Origin: Steromphala cineraria
Lineage: Eukaryota; Mollusca; Gastropoda; Trochida; Trochidae
Assembly: GCA_916613615.1 (NCBI GenBank)
Contig: OU744734.1
Location: 32,930,301-32,994,300, forward strand
DNA length: 64,000 nucleotides
Direction of reading: 5' to 3'
Position numbers and translations under genes: made by a program. Below, piece by piece: positions 1 to 64,000 of the stretch. Position 1 is the stretch's first letter, and the number at the start of each line of letters is the position of its first letter. The notes beneath the pieces were generated by a model that was not told where the DNA came from, made no database searches, and saw only the letters and a list, made by a program, of their open reading frames with translations.

Positions 1-209
1 GAATACCAGATCCACTAGCCCTGTAGAAGCCATAGTGACCGAGGCGTTTGTATTAGAGATAGTCTTATCGCCTGCACCTTCTGAATCTTCTGTCACACAG
101 CCAGAGACTAATATGTCTGAGACAGATCAAATTCAGAAGAGCAAACGAAGAAAAGGCAAAACACACATCAACCTCACTACCCGTCCCTACATACCGAACT
201 GCACACGTA
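1..209 (+). CDS. Possible partial exon at window edge, unknown protein
   Basis: The frame starting at base 2 is open from the window edge. It encodes a Ser/Thr/Pro-rich stretch followed by a basic stretch (SKRRKGKTH). A good splice donor (GTAAGA) begins at 210 and would leave phase 1; without splicing the frame stops at 238. I do not recognise the protein. It could be the last part of an upstream gene, an early exon of the SPRY gene, or a chance open frame. Nothing in it proves coding. Confidence 0.2.
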
Positions 210-934
210 GTAAGAACTGTGTGAGAATTATTTTATGACTGTGTAAGAACGTACTAAAAACTTTTACTATTTAACACTCATTAGGACGGACGAACAACTG
301 ACTATGGTCGTACTGAGAACGATTCCCGATTGCACAACGTTCTTACTCGTCCTTAGTCAGATCGAAGTACGGCAGTTCCGTTCGCAGTACGACAATCTCG
401 TTTTCGGTACGTTTGAACTCCGTCCAATTTCTTGAGCACCTTTTCGTTTTAAGTATGTCTGAGCCAATTCATAAAGTTCGTAAACAGTTGCCACAAAGTC
501 CATTTCGTCCTCTGACTGTTCTCAGACAGTTCGAGCCCGTTCTGAAAAAAAATCCAAGAACGTACCGAGAACGGGCTTGGTGTAAAAGGGGTATAACCGA
601 TCAACAGCTTTAGATCTTCATATTTGTTTCTTTGCACTAAGGCAATGTAACTGTGCTGATTTTTTCCTACAAAATTTACATGGATTATTTTAATCGAAAT
701 TTAAGAAAATCCGAATTTCACAAATATGACCCAATCAGTCTATTTAACCATGCCAAATATCGACATTCAGCACCAGTGACGAGACGATCCCGTAATGTGG
801 TTTGATAAAGTTAATTTTACACATGAACAATTGATGATCCTTTGTAAGTGGTCCTGGAGTTATTTACTAAGATACACAAGGAAGTGAACAAACTTAAGAT
901 ACGCAGCTGTACATGAGGAGACGGTATGTTACAG
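210..934. other. No gene seen
   Basis: Bases between the edge exon and the coiled-coil exon. Short open frames at 413-613 and 449-637 overlap on opposite strands and show no recognisable protein. The stretch 240-560 contains several loosely repeated 'aacgt/cagt' words but no clean tandem unit. Confidence 0.4.
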
Positions 935-998
935 GAGGTGAAGCAGCTGAAGGCATCACAGGAGCGACTCCTCAGACAGAAGCGAGACGTGGAGAAGG
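935..998 (+). CDS. Coiled-coil exon of the TRIM-like gene
   Basis: Acceptor ...TTACAG ends at 934 and donor GTGAGA starts at 999. The exon reads EVKQLKASQERLLRQKRDVE and ends in phase 1. The heptad-like Leu/Arg/Lys/Glu pattern fits a coiled coil. An ATG at 926 in the same frame would be the alternative start if this were a first exon. A TGA at 914-916 closes the frame upstream, so the exon cannot extend far left. Confidence 0.5.
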
Positions 999-3900
999 GT
1001 GAGAATATGTCTGTATAAACTTCGCTAACAACAGGCGTAGTAATGCAAGAATATCCCTTACAGCTCGAAATTTATGACAGAAGCATATCATGATTTTCTG
1101 GGTTTTACTAGTTTTAAAAAACAAAGTGAACTTAATTCTGATTTCTGCTATGAATAATCACAAATAAAAACGGCAATTGAATGCCCTACAAACTCAAATG
1201 ATATGATAACTAAGAAAGAAATAATTGAAAACTATTGTAGTTTTTTTTGTATAATCCATTTGAAAAACTGATTACCTTTTCATGACATATTCTCATGATT
1301 GAATTAAGGGTCATCGGTTCTCGGTATAAACGGTTTAACCATGCGGATACAAATATTTATTTCTTTATTTTTTTATTATTTTTCCTTGATTTCTTATACG
1401 ACCCGTGGAGCACATTATAGTATCGGTAGCTCCCCTTATTTACTCATTTCTTTGTCAGACTTTGATTAACCTTAACTGAACTGCATTATTTTCTAAAAAA
1501 TGACAACATGTAAAACATTTTGGCGTTTCAGATTTCAAGGAGATTACTTGGTTTATGAATGAAATATATCTAAGGAAGGCATATTCGAAATACACTGTAT
1601 GCTTTGACCGATACCGCAGGACGATAGGTGTTTTATAGCCCGAGGGTCTGATTTGTGACGATCTATCGATACTCTTGACCTGTGAGTGGCATGGACATTA
1701 CGGAAAACAACGATGTGAAACAGATTTCTAATAAATTAAAGGGTAACAGAGCAAGCCAACCAAGAGTTCATGTTACTGTACAAACAGACAAAGTAATCTA
1801 AGTGTTAGTAAATATGTTACTTAAAAAAATAAAATCACACATAAAGGGTTTTCAAAACAAAAAATGATTATGATATTTTCTCTTTTTTACAAAGATATAC
1901 TTCATGTTGATAAGTTCGGTTTACATATGCATATTATATTTACAATGTCATATATTTACACATACTTCACAACAGTTTCAGGGTTGTACAGACTAAAGCC
2001 TGGTGTCCTGGACCAATCTGTCCTCTTGAGCTGTAAGTATACAATCGACTTAGCACTAAACATCAATTTTAGTTAAAATGATCCATCCTTAAAAGTCAAT
2101 ACGAGTTGTTTACAGACATAGATAGTTAAAGGCATGTTGTATTTAGGAACATTCTCTCTCACAGAGGCTGCTCACACAATAAGCCTCTGAATCAATCTCG
2201 AATCTGACTTGAGCTTCCTCTGTCGGGAGGCAATGATAAGGGAATAACATCATTCATGTTTAACATTTTCTGATGATTCGATCGATCTCAGAGTCTGCAA
2301 GTGTCACAGTTTATATCAAATTGTACTAAACGCAAAGGCATCGAATTGAAATATAGATCATAAATTTGAATCACAAAATGATAAAAAAAACAGTCGAGTA
2401 GGTGTTGCCATTGTTGGTATGCTAGATCGATCCCACTGAACTAGTATTAGGGCTGAGCACGCTCTAATGCTACAAAAAAAATGATGATCAAAATGGGACA
2501 TCAAGTTATTCAAAATACAAATGACGTAAGCAGAAAATCTGACATTAAACATGAATGGTGTTAATTTGTGATTTTGAAAAAAAATGACAGGGCGTCATCA
2601 AGTGACCCAGACTATCGGAAGAATAAAGTAAGGTTACTCTATATTTGGGTACAATGCAATCTATCAATTTGTTAGTGTATATTTATGGTGCGACAATTGC
2701 CATGCATGTAGTTACTTTGCCGGAGCTCCTCTAGATAAAGGCGTAGGTACCAGGATGCTACTTGATTATAACGTTATTTAACAGTGATATTTTATAAACA
2801 TATAATATATATAGAGATATAATATGTTGAACTTAAATGACGTGAAAAGCATTGAGAATAATATAATGGTTGATTCTAACGAAACCTGTCGCCGCTCATG
2901 CAAGTTCAGTGCCATGAGAACGCCACTCGACATCCAACAGTTTCTTCAGATATCGTTATAATATTGAAACAATTTAGTCACTTCTTTGAGAAAGATAGTT
3001 GAACTGACTGTGCATAAAGGGACGAGTTAGTTGAATTCTGACTATCTTGCTTGTTTGAAACAACTCGAGGGCTGTACACCGTGTTTACAGTTTTGTCAGT
3101 ACTCCTTATTGACTGAACGTATACATATTCTCAATTCAGCTTTATATTAATATAGAGAACCGTCATTGTACATGAAAAAGCAAATAATAATTGAAACCGA
3201 AAATCTAAACAAAAAGTTTCTAGAAATGCCTGCTTGTTTCAATAGTCAGCCTCATTATTCACGTCATGTCATTTTAAGAAATGAATTTCACAACATAGTT
3301 GTCCACACGGTTATAACCTGTTTGAAACTTGTAATAAAAACTTGTATAATTGGCGAGCTTGCCGAGCCAATTATGCTAAAGTTTATATTACGAGTTTCAA
3401 ACAGGTTATAACCGTGTGGACAACTATATTGTGAAATTCATTTCTTATAAATTCCCACTTTGTATGTAAAGCCAGAAGTTGTTTTTATATCATTCAAAAT
3501 GCGATTCTGTAGTAACTTCTAAGCTGCTTGTCGCACTGACCTAGATATCAGTTAGACCCAGGCGGGTCTCTACCGGGTTCTGCAAAAATAGTTCATAACA
3601 AAAAAGGAAAAGATGCACTTTTTTATTCGTCAAATAATCCTTTATGGGTATCATGTTAATAACAACAAAATGTTTTGGGAAAAAAACTAAAAAATATGTA
3701 AAGTTTGATTTGAATATTCCAAAATTAACAATTTGCACTCGCGTATTGATACTGTCCTGTATCGAGTGTACAGTATCAGCTCTAAAAGCTCGACGTGCTT
3801 GGGAAAGTTGGGTTGTTTGTTTGACAATGAATGTAAACATAAAGTTATTTAAAGTCCCTCGAGAAATAATGCCAATTGCAGGCCAACCGATGTTAGACAC

Positions 3901-5375
3901 TGTCATTGACAATGACGAGTACATGTTTTCAAACACGGCAACATCGTTTTAATCATCGGGGGGCTCGAAACTGTCTATGAAGGCAGAGAGCGCACCCACG
4001 ACACTATTTGTTCTGCATGGAATGGGGTGCCTTGAAACTGTGTTGTCGCAAGTCAGATAATTCAGAATGGAGCTCAACTCATGCTTTTGAAATGATGTAC
4101 ATTACATTGTTTAACTTTGCCCACTATCCTCATTTCTGTGACCGGAGATGAACATGTACAACTTTATTTATTTGTAACTTAATGTTTGTTCTTCAAACAT
4201 CAAATACAGATTATTAGCACGAGTGTTGATATTTGTATAAATTGAGTCGAAGTGATGACCATCAAGACTGGGGTCAGCCTGAAATGACTGTAAGATCAGG
4301 GGAATCCCCGAGAAATGTAGTTCCGGCACGATATCGTATAAACTTCATTTACTGGAAGTTATTTCGTATAACCTGTGATTTAGGGTTCATTGAAATGTAT
4401 ACCGATCACATGACCTTGTAAGATCCAATCAGAAGCGAGCATATCGTTTACATTTCAAAGTCTGAATTTATTTGAATGTAAATGTGAAAATCTTTTTTTC
4501 CAAACAATCAAAAAAGAGAATTTTAGTTTGTTTCGGTACAGATGTAGCATGATAATATATGTTCTTGGTGTATTGAACAATGTATTTCAGGTACTCATAT
4601 GGAGTTCAGTAAGACAAAATACAACTCTAAAAAGGTTCACATAAACACCGATGGTAAGTTGATCAACAAGGGAGAAGATGACCCCCCTTACAGCTACCGG
4701 AGACTGAAGAAATATGAGGGAACAAGCAGCACTGTCCTCCTCCCCCAGTGTGGATCTCCCCAGTACTTTGAGGTGGAGTCACAGGTGGGTATTGAGGAGA
4801 CTCTGACAGGGGAAGACCTCCTGCTGGAGATAGGACTGGTCAGGGAGGAGGAACAGGATCAGCATCACTGTATAGATGGACGGCCCCACTCTCACTGTCT
4901 CCAGCTCGCACACTGTACTACACACAGTTCTATCTGTAGGAGGGTCTGTAGACACGACACTAGTCTCGCTAGGGAAGAGGAACAGGATCAGCATCACAGT
5001 ATAGGTGAACAGCCTCACTCTTACAGTCTCACTGTCGCACACTGTACTACACACAGTTCTATCTGTAGGAGGGTCTGGAGACACGGCAAGTATCTCACCT
5101 GTCTGTCTGACACTCTGGAGAACACTCCTGGCACCTCAGCCACTCTACATTATGGTGTTGTCTTTGATAACAGTAGGAGTCGCATTGTCTTCTTAGAACT
5201 TGAGAAAAAGAAAATAATTGGAAAAATTGACAATGTTGACAGTTCTGTTGCTCTCTGGCCCATGTTTGGTGTTTATAATCCTTACCTGGCTACTGTCAGT
5301 ATGTCACTGGTTGTTGGGGGTGATATCAACATGTGGGAGAGTAAAAAGGCTTTAATCGTCGACTCCTTGTCATAA
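935..5375 (+). CDS. TRIM-like coiled-coil/SPRY protein, 3' part (exons 935-998, 1982-2032, 4591-5375)
   Basis: Three exons join cleanly with phase-1 junctions: a charged helical segment, a 17-codon linker exon, and a long terminal exon with a B30.2/SPRY-type domain. Proteins with a coiled coil followed by SPRY are typically TRIM-type E3 ubiquitin ligases or related immune regulators, in which SPRY binds the target. No RING or B-box is in the window, so the 5' end is missing or lies further left. The terminal exon carries an internal in-frame duplication inside the SPRY region. The stop (TAA 5373-5375) is followed by a poly(A) signal at 5845. Seen: exon phases and SPRY-like strand pattern. Inferred: ligase family membership. 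Confidence 0.6.
1982..2032 (+). CDS. Short linker exon of the TRIM-like gene
   Basis: Acceptor TTTCAG ends at 1981 and donor GTAAGT starts at 2033. It enters and leaves in phase 1, so it fits exactly between the coiled-coil exon and the SPRY exon. It encodes LYRLKPGVLDQSVLLS. Short phase-symmetric exons between coil and SPRY are common in TRIM-like genes. The support is splice sites and phase, not a domain match. Confidence 0.45.
3274..3449. repeat. 176-bp near-perfect palindrome (foldback element)
   Basis: The arms pair from both ends (left arm begins TTAAGAAATGAATTTCACAA) with few mismatches through to a centre at about 3361, where ATTGGC and GCCAAT face each other. There is almost no unpaired loop. 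It sits in an intron of the TRIM-like gene. It is probably a foldback/MITE-type element, or a head-to-head copy of one arm. Confidence 0.8.
4591..5375 (+). CDS. Terminal SPRY (B30.2-like) exon
   Basis: Acceptor TGTATTTCAG ends at 4590. The exon enters in phase 1 and stops at 5373-5375. It encodes about 260 residues. SPRY-like landmarks in order: a strand-rich start (VHINTDGKLINKG), QYFEVESQV (core 'YFEV' strand), DLLLEIGLV, then LHYGVVFDNSRSRIVFLEL and LWPMFGVYNPY, which correspond to the usual 'G-D-x-x-G-v-x-x-D' and 'l-y-P-x-f' strands. Between them lies a 43-residue segment duplicated in tandem, rich in His and Cys (HCTTHSSICRRV twice), which replaces the usual variable loop. The domain is probably a protein-binding module. 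The duplication may have altered or broken its fold. Confidence 0.7.
4851..5108 (+). repeat. 129-bp in-frame tandem duplication inside the SPRY exon
   Basis: The word GAACAGGATCAGCATCAC occurs at 4851 and again at 4980, and similarity continues through CACTGTACTACACACAGTTC in both copies. The period is 129 bases (43 codons), so the frame is kept. The copies have diverged, including Cys to Trp near the end, so the duplication is not brand new. Confidence 0.85.
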
Positions 5376-5844
5376 CGAGTTGTTTAATGTACTGTTGAAT
5401 AGAGTTGATGTGATATGGAACTTCAAGGTATCAATCAAATAAATATCGATATATCTGGCTTGTCCACAAAGCCAACTCCTGTACGTCCTAATTGTAGTCA
5501 CAGAACTCCTGCTTTGTGATATCAGTATTGGTTGATAATTTTATAATCAGATCTTGCAAGAACACATACTTTTTATATGCTTTGTTTGTTGACGTGTGTT
5601 ACTGTTAATGTTTAACTCAATCTATTATAATAGGTGTATATTCTTTAAATTTGTTGTATTTTATATTTCTATTAGCTTTTAATTATTCTATTAGCTTTAA
5701 AAGGAAGATCTATAAACATAGTTGGAACACCGTTGTTTTTTTCTACTACGTGAAGAACTTTTCAAAATGTATTTATGTAAGTTTTAAGTGCTTTAAGTTC
5801 AAGTTAAGTGTGATAATATTATAGCAAATATATGTATTGTAGAC

Positions 5845-5850
5845 AATAAA
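5845..5850 (+). terminator. Poly(A) signal AATAAA for the TRIM-like gene
   Basis: An AATAAA hexamer lies about 470 bases after the SPRY stop, in AT-rich sequence. It is the first canonical hexamer at a sensible distance, apart from one close to the stop (about 5439). Confidence 0.45.
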
Positions 5851-6296
5851 CGAGTTTACAAAAAAATATTGTTTTGACTATTCATATCGTAGTAAGGCTT
5901 TCTACAATCCTAGCGCTGATGATCGGTTTACCTTAACTTTTTTCTCTTTTTGAATTAATGTTTCCTATGACGTCAACTAAGGCATTCAAAATATTACCCA
6001 CAAGAAGGTGCTACAAATGTGTGATCAAACTTACAAGGCAGTCACAGTGTGAGCGTTTAATGAAATTCTACAAGTCTACAAGAAACTAACCAATAAAGTC
6101 AACAAACCCGTTAAGATAAGAGTGAATTGAAAAATGAGTGAACTTCATTAACCACTTACACTTTACAACATTATTCCTGGTAGAGAAAATAAGTTCTGTT
6201 CCGTCTAGATATTTCAATGCTAATATTCCATGTTCAAAAAGTATATCTATTCATGTGACTGCATGCGCCAAGCGCTTATATCCCCTTGTCAACGAG
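5851..6296. other. No gene seen
   Basis: Sequence between the poly(A) signal of the TRIM-like gene and the first tail-like exon. I see no supported coding or repeat structure. Confidence 0.4.
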
Positions 6297-8097
6297 TACA
6301 GAACACTCCCTGAGGAGAATACAACCGGTCCCGCAGGCGCTCGAGGTTCAAATTCAGACTATCAACGTCTCAAACCAGGTACGCCACTTACTAATGGGTG
6401 CCGGACAAACTCGGCTTCTAATTGAGTCACAGACCCAGGGTGACACTACAAGTCTCACTCATGTCTCAGTGTGGGGCAGGGAATCATCCCTTCAACTTGC
6501 GTATTATTCAGCAATGGAACAGGTTACCTACCCATCCAGCGAGCTGAGTCGTTGTTGCTGAACGACTCTGAAAGCTGTCAACTGGGCGATGCACAGGACA
6601 CCACTGTCTTTAGGAAACTTTACAAGCCACGGGGGATACATGGGTTAATTTTAGTAAGCCAAAAGGGTATTCCAAGCCCTGAGCTGAAACGCTAGACTGA
6701 TAGAACCGTCCCGATTTGTCAAGTGTCTTTTTAATCGTTGAAAGCACTAATGTCCCAAAGAGGAGATACGCACATCAAGTGTGTATACCTTTCGTTGTAT
6801 TGATATGAATAAGGTATTGGATAAAACTACCATGTTTCATGAACTCCATGCTGAGATGAACAGTCAGAATCAAGGAAAGATGGAACAAAATGTTAATTTC
6901 ATTGTATCAAAGAGGCAGTAGCACGTTTCTTTCTTAAAGCGGTTTCCAGACTTAAACAAAGGTGACTGAATGCAAGACATTCTATCTTAAAAAGGGACAG
7001 TTGCACATTTTAGGGGGAATATAAGGAAATGGATGTCAGGAAAATGAAAATAAATGGTTCCAACTATAAGACAAGGCATTTAAACTAAATGAAACAGTAA
7101 TAAATCAAATATGTTATGTAAAGTTAAGCAAAGCGATTCCATTTTCTTACACAAAATGAATTAAAGGTGTTCACACAAAAATTGCCGCCAATAGACTGTG
7201 TGTAAATCTTTATAATCTGTTCTTAGACTATGGATACTTGGTTTGTGCAATGAGATTTTTTGATACTATCAAAATATTACAGCACTAACGTACAATTATC
7301 AGTGAAAGATTTGAAATTTAAAATAAAAAACCGAGCTACTACCCCTTTAGGCGGGCACGACTTTATGAACAACATCATGAATGAAGTTATGGCGTTAGGA
7401 CGTCACGCTCAAGGAGTTGAGAATCTGTTCAAATTTCAACATTTCAATTACGATTTTCTCATTTATTTTAAAAGCACATGTACAAGTTGTAATTATTAAA
7501 CAAATGATACCTGGTTATTTTATATATGTCTCTGAACAGTGTGAACTTAACGTTACTTGGCAATAGACACAGAACATGTATCGGTATTTCGCGATAAAGA
7601 TTTAAGATACGTCACAGATTGGCAGGAGCTCATCCCATGGGGAAGTGGAATCGGTTGTTAAGGGCGACGGGGCAGCGAATAAGTAATAAAAGTTATGAGC
7701 GTTTAACGGTCAATTCGTAGTTAAAGTGTAACAGTTAGAGAATAAAACTTGTAGCTACTAAACATGTACATCAACGAGGTGGGATGGGGAACTGCGAGTA
7801 CTGTTAAACCTTTAATGAGTCTACATATACAAGTCAGGCCTCATATAACCACCGTGTGGTAAATAAACTATTTAAGAAATCGCCATATTTCAAGTGCAAA
7901 GATCTCTTACAAATACCACATGTTGTAATAATGATAATAATCGTTTTCAAATGAAGAAACAATGAAGAGTGTACACCAACAACAGTTGAATTATGTTCTT
8001 ATATATAACGACCGTTTCTGAATTAGCCCCTGTTGATGCAGCTACAGATGAGATGCACCGGGAGATGCATGAGAGGTACCCCGGTGTGGACAATTAA
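6297..8097 (+). CDS. Possible receptor cytoplasmic tail, two 3' exons (about 6297-6378 and 8027-8097)
   Basis: The first exon ends at 6378 with donor CCAG|GTACGC in phase 1; the second starts at 8027 after GAATTAG and stops with TAA 8095-8097. Joined, they give about 50 residues with three tyrosine motifs: EYRTLPEE (YxxL), SDYQRLKP (YxxL) and HERYPGV (YxxV) close to the C-terminus. This is typical of signalling tails of phagocytic or ITAM-type receptors, but the YxxL spacing (17 residues between motifs) is wider than the classical 6-12. The 5' boundary of the first exon is uncertain (frame open from 6138). No ectodomain exons are visible upstream, so this may be a remnant or may belong to a larger gene interleaved with the TRIM-like one. 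Confidence 0.35.
6909..6928. repeat. Solo end of the TTAA MITE family
   Basis: A 20-base match to the MITE terminal repeat (AAGAGGCAGTAGCACGTTTC) without a matching second end. It lies 62 bases before a full copy. Confidence 0.5.
6991..7346 (+). mobile_element. TTAA-flanked MITE copy 1 (356 bp)
   Basis: The ends are AAAGGGACAGTTGCAC and CGAGCTACTACCCCT, inverted versions of each other. The left flank is TTAA (6987-6990); the right flank is TTAG, one change from TTAA. The length is exactly 356 bases, as in the copies at 47130 and 58060, and the interior is clearly homologous (for example GGTGTTCACACAAAAATTGC). It is the most diverged of the full-length copies. TTAA duplications are typical of piggyBac-type mobilisation. 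It encodes nothing. Confidence 0.8.
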
Positions 8098-9126
8098 CTT
8101 CTCAAAATGTCTGCTATCACACACGCTAATAGCTATAACTATATTTATGGATGATATTGCTTCTCTTGCTGTCACTCTATGGTTGACTCATACGTCACTG
8201 ATTTAGTTAAAATTGAAAAAAAGGGTTATAAATTTATATTTCACTTTAATTTATATCTTTATATGATGTAGTTTGACAATACATCGCTTCTACAAAAGTT
8301 CTAATAAGGATGACGGTTGATAAATAGATTTCAAATGCTTATAAGAACTAGGTATCAATATTCAGGGAAAGAATGGTGACATTTCAAGGTAAATATGTAA
8401 AATCCGGACCATTGAATGGAAGCGAGACCGTGGCCGTGTTTGACTGTTTCCTTCTATTCAGTGTATCGAAAGGGTTACAATGATTTTAGTATTGCATCTT
8501 GGATGACTGCAGCATTCATTTCTGCATTTATACCGATTTGAAGTAAAAACAACCGTTATTTTTAACGTTAATAAATCGTAAATTTATCGTTAATTCAAGA
8601 TATTACACATTGCTTGATACTTTCGGCATCGTTTTACATGGATATTTCATTGCTTTATGGTATCTATGTAACTTCTTTGAACATGTGAAGCGCGGCGAAC
8701 ATTGAAAAAAAGATTGTAAGATATGATCAATGTAGATGTTTTTTAATCTCAAACACCCTGGGGGTTGAATATGTGCAGTATCGCTGATCAACCCTCTGGG
8801 CATGCGCAGCGCATGCTTTTGTTTTAAACTGGACGCCAGCGGGATGTTTGATAACCATAGGTCACGTGATGTGAAGCAATCAGGTGTGTCAATAGCTCAA
8901 TCAGTTTGAAGTACCAATCTCTTGAAGAAGACACCATCTACCTGTACTGGAGATATCTACCTGGAACGTATGTCCTAGAATACGCTTTGTGACAGACAGA
9001 CAGGATATACGTTACTCAGAGTGAGAGACGGGTAGACAACTAAAGAGATAAACGTTTGATCAACAGTTGTGTCTAGTTTCTGTCGCAGGATGAGCTCCTT
9101 CTTCTAATTGGACATATAAAGTTAGC
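8098..9126 (+). promoter_or_regulatory. Upstream region of gene A (5' flank and putative 5' UTR)
   Basis: No coding sequence is seen. From about 8790 the base composition rises and the stretch includes a near-palindromic GCATGCGCAGCGCATGC (8799-8815) and a CACGTG E-box at 8863-8868 within AGGTCACGTGAT. The last 200 bases before the ATG at 9127 look like transcribed leader. No clear TATA box is placed confidently. The E-box context recurs upstream of gene B. Confidence 0.35.
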
Positions 9127-9318
9127 ATGGATCTGATTCCTCGTCCTAAGCTGCTGTCCTCCAAGAGTCAGTCCCGGAGAACCCTGGACACGGAGGATTC
9201 GGGAATATCCAGAGATATGGAACTAGATCCGGACTCGGAGAGTCCCCGCTGGATGAGGATGATGACGGACTTCGACTCCTCCAGTCAGGGGGGGAAGTGG
9301 GGACAGATATTCTCAAGG
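9127..9318 (+). CDS. Gene A exon 1: cytoplasmic N-terminus
   Basis: It starts with [13 protein letters not shown] and ends with donor AGG|GTAAGA, phase 0, after 64 codons. It is rich in Ser, Asp, Glu and Arg, with possible phosphorylation sites ([20 protein letters not shown]) and no hydrophobic segment. I chose this exon because its phase matches the acceptor before the transmembrane exon and because gene B has a comparable first exon, also ending in phase 0 (its 34 codons include PKWIYLLEGDQ). The 13.5-kb intron between it and exon 2 makes the link less certain than the other junctions. Confidence 0.6.
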
Positions 9319-12300
9319 GTAAGAAGCAATAACATTTAAGGATTTATAGATGGTTAAACGTTTCCATCGATGATGAAATATATGTTAATACTGTGGTTGG
9401 GATTTTTGAAAAGAGAGGATTTTGAACACAGTGCACGTTGATTTGGCTTTGATTCATAGGTATTGTGAGAGGAAACAGAACTTACATTGAAGTATTTAGG
9501 TTTTAATTGATATCTTCACCTGACAACTGGCAAACATTTCCTTTCGTTAAACATTTATTGAATCAAAATTTATTAATTAAATATTGAATAAATGAATGTT
9601 TAGTTCATTGATGGTATTGCATGCAAACCATCAAAGAATTTCGATAGATATATTATATTTTAATTTTAACACAACTGCGTTCTTCCCTCTTCTGCTACGA
9701 CATTCTTTTCACATGCTATTCAACAATTTGATATGACTGACAATGTATGTCATCAAGAAACAATATAATATCCATTAAAACCATGGGGTTCCAAAAATAT
9801 ATTCTTACTGATTTTATGGCTTGTGTTGTAACGCGTTCATTCATTGAGGCATTAGGAAGTTGTCAGATATCGGGCACGTTTTGATCATACTGCATTATTC
9901 CCTCGTAAACATGCTTTATAGGGCATCGTCAATAATGCTTAACATTGTCAGATACATTTCATAAACATTTGCGGATAGAATGTATTAGCATTTGACATGG
10001 AATATATATACAGAAGTAGATAAGTTGATGTAATTTCATTTCACAAGGCGCTGAACATTGAAATGCAATCTAATCAGATATAGAATTAAAATGTTATAAT
10101 GCTTTTGGTATTATCTCAGAGGAGATAATTTTACACACTCGTAAATTTGAAATGCATGCTCAGGTATAAAACAGTACAATACACATACCGTCACTTTATC
10201 AAGATTTCACATATAAGATTGTGACGACGCAAAATGGATTAGAAGAGAATATGTCATAAACCATTAATTTGTATGAGATTTAAGCTATAGAACATCAATT
10301 TGTTGTGCCAAGATTCTTTTGCAAGTCCGAATTTGGCAAAAAATATATTAACACTTTCTTTCAGATCTGATTTATTTACCGGATGCTTCAATACGTTATC
10401 ACAACATGGCAAGGATCAAGACAAATTAGAAATATTTGTACAACATTTAAATTTCACATTATTAGTTGAGCGTTTTCTCCATTGTAAATACTGAACGAGG
10501 CTTGAACAAGTAACAAGCGCGCTAGTGTCAATGTTTGTTTGTTTGTTGATACGGTATCAGCGTCTTATGTTTGTTTACTGGTCATCTTAGTAAAGGTTTA
10601 GACAGGAGAATGTTGTAGTTAAACATTAACAGACACACGCCAAACATTCACAGACACACGCCAAACATTCACAGACACATAAAACATGAACAATGATAGT
10701 TGGAGAACGGAACTAAATAACTGGTCCTCATTAAGAATAACATTTTCAAAACAGATCCCAAGCGACGTTTGAAGATATGCTGAAGACTCCAAGTAACTTT
10801 AACGTTAGATATAGTAAGTTATATGAAACAAATATGGACTGTGAAAGTGCATTGCGGCATTATTAACAAAGTGTGTTAGTGGGATAGGAAAGTGAATTGA
10901 CATTCATAAAGTCAGTTGTGTTATCACAATAATAATAATTTTATGATTATAATAAAACATGTTATTAAAACATAGGTAGAAACATACAAGTATTACAGTG
11001 TTTTAAAAGTAAACGTCGAACAAGATATGAAGCATAAGAAATAAGCACCGAAGTGAAGAGTATACACAAGTTACTGATGAACAAAATACATGGACAGAAA
11101 AATGATTTGTAAAGGTGGTGATTAAAATGTACATGTGCAGTGAGGTTGAAGCCGAGCAGACTGATTGAGGTATGGTATTGCCAGGGGACATGTGCAGTGA
11201 GGTTGAAGCCGAGCAGACTGATTGAGGTATGGCTGTATTGTCAGGGGACATGTGCAGTGAGGTTGAAGCCGAGCAGACTGATTGAGGTATGGCTGTATTG
11301 CCAGGGGACATACCTTACTGCTAGCATGAACATGCAATAAAATGTGAACTCCAACAGAATAAGTAACACAATAAGTAGCACTTTCCTCTTAAGGTGGCAG
11401 AACTTATGCCGTATCATATAATACTTGCCCGTTTAATATATCACTGTTTAATCTACAAAGTTATTAAGCATTGTGTAATAACATCGCTCTCAGACCAAAT
11501 AATGCGATTGTCATAATGACGTCATAATCGTTCAGCACGACGTCACGATATTAGCCAAATTCGAAAATTTTCGACGATGTTATTTAGCGAGTAATGAATA
11601 GAATATTAGACGACCTTCCGTTTTACAACATTTTTATAAAACCTATGAGTGGCATCGGGTTTAATTTGCGTTCGCTCGTTAATGAACGAACCACTCACTC
11701 GTTTCATAAAATATGTATCAAATGGGACGTATTTTAGTAATCTCTGTACACCACACACTGACTTTGACATTATGACACTATGACGTTAACCCTATATATT
11801 TCCATTGTTGTGTACTCAAGTTTTCCTGACATTAAAATCTTTCGATGAAAAGAAAGAAAACTTTATATCACATATATTATCTATTATTATGACGAGAAGA
11901 GATAAATCCTATTAATTTATTTTTAAATTGACGATAGTTAATTATATAAAAAGAAGTATAGAAGTTAATTATTTTGACCAACAACTTTCTATTTTCGATA
12001 TTCAATGGACTATCACTACACACTGAACATAGTTGGTAATCGAATCATGCATTTCAAATAGGTTTTATTTAGGGATAAGCAAACGTGTGTTTCGTTACAT
12101 TCATTATTTCATATTTTGGGTGCATATTTCTGCCATAAGATTTGTCTAATGGTCTTACTATACTTTTTAATGAAAGGATATCACTGATGGTTTGTTTGTA
12201 TCTTCTGTTTTGTAAACTATATAGTATATATACAGCAAAGAAGTTAATAGTGCAAAATATTTTTAGGATCAAATCCGACCAAAATCAATATTTCTTTTTA

Positions 12301-15300
12301 AAAATCTTATTTGAATTATTTTCTCATGAGAAATGAAACTAGATTAATGTTTTGTGATCTTCGACAATCGAGGTATCCCTTATCTCCTGTCGCAACCTAT
12401 CGTAATCCGTTTCTTCAAGGTATGAATTCTTTTACGGAACAAGATCAAAATGTTTTGTTTTTCCCATTGATAAAACAAGATATGGTATAACGCTGTAGGT
12501 GTTTTCCTATCACTTTCATCTGTTTGTGTTCTCAACAGGATAATGCCTTGCAAAACAGGCCCTTATCGTTTAAACCCCCGGGCATTATCCACGACATAAG
12601 CGCTCATTACGTTTGATTATGCAATGGTGAGCGCGTTACACAAGCCTAAATATGATAGGAGAAACCGTTATGAAGATTTTAGGATAATTGTATAATAATG
12701 ATAATGATAACGTAACGATTATGCGAGACAAATCTTATTAACGATACTTCGTGATTTTAAATGTGGAAACATTAAAAAAACATCATATTCATCAAACATA
12801 CTTACGATGAATGAATGTTTGAGGCAAAAAAACAAAAACATAGCAATATTAACTAAAATAATAATCTACTAGTTATAACATGCTTAATACTTACTTGTTA
12901 ACGTTTATGATTACTTTAAATATTACGTATAAAGGGTGAACAAATTCATAATCCAATAAAATAGCATCAGAAATATCGACTTAAAGTTATACCTTAAAGT
13001 CTTGTGGCATACCTTTTTACCAGATTAAAACTCCTAATATTGATCATAAATGTAGAATATATTGCGTGAATATTTACGTAAATAAACTAAGCAGGAATCG
13101 CAGTTACACAGAGGGAAAAGAAACGGTGTAAATCAAATTCATTCTAATGAAGGTATTAAATGTCTAGTTGACTGACAGACGTTTACATATTTCAACAGTG
13201 AACACTCAGAACAAAAACATCTTCATACGGTTGTTTCAATTACTTAAAGAGCCCTAAAATCATTGAAAGTACACACCGCTTACCGATATCTCAGTTTTGA
13301 AATAAAAGAAATACTAATAGAATGAAATGTACAACCAAACAATAATTGAAAACAAACCATGCATTACGACTTATTCCATGCGTAAATATGAATCGGACAG
13401 CTTCACTATTTATCTTTCATTTGCAAATATGTACTAGAATGTTAATGTACTGGGGCGGCCATAAAATATGCTCTTCTGCGGGGGTTTTCAATACATTTTT
13501 ATGATAATTTCAAAGCATAATGAATGTGCAACAAAGACAATTTCAAGTTTATGATTATGACTTATTGAAAGATCTATGTATATTCGGGATTTGTTCTGTG
13601 CAAAAAGAAAGTACAATAGGGAAGCCTTGCATATATTCAAAACGAAGTGTACCTTCAGTATACCGTGTGATTCTGCGAAGAAATTTGTATATTGCAGTGG
13701 TTTAAAAAACAGGTAAGACATTTAAAAAACATGAATAACGTTTTCCAGATGTTTACTATCTGTCTTGATAATGAATGTTGCCTCCTTGAATTGAAACAAA
13801 GAATACAAGAACTCTAGGTCCCCGGTGAGAACAATTTCTAAAAGTGACAACGTCTCTATACAGATTGTTGAATCATTTTCACACTTGGATAATATAATAG
13901 TGAATACATACATTTGTCTAGGAAATTAACTACTTCAATAAGTAAACAATTTAGATGTTTAGTAACTTGAAACCGATTCGTAAACCTTGCGAGGCGCCAA
14001 TCACATTTACGGACAGACATACAGACAGACAGAATATTTTATTTATGTCTCACCCGTAGATACAAGTCATAAATTATTGTATATAATAATATATAATGAA
14101 GTAAGCTACGACCAGTTGCTCAGCGAGTTATGAGAGACAATATATCATTAAAAATAAAGAAATAAATGAAAGAGCTAAAAATGTAATTTACGATTACAGG
14201 CTCGGTTGGACTCGGTTGACTGCATGCATTATGTGGAGCGTGACATTATGACAATGCATTATGACAATAGCCCATGCTAATACTTATCGTTACCCATGTG
14301 CTCGCCAAGTGTCTCCGCCCAGGGCAACGGGTCATCTCGAGCATTTCAAGAGTTATCTCGCATCTTGGGTGTTGACTTGTCGACTAATGCTTTAGTAAGA
14401 TTGACAAATCTTGGGCAGTTTAACTCAACATGTGATTTTAAAATATAGCAGCTAGCCCGATCTAGTACGATCTAGGATGACATCATGGTTTAATTATATT
14501 ATCCTTGTCAATTGCTTAATTTAGGGAAATCTTTATTTTTTAAAAGAGAATTGAACAGTTTATAAAGCGATTTTTGTATAATTAAGAGATTAAGTTTAAT
14601 GATAGAAATGTTGTGTGTTAATTAAAGTGGATATTTATTTGTATTACATTTATATAGTTTTCTTCTTTAGGAATCATAAGCTTTTTACTTTGTACATAAT
14701 CAGTTTATCAGTGCCTAAAATGACATTTTAAAATATCAAGTACGAATACTTTTAAATAAATATATGTTTAATATTATGTTTTGTTTCACGTATAACAACA
14801 ATTACACAGGTTTATATACAGTCGGTATGCTCATACACAGAACATATTGATCAACTGAAAAAAGAGTGTTCATCATCAAAACAGACAGTCAGGAATTCGT
14901 TTCTTCATTAAGAAACTTAAGAGAGGACTTGTCGGAAAAAATGTAAATCTTAAACATTTATCATTCTGTAGTAATATTTTAAGTAGAAGATTTCATCTTT
15001 TGTCTATCTTTTCAGTAGGGAATCAATTCATGTAAATATTTATGTGTGTAGGGCGTGGTTGTTACAAAGGACTCCAGCAGAGGAAGATACTCAAAGCTTG
15101 AAGGTCTTAAAAACCATAAACTTTATAGTGTCGCTACCACCCTGCAATTATTTCATTACGTATTCCAGAGGCGGAGTGATAACACCAGAGACCATAAATG
15201 TCTTTGTCAAATAGTTTTCTTTCGAAATGAATTTGACATAGCTATTTTGTATATGAATCATAAATTTGTGCATAATTTATATTATGAGTCGCAATTGCTT

Positions 15301-18300
15301 TCAGAAGCAATATGCAAAAAACTTTAGTTGTTGACTAGATATGCTATTTTTCATTAAGTGAATATTAAGTTACAAGTACGAATACCATGAAACAGAAGTA
15401 GTTTATGTTTTATATTTAATCCGACGAAATTCAAATTTATGACTTACACTTGTGCCGTATTCCCTAGTCGTAAATACAAATGTCAATAATTGTTTGATGT
15501 ATTTCATTATCATAACATAGCAATTCATACAAATCTTCAAATTTGCATTCTTATGTAGAAAACGTGACGATTTAAGGTCGCATTATACTTATGATGGCCC
15601 AAGATTACAAAAAGATGTTAAAGAAGGCATTATTTAAACATATTCTGATTTTTTCAGAGAAGTTTATATAGGTGATCGTAAACTTTAAATATGTGTTGAT
15701 AGCGCAAAAGAAAAGGTATCAAGTGCACTCTATGTAGGACAGCTAATTTCGTATTCCATTCTTGTCATAAAATAAGATATATTTGCTGTAATATTTAAAC
15801 CAATTGTAACTTGAGATTATACATATTGTTTTAATGTAATGCTTTACACCTAACAATATACACAAGATTATAAGATTATTATCTAAAATTAAAATAATTT
15901 GTCAATATCTAGGTAGCACCATTCTCTCCCAACAGAGGCAACTCAGTCATACCTGAATTAGCATTCTCTCCCCACAGAGGCAACTCAGTCATACCTGAAT
16001 TAGCATTCTCTCCCAACAGAGGCAACTCAGTCATACCTGAATTAGCATTCTCTCCCCACAGAGGCAACTCAGTCATACCTGAATTAGCCTCTGTTCTATT
16101 ACGGCTAATACACGGGAGAGAAAGGTAGAAATCTGATTGGAGGCAATCGAAGTTAGTTGTGCAATCAGCGACGCCGTTTCAAAAGTGGGCATTCGCAAAA
16201 CCTCGGCAATCTCCGTGTGGTTCGTGAAAGCATTCGTTGAAATTTAACATCCAGGGGAGGTAATTATTCCTTTTACAAAACATCGCTTTTTATCTTCTCA
16301 TTAGTTGTTATTTGGTTGGTTAGTAAAATAAAATCTATCATAAAACAAATAGTAATCTACACAATTATAAAACAGTTTCTATCTAATGAAAATCCCTATC
16401 CATATCTGATTTTCAAATTGTTTCCCTCTCACACTGTAAATGAAAAATAAACATAAAGACATAATATTTTCCATGTCACTATACGACCATTAAGAACTCC
16501 CCAAGTCATGGATATCCAAAAGGTGTTTTCATTGGCTGCAAATAAGGGAGCTAAGTTAGGGTTAAAACACGAGGACGAGGTTATGCTCGGGTTTTCAAAA
16601 CCTGAGGAAAGAATGCTGAGCGGAAAGTAAGACCGAAAGCGAAGCTTGAGGTCTTACTTCCCGCGAAGCTTTCTTTCCGAAAGTTTTGAAACCCAAGCAT
16701 AACCGAATTCGAGGGTTTTAACTAACTTAGATACCGTTATTAAACATTTATTAAAAAACGCAATCATTTGTGCATATTGTAGTATTTGTAATCATATTTT
16801 GAGACCGATTGATCATAAAAAATGAGAAAAAAACAACAAATATCTAGGATTTATGTTTGGCCGTTTTATTTTAACATTTATTATTGGATTACATTACTTT
16901 ATACTGTCGCTTTAATTCTAATAAAAAAACGATTAAATCAGTTTCCATTAAAATAAGCAGTGTGTTCAAACGACTTTTTGACATTGACATAGCACAAAAT
17001 GCACGTGCAAAGCATTCTTCGATGTGTAAGGTTTTACAAATGACAATCGACAAGTCACGTGGTTGATACCGTATTTTGATCCTTTAAATTTATCACAAGT
17101 TAAAAGGTGTAACACTGTAAATATCAATTATGAATGTTTGTATGCATTTAAAATTTGAATCAAGTGCAATTGGATATTATAATGCTTTAAGACCGATCTT
17201 TTTTTACCGAAATCAATAGATCGTTTAACATAGCCTTCACTTCTATCTGGCCCGTTAGAGTAGTGCTTGCTTGCGGTCCAGAGGGTTGAGGGTTCGAATC
17301 CCGCACTTTGGAAGCATTGAAACTTTGTAGATTTTTTCAAGATAGTATGGACTTTGGGGTTAGGCTATACATTGGAATATAAAACCCTTTGACTTTGAAA
17401 TATAAAAACCTTCCAACCCCCGAGTAGGTCTTACATATGAACACAAAAACCTTCCAACCCCCGAGTAGGTCTTACATGTGAATATAATGCCCTGACTTCC
17501 CAATGTAAACCCTCCTTGGAGGTTATTACGAGAAAACAAGAAACCTCCAAAACAATAGACGAAATCCCGATAGGTCTCTAATTTAAGTTACAATTTTTTG
17601 CAGCTTTTTGTAGGCGTAATAGAACAGAGGCTAATTCAGGTATGACTGAGTTGCCTCTGTGGGAAGAGAATGAGGTAGCACTTATCTTTAATAATCTATT
17701 GTTTGGTAAAGTAACACAATGTACATTCTAGAATATATACTAGAACCAAAAATTATATTTCTCTTAATTGAACACTTTTTCATTTCATTTGATATTTTAT
17801 CTAAGTCTTCTTACACAATCTCATGATAAAACCTTTCATTTTGAAAATAGCTTTTTTAGATAGATGTTTGAATGCAAGATGATGTGAATTGTCTTGTGAG
17901 CCTTAAGTATCAATTGAATGTTTCTGAAAGTCATTGAAACGGGTTCATCTGCTGTCGTGCTCAACGTCTCACACAATTAGACACAGTTAAACAACGCAGT
18001 TATGGACGGTGGCATGAACACAATTAGACACAGTTAAACAACGCAGTTATGGACGGTGGCATGAACACAATTAGACACAGTTACAACAACGCAGTTATGG
18101 ACGGTGGCATGAACACAATTAGACACAGTTAAACAACGCAGTTATGGACGGTGGCATGAACACAATTAGACACAGTTAAACAACGCAGTTATGGACGGTG
18201 GCATGAACACAATTAGACACAGTTAAACAACGCAGTTATGGACGGTGGCATGAACACAATTAGACACAGTTAAACAACGCAGTTATGGACGGTGGCATGA

Positions 18301-21300
18301 ACACAATTAGACACAGTTAAACAACGCAGTTATGGACGGTGGCATCAACACAATTAGACACAGTTAAACAACGCAGTTATGGACGGTGGCATGAACACAA
18401 TTAGACACAGTTAAACAACGCAGTTATGGACGGTGGCATGAACACAATTAGACACAGTTAAACAACGCAGTTATGGACGGTGGCATGAACACAATTAGAC
18501 ACAGTTAAACAACGCAGTTATGGACGGTGGCATCAACACAATTAGACACAGTTAAACAACGCAGTTATGGACGGTGGCATGAACACAATTAGACACAGTT
18601 AAACAACGCAGTTATGGACGGTGGCATGAACACAATTAGACACAGTTAAACAACGCAGTTATGGACGGTGGCATGAACACAATTAGACACAGTTAAACAA
18701 CGCAGTTATTGACGGTGGCATGAACACAATTAGACACAGTTAAACAACGCAGTTATTGACGGTGGCATGAACACAATTAGACACAGTTAAACAACGCAGT
18801 TATTGACGGTGGCATGAACACAATTAGACACAGTTAAACAACGCAGTTATGGACGGTGGCATGAACACAATTAGACACAGTTAAACAACGCAGTTATGGA
18901 CGGTGGCATGAACACAATTAGACACAGTTAAACAACGCAGTTATGGACGGTGGCATGAACACAAATAGACACAGTTAAACAACGCAGTTATGGACGGTGG
19001 CATGAACACAATTAGACACAGTTAAACAACGCAGTTATTGACGGTGGCATGAACAGAATTAGACACAGTTAAACAACGCAGTTATGGACGGTGGCATGAA
19101 CAGAATTAGACACAGTTAAACAACGCAGTTATGGACGGTGGCATGAACACAATTAGACACAGTTTAACAACGCAGTTATGGACGTTGGCATGAACACAAT
19201 TAGACACAGTTAAACAACGCAGTTATGGACGTTGGCATGAACACAATTAGACACAGTTAAACAACGCAGTTATGGACGGTGGCATGAACACAATTAGACA
19301 CAGTTAAACAACGCAGTTATGGACGGTGGCATGAACACAATTAGACACAGTTAAACAACGCAGTTATGGACGGTGGCATGAACACAATTAGACACAGTTA
19401 AACAACGCAGTTATGGACGGTGGCATGAACACAATTAGACACAGTTAAACAACGCAGTTATGGACGGTGGCATGAACACAATTAGACACAGTTAAACAAC
19501 GCAGTTATGGACGGTGGCATGAACACAATTAGACACAGTTAAACAACGCAGTTATGGACGGTGGCATGAACACAATTAGACACAGTTAAACAACGCAGTT
19601 ATGGACGGTGGCATGAACACAATTAGACACAGTTAAACAACGCAGTTATGGACGGTGGCATGAACACAATTAGACACAGTTAAACAACGCAGTTATGTTT
19701 AGACACAGTTAAACAACGCAGTTATGGACGGTGGCATCAACACAATTAGACACAGTTAAACAACGCAGTTATGGACGGTGGCATGAACACAATTAGACAC
19801 AGTTAAAACAACGCAGTTATGGACGGTGGCATGAACACAATTAGACACAGTTAAACAACGCAGTTATGGACGGTGGCATGAACACAATTAGACACAGTTA
19901 AACAACGCAGTTATGGACGGTGGCATGAACACAATTAGACACAGTTAAACAACGCAGTTATGGACGGTGGCATGAACACAATTAGACACAGTTAAACAAC
20001 GCAGTTATGGACGGTGACATGAACACAATTAGACACAGTTAAACAACGCAGTTATGGACGGTGGCATGAACACAATTAGACACAGTTAAACAACGCAGTT
20101 ATGGACGGTGGCATGAACACAATTAGACACAGTTAAACAACGCAGTTATGGACGGTGGCATGAACACAATTAGACACAGTTAAACAACGCAGTTATGGAC
20201 GGTGGCATGAACACAATTAGACACAGTTAAACAACGCAGTTATGGACGGTGACATGAACACAATTAGACACAGTTAAACAACGCAGTTATGGACGGTGGC
20301 ATGAACACAATTAGACACAGTTAAACAACGCAGTTATGGACGGTGGCATGAACACAATTAGACACAGTTAAACAACGCAGTTATGGACGGTGGCATGAAC
20401 ACAATTAGACACAGTTAAACAACGCAGTTATGGACGGTGGCATGAACACAATTAGACACAGTTAAACAACGCAGTTATGGACGGTGGCATGAACACAATT
20501 AGACACAGTTAAACAACGCAGTTATGGACGGTGGCATGAACACAATTAAGAATATTTTAGATGTGTCATATGAAGTCACACCTATTGACAAGAAAGAAAT
20601 ATAATAATAAACATGGTCACTGGTGCGATTAACATGAAGTGCTATAACTTAACATCATTTCTATTGATTCCATATGCTACATTTAGCGAACATTTTGTAG
20701 AATTAATTTTGAAAAATAAACACGATCAATGAATATTTAAAAAGACACAGCATGATTTGCCGAACTATGCTGAGATAGGGGAAAGTGACGTCGCACATTT
20801 TCGCCTAACGTTAACAAACCCAACTTCCAATAAAAGACACTTTTATAACACATGCATGCGGTGTTTTCACTGGGGGTTCACCGTCATGCTATTCAAAAAC
20901 CGACTTTCCTTTTGTACTTGCAAATATGTTCATAATAACCAATAAATACCAGATCAAGATGTCAGAACTTTTGACACTAACGTACTAACCTATAGCCAAG
21001 AGCCTTACGTATCGCAACCATAAAACGTATGTTACGTTCTGACGTCATTAAAACATTTGCAGTCTCTAATGGACCAGTTGAAGAAAGGCAAACTGAATAT
21101 TCAATAAATCCTCACACTTCTCTTCCGTGTAAAGACAAATAGATTAAGCCCTTCCCGTCAATTTAGATAAAATTGTCAAGCCCTGATTTCAGCCAATCAA
21201 AACCGAGGATATCCAAGTGCGATGTTAATCATTTATCCCTTCATTCTTTGCTTACTCATCCGCTTGCAATATTGGAGCTAAGTGGGAGACGTGGATACAT

Positions 21301-24300
21301 ACATACCCGAAGCAAGATCGGAGTGGCTTCGACAAGGAGTTGTACTTTTCGTAATGTTATTCTAATAAAGCTTTAAGAGATTTACCAAGAAGAAAACTCT
21401 TCTCTAACTTTTCGTAATGAAGTTGGAAACCTTTAGACTACCAAGGATATCACTGAAGGTTAGTTTTTTTCCAATTTTAAATTTTAAAATGATTTTATTT
21501 TTTAATTTAAAAATAAATGAGAGTTATACTTACTTTTTGATTTACGAGAACATGGTATTTTTATAGATTAACAAATTCCAATAATTCCAATAGCGACGTT
21601 CTTGAAAACACACAATAATCCAAAAGCGTTTTTTCTTGAATTATGTTATGATGAATCATGTATTTCAAATTTGTGTGACTAAAATGTTACTAGAGATCTC
21701 TATTCCTTACCTCTATAACTAAAGGAATATGTTTGTTTTATTTCGTTTTTGTCATGAAAACCTCTTTTGTTAAACAAATAGACTCGTGATTGTTGAAATA
21801 CATAATTAGTAATAACTGGAAGTATCAAACATTATGGCTATGAAACATAAAAAAAATATAAAAAAAATAAAATAAATAAATAAATAAAATATAAAATGTT
21901 TGGAAACCATCTGAAATAAAAATCGACGAGGTTACGAAAACACTGTTAACTATATTGATTTCGTACTGCAATATATATATTGATATACAGCTTATATATC
22001 GCAATAATATTGATATATATTAACTTTACTCTACACTCTACTTAAAAAATATCAATTAGCTTGCACATTAAACATTTGATAAATTTCAAATCTTTCGACT
22101 ATAACTCTAAAAGATGAAATTTGCTATAAAATATGTTTGATTTATATGTTTAAAATTTTAACTTTAATGAAGAATAAGGCATAATACATATATTCCACAG
22201 AAAAATACTTATCATGTACATAAAAGCATATCACTGTGATCTAGAACAGGATGTTTGAATCAATTTGACTAGGACTGAAAATAATAGTGCAATTGATGTA
22301 TTGCACAAATCATGCTGCGATATATTATTATTGCGACAATATTGCACAGCCCTAGTATGAATGTCAATGGTTATTGCATCATAAGTTATTAAAATCAACA
22401 CGAATTAGATTGTCATCCTTTAACCATATTTTTAATACTCAAATTTGATTGAATAACCTGATTTTGTATATGGGACAAACGACAACAAGTACAAACCCTT
22501 GCTTCCAACTTAGGTCACCGTATGGCAAAAAAGTAAAACGCACAATGATGTCATTAACAGTCGTCAAAAACTATTTTACATATTTGCACCATTTTCAGTT
22601 CTCGTCCATGATGGCTTCAATGATTGTTTCATCTCACAAGCAAGAAGGGTACATGCTGATTATAGATTTAGGCGTAAACTTACAACAAAAAGTTGAGGAA
22701 TAAATATATAACTCTTGCAAATCAGCATTTACTTTATCGAAAAAGTGAAACATCCTTTCGAAAGCAGGCGTATTATGACGCATTTCCGTTCCTTGTTTCG
22801 CAGCCGGCACTTCGGTTCATTGGGCAGCCGAACTCCAATGGCCTCTTCGCGGCTTCTAAACTGGACGGTAAGGCTCTGAGCAGTCGAGAAGCCGGGCTGA
22901 ATGAACCGTATCAGGAGGAGCTGGAGCCGTACATCTCCAACAACAGCACGGGCTCCTACACCGAGTCTCTACAGTCATACAAGGAGCAGAGGAACAGTCG
23001 GCGGAGGAATACCATCTTTCTCGTACTACTTTTAGTGGGACTTATAGCAGTTATTGCTGGCATAACTGCAGCCATATTGTGGAGCTTGATAGGACGGAGA
23101 GAAGGTAAGTCTTACTCATTCTATACTCGTAAATTGTCTGACAAGTAGATGACATATGGTGACACTCTAAAGGTTTGGACCGACAAACAGTATTGGAATC
23201 GATCGATGAATATATGTGGTTATACCTATTTCACAACGATGCGTTTTCAAGAGTGTAAATAATGCTTTATTTAATGATCAGGGTATTTAAAGGGTCAAGT
23301 GTTTGAATACTAGAATACTGAATTAAAAATTACATTTACTGTAAAACTTTGGTTGGTTGTAGTGTAAGTCAAAGTTTCAGTTTGAGTCCTTAATACTAAA
23401 ATCCTTTAGATGAAAAATCAAAATGCATAATGTGTGAGCATATTTGTAACCCTTCATCTGTAACACAACAGAGGCAGTGTCTGGACGGCTAATTGACCCA
23501 GTGACGGGTAACAATGATGATGCAAATGGAAATCTCCAGCCTAGCTCGACAACACAATTTTCTAATAGCTTTGAAAGTGCGAGCCAACACGGATCGACAG
23601 GTACATCCCACGGAATGTCTGTGTCGGGGTCCAAGAGGCATGGCACTGTGGGGACAGAAATCATATCCAGTGTTGGGAACCAGGGAGGCAGAGACTCACA
23701 AGCGTCCTTTTCGCGCCCCATTTTAACTGCTTCGAGTGATCAAATAGATTTGTCAATGGAGATTACAGTTTCGACCCAAAGCTTAACGCAAGCAGTTTCC
23801 TTACACTCTGATGTGCCGTCAGCAAGCTATTCACCGAGCACTGAACGTTTAATAAATACTAATCAAATTGACACTTCCCTGCAGACCAACGTTGTAGCCA
23901 CTAATGACCTAACACTTGAAACACCCGTACTTTCAACTATAGAGTCGGTTGATTCTGCATCACTTGCTCAAGATACGCAATCTAACCAATTGAGCTTTTC
24001 AGACACAGCGCAACTGAGCAGTTCGTCACTGAAAATACAAAGTGTGGCTAATATGGGTAGTCTATCACCTTCAAATACGGCTGATATAGGAACAGTTGGA
24101 TCTTTTACAGTCTATGGTGGTGATCTTGGAAGTGATGCGATTGATGGTAGTCTTGGTGGAAATATGGGTAGTTTATCTCCTTCAAATACGGCTGATATAG
24201 GGCTTGGTGGATCTTTGACAGTCAATGGTGGTAATCATGAAAGTGATGCCATTAATGGTAGTCTTGGTGGAAATATGGGTAGTTTATCTCTATCAAATAC

Positions 24301-27300
24301 GGCTGATATAGGGATAGGTGGATCTTTGACAGTCGATGGTGGTGATCTTGGAAGTGATGCGATTGATGGTAGTCTTGGTGAAAATATGGACAGTTTATCT
24401 CCTTCAAATACGGCTGATATAGGGATTGGTGGATCCTTGACAATTGCTAAAGGTAATCTTGGAAGTGATGCGATTGATGGTAGTCTTGGTGGAAATATGG
24501 GTAGTTTATCTCCTTCAAATACGGCTGATATAGGGATTGGTGGATCTTTGACAGTCGATGGTGGTAATCTTGGAAGTGATGCGATTGATGGTAGTCTTGG
24601 TGGAAATATGGACAGTTTATCTCCTTCAAATACAGCTGATATAGGGATTGGTGGATCTTTGACAGTCGATGGTGGTAATCTTGGAAGTGATGCGATTGAT
24701 GGTAGTCTTGGTGGAAATATTGATAGTTTATCTCCTTCAAATACGGCTGATATAGGGATTGGTGGATCTTTGACAGTCGATGGTGGTAATCTTGGAAGTG
24801 ATGTGATTGGTGGTAGTCTTGGTGGAAATATTGACAGTTTATCTCCTTCAAATACGGCTGATATAGGGATTGGTGGATCTTTGACAGTCGATGGTGGTAA
24901 TCTTGGAAGTGATGCGATTGATGGTAGTCTTGGTGGAAATATTGACAGTTTATCTCCTTCAAATACGGCTGATATAGGGATTGGTGGATCCTTGACAATC
25001 GCTAAAGGTAATCTTGGAAGTGATGCGATTGATGGTAGTCTTGGTGGCAATATTGACAGTTTATCTCCTTCAAATACGGCTGATATAGGGATTGGTGGAT
25101 CTTTGACACTCGATGGTGGTGATCTTGGAAGTGATGCGATTGGTGGTAGTCTTGGTGGGAATATGGACAGTTTATCTCCTTCAAATACGGCTGATATAGG
25201 GATTGGTGGATCTTTGACAGTCGATGGTGGTAATCTTGGAAGTGATGCGATTGATGGTAGTCTTGGTGGGAATATGGACAGTATATCTCCTTCAAATACG
25301 GCTGATATAGGGATTGGTGGATCTTTGACAGTCGATGGTGGTAATCTTGGAAGTGATGCGATTGGTGGTAGTCTTGGTGGCAATATGGACAGTATATCTC
25401 CTTCAAATACGGCTCATATAGGGATTGGTGGATCTTTGACAGTCGATGGTGGTAATCTTGGAAGTGATGCGATTGATGGTAGTCTTGGTGGCAATATTGA
25501 CAGTTTATCTCCTTCAAATACGGCTGATATAGGGATTGGTGGATCTTTGACAATCGATGGTGGTAATCTGGGAAGTGATGCGATTGATGGTAGTCTTGGT
25601 GGAAATATGGGTAGTTTATCTCCTTCAAATACGGCTGATATAGGGATTGGTGGATCTTTGACAGTCGATGGTGGTAATCTTGGAAGTGATGCGATTGATG
25701 GTAGTCTTGGTGGAAATATGGACAGTTTATCTCCTTCAAATACTGCTGATATAGGGATTAGTGGATCTTTGACAATCGATGGTGGTAATCTGGGAAGTGA
25801 TGCGATTGATGGTAGTCTTGGTGGAAATATGGACAGTTTATCTCCTTCAAATACGGCTGATATAGGGATTGGTGGATCTCTGACAATCGATGGTGGTAAT
25901 CTTGGAAGTGATGCGATTGATGGTAGTCTTGGTGGGAATATGGACAGTATATCTCCTTCAAATACGGCTGATATAGGGATTGGTGGATCTTTGACAATCG
26001 ATGGTGGTAATCTTGGAAGTGATGCGATTGATGGTAGTCTTGGTGGCAATATTGGCAGTTTATATCCTTCAAATACGGCTGATATAGGGATTGGTGGATC
26101 TTTGACAATCGATGGCGGTAATCTTGGAAGTGATGCGATTGATGGTAGTCTTGGTGGCAATATTGGCAGTTTATCTCCTTCAAATACGGCTGATATAGGG
26201 ATTGGTGGATCTTTGACAGTCGATGGTGGTAATCTTGGAAGTGATGCGATTGATGGTAGTCTTGGTGGCAATATTGGCAGTTTATCTCCTTCAAATACGG
26301 CTGATATAGGGATTGGTGGATCTTTGACACTCGATGGTGGTCATCTTGGAAGTGATGCGATTGATGGTAGTCTTGGTGGGAATATGGACAGTTTATCTCC
26401 TTCAAATACGGGTGATATAGGGATTGGTGGATCTTTGACCCTCGATGGTGGTAATCTTGGAAGTGCTGCGATTGATGGTAGTCTTGGTGGAAATATGGAC
26501 AGTATATCTCCTTCAAATACGGCTCATATAGGGATTGGTGGATCTTTGACAGTCGATGGTGGTAATCTTGGAAGTGATGCGATTGATGGTAGTCTTGGTG
26601 GCAATATTGGCAGTTTATCTCCTTCAAATACGGCTGATATAGGGATTGGTGGATCTTTGACAGTCGATGGTGGTAATCTTGGAAGTGATGCGATTGATGG
26701 TAGTCTTGGTGGCAATATTGGCAGTTTATCTCCTTCAAATACGGCTGATATAGGGATTGGTGGATCTTTGACACTCGATGGTGGTCATCTTGGAAGTGAT
26801 GCGATTGATGGTAGTCTTGGTGGGAATATGGACAGTTTATCTCCTTCAAATACGGCTGATATAGGGATTGGTGGATCTTTGACACTCGATGGTGGTAATC
26901 TTGGAAGTAATGCGATTGATGGTAGTCTTGGTGGAAATATGGACAGTTTATCTCCTTCAAATACGGCTGATATAGGGATTGGTGGATCTTTGACAGTCGA
27001 TGGTGGTAATCTTGGAAGTGATGCGATTGATGGTAGTCTTGGTGGCAATATTGACAGTTTATCTCCTTCAAATACGGCTGATATAGGGATTGGTGGATCT
27101 TTGACAATCGATGGTGGTAATCTTGGAAGTGATGCGATTGATGGTAGTCTTGGTGGCAATATTGGCAGTTTATCTCCTTCAAATACGGCTGATATAGGGA
27201 TTGGTGGATCTTTGACAGTCGATGGTGGTAATCTTGGAAGTGATGCGATTGATGGTAGTCTTGGTGGAAATATGGACAGTTTATCTCCTTCAAATACAGC

Positions 27301-30300
27301 TGATATAGGGATTGGTGGATCTTTGACAGTCGATGGTGGTAATCTTGGAAGTGATGCGATTGATGATAGTCTTGGTGGGAATATGGACAGTTTATCTCCT
27401 TCAAATACGGCTGATATAGGGATTGGTGGATCTTTGACAGTCGATGGTGGTAATCTTGGAAGTGATGCGATTGATGGTAGTCTTGGTGGAAATATGGGTA
27501 GTTTATCTCCTTCAAATACGGCTGATATAGGGATTGGTGGATCTTTGACAGTCGATGGTGGTAATCTTGGAAGTGATGCGATTGATGGTAGTCTTGGTGG
27601 GAATATGGACAGTTTATCTCCTTCAAATACGGCTGATATTGGGGTTGGTTTGTCTTTGACAGTCACTACACCAATCACAACAGCTTCAATAACGAATATA
27701 CAAAGCACAACTAGCACTGCATCAACAACTTCCACTACGCCCGTCACTACAACCACTACTACATTTACCACAACCACTACTACACCACCCACAACCACTA
27801 CTACACCCACAACAACCACGACTCCTACCACAACAACTGCTACACCAACAACTACCACTACACCCACCACAACTTCTACACCAACAACAACTACTACACT
27901 CACCACAACCACTACACTCACCACAACTACTACACTTACCACAACAGCTACACCAACAACAACTACTACACTCACAACAACTACTACACCCACAACAACT
28001 ACTACACCCACAACAACTACTACTTCCACAACAACTCCTACACCCACAACAACTACTACACCCACAACAACTCCTACACCCTCAACAACTACTACACCCA
28101 CAACAACTACTACACCCACAACAACTACTACACCAACCACAACAACTACTACACTCACAACAACCACAACAACCACAACAACCACAACAACTACTACACC
28201 TACAACCACTACTACACCAACCACAACCACTACACCAACCACAACTACTACACCAACCACAACCACTACACCAACAACCACTCCCACAACTACTACTTCA
28301 CCCACATCAATCACTACACCAACAACAACTACTACAACCACATCAACCACTTCACAAACCACAACAACCACTACACCCACAAGAACTACTACACCCACAA
28401 CAACTACTACACCAACAACTACCACCACAACCTCAACAACATCCACTACACCCACAACAACTTCTACACCAACAACTACCACTACACCTACAACAACCAC
28501 TACACCAACAACAACCACTACTACACTTACAACAACCACCACAACCTCATCCACTACACCCACAACAACTACTACACCCACGACAACTACTACACCAACA
28601 ACTACCACCACAACCTCAACAACATCCACTACACCCACAACCACTTCTTCACCAACAACTACCACTACACCTACAACAACCACTACACCAACAACAACCA
28701 CTACACCAACAACCACTACTACACTTACAACAACCACTACACCCACCACAACAAGCACTACAACCACGACGCCCTTTACACCTTCCACAACTACCACTGA
28801 ACAAGATAATGTATTATCTTCTCAGAGTCTCTATATTTCATTTGAAAGTTCAGGTGTTTCAAGTGTTTTTTCAAATGATAACACAATTTACAGTTCTAAT
28901 TTGAACACGATTGACTTGCAAACCTCTCAGTCCAACTTCTATTTGATAACAGCCTCCACCTCGCCCAGTCTTAACCCTGCCACTCTTGTTTCCACACCTA
29001 GCACTCAAGCATCACTTGTTTTGTCTTCTGATGATTTTCACATGTCTGCACCTTCTTTATTTACCACAGGATCTGTTGTCACTGCACCTGATAGTCAAAT
29101 TGTCGCACCTAGCACTAACGCCGATAGCACGTCACTTGGTTTTGGTTCCACCATGTCTAGCACAGTAGACGGCTCCATCGGCATGGGGGATTCAGCTGCG
29201 GGCAGAATGACAGCAACAGTTGTGGGAGGCGGGTCTGCTTCTCTTACTATAGCAACAACGCCTTCATCTGAAAGTTCATTTGGTACTGCAGACCAGGATG
29301 GCACCAACTCCGAGACAGATGTCGTATCCTTGACTTCAACTCTTGGGGGAACAATCACTCCAACAGGTAGGGACAGTAGCTTTCCCTTAACTAACAATTG
29401 AATTAACATATATATAAATAATTTAAGTATATTATTTACTGATCATAGGATTTAATCAAGTATTTTATAACTGTATTCTTAACAATATTTTTCAGCTTCA
29501 ATCAGTGCTGCTCCTTCTGCAACAACTACTCCAACCACTACAACACCAATAATCACAACCACTACGCCTACAACGACAACCACCACACCAACTACAACAA
29601 CTGCGTCAACAACAACTCCCACTACAACCACCACTACACCAACAACAACAACTACTACACCTACAACAACCACAACTCCCACCACAACCACTACTACACC
29701 AACAACAACCACAACTCCCACCACAACCACTACTACACCAACAACAACAACTACTACACCTACAACAACCACAACTCCCACCACAACCACTACTACACCA
29801 ACAACAACCACAACAACCACAACTCCAACATCAACTACACCAACAACAACCACTACAACAACAACTACAACAACTCCCACCACAACAACCACTACTACAC
29901 CAACAACAACCACTACTACACCAACAACAACCACTACTACACCAACAACAACCACTACTACACCAACAACTACAACAACAACCACTACAACACCTACAAC
30001 AACCACAACTCCCACCACAACAACCACTACCCCTACCACAACCACCACGCCAACAACTACAACCACCACGCCAACAACTACAACCACCACGCCAACAACC
30101 ACAACCACCACGCCGACAACCACAACCACAACGCCAACAACTGCGTCAACAACAACTCCCACTACAACCACCACTACACCAACAACAACAACTACTACAC
30201 CTACAACAACTACAACCACCACGCCAACAACCACAACCACCACGCCGACAACCACAACCACCACGCCAACAACCACAACTACCACGCCGACAACCACAAC

Positions 30301-33300
30301 CACCACGCCAACAACCACAACCACCACGCCAACAACCACAACCACAACGCCAACAACTACAACCACAACGCCAACAACTACAACCACAACGCCAACAACT
30401 ACAACCACAACGCCAACAACGACAACCACCACGCCAACAACTACAACCACCACGCCAACAACCACAACCACCACGCCAACAACCACAACCACCACGCCAA
30501 CAACCACAACCACCACGCCAACAACTACAACCACCACAACCACAACGCCAACAACTTCAACCACCACAACAACCACAACAACAACTACAACCACCACGCC
30601 AACAACTACAACCACCACGCCAACAACCACAACCACCACGCCAACAACCACAACCACCACGCCTACAACTACAACCACCACGCCAACAACCACAACTACC
30701 ACGCCAACAACCACAACCACCACGCCAACAACTACAACTACCACGATAACAACCACTACAACAACTTCTACGACTAGAGCACCAAGTAAGTGGCTTACTG
30801 CCTCCTTTGCCGTCTTGTGATTTTCATTTCAATTGTAAATTTACAATTTTACACAATTACTTTTAAGTCCCCGTTCTGTCTATTCACTGATTAATCAATG
30901 GAGATGCACAGTACTGTCCACAAAAACTCTTTCGCGACCCAGTACATGTATGTTTATTTTCGGTGTATGAAACTATTAGATTCATCATTTATCATTCGCA
31001 GTCATCACGATGTACTTGTCCGATGCCGACCTGTACACGCGCCACTCTATATCGTGTGAGCTGGAAGCCAGCAACTGGCAACTTGTGGGCTTCTTCCAGT
31101 TCTATAATGGGGGGTACCGGGCAATAGCTGGCTTCTCTTCAGATGGAAGTGACAACGTGTTTCTCAGTCGCGGACTATTGGTGAGTCGGCAGGTGAACAA
31201 CCCCATCACCACCTTCACCATCACCTTCGAAAACATCACCTGTGAAGAAGACACGACCTACCTGTGCGCGGCAAGTTTCGTCGTGGGATCTAGTATCAAC
31301 TCTTTTGGCAGACAGAATGTAACACGTGAGTTGATCCATTTCACTGCAGGCGCCGGCTTCTTCAAAGGGCTACTCAGTGTGAGCAGAGATAATTAAGGAT
31401 TCAGCCATAAGGCTGAATCCTTATTGTTATTGGCGTGTTTTTTTTGTTTTTTTTAATTATTATTCCAGGAAATTTGTGAACAACTTTCAGCCCAAACGGC
31501 TGATGCTATCGAAGCCAAATTTCACAGGCTTGTAGACCTTGTTGAGGAATGGCGACAATAAGCTTTTTGGACAATTCGGCCCATACGTTAAAGGTCCAGT
31601 TCGATTCCAAAATCGAAAATTTAACATTGATTTTTTTTTCAAAATGCACTTAGAGACCTAATTTTTTTTTTAAAATGTGCGCAATCAAAAATGCTGCAAA
31701 AAACGAAATCATGGAAAATTCGTAGGTCACGTGGTTTGGCCGCCATCTTGGATTTAGTGCATTTTTTAGCATTGCTGACCCCACCCACCTTTGAGAAACT
31801 TCTTCTCTGAAGATACTTGCACTAGAGATCTGAAATTTATACTCAATGTAGCTGAAGCATCTGAAAGCTTAATTTGACTTCTACAGTGTCCTAACATTAA
31901 TACTTTTCTTGCTGTGATTTTTCAAAGTTGACCAAAATCTAAAAATCGCAAACTTCAAGGGCAGATAACTCAAAAACCAGACCATAGAATTTTATGATTT
32001 TTGCATGAGAGTTAGACATTGGCACGGTCCTTAAAATAAAAGAATAAAATCGCTCGCGAACAGTCACTTCTGGTCAGGATCAGAGGTCAAACTTTGCATT
32101 TGGAAATGTGGTGTTTTGGTGGGTATGTTTGAAATATCGTAGCGAATCAACGCCGTACGATAACGCTTTGTTCTATACATCATATGAAAGCCAAAAGTCT
32201 ATAGATTTTTTTTAAATTTGACAGTAAATTTCTATATTTGTTTTACATTGAGTTACGGCCCTTTGAATATTGTCAATTCTGCTTTCGTTTTGAATGCATA
32301 GGATACAGGTATGTTAAAAAAGTTGTTAGTCATCAGTGATAGACGACAAATCATTGTTCCATATATCATTAGAAAGCCAAAAGAATACAAAATCTTGTAA
32401 AAATTAACAATAAATTCAGTTACTACATTTACATGGAGTTACGGACCTTTGAATATTGCCAACCCTGCATGCGTTTTAAATGCATTTGATAACTGTTTGT
32501 TTGCAAATTGCGTTAATCATCAACAAAAGATTATAACCCATAAGCTTTTGACTGAAATCGTTACCTTTGTGCATTACATTTAACACCATACAGCGCTGAA
32601 TCCGTTTGTCGTCGCTTGCGACTATATTTTATCCTTACTTTGTTTTGTGTGTGGGTGTGTGTGTGTATGTTTGAAATGCTGCCACTGCTTTGTTCCTTGC
32701 CAATTTATTTATATGTTGCCCTCTTTACGTAATGACGAATATTCAATAAATGGTGATATTTCAATGGCAGCTATTAATGTTGGTGTTGTATGAACACCAT
32801 TACAGTACGTTAATAATTTGAAATCAGTTGATTAAAACAGACTTGTGGCATAAAGCATTGTCAAACCAGATATTCTTATTGACATGAAGATGTTTATGTT
32901 GCAGTGCCGTCCCAAGCGCCCCAAGTGACCTACCCATCAGACATACAGGAGGGCGTGGCCGTCACGCTCACGTGTGTTGCCACGGTGGTTGAGACACAAG
33001 GCGAGCTCTACTGGGCGACCAGGGCACCGGGAGAGACACAATTCTTTCAAGACGATTTCACCCAGAATGTACAGGCCAGCACTGCCGTTGACGCGTGTAA
33101 GACGACTTTGACCAACACCTTGACCGTTGTCTTTGATCCTGCTGCGAACGGAACCGAAATCAGATGCGAGTCGAAATTTCCAAGTGCAGTTTCAGCATCA
33201 AAAACTCTTCTCATTGTTCCATGTAAGTATCTACTGTTATTGTTGTTTTTCATATCGATTTCGAAAATATATGCCATGGACAAAACTCAAATAAAACCGT

Positions 33301-36300
33301 TCGAAGGACCTTTATTGCTAATTTTGAGTTAAATTGGAATTTCTGATAGTAATCAATTTTCTTTTTCTTCTCAGAATAAACGAGAGAAGTTTCTTGAAGA
33401 AGTAATCTGTTCTATGTTTATCTCACATTATCAATATAGACTGTTTGATCTGACATTATGGAGTGTAGTCACAAGGGTTTGCTAAGAGTAAACTCTTCAA
33501 CCGTCCAATGGTCATCGCTGCTTGTCGAATACCCTTATCTTTGCTTTCCCCATATACAGCTTCATTTACCTTGCTTTGTTCTTGCACACTGAACATAACT
33601 TTCAATCAACCTTCTTTAACACCTGACCTTTAAAGGTCGCAAATAGAATAGAATACAAAGAGAGAAACATAAGTACGTTGTCAAATTAAATCTTTCAACA
33701 ATTGTGTATCTTGGAAAGACGAGACCTATCTTTACGCCGTTTTGAATTTATGCAAATTGATTGTACTGCATAACTTTGTAACGAAATAAATGTGACGGCT
33801 GTGTAGTCAAATTTGCATTCGTCTCATTTTCACTTGTTTTTGTTCACTTACAAATAATGACAATTCTAACTTTTCATTATGTTCGAAGAACACAGTTAAT
33901 CAACAATTCGGCAATTCAAAACTGTGAAGGAAACTGTGTCCGTTTTACAATGTCGCACTCTTTTTTAATTGAAATAATTCTTAAGTAGCGAACCAGCCAA
34001 TGCATTGTAACGTAACCCATGCTTTTCCTTGCCTTTCTTAATAACCCCTAACCGACCCTTCTGCTTCAGCTGATTTCTGCGGGCCCCACCCCCCTAACTC
34101 CCTGGTTACCCATCCCTATGACTGTAACAAATATGTTATCTGTCTACCCGGCCTAACCACCCTGCTTATACAGAGTTGTCCCCAGACTCTGTGCTTCGAC
34201 CAGGAGCAACAGCGCTGTGTGGAGAACGCGCTAGATACAGGTAACAGGCTGACATATAGGTGTCGCTTTGTACAAGTGCTGTCCTCAGTTTGCACCACAC
34301 GTACATCTCATTGAAATCAAGTCATTGATTACTTCCCTAGGTTTATATTTTGGTTATCACTTTTCACTCATATTTGATCTGACTCAATTCTCTGCCACTT
34401 TGTGTTCTTCATGACATCCCGACAGCCAATCAGTTGGCGTGGCGTACAATTATCCAACCAATTAGATTCAATCTTTCTCGGGCACTAATCCTCTGCTTCC
34501 TCACGATATCAAATTACTCTAATTAATATTTAAAATGCACTAACAACCAGTTCCTTCTGCAGTGTAATTGATGCTAGTTTCATAAATATATCGACATCTT
34601 GTCATTTCTTTTCAAATATTTCAATGCCTTATACTATTGTACTGTTATAATATGCAAACAATTCAAATGGTACGAATGGCTGTCCTGTTTAGTTGGGCTC
34701 TTGTCTAACAGAATCATTAATTAATAACCAACTTATAGAGGACAGATGTGCCAATATAACAGACAGGCAGACAATATTTTGTCAGTATCCAAAGCCATGG
34801 CTAATATTACAGTGAAATATTACAAATACATGTGCTGCTGTTAGAGTTGTTACAAAATACAAATTATAAAATTGGACGAAGCGTCCGTAAAATACCTCTA
34901 TGGTATCAACAGTTATCGTAAATGCTACACAATCACACGTGGGTCTTGAAAACTATATTGGATATTGAATGGAAGGTTTACATATTTCGACAAAACATTA
35001 TACAAGGTGATAAGTATCTTCAACTAGTGATATTTCTTTCGTATGACAAAGATAAGCAGAGTCTATTACAATACTCTGTATCATTATGTCTTCCTATATA
35101 AGTTTAAAAGGACAATTCAATAGGGGTATTTTTTGTGGAAACGAAATTCAGAAGGACTTTCCTCTTAACAACTACACATGATTTTTACATGAAAGGTACG
35201 ATTTTATCATCGCATTTTGGGCGCCCCGATATTGCAAACATAAGGAAAACTTCGGTAATGTCCTGTCAATTAAACTCAGAAAGGTAAAGTTTGAACTTCT
35301 ATGTTACGTTCAGGTATGCATAAGCTTGATAGTGATGGGTAAAATCTGAACTTCCTGTGGACACGAGTTCTACAGGATTCAGTTAGATCTGCGATGAGGG
35401 ACATGAAATACAAATAGCTTTGAGAAGGAGTCAATGATCTGAGTTCAATGAGATTATGTTTGTTACGTCTGAATGCCCCTCGTTTTGTTTGTCTTGTGTT
35501 TTCAGATGAGAAGATGGTTTGTCAAGTGGTGTCTTGTTCAAAAAGATAATATCTCATCTTTATGTACATTTTCACAATTACATGTGGTGGTGAAGGGGAT
35601 GTCTGCACTTGTCGGGGATATGTCAAGTTGTAAATAAAATGTTAAATTTATAAAGAATCGTAAAAACTCATATTTTGACTGCCAAAATAAATACCGAACT
35701 GCGACGAGTCTAGTCTCGTGTGGGATGAGTTGCCTCCCTTCAACCGACCTAAGAAAATGTTTCCATTTCCCAGGCAATGCCAATATATGCCAACTTAAAT
35801 AATACACCTCACCAATGAACAAATAAAGTTTAATCGCCCCATGTCAGTGCTAGTAAAAAGATTGACAGATGAAGGTGAAACTTTGTCATCGGCGTCTACA
35901 GGTGCACATGAAGCCAACAAGAGCCTCAAAGTGTAAAAAAGTGCTCCCAGTACACAGTCTGAGTTGATAGCTTCTTAGCAACAAAGTGCTCCCAGTACAC
36001 AGTCTGAGTTGATGGCTTCTTAGCAACAAAGTGCTCCCAGTACACAGTCTGAGCCGATAGCTTCTTAGCAACAAAGTGCTCCCAGTACACAGTCTGAGCC
36101 GATAGCTTCATAGCAACAAAGTGCTCCCAGTACACAGTCTGAGCTGATGGCTTCATAGCAACAAAGTGCTCCCAGTACACAGTCTGAGCTGATGGCTTCT
36201 TAGCAACAAAGTGCTCCCAGTACACAGTCTGAGCTGATAGCTTCATAGCAACACAGTGCCCCAAGTACACAGTCTGAGCTGATGGCTTCATAGCAACAAA

Positions 36301-39300
36301 GTGCTCCCAGTACACAGTCTGAGCTGATGGCTTCTTAGCAACAAAGTGCTCCCAGTACACAGTCTGAGCTGATAGCTTCATAGCAACACAGTGCCCCAAG
36401 TACACAGTCTGAGTTGATAGCTTCTTAGCAACAAAGTGCTCCCAGTACACAGTCTGAGCCGATAGCTTCATAGCAACAAAGTGCTCCCAGTACACAGTCT
36501 GAGCCGATAGCTTCATAGCAACACAGTGCTCCCAGTACACAGTCTGAGCCGATAGCTTCATAGCAACACAGTGCCCCAAGTACACAGTCTGAGTTGATAG
36601 CTTCATATCAACAAAGTGCTCCCAGTACACAGTCTGAGCCGATAGCTTCATAGCAACACAGTGCCCCAAGTACACAGTCTGAGTTGATAGCTTCCTAGCA
36701 ACAAACTGCTCCCAGTACACAGTCTGAGCCGATAGCTTCATAGCAACACAGTGCCCCAGTACACAGTCTGAGTTGATAGCTTCATAGCAACAAAGTGCTC
36801 CCAGTACACAGTCTGAGTTGATAGCTTCTTAGCAACAAAGTGCTCCCAGAACACAGTCTGAGTTGATGGCTTCATAGCAACAAAGTGCTCCCAGTACACA
36901 GTCTGAGCTGATAGCTTCATAGCAACAAAGTGCTCCCAGTACACAGTCTGAGTTGATAGCTTCTTAGCAACAAAGTGCTCCCAGTACACAGTCTGAGTTG
37001 ATAGCTTCTTAGCAACAAAGTGCTCCCAGTACACAGTCTGAGCTGATGGCTTCATAGCAACACAGTGCCCCAGTACACAGTCTGAGCCGATAGCTTCATA
37101 GCAACAAAGTGCTCCCAGTACACAGTCTGAGTTGATAGCTTCTTAGCAACAAAGTGCTCCCAGTACACAGTCTGAGCTGATGGCTTCATAGCAACAAAGT
37201 GCTCCCAGTACACAGTCTGAGTTGATAGCTTCTTAGCAACAAAGTGCTCCCAGTACACAGTCTGAGTTGATAGCTTCATAGCAACACAGTGCCCCAGTAC
37301 ACAGTCTGAGCCGATAGCTTCATAGCAACAAAGTGCTCCCAGTACACAGTCTGAGTTGATGGCTTCATAGCAACAAAGTGCTCCCAGTACACAGTCTGAG
37401 CTGATGGCTTCTTAGCAACAAAGTGCTCCCAGTACACAGTCTGAGCTGATGGCTTCTTGGCAACAAAGTGCTCCCAGTACACAGTCTGAGCTGATGGCTT
37501 CATAGCAACAAAGTGCTCCCAGTACACAGTCTGAGCCGATAGCTTCATAGCAACACAGTGCCCCAAGTACACAGTCTGAGTTGATAGCTTCATAGCAACA
37601 AAGTGCTCCCAGTACACAGTCTGAGCCGATGGCTTCTTAGCAACAAAGTGCTCCATGTACACAGTCTGAGCTGATGGCTTCATAGCAACAAAGTATTCCC
37701 AGTACACAGTCTGAGCTGATGGCTTCATAGCAACAAAGTGCTCCCAGTACACAGTCTGAGCTGATAGCTTCTTAGCAACAAAGTGCTCCCAGTACACAGT
37801 CTGAGCTGATGGCTTCATAGCAACAAAGTGCTCCCAGTACACAGTCTGAGCTGATAGCTTCTTAGCAACAAAGTGCTCCCAGTACACAGTCTGAGCCGAT
37901 AGCTTCATAGCAACACAGTGCCCCAAGTACACAGTCTGAGTTGATAGCTTCATATCAACAAAGTGCTCCCAGTACACAGTCTGAGCCGATAGCTTCATAG
38001 CAACACAGTGCCCCAAGTACACAGTCTGAGTTGATAGCTTCCTAGCAACAAACTGCTCCCAGTACACAGTCTGAGCTGATGGCTTCTTAGCAACAAAGTG
38101 CTCCCAGTACACAGTCTGAGCTGATGGCTTCATAGCAACAAAGTGCTCCCAGTACACAGTCTGAGCCGATAGCTTCATAGCAACACAGTGCCCCAAGTAC
38201 ACAGTCTGAGTTGATAGCTTCTTAGCAACAAAGTGCTCCCAGTACACAGTCTGAGCTGATGGCTTCATAGCAACAAAGTGCTCCCAGAACACAGTCTGAG
38301 TTGATAGCTTCATATCAACAAAGTGCTCCCAGTACACAGTCTGAGCTGATGGCTTCTTAGCAACAAAGTGCTCCCAGTACACAGTCTGAGCTGATGGCTT
38401 CTTGGCAACAAAGTGCTCCCAGTACACAGTCTGAGCTGATGGCTTCATAGCAACAAAGTGCTCCCAGTACACAGTCTGAGCCGATAGCTTCATAGCAACA
38501 CAGTGCCCCAAGTACACAGTCTGAGTTGATAGCTTCATAGCAACAAAGTGCTCCCAGTACACAGTCTGAGCCGATGGCTTCTTAGCAACAAAGTGCTCCA
38601 TGTACACAGTCTGAGCTGATGGCTTCATAGCAACAAAGTACTCCCAGTACACAGTCTGAGCCGATAGCTTCATAGCAACACAGTGCCCCAAGTACACAGT
38701 CTGAGCCGATAGCTTCATAGCAACAAAGTGCTCCCAGTACACAGTCTGAGTTGATGGCTTCATAGCAACAAAGTGCTCCCAGTACACAGTCTGAGTTGAT
38801 GGCTTCATAGCAACAAAGTGCTCCCAGTACACAGTCTGAGTTGATGGCTTCATAGCAACAAAGTGCTCCCAGTACACAGTCTGAGCTGATGGCTTCTTGG
38901 CAACAAAGTGCTCCCAGTACACAGTCTGAGTTGATAGCTTCATATCAACAAAGTGCTCCCAGTACACAGTCTGAGCTGATGGCTTCTTAGCAACAAAGTG
39001 CTCCCAGTACACAGTCTGAGCTGATGGCTTCTTGGCAACAAAGTGCTCCCAGTACACAGTCTGAGCTGATGGCTTCATAGCAACAAAGTGCTCCCAGTAC
39101 ACAGTCTGAGCCGATAGCTTCATAGCAACACAGTGCCCCAAGTACACAGTCTGAGTTGATAGCTTCATAGCAACAAAGTGCTCCCAGTACACAGTCTGAG
39201 CCGATGGCTTCTTAGCAACAAAGTGCTCCATGTACACAGTCTGAGCTGATGGCTTCATAGCAACAAAGTACTCCCAGTACACAGTCTGAGCCGATAGCTT

Positions 39301-41942
39301 CATAGCAACACAGTGCCCCAAGTACACAGTCTGAGCCGATAGCTTCATAGCAACAAAGTGCTCCCAGTACACAGTCTGAGCTGATGGCTTCATAGCAACA
39401 CAGTGCCCCAAGTACACAGTCTGAGCTGATAGCTTCTTAGCAACAAAGTGCTCCCAGTACACAGTCTGAGCTGATGGCTTCATAGCAACAAAGTGCTCCC
39501 AGTACACAGTCTGAGTTGATAGCTTCATAGCAACAAAGTGCTCCCAGTACACAGTCTGAGCTGATGGCTTCATAGCAACAAAGTGCTCCCAGTACACAGT
39601 CTGAGCTGATAGCTTCTTAGCAACAAAGTGCTCCCAGTACACAGTCTGAGCTGATGGCTTCATAGCAACAAAGTGCTCCCAGTACACAGTCTGAGCTGAT
39701 GGCTTCATAGCAACAAAGTGCTCCCAGTACACAGTCTGAGTTGATAGCTTCATAGCAACAAAGTGCTCCCAGTACACAGTCTGAGCTGATGGCTTCATAG
39801 CAACAAAGTGCTCCCAGTACACAGTCTGAGCTGATGGCTTCATAGCAACAAAGTGCTCCCAGTACACAGTCTGAGCCGATGGCTTCTTAGCAACAAAGTG
39901 CTCCCAGTACACAGTCTGAGCTGATGGCTTCATAGCAACAAAGTGCTCCCAGTACACAGTCTGAGCTGATGGCTTCATAGCGACAAAGTGCTCCCAGTAC
40001 ACAGTCTGAGCTGATGGCTTCTTAGCAACAAAGTGCTCCCAGTACACAGTCTGAGCTGATAGCTTCTTAGCAACAAAGTGCTCCCAGTACACAGTCTGAG
40101 CTGATGGCTTCTTGGCAACAAAGTGCTCCCAGTACACAGTCTGAGCTGATAGCTTCTTAGCAACAAAGTGCTCCCAGTACACAGTCTGAGCTGATGGCTT
40201 CTTGGCAACAAAGTGCTCCCAGTACACAGTCTGAGCTGATGGCTTCTTGGCAACAAAGTGCTCCCAGTACACAGTCAGTTTTGGTGAAACGCCCCCTTCC
40301 ACTTCAGCAGAATATCTACAGCAAGACGGTGCACATTCAATGTTTATTGACATGAATAATAGTATATTTTTTATATATGAAAAGCCCATTAAGTTTTGAT
40401 AGTCCGTCTTTCAAAGGAAAGTAGTTTTATAAGAATAAGAATATGAATCCAATTGCATGCTGTGTTTTTTGTTGTCTCGTATAATACATGCATTTGAAAG
40501 AGAAATGATTTAACTTCACGTTTTGCACGAATTCTGCATTGTTTAATGCATTAAATGTTTAGACACAACAGTGTTTGATGCACTCACAATAACCGTTCCA
40601 CACTATATTGATGTAATCCATTTTTTCAGAATTTGACGTGAGTATATGTTAAATGTTTTATGCCTGCATATTTTCTGCTTCAAAATCTGCTTTTTATTAA
40701 ATTTTGCTTTGACTCCATTATTTATTTAACATTTCAGTCGGGGTATATTTGTGGAACAGACATTTCTGTTAGGACGTTCTTGGATAGTTCCTCGATATAC
40801 ACCCTGTTACCTGCCTTGTATCGCTTGTAGTTGATACTGCTATTATCATATCATCGACTTTTTAGATTTAGAAAATGCTCATGGTATTTTGTAGTCCCGA
40901 ACTTTAAAACCATACCTCTGCTATGCTATAGTTGACTTGCTTCTCTGTCAGTCCCTGTCTCTCCCGTGCAAGGCATTATAGTTGATCATGTGTATATGGA
41001 TAGCTAACCACTCTAATTAGTCCTGCACTAATACTGCTTACTTGTAATACTCTTTTTCTCAGTGAAGGCCAAAACAAACGATGTTAAGAATAGAATATCT
41101 GTCCCATCTAGACAATCGATATTTTCCTTTTAACCTGTTACGTGAATGCATTGAATATGGTAAAAAGTTTGGTCCATAAAATAACTGTGAAGTCATTAAG
41201 CTGGTTAGATATCTACCTTTATGTCGATACCTTTCTTTAATTTAGTTCATAAGCAGTAAGTGGCAATATCTCATCTCGCCAATTAACGTGTAGTGTACTG
41301 GTGTCGCAAATTGTTATAAATCAATCCTTAATCCCAATATATATGTATTATATATTATCATATACGGCTTAACTGTAGTGAGATACGTGAGTCACTAACG
41401 GATCTATGTCTTATAATAACCCTCTGGTACATGTGTTGGATATAAAAATATATATCAAAATCAACGCTGCAAATCAACAATTAAAATTGAAATCCGCACT
41501 CAAAAGCCTTTTTTTCAAATTTGGGTAATATAGATCATTTCGATATCATCTAAAGCTTCATCCAAGGAGAGATAACTCCCATATGCTATATACCTGTTTT
41601 CTTTTCTACGTAACGATTAATGTACAGAGAAATAAATCAAGATTTATTATGTTATAGTACTGGTTTCTTGTTAACCACTTGTAGCTATTCGGTATAAATG
41701 CACACTAACAACTGAACTCGAATCTTTCAGGAGCTGTAACTCATAACAACCCATTCACCTGTGACGGAAAAGCAAACGGAGCATATATTCCAATTAAAAA
41801 CTCTTGTACGACCTATTCCTGGTGTGTGAATGGTCAAGCGATACAACAAACATGTGCGCGAGGGACGTACTTCACAGAAGTAGCAGGACCGTGCACATTT
41901 GACCAGTCCACTGCCTATTGCGATACTTCCTTGCTCGGCTGA
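9127..41942 (+). CDS. Gene A: giant type II membrane mucin with Ig-Ig-CBM14-CBM14 ectodomain
   Basis: Exons: 9127-9318, 22804-23104, 23472-29366, 29496-30785, 31002-31325, 32905-33222, 34070-34240, 41731-41942 (8,703 bases, 2,900 residues plus TGA). All introns are GT-AG; the first is phase 0, the other six phase 1. Domain order: cytoplasmic region 1-134; transmembrane helix 135-160; 37-residue repeats about 359-1562; Thr/Pro mucin tract to about 1940; Ser/Thr-rich spacer; second Thr/Pro tract to 2559; Ig-like 2560-2667; Ig-like 2668-2773; CBM14 2774-2830; CBM14 2831-2900. No signal peptide precedes the helix, so the long C-terminal part should be extracellular (type II). CBM14 domains bind chitin; Ig domains suggest recognition or adhesion. 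A chitin-binding, membrane-tethered mucin at an epithelial or immune-cell surface is my inference. Gene B is a tandem paralogue. The model rests on splice signals, phase and domains, not transcripts. Confidence 0.8.
10629..10678. repeat. 21-bp direct repeat, about 2.4 copies
   Basis: The unit ACAGACACACGCCAAACATT(C) occurs twice in perfect tandem, followed by a partial third. Confidence 0.8.
11131..11307. repeat. 60-bp minisatellite, 3 copies
   Basis: Copies begin ACATGTGCAGTGAGGTTGAA at 11131, 11188 and 11248. The first is 57 bases (lacks 3 bases in its TATGG(CTG)TATTG part), the others 60. Unit length divisible by three keeps frames open on both strands, which explains the open frames called here; no coding is inferred. 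Confidence 0.9.
15920..16087. repeat. 42-bp tandem repeat, 4 copies (expanded transposon end)
   Basis: Copies start at 15920, 15962, 16004 and 16046. They alternate CCCAACAG / CCCCACAG, suggesting a dimer was itself duplicated. The same unit occurs once, inverted, at 17631-17672. Confidence 0.9.
16551..16735. repeat. Internal foldback of the transposon
   Basis: CTAAGTTAG...GGTTATGCTCGGGTTTTC on the left pairs with CAAGCATAACC...CTAACTTAG on the right, converging on GTAAGACC / GGTCTTAC near 16640. Imperfect arms of roughly 85 bases each. Confidence 0.7.
17240..17312 (+). repeat. tRNA-derived SINE head or tRNA pseudogene
   Basis: A perfect B-box-like word GGTTCGAATCC lies at 17291-17301, with an A-box-like TGGCCCGTTAG about 43 bases upstream (17248). 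The intervening sequence (GTAGTGCTTGCTTGCGGTC) resembles a degenerate anticodon arm. The cloverleaf is not intact, so I do not call a tRNA gene. It lies within the transposon above. Confidence 0.45.
17404..17485. repeat. 41-bp tandem duplication
   Basis: AAAAACCTTCCAACCCCCGA begins at 17404 and 17445; both copies run through GAGTAGGTCTTACAT. It lies in the subterminal part of the transposon. Confidence 0.85.
17971..20548. repeat. 47-bp minisatellite, about 55 copies, in gene A intron 1
   Basis: The unit starts ACACAATTAGACACAGTTAA and ends GGACGGTGGCATGA. About 2,578 bases of nearly identical copies contain a few variants: TTATTGACGG at 18705-18805 and 19035, ACAGAATTAG near 19050-19100, GACGTTGG near 19185-19230, GGTGACATG at about 20015 and 20250, and one truncated unit near 19697. 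There are no unique spacers, so it is not CRISPR. High identity suggests recent expansion; true copy number may be mis-assembled. Confidence 0.95.
20549..22803. other. Gene A intron 1, right part
   Basis: AT-rich intronic sequence with low-complexity AAATA runs near 21845-21900 and AT dinucleotides near 21970-22020. An open frame from 22693 runs into exon 2 but its first part lies before the acceptor and is not supported as coding. Confidence 0.45.
22804..23104 (+). CDS. Gene A exon 2: juxtamembrane region and transmembrane helix
   Basis: Acceptor CTTGTTTCGCAG ends at 22803 and donor GTAAGT starts at 23105; phase 0 in, phase 1 out. It encodes residues 65-164. The cytoplasmic part has four tyrosines (Tyr100, 107, 116, 123), two in [14 protein letters not shown], and a membrane-proximal RRR at 130-132. 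The hydrophobic helix ([16 protein letters not shown] onward, 135-160) is 26 residues long. With about 130 residues before it and no signal peptide, a type II orientation is likely, although arginines also follow the helix. Confidence 0.8.
23472..29366 (+). CDS. Gene A exon 3: 37-residue repeat stalk plus first Thr/Pro mucin tract
   Basis: A single 5.9-kb exon, phase 1 at both ends (acceptor ACAACAG at 23471, donor GTAGGG at 29367). It opens with about 190 Ser/Thr-rich residues, then 33 starts of a 37-residue repeat with core [20 protein letters not shown] and [14 protein letters not shown], then Thr/Pro runs (period about six residues, TTTTTP), then about 190 Ser/Thr-rich residues without repeats. 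There is no cysteine. The 37-mer is Gly/Ser/Asp-rich and almost proline-poor, so it is unlike ordinary mucin repeats; the Thr/Pro part should be heavily O-glycosylated. Together they form a very long extracellular stalk. Confidence 0.85.
24053..27664 (+). repeat. 111-bp coding minisatellite, about 32.5 copies
   Basis: Each 111-base unit encodes 37 residues in frame. Variation is concentrated at a few codons: Met/Ile-Asp/Gly before SLSPSN, Val/Ile/Leu before DGG, and Asn/Asp/His before LG. Neighbouring copies share variants in blocks (for example the triplets ending at copies 21 and 25), which points to higher-order duplication. All three minus-strand or alternate frames stay open over long stretches because the unit is a multiple of three. 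Confidence 0.95.
27700..28797 (+). repeat. Thr/Pro-coding low-complexity tract 1
   Basis: Repeats of ACAACAACTACTACACCC-type 18-mers encode TTTTTP. It is an imperfect microsatellite-like array with inserted Ser, Leu, Ala and Phe codons. Confidence 0.95.
29367..29495. other. 129-bp intron splitting the mucin tracts
   Basis: GTAGGG donor to TTTTTCAG acceptor, phase 1. In the unspliced reading the exon 3 frame stops at TGA 29399-29401, so retention would give a soluble-tail-less form lacking Ig and CBM14 domains. Confidence 0.7.
29496..30785 (+). CDS. Gene A exon 4: second Thr/Pro mucin exon
   Basis: Acceptor TTTTTCAG ends at 29495; donor GTAAGT at 30786; phase 1 at both ends. It encodes residues about 2130-2559, almost entirely TTTTTP repeats with a few Ile, Ala-Ser and Ser interruptions, and ends [10 protein letters not shown] before the Ig exon. 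It is a classic PTS mucin segment and should be densely O-glycosylated. Being phase-symmetric it could be skipped without breaking the frame. Confidence 0.85.
29560..30770 (+). repeat. Thr/Pro-coding low-complexity tract 2
   Basis: 18-base units such as CCAACAACTACAACCACC; a different codon mix from tract 1 (more ACG, ACC), so it probably expanded independently. Confidence 0.95.
31002..31325 (+). CDS. Gene A exon 5: first Ig-like domain
   Basis: Acceptor CATTCGCAG ends at 31001 and donor GTGAGT starts at 31326, phase 1 at both ends. It encodes residues 2560-2667, a whole domain. Cys2578 (SISCEL) and Cys2648 in EEDTTYLC are 70 residues apart, with Trp2585 near the first: the usual Ig pair and the D/E-x-x-x-Y-x-C motif. 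An extra Cys2640 lies eight residues before Cys2648; gene B has the same extra cysteine (282/290). The spacing fits a V- or I-set fold. There is one N-glycosylation site (NIT at 2637). Confidence 0.8.
31326..32904. other. Gene A intron 5, with a possible mobile element
   Basis: A perfect 12-bp stem with a 4-base loop lies at 31395-31422 (AAGGATTCAGCC and its complement), followed by T-runs. A related word GCTGAATCC recurs at about 32594, near the far end of compositionally similar sequence. This could be a non-autonomous element of about 1.2 kb, but I find no target duplication. A short GT microsatellite lies at about 32645-32670. Confidence 0.35.
31395..31422. repeat. Perfect 12-bp hairpin
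   Basis: Both arms (AAGGATTCAGCC / GGCTGAATCCTT) pair perfectly around ATAA, 70 bases after the exon 5 donor. Confidence 0.85.
32905..33222 (+). CDS. Gene A exon 6: second Ig-like domain
   Basis: Acceptor GTTGCAG ends at 32904, donor GTAAGT at 33223, phase 1 at both ends; residues 2668-2773. It starts [16 protein letters not shown] and contains Cys2691 (TLTC), Trp2704 (LYW, 13 residues later) and Cys2755 (EIRCES), spaced 64 residues: a standard Ig core. Cys2732 is extra. The last strand (KTLLIVP) matches the end of the corresponding domain in gene B (NLYVVP). One N-glycosylation site (NGT) lies before the last cysteine. Confidence 0.8.
33223..34069. other. Gene A intron 6
   Basis: 847 bases of AT-rich intron; no feature recognised. 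Confidence 0.6.
34070..34240 (+). CDS. Gene A exon 7: first CBM14 chitin-binding domain
   Basis: Acceptor CTGCTTCAG ends at 34069, donor GTAACA at 34241, phase 1 at both ends; residues 2774-2830. Six cysteines (2777, 2792, 2798, 2810, 2815, 2823) are spaced C-x14-C-x5-C-x11-C-x4-C-x7-C, with [11 protein letters not shown] and CFDQEQQRC as typical peritrophin-A motifs. The x4 gap before the fifth cysteine is short for the family, but gene B has the same gap. CBM14 domains bind chitin through surface aromatics; Tyr2790 and Tyr2795 are candidates. Confidence 0.85.
34241..35940. other. Gene A intron 7, left part
   Basis: AT-rich intron without supported exons. The repeat array starts at 35941. 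Confidence 0.5.
35941..40276. repeat. 45-bp minisatellite, about 96 copies, in gene A intron 7
   Basis: The unit reads GTGCTCCCAGTACACAGTCT then GAGCTGATGGCTTCTTAGCA then ACAAA. Variants include CCCCAAGTAC, CTCCATGTAC and CCCAGAAC. The CTCCATGTAC variant recurs at 37651, 38596 and 39226 (21 and 14 units apart), suggesting a seven-unit higher-order block of 315 bases. The plus strand has stops in all three frames in most units. The minus strand is open (15-residue repeat [15 protein letters not shown]) for 1,037 codons from 40389, but three one-base deletions (36751, 37065, 37289) break it further on. Confidence 0.95.
40277..41730. other. Gene A intron 7, right part
   Basis: AT-rich intron up to the acceptor AATCTTTCAG; no other feature recognised. 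Confidence 0.55.
41731..41942 (+). CDS. Gene A exon 8: second CBM14 domain and C-terminus
   Basis: Acceptor CTTTCAG ends at 41730; the frame enters in phase 1 and stops at TGA 41940-41942; residues 2831-2900. Six cysteines (2841, 2856, 2862, 2872, 2885, 2894) are spaced C-x14-C-x5-C-x9-C-x12-C-x8-C, the classic peritrophin-A/CBM14 pattern, with YSWCVNGQ and [10 protein letters not shown]. Only six residues follow the last cysteine. It is separated from the first CBM14 exon by 7.5 kb, mostly the 45-bp array, and has no counterpart in gene B. Confidence 0.85.
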
Positions 41943-42033
41943 AGAAAAGCCGAAAGTAAAACACGTGAACTTCATGCAGCTCGTGCTGGCCGTACTCGTA
42001 TTATGTGATGAAATGATATTTGATTGACTTGTT

Positions 42034-42273
42034 GATATTTACATCACATGCTCTCTCCCACGTGGCACGAGATTTACGTGGCGAGCGAAAATCTCAAAAC
42101 GAGATGTGTTTGTTTATGTTCTGTATCATAGTTCTATGTCGAGGACTCTCCAAGATATTTACATCACATGCTTTCACGCACGTGGCACGAGATTTACGTG
42201 GCGAGCGAAAATTTCAAAACGAGATGTGTTTGTTTATGTTCTGTATCATAGTTCTATGTCGAGGACTCTCCAA
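42034..42273 (+). repeat. 120-bp tandem duplication after gene A stop
   Basis: GATATTTACATCACATGCT begins at 42034 and 42154 and each copy ends GAGGACTCTCCAA. The copies differ at a few positions. The length is a multiple of three, which keeps a 117-codon frame open (42020-42373), but there is no recognisable protein and it lies in the likely 3' UTR. Confidence 0.9.
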
Positions 42274-42998
42274 GAGTGATTTGTGCTATATGGAATCATC
42301 AAATACTCATCATATCAAGCCTTACTTGGTAAACCCAGAAATATTATCTGATATTATGTGTGCATCAATTTAGGATGTGACTGTGTTAAATTATTCGATT
42401 TATGTTATTCGTCATTTTGTAAGAGGAATGATTTAATGCGATTAATGCGATTTAGAAAGTACAATGCTTACTGTTTTTACAAAATATATTTATTCTCCTT
42501 TATCTGTTTCATCATAAATTATCCCTGTGTTATTATTTATTTACATCCGCACCCGGTGTATTTTTCCATCTGAGTACGCTCAGTTGATGTTAATATTTTA
42601 GTTGCCTCACACCAACATCATTTTACATGTATATCATCATAACTATTTCTTCAGTTATCAATAACACTATATTTTTTATGTTTATAATTTATTCTGTTAA
42701 GGGTTATTTAATAACGCAACTACAAGCATATTTTAGGCTGACTTAATATAATTGGGCCATTTATGTTAACGCTTGTATTAATTGTTCTTCTGGAGTTAAG
42801 CAGGATGAAATCGTTTATACAAATTGTTTTATGATCGATTTCGTTTGAACACTTTAGGTTAGTGAAAGGGAAATGGGTTCCTAACGTAGCAACTTGCTTT
42901 TTATTGATGGGTTTTACAGGTATTTGCCAAACGTGTTAATTTCTTATTTTGTTGGACAAATATGACTAATGGACATTGATGATCTTTTTATAAAAAAT

Positions 42999-43004
42999 AA
43001 TAAA
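42999..43004 (+). terminator. Candidate poly(A) signal for gene A
   Basis: AATAAA about 1.06 kb after the gene A stop in A-rich sequence. Variant hexamers closer to the stop cannot be excluded. Confidence 0.3.
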
Positions 43005-45095
43005 ATATATTTTGATATCACCATGATGTTTTGATTTTATATGAAAAACATATCGGAAAACATTACGCTATAACCTAAAGGCACTAAAACTGCTAGTTTC
43101 AGGGCATATCGGTACACTTTCACTCACTTTTAACTGATACAGTGAAGTGCGTATTATTCTTTCTTTAAGTAATACTGGATGTCAAAACCACAATATATGG
43201 ATTATTCAAAATGTTTTTTTTTTTAACTACAACTGATCTTGAATGTTTGCAACTTGTTTTAATATACCATTATCTATTAACTTGGAACAAAGGTTGCAAT
43301 TTTCTCCTTATCAAATATCTGCAACTGGTTCCTTTTCAGAAAATAGGCACTGCCGTTGCATGAAACTTTACGGTTGCAGTTTTGGGTGTACAGAATATAT
43401 GAACGATCTTTGGATATTGTAGTTAGAGCGAATACAATGCAACGTTGCATTACATACTTCCGGTCTTTTATAATTAAATTACGTACATAGGATAATTTCC
43501 GAGTAACGGATATAATGGATATTATGACGACATTTTGGTGTGCTTTAGCGCCTATAATTACAAATTTCGTTGATACACATATGATTGATATTACAAGGGT
43601 TATATCTTACCTTTATGACAGTTAAAAAGATATAAAGTTCTGAAAACAGCCTATTATCGAGCAACTGTAGAAGTACATGAAGGCTGTCTTAACCTGACTT
43701 TTTAATATTATAATTCTACTTTTCTGAATATGTATTTCATATCAATGTAATCCCTACATTCTCGCCAAGCCCTTTGTTAATGTTCAAGTATTGCTGCTAA
43801 GTATGGGAACAACCTGACTTACATGTTCACTGTAAAATGGGTTAGATGTTGCTATGCAGCACATTCGACTCTCAGTTAGAAGTAGGATAAACAACTGTAC
43901 CAATAACTGAATGTGAACCAGTCGGTCTGTAGCGGGGAACGGAGTCAATTGTTACAATTTTTACTAAGTTTGTCCGAATGTGCTGCATGCGTCTCAGTAG
44001 ATGCATAAATAGGCTGTACGATGTTTGTGAATATCAGTTTTATCAAAGTGTCATTTGGTGTTTTATTACTTGCAGTTATCAAGTTTAGATCATTTGAATA
44101 AGGGTACCCAGGTGTCACAATTGAACCTGACTTTGGAAAATTTGTAAGGTGGGTCATTTGTAACACGTAGGGTAAAGTTTTATTTTTTTTCTTTAAGTGC
44201 ATTGGACCTAAGGCTATTTAAAATATAATATCTTCATTAACTGGGGTTAAAATATAATATCTTCATTAACTGGGGTAACAATAATAGCCATAATTGTTTT
44301 GTCGATTTAAGTTACAACAATTGTATTTATCAAATTATTGTTAAATCTTTATTCGGTAAACTTCACATTTTTTGGCATTTTCCAATTTCACTCAACGGCT
44401 GAAATTCACTTATTTAGTTTCCGCTTTTCTATTCTTAGAAACTGTAAAACACTTTTATAATTGCACCCATTGAGGGTAGTTCTGTTTTAAGACATGTTAC
44501 GATTAAACGAGTTACGAGTTTCAAATAGGTTTCTCATGTGATATGGCAATATAGCTTAGGATAACATATAAATATATCAATTGCGTATTTTGTAACACAA
44601 ATTCTTACTGTTCATGAAAAATACTTTCAAGTTAAAAAATCGACGTGTATGTTAATCTATATCACTAGGGAAACTATTGGTCAACACCATAACGCTACAC
44701 AAGAGGAAAGCAAGGGGAATAATTCTACATTGGTTACACTCTATACTTGAATGTAAACTTTTAAAGTAATTGCCTCTATTACAATTGCTCTGTGTTACAA
44801 TTGACCTCGCTCTCTTCTACTCGGCATTAAAAAACATAAGTTATTATTTTGAAAACACTAATTAAAAGTCGAAAATTTTGGACAACATGACCAATTCAAA
44901 TTTCCTTTATTCAAAAAATGGGTGTTCAGCTTGACTGTAGACCGTGAGAATGGAAACTTTGTTTTACAAACCAGGATAATTACATTCTTCAGAAAAACAA
45001 CATTTTAGAAAACGATCTGTCAAACATAAAAACAAACAAAAAACATTATAAAGCGTCATTTAAATCAATTCGCCCAGGCGTGAACATATCTTCAT

Positions 45096-45129
45096 CACGT
45101 GGTCATAAACAATTAATCAAGATCACGTG
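45096..45129. promoter_or_regulatory. Two CACGTG E-boxes upstream of gene B
   Basis: CACGTG at 45096-45101 and 45124-45129. The second, ATCACGTGACCT, read on the other strand (AGGTCACGTGAT) is identical over 12 bases to the sequence at 8859-8870 upstream of gene A. Such boxes can bind USF/MITF/TFEB-type bHLH factors. Confidence 0.35.
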
Positions 45130-45306
45130 ACCTGCTTTCTTTTCATGGGACAGATCTAGGCTTTGCCTTCAGGCTTACAGCAATAGTTTCACTGTCTGTG
45201 TACTCCCTGCACAGGCACAAAAGACGCTACAAACAAGGATTCGGCAGTGAAATGCCAAGTTGAGAGTTATACCCTTAGGAGTTGTTGCTGGCTCAAGATT
45301 TCTATC

Positions 45307-45408
45307 ATGGAAAATGAAAACCCGGATTACCCGAAATGGATTTACCTTTTGGAAGGGGACCAGTTCCAAAAGTATATGAACTTTGTCAAAACTCGAGATT
45401 TTAATAAG
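45307..45408 (+). CDS. Gene B exon 1: cytoplasmic N-terminus
   Basis: ATG at 45307 gives MENENPDYPKWIYLLEGDQ and 34 codons up to donor AAG|GTATGG, phase 0, which matches the phase-0 acceptor of exon 2. An upstream ATG at 45252 makes only a three-codon reading frame before a stop. Its size and phase parallel gene A exon 1, though the sequences are not clearly alike. An intron of 6.1 kb follows, so the link needs transcript support. Otherwise translation could begin at the ATG at 51546 in exon 2. Confidence 0.5.
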
Positions 45409-48400
45409 GTATGGTTACATGATGTTTGACATTTTAGCATATTCATACGTTTTTTATCAATATACTCACAATTGTGTTAATTCAGAATGAGTTTCACACA
45501 CGAACCATAAACGCCTTTAAGACAAAACATTCTGAAAAATCAATTTAAAAATAATCATTTAAATAGTTTAGTTTTGTTCGATTTAACAGAATTTGTCCAC
45601 AATTGTGGTCAGAACGAGGTGACAGGTATGACGGATGTTGCAATCAATCAACCTTCAGCAGAGATGGTTAACGTTATTGTATGTTCAGTTATACATCATA
45701 TTTACAGTACACTTTATGTAAAATGAATCAACAGGAAACCCTACGCACATTCCACGGGTTTTTCTCTTCACCAGTGAACCTTAACAGATTATCTGCAGTG
45801 AACTTTCTGAGACAAATCAACTCCAAAATATTTTATCCAAGCACGAGGAATTCATTGCTGTCATGTGGAAGTGAATTCAAATATTCATGATTATCATTTC
45901 AAATACGTGCACTGAAATTTGTTAACATGATTTGGTTAAAACAAAAACTGGAAAAATTACATTTCAAACTACTTCATATGACATGTCAGGACAATAATAA
46001 GATACAAAGGCATATTTGACTTTCAATACATGACAAGTGTATTAACATTGTGATTGTGTCTAGTTTCTGTCTTCATTTGATGTTAAAGTGCAAAATCAAT
46101 GATGTAAATCATGTTCTCTAAATGTGAATGATATGCTACTGAAAACTTATATAGGCGGAAAATGTTTCTTAGACATGTTCGTCAAGACTACGGGTCACCA
46201 GGACTTAAGAACGAAGACTTGTCCTCATGTACATCTCACGTCACAAAACTCGTATTGTTAAAGTCAGAAACTTTAGTCTCAAATGTGTCATGAACTTGTC
46301 ATGCTTTGTAATATCTATCATAACAGCCTCCTTGACGGGGAAAATTCATCACTACAACCCTAGGTGTCATGAAATGTACATTACCATGTTGTAACTCTAA
46401 TCAGCTTTATGTCATGACGCTGTACATGACGACTGGGTCGACACGGTGTCTCTCTAGGTCAAATGTCATGTAAAACTGACCTGTCACTCATAAAACAGCT
46501 TATCTCAGAAATGTACATCTGCCTTGAAACACACACCTGCGCGTTAATGAGACAAGGACAGTTTACTCGAATTTTGTTAGGATGTCATCAAATTACTGGT
46601 TATCATTACCATTTATTATTTATTACCATTTTTATGTATTTCAGACTTGAAACTTTATTATGTAAGCAATTTGTTGCCATAATAATATCAAATAGGGGCT
46701 TTAAATTGTTAACTATACCAACCACTGTTTAAACTGACATGTTACACTATGTCTTCCTGACATTAGTTCAAATTTAGCATAATGCATTGACAGAAGAGAA
46801 CACATTTCAAAATGTTAAGGTGTCACATGGTAATAATAAGAAATATCTAGAACAATTGTAAATATATGACGTCGATTTGACACAGATCTTTCCTAGTAAA
46901 ACATTGCTATAATTTACATCTAAATGTAGCTGTTGCTTTAATCTATGATATATGCCTTAATTAAACAAACGGGTAAAACTATATAATGATATCCCTGAAG
47001 TGAACCCACGACTTACGTAGTTTTTATTATAAAATGACATATGACAAAATGATATAATAGTATGTACTAAGATAATATTATATAATGTGATGAGCGACCG
47101 TTCCGGTGTTGTTGTACACAACTAATTAAAGGGGCAGTAGCACGTTTTAAGGGGGAATATAAGGTGAGGTCAGGAAAATGAAAATAACTGGTTCCAAATG
47201 AAAGACAATGTATTTAATCTAAATGGAGCAGTAATAATTCAAATATATAACGTAAGATTCAGCCATGCGATTCCTTTATCTTACAAAAATGAATTAAAGG
47301 TGTTCACACAAAAATGGCCGCCAATGGATTTTATGTGAATACTCATACTTTGTCCTCTGACTATGGGTGATTTGCTTGTGTAATGTGATTGTTGACACTG
47401 TCAATATAATACATTAGGCATTTACTTACAATTATAAGTGCAATTTTTAAAATATAAAATTATCAAAAAATGTGCTACTGCCCCTTTAAGGAAACCACAT
47501 TGACGTGTTTGATAGTTGTTGTTGATCACAAAAATGGCCGCCAATGGATTTTATGTGAATACTCATACTTTGTCCTCTGACTATGGGTGATTGGCTTGTG
47601 TAATGTGATTGTTGACACTGTCAATATAATACATTAGGCATTTACTTACAATTATAAGTGCAATTTTTAAAATATAAAATTATCAAAAAACCTGCTACTG
47701 CCCCTTTAAGGAAACCACATTGACGTGTTTGATAGTTGTTGTTGATCACAAAAATGGCCGCCAATGGATTTTATGTGAATACTCATACTTTGTCCTCTGA
47801 CTATGGGTGATTGGCTTGTGTAATGTGATTGTTGACACTGTCAATATAATACATTAGGCATTTACTTACAATTATAAGTGCAATTTTTAAAATATAAAAT
47901 TATCAAAAAATGTGCTACTGCCCCTTTAAGGAAACCACATTGACGTGTTTGATAGTTGTTGTTGATCACAAAAATGGCCGCCAATGGATTTTATGTGAAT
48001 ACTCATACTTTGTCCTCTGACTATGGGTGATTGGCTTGTGTAATGTGATTGTTGACACTGTCAATATAATACATTAGGCATTTACTTACAATTATAAGTG
48101 CAATTTTTAAAATATAAAATTATCAAAAAACCTGCTACTGCCCCTTTAAGGAAACCACATTGACGTGTTTGATAGTTGTTGTTGATGCGTAGAGTAGAGA
48201 AGTCTTACCAGAGCTGTGTGAGATCTCCGCCTGTCCGTGTGGCGGTTACTATCCAGAGAGTGCAATAAGAAACTTTAACTCACATCGTGATTATCTGAAA
48301 ATAGTATTTCAGACGAAAGATTAGTAGAACAATAAGGACAATAATTCTTATGGATGAACAACTTCTTTATTCTGTGTAAGCGACGTTTCGACATAGATTT

Positions 48401-51400
48401 TAATGTCGTTAGAATCTATGTCGAAACGTCGCTTACACAAAATAAAGAAGTTGTTCATCCATAAGAATTATTGTCCTTATTGTTCATCACACCAACTTCT
48501 AGAATGCCAATCAAAGAAGAAAGATTAGTTAATATGGAATTATTAAATATGATGATGATATTCAAGCTGATCATGCTCTAGGCTTCACGTAATCATGATG
48601 ATCCTATTAAAATGCTTTATCCATCTTATCAATTGTCACATGTGACAATATCGACGGTTCATCATCACAGCAATCACTGTTGTCTTTGACACTACGAAAG
48701 CACAGGACATTTTATATATATAATGTCTGGAACCTACTTCACCTTAAAAACCACAAATGTCACAAAATTTAAGTGGTATCAAAGCGAAATTTTACATGTT
48801 TATGGACCAAGAGTAAGCCAAGAGGAGAACACTAGTTTTAGGTATGTTTCCGTATTCTGTTAACCACAAGACGACGTCGAAGTCAGTGTTATGAATTCCT
48901 GCCATTTTCAAGAATTGTAGCTTGACATCCCTTTGAAAATGAACGGACAAATTGATAAAGTCCCTATAATGCATTTCTTCCCCAATCTTTCTGCAATGCA
49001 ATTGCCAATCGTTTGTGTGTCTAGGGCGTATTATGACGTTGACGTACATGTTTATTTAATTCATATCGTCGATGTTTTAATTTATTTGGCTTGAAATGTA
49101 GTGTTTGAGAAGTCATCAACAATTTCTTTACATTAAAGGACATTTCAATCAGCCATCTGACGTTCTGCAAGTGGATTCACGCGTTTGTCGATAAATAACT
49201 GATGCAGGTAACGTTCATGGACGTTGTCGAAATTGTGATTTGCTTCTCAAATTCTTCAGAAACACCAATAAACCACATTTTTGTGTGCTAAATATTGTAT
49301 CTCACACCATCACACTGTCTCAACAGAATATGTTGACTTGTGGCATAAACTATGGGCAAAATTTTCTTTTTTCCAACTTTGAACAATCCAAAGTCACGTT
49401 TTTTTCTAATGGTTGTTATTGACAATTTTGTGCGTTTTCAGTAAACCAAAGTCTCCTAAAGTTTCTTAGGTTCGAAATCTTGATTGTAAAACGCCACTTA
49501 ATAAGATTGAGTTCTTTGAAACCACCAAGAACAGGGGCGATAACTGGCCTTCATGGTCGAATATCCATTTCATGGAAACGCTTTTGTACAGTTTGGTGGA
49601 CTTTTACACCCAAATCAGGGATGTTGTGAATAATCTGTATCCCTGTGACAAGAGAATGAAGAAAAACGTGACCTGTATTTAGAGATTTTAGGTTATGGTG
49701 GCAACTCTTTGATGCACACATCTTTATCTCTTTTGACCGGAAATGGCCTGTAGGAACGATAATGCGCGAAAGGACGATGATGAATATTCGATGCCAGACT
49801 AGTGTGAATCATGCAACTTCGGTTTCCGACACATTATCGGTCGGCGCATTATGGTAACCTTTATTTCATTTGAAATTGAATAGCAAAATTTGGAATAATA
49901 TGAGTGCCTTTGATTGATTAAAGGTACCACATGATCTAGCGTTTACTCTTACATGAATTCTGCTATATATTTTTTCTAAATAATCTTTTTCCAAAATAGT
50001 CTCAAATAAACAAGAGGTATCAAATTTTCGATTTGGTGTTCAAAAGCCGAAAACCATCATAAAACAAAGACGTATTGGAAGGACATATTTAGATTGTTTA
50101 ATTTGTTTTTATACTCAACAAAAATTCTTAAAATCACCTATGCGTTTCTTTTTTGGGAGAGTATATAAACTAAAATGACATTATAACCTTGTTTAAGAAA
50201 AAGTATCGCGTTATTTATATAACTCATTTTTGTGAAATCACCACCGACGTTGCTTTCGTCCATCTCTAACTAAACTTTACACTTATTGTAAATTAAATGT
50301 TTGAGCCACAGGTAGTTATATTGGGTCTTGTCTAAGGTTAACTTATTCACAATGAAAACAAGGACAAGGTTATAGCCAAATCATGACGTATTAAATAACG
50401 TGCACGGTATGCTCAAATTCAGCTAGACATACTGCCCTGACCAATAGAATAAAGGACCTTTTATTGAGAACAGGTCAGATAAGTGACCTAATACCTATAT
50501 ATTTGACCACTTAAGGTACAGAAGTGATTTGGGAAAGGCTCCTGGAACCTGGATAACGTCTCTTGTTGCAGCGTTGGACAGGCGACAATGTCTCAAAATC
50601 AACGCTATGTGGGAATTAAGATTGCTATGTTGATGAAAAATCATTTATGAACTAAGTGATGAATCAAGGTTGTCAATTGATAGAAATATACATTTTAAAG
50701 GACGTTTTGTTTCCGACATATTGTCCATATTACACATCCATTTGGGTGTATTCGCTGCAACCAATTTCACGAATACTTAGCCAATCTTGGCCAATAAATA
50801 ATAAATATTCCAGTTTACAAGTACATTGATACAAATATGATTTACACCCGCACTGTAATAATCTCATTTCTTCAAATTATTCTTTTGATCAGTGTATGGT
50901 ATAATTGTAGGGCAGCAACTATTAGGACTGTTCCATTTCATAGGTGTCTATGGTATTTCTATCTAAGTTTTCACCACCGATGATAGTCAACCTGCAAATG
51001 ATTTTACCATGATTAGTCCATATCAGACGTTTGCTGTGTTTTGGTTTTGATTTGTCCACAAGGTGGCGTTAAAATTGCTACCTTGTTTGGCAACCACTGC
51101 AACAATCTTTTCTAAGATGATTTACAAGTCTTTTTGAAAAATTCTCTCTCCCCCCGCGATCTTTCTAGACCCATTGCTGGATTGAAACAGATATCATTGA
51201 GGCTACGTTTACTTAGATTGGGTTTATATGTTTCACTGGCCTGAAGTACGTTTTAGCGAAACGTCTTTAATTGTTTTCTAAAAAAATCAAAACGGTTAGA
51301 ACTGTCCCGTTTTAGCTCAAGCTGTAAGCATTTATATAAGATGTCGTAAAAGTAATACAGTTGAATGTTTTTTGTTGTTTTTATACAAATCCAAAATTCT

Positions 51401-54400
51401 CAAATTATTGTGCGTGATCTTATTCGAAAGTGTGTAACAGGTTAATGATTCTAAGGTTTGCGATCACCAGATTCTAAACAATTCCAAAAACTCACCCGAC
51501 ACGTCACAACCGCCTTCATATCAGAAGTCATGGGTAGCGGAGGATATGACGTCACATCCGGCCGATCCTGTCATGCACCCGGAGGGAGAATACTCAGAGA
51601 TCGCTGAAGAGAAACCACTTCCTCTTCGAGTCGGCAGCCTCACGCTGGCGGAAAAGAGAGAAAGACGGAGACGTACTCGCACGTACGTCATTCTTGGGAT
51701 ACTAGTGCTCTCCCTTGTTGCTATGATGGTGGCACTGCTAGTCCACTTCCACCTACAGAAATGTGAGTTATCTCCCTTCTTATGATTCTTCACGTAGCGG
51801 TAAACAGTAATACTATTTATTAAGGCATTAGAAAAGATTACTATATATATATATGTATATAGAGTTTCTGATTGAAAGGACAATCTCATCGGGCCATTTT
51901 TATGGAAACAAAATTTGTGTGGACAATTCAATTTATGCATATAAAGTATATGATTATAAGATTAAACATACAAGTGGGAGGTTATATTTTTGTTGATTTT
52001 TATATGGCAATTTGATAACGAAGAAAGCACACTCGGCAAAATTAACAGTCAGAAGTGAAGCCAATCATCGGCGCTACGAGTGTATAAAGCCTTGCTACGG
52101 CAAAACAAAACATTGTTGTTGATTTTTATAATATATCATTTGATAATCAAAAGAAATAGTTCAATTTCAATAAAAAGTAAATTTGATCAAAGAACAGCGT
52201 TTTATTTTAGCATTTCCCAGATAAACACGATCGCTGACCGTAAGTCGACAGAACAGGCTGTTGTTTTAGAATTGACCCAATTAATTGACCACGTTTACCT
52301 TACCAGTAGTACTTACAAGAGTTAGGTTTCAACAAAACCATAAAAGTAAACGAGATAGCCAGTTCCTTTTAAGAGTGAGTTCGACTCATTTTGTATCGCT
52401 TAAGTTGCTTTCTCTCGTTTTTGTCCAGTCGTCAATATAAGCTTGCTCGTCAATTTTATACAGGTATGTGTTCCAAACAATTATCGGTTACTGATGTCAA
52501 ATCGCAGTTACAAACATGGTGACTACAACACATACCAAGGTTCCTCAATAATGATGCAGTCGCTCATTATTCAGAAGCCTAACTTATGTCACAGTTATAT
52601 AAATCATGTTGTAACTACTTGTTCATTAAGACATGCTACCTATCTTTGAAAATACATAAAGAACAATGGAACATAAATTGTCATTTCCAAGACATCAAAG
52701 CAAACGCCTCTATGTTGCCGTTGAATAAATTATCTTTTTATTCTGAAAGAAAGCAATACGAGCCTGGAGGCCGACACCACGAGTTATTTATTGCACTTGT
52801 CGGACCGAGGAATGATGGCAATAAAGCCACTGTTGGGCGATCTCAAGTAATCTTAGTAATCTAAGTGTGTCAACAACATTTCAGGGGGAATAACCTCAAA
52901 ATTAATTTTATCCAAACTGAATTCTTCTTACAAAATTCTTTGTCTGGTTTTATCCCAGTATATTTTTCACATGAGACAACTAAATATGATAACTATAAAT
53001 TATATATTTCTTACAGTGTGCAACAATGTATGTTTTAGGATATCTGCGAATGTTGAGTATTTCTGTTAGTCAAAAAATCATTATTTAATGTGTGTATTTA
53101 ATGTGTGTTTGAAATTAACATTGATGAATAATGTTAGAAATTACGACGTTATTATTCCCTTTAAGTATTTATTTTGCTTAAATATGATATCAAAATAATA
53201 TTCAGTTGGGTTTTTTTTACATTCCAGCCCTTTTCGGTTCATCTTCAAGTGAAACAACGGATGTGACGACACCGGTCCCATTTTACCAAAGTTTCACACC
53301 TCAAGATAGCAAAACAACTAAAGAAACTATACAAAGAAGTTCTAGTATTACTAACAGCAATGGTAAGGGGTGACAACTTAAACTTTATCTTCAATGAATA
53401 CTTAACTCGTAGTTCATAAACCTCAATTAGCGCGGTTAGCCCCATATGCAATTGGCTCATGTTTAATTCTAATTCAGTCCTATTTCCTGCAACATTATTG
53501 CTGAACCTCTCCCAGAGTCATGTCAGAAGGTGGAATGACAATTAGGAAGAGAAATATATGTGGGTGATAACTTTTAAAAATCGTGGTATGTATTAAAAAA
53601 AGACATCCATATATGTCCCCATTCTCGATAATCCAGAGCTTACGTTACGATAATATCTCCACGAAGTAGACGAGAACAACAGAGGGATCAAAAACCTGAA
53701 AACTCAACCTTAGATCAGAATGAGACTATTTTATAATTTATCAAGGATGAATTATATCGCAAAAACCTGCTAGGACATTCTTTGAATGGTTTAAATCAGC
53801 TGAAATGTAAAATGTATCAGACATGTAAGCATTTGAGTTTAAAATGTGTGTCATTTTGCTTAGATGTATCCAAGATAGATGAACCGTTTACCTTTAGTTG
53901 GGATGATCGGTCAAATGCTAAATTACAATCATCGTTATGCTACAAGCGTAGAACAGTTCATTTATATCTGAATTTCCACTAAAGCGGCGTCTCTAAATAT
54001 TGGGCCTTATAATTGAAGTCAATAGCATGTCAAATAATCAAAGTTGCATATGTCCACTTAGAAATAAGTTTGTTTGTGTATTTTCTAACCCATGTTGTAA
54101 ATAGCTGTGTCGGTAGGGACGGGAGCTGTGTCAGTGAAGCCTCGTACTAAATCTGTGGTTGCTATTTCATCCTTTTCCGATGACGTCACTACCGGTGTAG
54201 CGGAAGTGTCGAGCCCATCAGGTAAAGGCTGATAGTGCCTGGGTCTGTATCTGATGAGCGCCATTTGTGCTCGTTACAGTTACATATCTATATCGTCTCT
54301 GTTACACTATCCTGCGGTATTTGAAGGCTCTTCTTGTTTAAGATTGTCTTACCGTCTGCTTTAAATCGGCCAAGTTCCGAGGAATAAAATGTTCAAATAT

Positions 54401-57400
54401 TAGCTTTATCGAACTTGATCAACAGCTTGTTTTGGTCATAACGAATATGGAATTCTCGATCCTAATTTAATTACTTATGAAGTATCGTTGTGAAATCGCC
54501 ACTGTGTGATGTGAGACAATTCATATTAGGAACAAGCTACATTCCTTCAGATACTGCGTGTGGGGCTAAAAGTCTATGCGACTGCTAGTGCTTTTGATAT
54601 ATAACATATTCAGCTTTTATAAAAATTATATATTCTGCATCATACCGCTCTGACAGAACATGTGCATTTTCTGTTATGTGCTGCATCGGAGTGAACGTTT
54701 CATCCATTAAGTTTGATTTGCATTCTCGACAATTTTGTAAAAGAACGATACCGTACTGTACGGCCTAAGTTGTTCTTGTAAATATAGATTCCCATTGAAG
54801 CGCTCCTTCCTCAAGAGATGGTTAGACAATTATATTATATTATATTAAAATATCATAATTATATGGCAATTATACATGACTGGCGCTAGTGAGAGGAAAA
54901 GTAAAGATTACAGAGAATAACATTATAGAAGTTGTAATCCTGTCTCAGGGTACGAACGTTACGCTAACTCCACTAATCTGTACCCTGGGCTCAGAAGCTT
55001 GATTCGCTCGCGCGGCTCGACTTGGGACATAGCCAATGAAATCATTTTCTCGCCACCTTCTCGATAAATTTCAATGAGAAAATGATGTGATTGCCTACAT
55101 TCCAAGTCGAGCCGGGCGAGCGAATCTAGTTTCTGAGCCCAGGGTACAGATAAGTGGAGTTAACGCAACGTTCGTACCCTGGGACAGGATGAGAAGTTTA
55201 TTATAAACTTGATACAGCAACAGCTAGATGAATCAGTTAATGTGGTATCCTATTAAAGAGATGTAGTTCTACGCATAATACTTCTAAGTTCCATTACACT
55301 GACAGCTAAAAATGTATATACATGAATATACACCATTAGGATTCTATGCATGCCAATGGTTTGTAATATGTATTTTGATAATTGCTATGAACCAGATTGA
55401 TTACTCAGAAATAAAGAATGCTCCAAATATCTGCTTTCGGTTTTGTTCATATTTTATCTGTTGGATGCTGGCCCGCTTTGCATATTAATCTACGAGTATG
55501 CATGTACTGGATGTGTATCTAATAGCTAACACACTGACCAAGTTTGCTACTCCTTATTTTCTTAAGTCTCGTAGCTTTCGAGAAATGAGGTGAGGTGATC
55601 TGGAGTTTAACGCTGCTTTCAAGAGTGTTTCACTTATATTGCGGCCGCTAGTATCATTGCAGGGAGAAAGCCCGCAAACACCATTGTGGCTACGTATTGC
55701 GAGAAATCGAAAATTAACGGCCATTTTGACGGAGTGCCTTTCAAAATTTACATAAATTCTGTTTGACAAAACCTACACAGTGATAAATTAAGGAAAGCGG
55801 CAATAAGGAAAGCGGGCCTGCTCTATGTAACACAATTCTCGTTTGGCTCGGGTATCTCAGGTGTTGTAAATGACGTGACTATATGGGTCATTTACTAATC
55901 ATCCTTTTAATACAAATTAAGATTTAAGATTATTCACTTTTAAAGGTATATGAAAAACTTGGTCCCTTTATTTTAAGTTTGATACATCAACGTAAGCCCA
56001 TAAATATTGAAAACTAGTGATATCTACCGCGGAAAACTGAAATTGACAAGCAAACTATTATGTCTTTTACATCTCTAAGACACTTTGATGTATATATTTG
56101 CAGTATTTGATCACTTTGAAAACTCGAAAAAAGGTTTATTATATTCTGTTCTGAAACCGCAACTTCAAACATTTTCCCAAAATAAAGGTATCCCATTACT
56201 ACTGTTTCGAACCTATTGCCACCACTTGCCGATTGAAAAACGGAAAATGGAATAAGATACCTCAGTTTTAAAGAAAATGTAGATGGTGTTGTAAGAATGA
56301 TGTTGGAGATGAGTTCCATTATATCTTTAGATGTGAATATTTTACTTTAGAAAGAACCTTGTACATACCTTTACATTTTTCAAAGAGACCAAATATGCTC
56401 TATATATACCAACCTCGATAACTATTCAGAAACCAAAACAACAAAAGAAAACATTGTTAAAAAACTTAGCAAATTTAGTAAAATCATAATGCAAACTGTA
56501 AAATCTTCCGGCTAGTCAATTATCCGCCTGTATGATGCATTTACTGTCATGTTGTACCTCATGTGCCGAGGATATCGGCCTGGTCATGAGTGTAACAAAG
56601 TTCAGTTCTGATCAAACTCGATGCTTTTGACTGTCCATGTATTTTGACATACATGTACACGTCGCAAATATTATCATCTAATATTCAACACACACGACGC
56701 TTTGTTTGTTTGATGCACTTTTCTTTGTATTTGGCACGTTATTTGATGTTCATGTATTTTACGTTACATAATACTAATATGATACAATATTGGTATTTGG
56801 CTGTACACGACACTGAATTGATCTTCTTACATTCGACGTGAAGTGACAGCGAGTAACGTGGTGGCCACCCTGTCTGACAAGTCCGTCAGTATCGAGTGTA
56901 TCCTCAACGGTATAGCTGCCTGGGAGTACATCATTGTTGAGAAAATTTCTGGAGACACTTTTGAGTTGGCCAAAGTCTCCTCACAGAGTCATGAGACGTC
57001 CCGTCCAACAGAGACAGCGGATCCACGGATTGACGCGCGCACTGTCCGCGCCGGAAGCAGGACCAAACTTGTTGTTGAATTATCTCCCCCTGAATGCGGT
57101 GATAGTGGAAACTACAAATGCACAGCCATTATCAATATGAAATCATCTCTCACACTGAGCTCACGGTTCAAGGTGGTTTTTACATGTAAGTAGTTTACTC
57201 AATGTTTCAAAACTGATAAACAAACGATTTGTATAATAACGATAGTTTGTATCATGTTTCACTGCAATTAATAGCCAGCCTTCAATCGATCATAGCAATA
57301 AACAACGAGCTGCATGTGTAATTTCTTTGACGACTTCCGCTCAAGTCGTGCAGAAAAGTACAGACAAGCTTGTTTACTGATTCAAAAATGTGCAATTGGA

Positions 57401-59568
57401 AAAGAGGATTATTTCTACCCCAATTAAAAAATTACTTCAATGAACAATGGTGTAAATAATCCTCTTATATGCATTCATTTTAAACGGGCAGAGGCACGTT
57501 TTCAGAAAATTTTATATTTCAAAATTTTCACTGATAATTGTACGTTAATGCTAAAACTATTATTTTGATAGTGTCAAAAATCTCATTACTCAAACCAATC
57601 ATCCCTAGTCAGAGAACAAATTATGAGGTGTCACATAAAGTCCATTTTTGTGTGAACACCTTTAATTCATTTTAGGCAAGAAATAGGAAGTGCATGGCTG
57701 AACTTTACATTAAATATTTGATTTATTACTGTTTTTAAAGGTTGAATACATAGTCTTTTAATTGGAACCATTCATTTTCACTTCCTGAAATCACCTTATA
57801 TACCCACAATAAACGTGCTACTGCTATTCATAGTTCAGTTGAGTGATGTAACTTACTTCTCTGTTTTAAAATATGAAAAATTATCGATTACTAAGAGCAG
57901 GTTATCCTGTGATATACATCTGGGCATAATATCCCTTTAAAGCCAAGAGTTCATAAAGTCCTTTAAAACGTAAAAGTCTAATTGAAGTTGGTTCTGATGG
58001 TGAATGATTCTATACCCTAGTTGACTTCATGTAAAGAAAACCGAAATACACAACCTTAAAAGGGCAGTAGCACGTTTTTTGATAATTTTATATTTTAAAA
58101 ATTGCACTTATAATGGTAAGTAAATGCCTAATGTATTATATTGACAGTGTCAACAATCACATTACACAAGCCAATCAACCATAATCAGAGGACAAAGTAT
58201 GAGTATTTACATAAAATCCATATGCGGCCATTTTTGTGTGAACACCTTTAATTCATTTTTGTAAGAAAAAGGAATCGTATGGCTGAACCTTACGTTATAT
58301 ATTTGAATTATTACTGTTCCATTTAGTTTAAATACATTGTCTTTCATTTGGAACCATTTATTTTCATTTTCCTGACATCACCTTATATTCCCCCTAAAAA
58401 CGTGCTACTGCCCCTTTAATGGATACTGTTTCGCGCCTGTTATCACCTTATTGAGTCGTATTTTAAACATTAATATTCTTCTTCAGCGCCAGTTAGGAAA
58501 CCAGTACTACACATGCCTATTGAAGTAGTCGAGAACAAACCGACCCAGCTGAAGGTCACGTGGGATCCTGGACTTCCGGCTAGTAATGGCGTCTTGCAGT
58601 TCCTCGGTATTGAAGAAGAGAATCTCACATGTGTAGAAAGTTCCAGAGATGAGTGTGCGCCAGTCAACAAAACCTGTGAGTTCACCCCTCAAGCAGCAAA
58701 CAATATGTCAGCCATTCAAGTGAAAGTCGTCATGACAACAGACAAAGGAGTTACGTCCCTTTCCTCTCTATCTGAAAATCTCTACGTTGTTCCTGGTACG
58801 TACATCGCTAAACGCTTCATCTTATTTCTACGTGTTGTTATTCCTTACACGTTAAGCCATAGTCATGGCTTTGAGGGTACATGTATATACACTGACTATG
58901 TTACGATGAAGTATGAAGCGCTGTAAAATTTATCGATGCTAAAGACGTTTTGAATAAAATATGATATTTTAGTTCATGATCACAAACAGTCGTACACAAA
59001 ACGATGATAAACAAAGACTGAAAGCTGAGGTTGTTAAGTTGTATGTTTATCGAGTGAGAAATGAAGACAATGCTATCTTTGTTTCTATTGATATCCTTTA
59101 TTCCTTATCAATCTGTCCAATGCAAAATCTAACCTGAGACACGTGACAGCAGTTTCCGTTCACGGATGCCTACCCGCACCGTCCAGATAGCTATCGAATG
59201 ATATTAACTTACAGACCGTTTAAACATACGACTTTCGATCGAAACTAAGAATTTGAGTGTTATCCATCAGTATGATATACATGTGTTATAGGTTTTCACT
59301 GCTGAATCTCATGTTTGTAGTAGCAATAGTTCTTTATCAATTCTAATCCTATAATGTTTTCTACTTTCGCTTTTAAATATTTCTATTTCCAGACGATGTG
59401 TGTAGCAACACAAACGAGCGCTATATTCAGCACCCCTACACGTGCGGCAAGTTCCTGGAGTGCAGTACCCCCGTGGTGCACGTGTTTCAGTGTCCAGACG
59501 ATGCCTGCTTCAACAGTGACCCCGACGCCTGCATCCACTCCATTACAAACACGTCGACACCTCTGTAG
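45307..59568 (+). CDS. Gene B: type II membrane protein with Ig, Ig/FN3-like and CBM14 domains
   Basis: Exons: 45307-45408, 51525-51762, 53228-53362, 54105-54221, 56844-57185, 58487-58795, 59393-59568 (1,419 bases, 472 residues plus TAG). Introns are GT-AG: phase 0, then phase 1 five times, as in gene A. Domains: cytoplasmic 1-86 with a YxxI motif at Tyr57; transmembrane helix 87-109 preceded by a strong basic cluster; Ser/Thr stalk 114-197; Ig 198-311; second beta-sandwich 312-414; CBM14 415-472. It is the compact tandem paralogue of gene A, lacking the 37-residue repeats, the Thr/Pro mucin tracts and the second CBM14. A chitin-recognising membrane receptor is a reasonable inference. Exon 1 is the weakest part of the model. 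Confidence 0.8.
45409..47129. other. Gene B intron 1, left part
   Basis: AT-rich sequence; no supported exon or repeat up to the MITE at 47130. Confidence 0.45.
47130..47485 (+). mobile_element. TTAA-flanked MITE copy 2 (356 bp, intact ends)
   Basis: Terminal repeats AGGGGCAGTAGCACG and its complement CGTGCTACTGCCCCT (right end TGTGCTACTGCCCCT). TTAA at 47126-47129 and 47486-47489. Same orientation as the copy at 6991. Its right half was then amplified (see next entry). Confidence 0.9.
47307..48186. repeat. 220-bp tandem array, exactly 4 copies, made from a MITE half plus flank
   Basis: Units start CACAAAAATGGCCGCCAATG at 47307, 47527, 47747 and 47967. Each contains the right 179 bases of the MITE plus 41 bases of flanking DNA ending GTTGTTGTTGAT. 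Copies 1 and 3 read AAATGTGCTACTG, copies 2 and 4 AAACCTGCTACTG, so a two-unit block was duplicated. Confidence 0.95.
48327..48485. repeat. 159-bp near-perfect palindrome
   Basis: Left arm GAACAATAAGGACAATAATT...CGACATAGATT pairs with AATCTATGTCG...ATTATTGTCCTTATTGTTC with only one or two mismatches and a loop of about ten bases near 48406. It starts about 140 bases after the 220-bp array. Confidence 0.85.
48486..51524. other. Gene B intron 1, right part
   Basis: AT-rich intron; no supported exon. Open frames at 48792-49049 (minus) and 49240-49422 (plus) show no recognisable protein. Confidence 0.45.
51525..51762 (+). CDS. Gene B exon 2: cytoplasmic tyrosine motif and transmembrane helix
   Basis: Acceptor CTTCATATCAG ends at 51524; donor GTGAGT begins at 51763; phase 0 in, phase 1 out; residues 35-113. 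The segment HPEGEYSEIAEEKPLP has Tyr57 in an acidic-Gly-x-Tyr-x-x-Ile setting, reminiscent of the hemITAM of vertebrate type II lectin receptors. The basic run KRERRRRTR (78-86) precedes the helix YVILGILVLSLVAMMVALLV (87-109). Positive charge on the N-terminal side supports an N-in, type II orientation. The ATG at 51529 is out of frame and stops early. Confidence 0.8.
51763..53227. other. Gene B intron 2
   Basis: AT-rich with a short AT-dinucleotide run near 51843. Nothing else recognised. Confidence 0.5.
53228..53362 (+). CDS. Gene B exon 3: Ser/Thr stalk
   Basis: Acceptor TTACATTCCAG ends at 53227, donor GTAAGG at 53363, phase 1 at both ends; residues 114-158. SSSSETTDVTTPVPFYQS and similar Ser/Thr-rich sequence, no cysteine. 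It occupies the position of gene A's giant repeat exon but has only 45 codons and no internal repeat. Confidence 0.7.
53363..54104. other. Gene B intron 3
   Basis: 742 bases, AT-rich; an open frame at 53782-53982 shows no recognisable protein. Confidence 0.5.
54105..54221 (+). CDS. Gene B exon 4: second stalk exon
   Basis: Acceptor TGTAAATAG ends at 54104, donor GTAAAG at 54222, phase 1 at both ends; residues 159-197. It encodes AVSVGTGAVSVKP and Ser/Thr/Val-rich sequence ending VAEVSSPSG. Corresponds in position to gene A exon 4. The acceptor has a poor pyrimidine tract, so the support is mainly phase and open frame. Confidence 0.6.
54222..56843. other. Gene B intron 4
   Basis: Contains the large inverted repeat at 54938-55190. 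No supported exons elsewhere. Confidence 0.5.
54938..55190. repeat. 253-bp inverted-repeat (foldback) element
   Basis: TCCTGTCTCAGGGTACGAAC on the left pairs with GTTCGTACCCTGGGACAGGA on the right. Pairing continues through CACTAATCTGTACCCTGGGC, GATTCGCTCGC and CTCGACTTGG with scattered mismatches to a loop of about 25 bases near 55065. Arms are roughly 110 bases; it is richer in GC than its surroundings. Confidence 0.85.
56844..57185 (+). CDS. Gene B exon 5: Ig domain
   Basis: Acceptor GACGTGAAG ends at 56843 (weak pyrimidine tract), donor GTAAGT at 57186, phase 1 at both ends; residues 198-311. Cys216 (VSIEC), Trp224, and Cys290 in CGDSGNYKC give the canonical Ig pair, 74 residues apart, with the textbook D-S-G-x-Y-x-C motif. 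Cys282, eight residues before Cys290, matches gene A's Cys2640/2648 pair, so the two domains are homologous. A V- or I-set fold fits. Confidence 0.85.
57484..57828 (-). mobile_element. TTAA-flanked MITE, diverged copy 3
   Basis: Left end ACGGGCAGAGGCACG after TTAA (57480-57483), right end AAACGTGCTACTGCTATT with decayed terminus. The interior is the reverse complement of the 6991 and 47130 copies and more diverged than 58060. Confidence 0.75.
58060..58415 (-). mobile_element. TTAA-flanked MITE copy 4 (356 bp)
   Basis: TTAA at 58056-58059 and 58416-58419 flank ends AAGGGCAGTAGCACG and CGTGCTACTGCCCCT. Inverted relative to 47130 and very similar to it, so probably young. Confidence 0.9.
58487..58795 (+). 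CDS. Gene B exon 6: second beta-sandwich (Ig- or FN3-like) domain
   Basis: Acceptor TTCTTCTTCAG ends at 58486, donor GTACGT at 58796, phase 1 at both ends; residues 312-414. It is the positional match of gene A's second Ig domain and ends NLYVVP as A ends LLIVP. It lacks the Ig cysteine pair: the B strand reads LKVTWDPGLP (Trp337 where Cys is expected), which looks more like FN3, and the F strand has VKVVMTT. Three other cysteines (360, 368, 375) cluster in LTCVESSRDECAPVNKTC. Three N-glycosylation sites are visible (NLT, NKT, NMS). Confidence 0.75.
58796..59392. other. Gene B intron 6
   Basis: 597 bases; no feature recognised. Confidence 0.6.
59393..59568 (+). CDS. Gene B exon 7: CBM14 chitin-binding domain and C-terminus
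   Basis: Acceptor CTATTTCCAG ends at 59392; phase 1 in; TAG at 59566-59568; residues 415-472. Six cysteines (418, 432, 438, 448, 453, 461) spaced C-x13-C-x5-C-x9-C-x4-C-x7-C. HPYTCGKFLEC parallels [11 protein letters not shown] in gene A's first CBM14, and the unusual x4-then-x7 spacing is shared. Eleven residues (with NTS sequon) follow the last cysteine. Confidence 0.85.
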
Positions 59569-62500
59569 TCCAGACACAAGCGTGTTAGATAACCAGCTTT
59601 ATCCGTGGCAGAGAGAGCCATCAAATTCTCCTTGTTGTGACATGATCCGTATGATTACTCCTGCTGGTCTGATCATATAGTAATGACTATTTGGGTATAA
59701 GAAAGGTCAGATAATCCAGTTGAAGCGCAGGTATCGACACGGTCACCACTGAACTTCACTGATAGAGGAAAACTAGTTACTGCACAGGGACATGGTACGA
59801 GTGTTCGGTTTACAGGAGTAAATCCTTAACCATACCCATGTATACACGTAGGATATTTCTCATGATATGACATTGTAACCACTCTTTATAATGTACATTG
59901 CGTGTGATTTGGAAGTTTTGCATCAAAAGTAATTTTTCGAAATTACCCAGTGCCATTTTCGAATTACCTTGTGTCAATGTGACATATCATTTACTGAATG
60001 TTTAAAAGTATCACTTAGACATAACAAACCAGTAATCAACGAATTGCAAGAATAAACGAAAACACCGAAAAACCGGATGGTGATTTGGATCTTGGTGCAC
60101 AATTCAACGTTTGTTAAACAAGAGTTAGCTGAAAAAAGTGCATAAAAGTACTCAATTTGTTTCAAAGCTGATCAACATCGTAAAGTGATAACAGGATGGT
60201 TGGAAGTCGCGTATAATGATCGAAAACCGGACAATGATGCGTGTCAATCAGTCAAACGTAATTTTGGAAAATTATGTATGGAGACAGAATGACAGTTACG
60301 AGTTGATCATGTTTGATATGTTATATACCTAGTATACATTTCAAATTGGATGCGTGATTTCTGCTTCTGGGAATATGTATGACTGTTTTATGATTTTAGT
60401 TATCATATAATTGGCATTTGGGGAATGAATATGTAAATGTTTTAAAAATATAGTGAAATATGTCATTTACGTTCCAAACAAAGCAAGGCAATATACACAA
60501 ACCACTGAGTGGCTCTAAGTCTGTGTATGATGGCGGCAGCTCCTGTATGAGAAAATGACATCGTATGTATATTTCTGTCATCTATACTCTTTATCATTTC
60601 GAGGCATATCATTTGTTAGCAAATACATCAAACAATACCTTCATGTCAGGAATAATATTATTTTTATTTATTTCTGTCATGCATATATAACACATTACGT
60701 ATACAACATTAAAACTGCGTTTGTAGGTGTCAGATATTACAAATAAAGTTTTCGAGTATATAATTATAGTACATATGGTACTTATATGATGTACTTTGAA
60801 TACACCAGTCCTTGTATAAAATTCTCGATATTCATCTCAGAAGTGGGACGTTTCGGTTAAGAGTCCTTCACTGTGATGAAGATTTAACGGATTGTTTTTT
60901 TTATAACGTTCAAACTTAAAATATATTTTATAAACTAATGGCCGTTAAATAAGTGTTTGTGTCAATAACTTTTTCAATGAATTCTTATTTTGTTGTTCAA
61001 CACAAATTACATTTTGTGTTTTTCTGTTAGGAAAGCATGCACATTAAACTCGTGAGGTGTAGAAATATGAAGACGAACATGAGAATCGTGCCTTGTGTTG
61101 AGAGAGAGCGTGTACGAAGGGCGGGGTCAAATGTTTCCTTTTAAATGACAAGCAAGGCCGCAGGATAATATTTCCTTGAAATGACACATACAATATAAAT
61201 GACAAAGAGAACATGCAATTGTACATGTATTTTGAAGACAAATAAAATCTGTATTTGTTTGCTATGTTCACAGTTATTATTCATATACGTGTACTGGTAC
61301 ATCAACAACATACTATCCACAGTAAGAGCTATACGAGTAGAACGTAAACACGAAAGAACAAATCACCTTGTAGCAAATATATTTGGGGATATTTAACATA
61401 AGCGCGATACATCTAGTCTGTTTTTTAACTTTTGTTTGGTAACTTTAGCAAAAGTAACATGCGTTTCAACTTTTGTGAACAAATTAAAGCTTATTCATCC
61501 TTTGGATAAGCATTTCACAATAATTATGTATCTAAAACTTATGAAAATGAGTTCGAAACTACGAGTGAATATTCAAAACCAATTTTCTAGCGCAAATGAA
61601 GCAACGTTGAAACGTAAGGTAGAGGAGATGAATACAAGATTTATTATTGTGAAGGCTTAATTATTGTTTGTTTGTACATTCAAGTATGAATTTCTTGCCT
61701 TCCTATCTTATTCAGTTTTATAATCAATGAAATAATAACATTTAATCATCAAAAGTAAAACAGTAAAAACTATGTTAACTTAAAAGATAATATCATTACC
61801 ACTGAACACATCAGTTCGATGATAATAATCATCGAGTGATCGTTACATGTGCATATAATTTGAAAAAAATAATGTCACACATATTTAATGACAAGTGGTA
61901 AATACGAACATTTGATGCAAGTGGATGTTTAAAACTTGATCCTTAATCAACAAATCAACAAATGTATGTAAAAATTGTTGAGTTGTGGTGAAGTATGTTC
62001 CTTTTGTAATGGTACCCCGAGACAGCGGAGCGGGTTGGTTATAACAAGCAACAAACATACAAGGGAGGTTACTCTTACAGTATTCGTGCTAGATGTCCTG
62101 CATTTCAGTGTTACATGTAAATCATAATGGCTATGTATCATATGCAAACTCTTTTAATGATTAAAATGATGGAATAGAACGAAAGGGCTAATATACCGAA
62201 GCCAGCCTATAATTTTAATCTTGTTTTGGAATTATTTAGCCCAATCCAAAATGTTGTCGAAATCGTGAAAGCATTATCTGGGCCACAAACTAAATAGATG
62301 TTTTTTTCCAAATATTGGTAGAAATACTATTGCTCATAAGGGTCATTTTAACTTAATATCTAAAAATAACATCAATACCGCATCTGTCTATTTTGAATGC
62401 ATACCTATAATCATGTGTGCATTATAGCATACGTGAAATAAAATAAGGTGCACCTTGTAAAAACATTTTATTATTATGAGACATAGATTTGTGGATATGA

Positions 62501-64000
62501 CAAGAGATCAGAGATCATTCATCTGGATTGAAGACGAGTATTTTCTTTCTGGCACACCCTTTCTACGGGAATATTGTAACAGGAATTATCAGCTCAATCT
62601 AAATAAACATAAACTTATTCTTATCTTTAGAAAAAAATCGAATTAAAATCAACACGTATTTTTACATATTTGCACATAGTAATCATAGTATTTCATAAAT
62701 AATTATTTTTAAACATTTGTGTGTATGTAAATGTATATAAATGTTAATGTTTTAACAGGTCAATCGTCATACTTAATTGCAGACCTTGAAAGCAAATATT
62801 TCCTCACCTTCCCGAAGAATTGCAATTTTACTGTAGGCCCTCTCAACAATTAAATTGCTAAACAATCCATAACGACTATCTAAAGATGAAACAATATGAT
62901 ATTAAATACAACGATTCAGTGTTATTTATCAAAAAGAATATAGATGTGATGAAGTGTTTTTAGTGTCCATTGGATTATTTGATTCGTTAATATAATTCAC
63001 ACTGCTTTGCAAGACATAAATCCGATGAAGTCATGTATTCTTGCAAATTTTCAGCACTCTTTTATCTTAATTCAAAACTTAAAAAATAAATCTACGTGTT
63101 CATATCTAGTTTTGTCAATTAGGTGGCGCGGAGATTGAATTATTTGTATAAACCAGTCAATATAAATTTCATGCAGCAAAATGTTGATTTTTGTCAGTTT
63201 GATTATGGAACAATCAACCCTGCCCCTTGTCCAATATGAAAACCATGTGTCGACAGTTAAGTGCAAGATAAATAATATATAGTCGTATATTATCTGATTG
63301 TTGTCAAACCATCCTGAAGACCTTCCTACAAGTGTTATTTTTTCCGGCAAAAAAAAATTCTTATATACCTTGACCCTCCCAATGAATGAATACAAAATCT
63401 GCAATTATTCGGTCTTGGATGTTTTGGTGATTGTTGATTATACTACATAGCAGATACGAACTTGTTATAATTATTATCAACTGGATAATGTCAACTCAAA
63501 CGCTGTATGATAGAATGAAATTTACATTTTAGTTGAAACACTGGAATAAAATGTCAACTTGGTTTTGATTTTTTTATACTTAAGGTTACGTGCAATAAGG
63601 GTTTATACATGTATGCGGTGACCATGCTATCGAATATATCCTCAATTGTTCTTTTAGTGATAATATTGACATACAATTCACACCGACGCAATGACTTTTC
63701 ATGTACTTATGTTTCTTGTTACCTCGTTTACAATGTGGATAGGTCCTGAAATCATTGTCATTTCTTATAGAAATGTCCCGAAGGACACCTTCTGTAGTAA
63801 TGCTAATTTAATAAACTTTTGACGATCGAATGGTATTGGAAAAACAAAATTGATAACAGCTTGCCTCATAGACCCATGGATGCGCTTACCAACTGTAATT
63901 TTCTTAATTGAATCAAGTTTTGGAAACATTATTTGGATTTAATTTTTTTATAGTGTTATGTTTAAGGTTATACAGAAATACAGGCATCTGGATATTCTAA
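59569..64000. other. Gene B 3' UTR and intergenic sequence
   Basis: AT-rich, no supported gene. AATAAA candidates lie at 60051-60056 and 60742-60747. Scattered open frames on both strands are short, overlap each other and show no domain. Confidence 0.45.
60742..60747 (+). terminator. Candidate poly(A) signal for gene B
   Basis: AATAAA followed by GTTTTCG and AT-rich sequence, 1.17 kb after the stop. The hexamer at 60051 is an alternative. Confidence 0.3.

Follow-up and report, generated by a model that had tools for sequence, protein, structure and literature searches.

Two genes lie in tandem on the + strand of the window, by which we mean the whole 64,000-nt stretch of Steromphala cineraria DNA that was analysed: gene A (9127?-41942, its start being that of a candidate exon) and gene B (45307-59568), in each of which splice sites, phases and open frames join, as the initial annotation had proposed for such a pair. 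Gene B encodes a 498-aa type II membrane protein with a cytoplasmic tail, one transmembrane (TM) helix, a stalk, two Ig domains and a CBM14 domain. The gene A protein carries a mucin-like stalk of 2396 aa, against 84 aa in gene B, followed by Ig, Ig and two CBM14 domains; the very long stalk annotated in one copy is that of gene A.

Gene B begins with an exon that had previously been missed (exon 1, 45307..45408), which supplies the start codon and the first 34 aa and is matched by the N-termini of two Haliotis proteins, P0001 and P0002 (E 7e-5 and 3e-6, respectively). Exon 2 (51441..51762) encodes the rest of the cytoplasmic tail, with a conserved EYSEI motif, and the TM helix (KD 2.79), with 60% identity to P0001 over 80 aa; the tail before the TM is 116 aa long and the N-side of the helix is the more positive. 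The stalk is formed by the Ser/Thr-rich exon 3 (53228..53362), whose SLFGS join is shared with P0001, and by exon 4 (54105..54221), a weakly conserved phase 1/1 exon. Ig domain 1, V-like, is encoded by exon 5 (56850..57185), Ig domain 2, C-like and with the canonical Cys pair lost and the extra Cys kept, by exon 6 (58487..58795), and the CBM14 domain with the stop codon by exon 7 (59393..59568; Pfam CBM_14 32.1 bits). An FN3-like fold, offered earlier as an alternative for domain 2, was rejected, with zero Pfam FN3 matches and an alignment to the second Ig domains of gene A and of the Haliotis relatives. Two further ORFs (54880-54999 and 55078-55203) were rejected as Ig exons, being without a Pfam Ig match; each overlaps one arm of an inverted repeat of 123 nt (54929-55051 and 55076-55198, 87% complementary).

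In gene A, candidate exon 1 (9127..9318) is an ORF with the start codon that encodes a 64-aa stretch of the cytoplasmic tail and leaves in phase 0 through the donor AGG/gtaaga, the better of the two distinct phase-0 donors reached from an ATG between 5 and 22.7 kb in a scan for the GT[AG]AG type only. Exon 2 (22804..23104) completes a predicted tail of 134 aa (candidate exon 1 included), adds a TM helix (KD 2.98), again with the more positive side at the N-terminus, and leaves in phase 1. Exon 3 (23472..29366) contains about 32 copies of a 37-aa repeat followed by T/P-rich sequence, all mucin-like stalk, and across the 32 repeats the three codon positions show differences of 34/30/55 (dN/dS-like 0.60); exon 4 (29496..30785) continues the T/P-rich stalk. 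There follow the V-like Ig domain 1 (exon 5, 31002..31325), the C-like Ig domain 2 (exon 6, 32905..33222) and the first CBM14 domain (exon 7, 34070..34240; Pfam CBM_14 38.3 bits), with 61%, 54% and 60% identity, respectively, to the Haliotis cracherodii protein P0003. The stop codon after 34311 was rejected as the end of the gene, a phase-1 donor after 34240 leading instead to exon 8 (41731..41942), absent from the initial annotation, which holds the second CBM14 domain and the stop codon (66% identity to P0003, E 8.9e-25) and coincides with a Pfam CBM_14 match in a whole-genome profile search.

The type II membrane tether is direct for gene B, where P0001 and P0002 each span the TM, Ig and CBM14 exons as a single chain (one Haliotis match reaching E 5.6e-76 and covering 92% of a 464-aa query made without exon 1). 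For gene A it is argued by parallel with gene B, because P0003 is a model without a TM, and candidate exon 1 and its join to the TM exon are placed by splice signals only, without orthologue support. The ectodomains of A and B match each other (BLASTP E 6e-8, a single comparison), and this match, together with those to Haliotis (E 5.6e-76 for B; E 1.7e-92 and 60% identity for the A ectodomain against P0003), is not due to chance. P0003 is listed on a contig equal in length to the one that carries the B homologue. A and B are paralogues, type II membrane proteins belonging to a mollusc family whose members were found in gastropods and one bivalve. The nearest proteins found come from Haliotis and Pecten, as expected for a mollusc. 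The annotated domain order recurs in Haliotis in the form of gene B, the stalk of the Haliotis B protein being only 30% P/T/S, and in Pecten maximus, whose protein P0004 joins a similar anchor and stalk to repeated Ig-Ig-CBM14 modules, with CBM14 matches below the Pfam cut-off (18.3 versus 22.1 bits). All four of these public homologues are named 'uncharacterized protein'. The two homologue searches scored those candidates with the most words in common with the query, 7992 and 7990 of them respectively, and relatives beyond Haliotis and Pecten are possible.

The tandem pair is real, but it is part of a larger family, as the scallop protein and at least two further loci on the same chromosome indicate. 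One of these (L039) is a TM-anchored two-module gene with the TM, stalk, Ig-Ig-CBM14 plan of gene B; its first Ig domain 1 looks split into two pieces (6402-6686 and 5908-6099), for which the listed acceptors are phase 0, and the Ig domain 1 of its second module was chosen by eye from the ORF list, not by profile. The other (L040) consists of two copies 97% alike, with two CBM14 domains as in gene A and with Ig domain 1 in one exon with the stalk. No TM exon was found for either copy in the stretch examined, including between the copies, which might form a single gene, encode secreted proteins or have their anchor farther upstream. Most junctions at both loci have phase-1 candidates. When P0001 and P0003 were searched against the own genome, Ig and TM matches fell within the window only, and the extra loci emerged from the CBM14 rows of these searches and from a local profile search covering the window plus 38 loci, each about 3 kb long; as this included 8 of the 150 CBM14 places listed for the genome, more copies are possible, also on other chromosomes. 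A whole-genome search with P0004 gave zero matches. In a small, unrooted FastTree phylogeny of 12 Ig2 domains with long branches, on which we base no conclusion, A groups with its Haliotis homologue (0.968), B with its own Haliotis counterparts (0.896), and L040 joins the B group (0.947) despite having two CBM14 domains like A.

The CBM14 scores of exon 7 exceed the Pfam cut-off (22.1 bits) in both genes, whereas Ig exons scanned singly fall below theirs (V-set 14.2 and 14.7 bits, C2-set_2 14.5 bits), the second Ig domain of gene B giving no Pfam match in such a scan. A family profile run on PDB sequences nevertheless recovers them as Ig (antibody light chains from E 4.5e-7), as do fold comparisons, in line with the Ig fold and B-F disulfide of the immunoglobulin superfamily, and the annotated Ig-Ig-CBM14 order holds. 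The notion of a V-V pair is not supported: V-set is matched, weakly, by domain 1 in seven of eight modules, while domain 2 matches it in one of eight and C2-set_2 in two of eight. Among the matches listed, nectins, B7-H6 and butyrophilins, all V-C pairs, head the fold alignments of the Ig pair of a B homologue, at 9-20% sequence identity. For the A homologue, the predicted structure matches scFv V domains and Fabs, and as the two-domain alignments to Fabs have an rmsd of 10-14 they do not show its V-C arrangement; the models have low overall confidence (mean pLDDT 53.9 and 46.4). Two non-canonical cysteines, one per Ig domain, are present in 12 of 12 modules, which suggests a disulfide locking the Ig pair. 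The first CBM14 of the family carries an extra Cys (CP-x3-C-F type) in place of the last one of the usual CBM14 pattern, and for this reason chitin itself is not assured as the ligand. The best PDB sequence match of the CBM14 part, both A domains taken together, is the 25 kDa polyphenol-binding protein 8in3 (E 1.8e-6), which we take to be sea-hare EHEP; a chitinase, a chitotriosidase and a chitin-binding beak protein are matched as well.

The sequence shows an N-terminal cytoplasmic tail, one TM, a stalk and a V-like plus C-like Ig pair, with one CBM14 or two outermost at the C-terminus. We consider it slightly better than an even chance that A/B are stalked recognition tethers, linking cell to matrix with a rigid, disulfide-locked Ig head and binding chitin. 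The extra cysteines would bridge the Ig1-Ig2 joint and stiffen the head, and the CBM14 tip would bind chitin, or a glycan resembling it, in the matrix that covers an epithelium (mucus, cuticle, peritrophic-type or shell-side), thereby tying the cell to that matrix. More speculatively, the V-like domain might recognise a partner or microbe at the cell-matrix boundary, and the EYSEI tail of the B type might couple the protein to endocytosis or signalling. Chitin binding, the interdomain disulfide, expression and an immune role are all predictions from sequence.

Close behind as the likeliest function comes a purely structural tether, a reading that we take seriously without thinking it probable: nectin-like adhesion molecules would fasten the epithelium of mantle, gut or radula to a sheet containing chitin (shell, periostracum, cuticle or radula), the Ig pair serving as spacer or cell-cell adhesion unit without an immune role. 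Molluscs are makers of many chitinous structures, which speaks for such a tether, and among the solved structures listed, those that match the Ig pair of the B type best are molecules of adhesion or ligands. The expression atlas of a mussel shows CBM14, C2-set, C1-set and V-set terms over-represented in the mantle rim, at the level of gene sets and not of one protein (PMC5549309), a pattern that fits a structural role better than gut immunity. However, a 2396-aa repeat stalk would be odd for tight fastening to a rigid sheet, and the conserved EYSEI motif hints at endocytosis or signalling.

The other explanations are considerably less probable. That one ancestral Ig-Ig-CBM14 gene gave rise to secreted VCBPs in chordates and membrane-bound forms in molluscs is improbable: the shared domain order, V-like first Ig and CBM14-type chitin-binding domain favour such kinship, but domain 2 of the A/B family is not clearly V-like, and the one phase-1 exon per Ig domain in A and B contrasts with the split frame-0 V exons and exon 1 secretion signal of amphioxus (PMC2632668). 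Marginally less probable still is that the ligands of the CBM14 tips are polyphenols of plants or algae and not chitin, as with EHEP, for although 8in3 is their best PDB sequence match, that match is modest and the chitin-related proteins match too. A gene-model artefact, in which TM/stalk and Ig-CBM14 parts belong to separate genes, would account for the missing orthologue support of the first two exons of A and for the failure to find a TM exon at L040, yet we regard it as highly improbable in view of the full gene B order in two Haliotis proteins and the same plan in P0004 and L039.

Beyond the recognition tether itself, we advance tentatively, as a possibility we hold to be well short of probable, that molluscs acquired a membrane-tethered VCBP counterpart independently, before the gastropod/bivalve split, in which disulfide-locked V-C heads, chitin-binding tips and mucin stalks of varied length would make up a tunable layer for recognition where an epithelium or haemocyte faces mucus rich in chitin. 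If our reading of the A/B family is true, Ig recognition and chitin binding were paired more than once in evolution, and the family provides a defined gene set for protostome chitin-based barrier immunity or cell-to-chitin anchoring. A search of the open literature (subscription journals and preprints being outside its scope) found no description of a mollusc protein of TM-stalk-Ig-Ig-CBM14 architecture, which is weak evidence of novelty.

Several known systems share parts of this plan. Gastropod VIgL proteins (FREP, CREP and a further group named GREP) resemble A/B in that they, too, occur in molluscs and combine an Ig domain, or two, with a domain at the C-terminus that binds glycans, but FREPs have a signal peptide, are secreted and end in a fibrinogen domain, whereas A/B have a type II TM and CBM14; Pfam scans of the gene A/B exons and homologues found none of the C-terminal domains that mark VIgL proteins (fibrinogen, C-type lectin or galectin). 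The V-C ectodomains of nectin, B7 and butyrophilin proteins are folded like the Ig pair in the B homologue, and belong to type I proteins without a chitin-binding domain. By sequence, the CBM14 part comes closest among solved structures to EHEP (8in3), a soluble sea-hare digestive-fluid protein that consists of peritrophin-A-like repeats only and has neither Ig domain nor TM nor stalk. Dectin-1 and other type II C-type lectins, receptors with a stalk, a tip that binds glycans and a tyrosine motif in the tail, offer the same stalked plan with a CTLD in place of Ig-Ig-CBM14, and no homology is claimed.

VCBPs, gut-expressed proteins that bind bacteria and act as opsonins, are a leading example of how animals that lack antibodies combine V-type Ig domains with chitin binding, and the VCBP-like architecture of the initial annotation survives as a resemblance in domain order, with a V-like first Ig and a C-terminal chitin-binding domain, and fails for secretion and gene structure. 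Whereas VCBPs are secreted with a leader peptide and have two tandem V domains (PMC4008424), A/B have a tail before the TM (116 aa in B; 134 aa in A, with its candidate exon 1), a stalk and a pair in which the first Ig is V-like and the second looks C-like. In amphioxus, a V domain is assembled from two or three exons, all splicing in frame 0, and exon 1 carries the secretion signal (PMC2632668); A and B have one exon per Ig domain with phase-1 borders. VCBP chains are absent from the PDB sequence and fold matches listed, an uninformative absence. Since amphioxus VCBPs are secreted with frame-0 split V domains and the second Ig of A/B looks C-like, the relation is one of analogy, not membership: as far as sequence can tell, the A/B family has the same domain order as VCBPs with a different anchor, Ig pairing and exon plan, two extra Cys that likely form a new disulfide, and up to two CBM14 or repeated modules.

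Genes A and B lie head to tail on the plus strand of contig C41, in an assembly of 1.27 Gb and 281 contigs, and both encode a transmembrane (TM) helix followed by a stalk, two Ig domains (a V-like Ig1 and a C-like Ig2) and CBM14. Gene A consists of eight exons whose stop-free join gives 2900 aa and ends at 41942; Haliotis proteins run by tblastn over the window revealed a second CBM14 at 41745-41936 (66% identity, E 8.9e-25), which makes the order TM, stalk, Ig, Ig, CBM14, CBM14. Gene B, with seven exons joined into 498 aa and ending at 59568, reads TM, stalk, Ig, Ig, CBM14, and its exon 1 is included in the model because the same search placed it at 45307. The initial annotation had described both genes correctly in outline, but had missed A's second CBM14 and B's exon 1. 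In both models exon 1 is short and leaves in phase 0. Exon 2 encodes the TM helix together with the remaining cytoplasmic tail; its donor and all later junctions are in phase 1, with one exon per Ig domain and one per CBM14 domain. Exon 1 of A, at 9127, is an unproved candidate, the better of two with a GT[AG]AG donor.

The putative 13.5-kb first intron of A contains a 47-bp minisatellite (17971-20548; ~55 copies in two blocks, 98-99% match), and its last intron, between the CBM14 exons, a 45-bp minisatellite of 96.5 copies (35938-40276, 4.3 kb), downstream of which lies the exon with the second CBM14. A minus-strand open frame of 1044 aa, probably spurious, reads through most of the latter array. 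In B, the first intron holds a 220-bp unit repeated four times with 98% match (47307-48186), and an inverted repeat in a B intron (54929-55198; 123-nt arms, 87% complementary, 24-nt spacing) looks like a small mobile element. A 129-bp tandem repeat at 4548-5375 underlies a 275-aa open frame, for which a Pfam search gave no convincing match.

Hydropathy identifies a single strong TM helix in each of A and B. Net positive charge is higher in the 15 residues before the helix than in the 15 after it in all five proteins tallied (A, 4/1; B, 5/0; the Haliotis homologues of B, P0001 and P0002, 4/3 and 4/1; the Pecten maximus protein P0004, 2/0), and the topology is therefore type II (N-in), as initially proposed. 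The very long mucin-like stalk claimed for one copy is likewise borne out in A, where it spans 2396 aa with 51% P/T/S and a 37-aa repeat present ~32 times. Among 32 copies of this repeat, differences are highest at the third codon position (34/30/55) and the dN/dS-like ratio is 0.60, descriptive figures without significance test that would be expected of a translated repeat. The stalk of B is 84 aa long (45% P/T/S), and that of a Haliotis homologue of B 99 aa, with just 30% P/T/S. Set against the consensus of YxxPhi sorting and YxxL-type signalling motifs, the tail motif EYSEI, common to all three B-type proteins, would be a better fit to a sorting signal than to a signalling motif of the single-YxxL type.

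The same domain order, which the initial annotation proposed to seek in other mollusc genomes, is found in Haliotis cracherodii (P0001, E 5.6e-76) and H. rubra (P0002); both include the TM, and the sequence flanking it ranks among the best-conserved parts. An A homologue in H. cracherodii, P0003, shares 60% identity over 339 aa of ectodomain, both CBM14 included; its model starts within the stalk and lacks the TM. The listings of P0001 and P0003 give a longest contig of identical length, 63398646, so that their genes are probably on one chromosome there too. Pecten P0004 has a similar plan with repeated modules (N-terminal TM, PT-rich stalk, Ig-Ig, Ig-Ig-CBM14, Ig-Ig-CBM14) and scores 134.5 bits against a profile of five gastropod ectodomains, compared with at most 4.5 bits for 200 of its shuffles; its CBM14 matches fall under the Pfam cut-off. 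The family is real and conserved in molluscs and, as far as searches of the open-access literature show, undescribed.

CBM14 is common in the S. cineraria genome, with at least 150 matches (150/150 scored, of 481 candidates). Ig1 and Ig2 profiles run over the window and 38 fetched loci pointed to additional modules, all on C41, of which fuller stretches gave four; this count is a lower bound, and copies may lie elsewhere in the genome, since the loci include 8 of the 150 CBM14 places. Ten loci fetched from C2 and C35 had no Ig1 or Ig2 match at E < 1; dense CBM14 exon clusters occur at G000:C35:62284617-62308982 and G000:C2:22220621-22318935. In locus L039 (28.956-28.966 Mb, minus strand), two Ig-Ig-CBM14 modules go with a PT-rich stalk exon and a TM exon of hydropathy 3.07, a plan close to that of P0004; the Ig1 of module 2 was chosen by eye. 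Adjoining this gene, a minus-strand frame at L039:119-412 resembles, by eye, a short-chain dehydrogenase exon (TGXXXGIG-like). Locus L040 (G000:C41:58851001-58861000, 58.851-58.861 Mb, minus strand) carries two tandem copies, each with a Ser/Thr-rich stalk with Ig1, followed by Ig2, CBM14 and one further CBM14-like exon, which scores weakly with the family profile (E 0.015-0.017). Identical at 246/254 aligned residues of Ig1, Ig2 and first CBM14, with stalk exons of different length, the copies look like a recent duplication. Their Ig2 exon matches only these two places genome-wide, and a TAG counted in one match row falls beyond the exon's donor. No TM exon was found in the L040 stretch examined, nor between its copies. 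Junctions of both loci each have a phase-1 candidate, excepting two pieces of L039's first Ig1.

Every module has one extra cysteine per Ig domain beyond the canonical B- and F-strand pair, that of Ig1 lying 8 residues upstream of the F-strand position (C-x-D-x-G-x-Y-x-C type). Among the eight modules aligned first, it is kept in 8/8 Ig1 and 8/8 Ig2, against 7/8 for the Ig1 F-strand cysteine and 5/8 for the canonical Ig2 pair. With four later modules added, the Ig2 extra cysteine stands at 12/12 aligned rows and the canonical pair at 9/12; all four also show the Ig1 motif, one of them with Trp for the F-strand cysteine. The third-module Ig1 of P0004 and module 2 Ig1 of L039 have lost the F-strand cysteine and kept the extra one. 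In B, domain 2 carries three closely spaced cysteines, and the counterpart of the extra one is alignment-dependent. An Ig1-Ig2 disulfide would be the simplest arrangement, because domain 2 of both Haliotis B proteins has the extra cysteine only and domain 1 has three; the alternative would be a bond that links two molecules.

Most likely, these are stalked surface proteins: the tip would hold chitin or a glycan related to it, and the Ig head would recognise a partner at the cell/glycan boundary. Close behind comes a purely structural tether without an immune role, which gains from data on the mussel Mytilisepta virgata: in its mantle rim, terms for CBM14 and for Ig C1-set, C2-set and V-set are jointly over-represented (PMC5549309), in passages that concern term sets and do not state co-occurrence of CBM14 and Ig in one protein.

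The family resembles in domain order the VCBPs to which the initial annotation likened it, but it is not classed with these secreted V-V-chitin-binding proteins of amphioxus and Ciona, because anchor, exon plan, second Ig domain and extra cysteines differ. Splicing frame 0 is phase 0 in the usual counting. Amphioxus VCBP V domains are spread over two or three exons, all in splicing frame 0 (PMC2632668). The family is like gastropod VIgL proteins in the idea of Ig plus lectin (PMC9334734), a resemblance of plan; in contrast to the FREPs among them, which are secreted and carry fibrinogen (PMC7588048), it is TM-anchored and carries CBM14.
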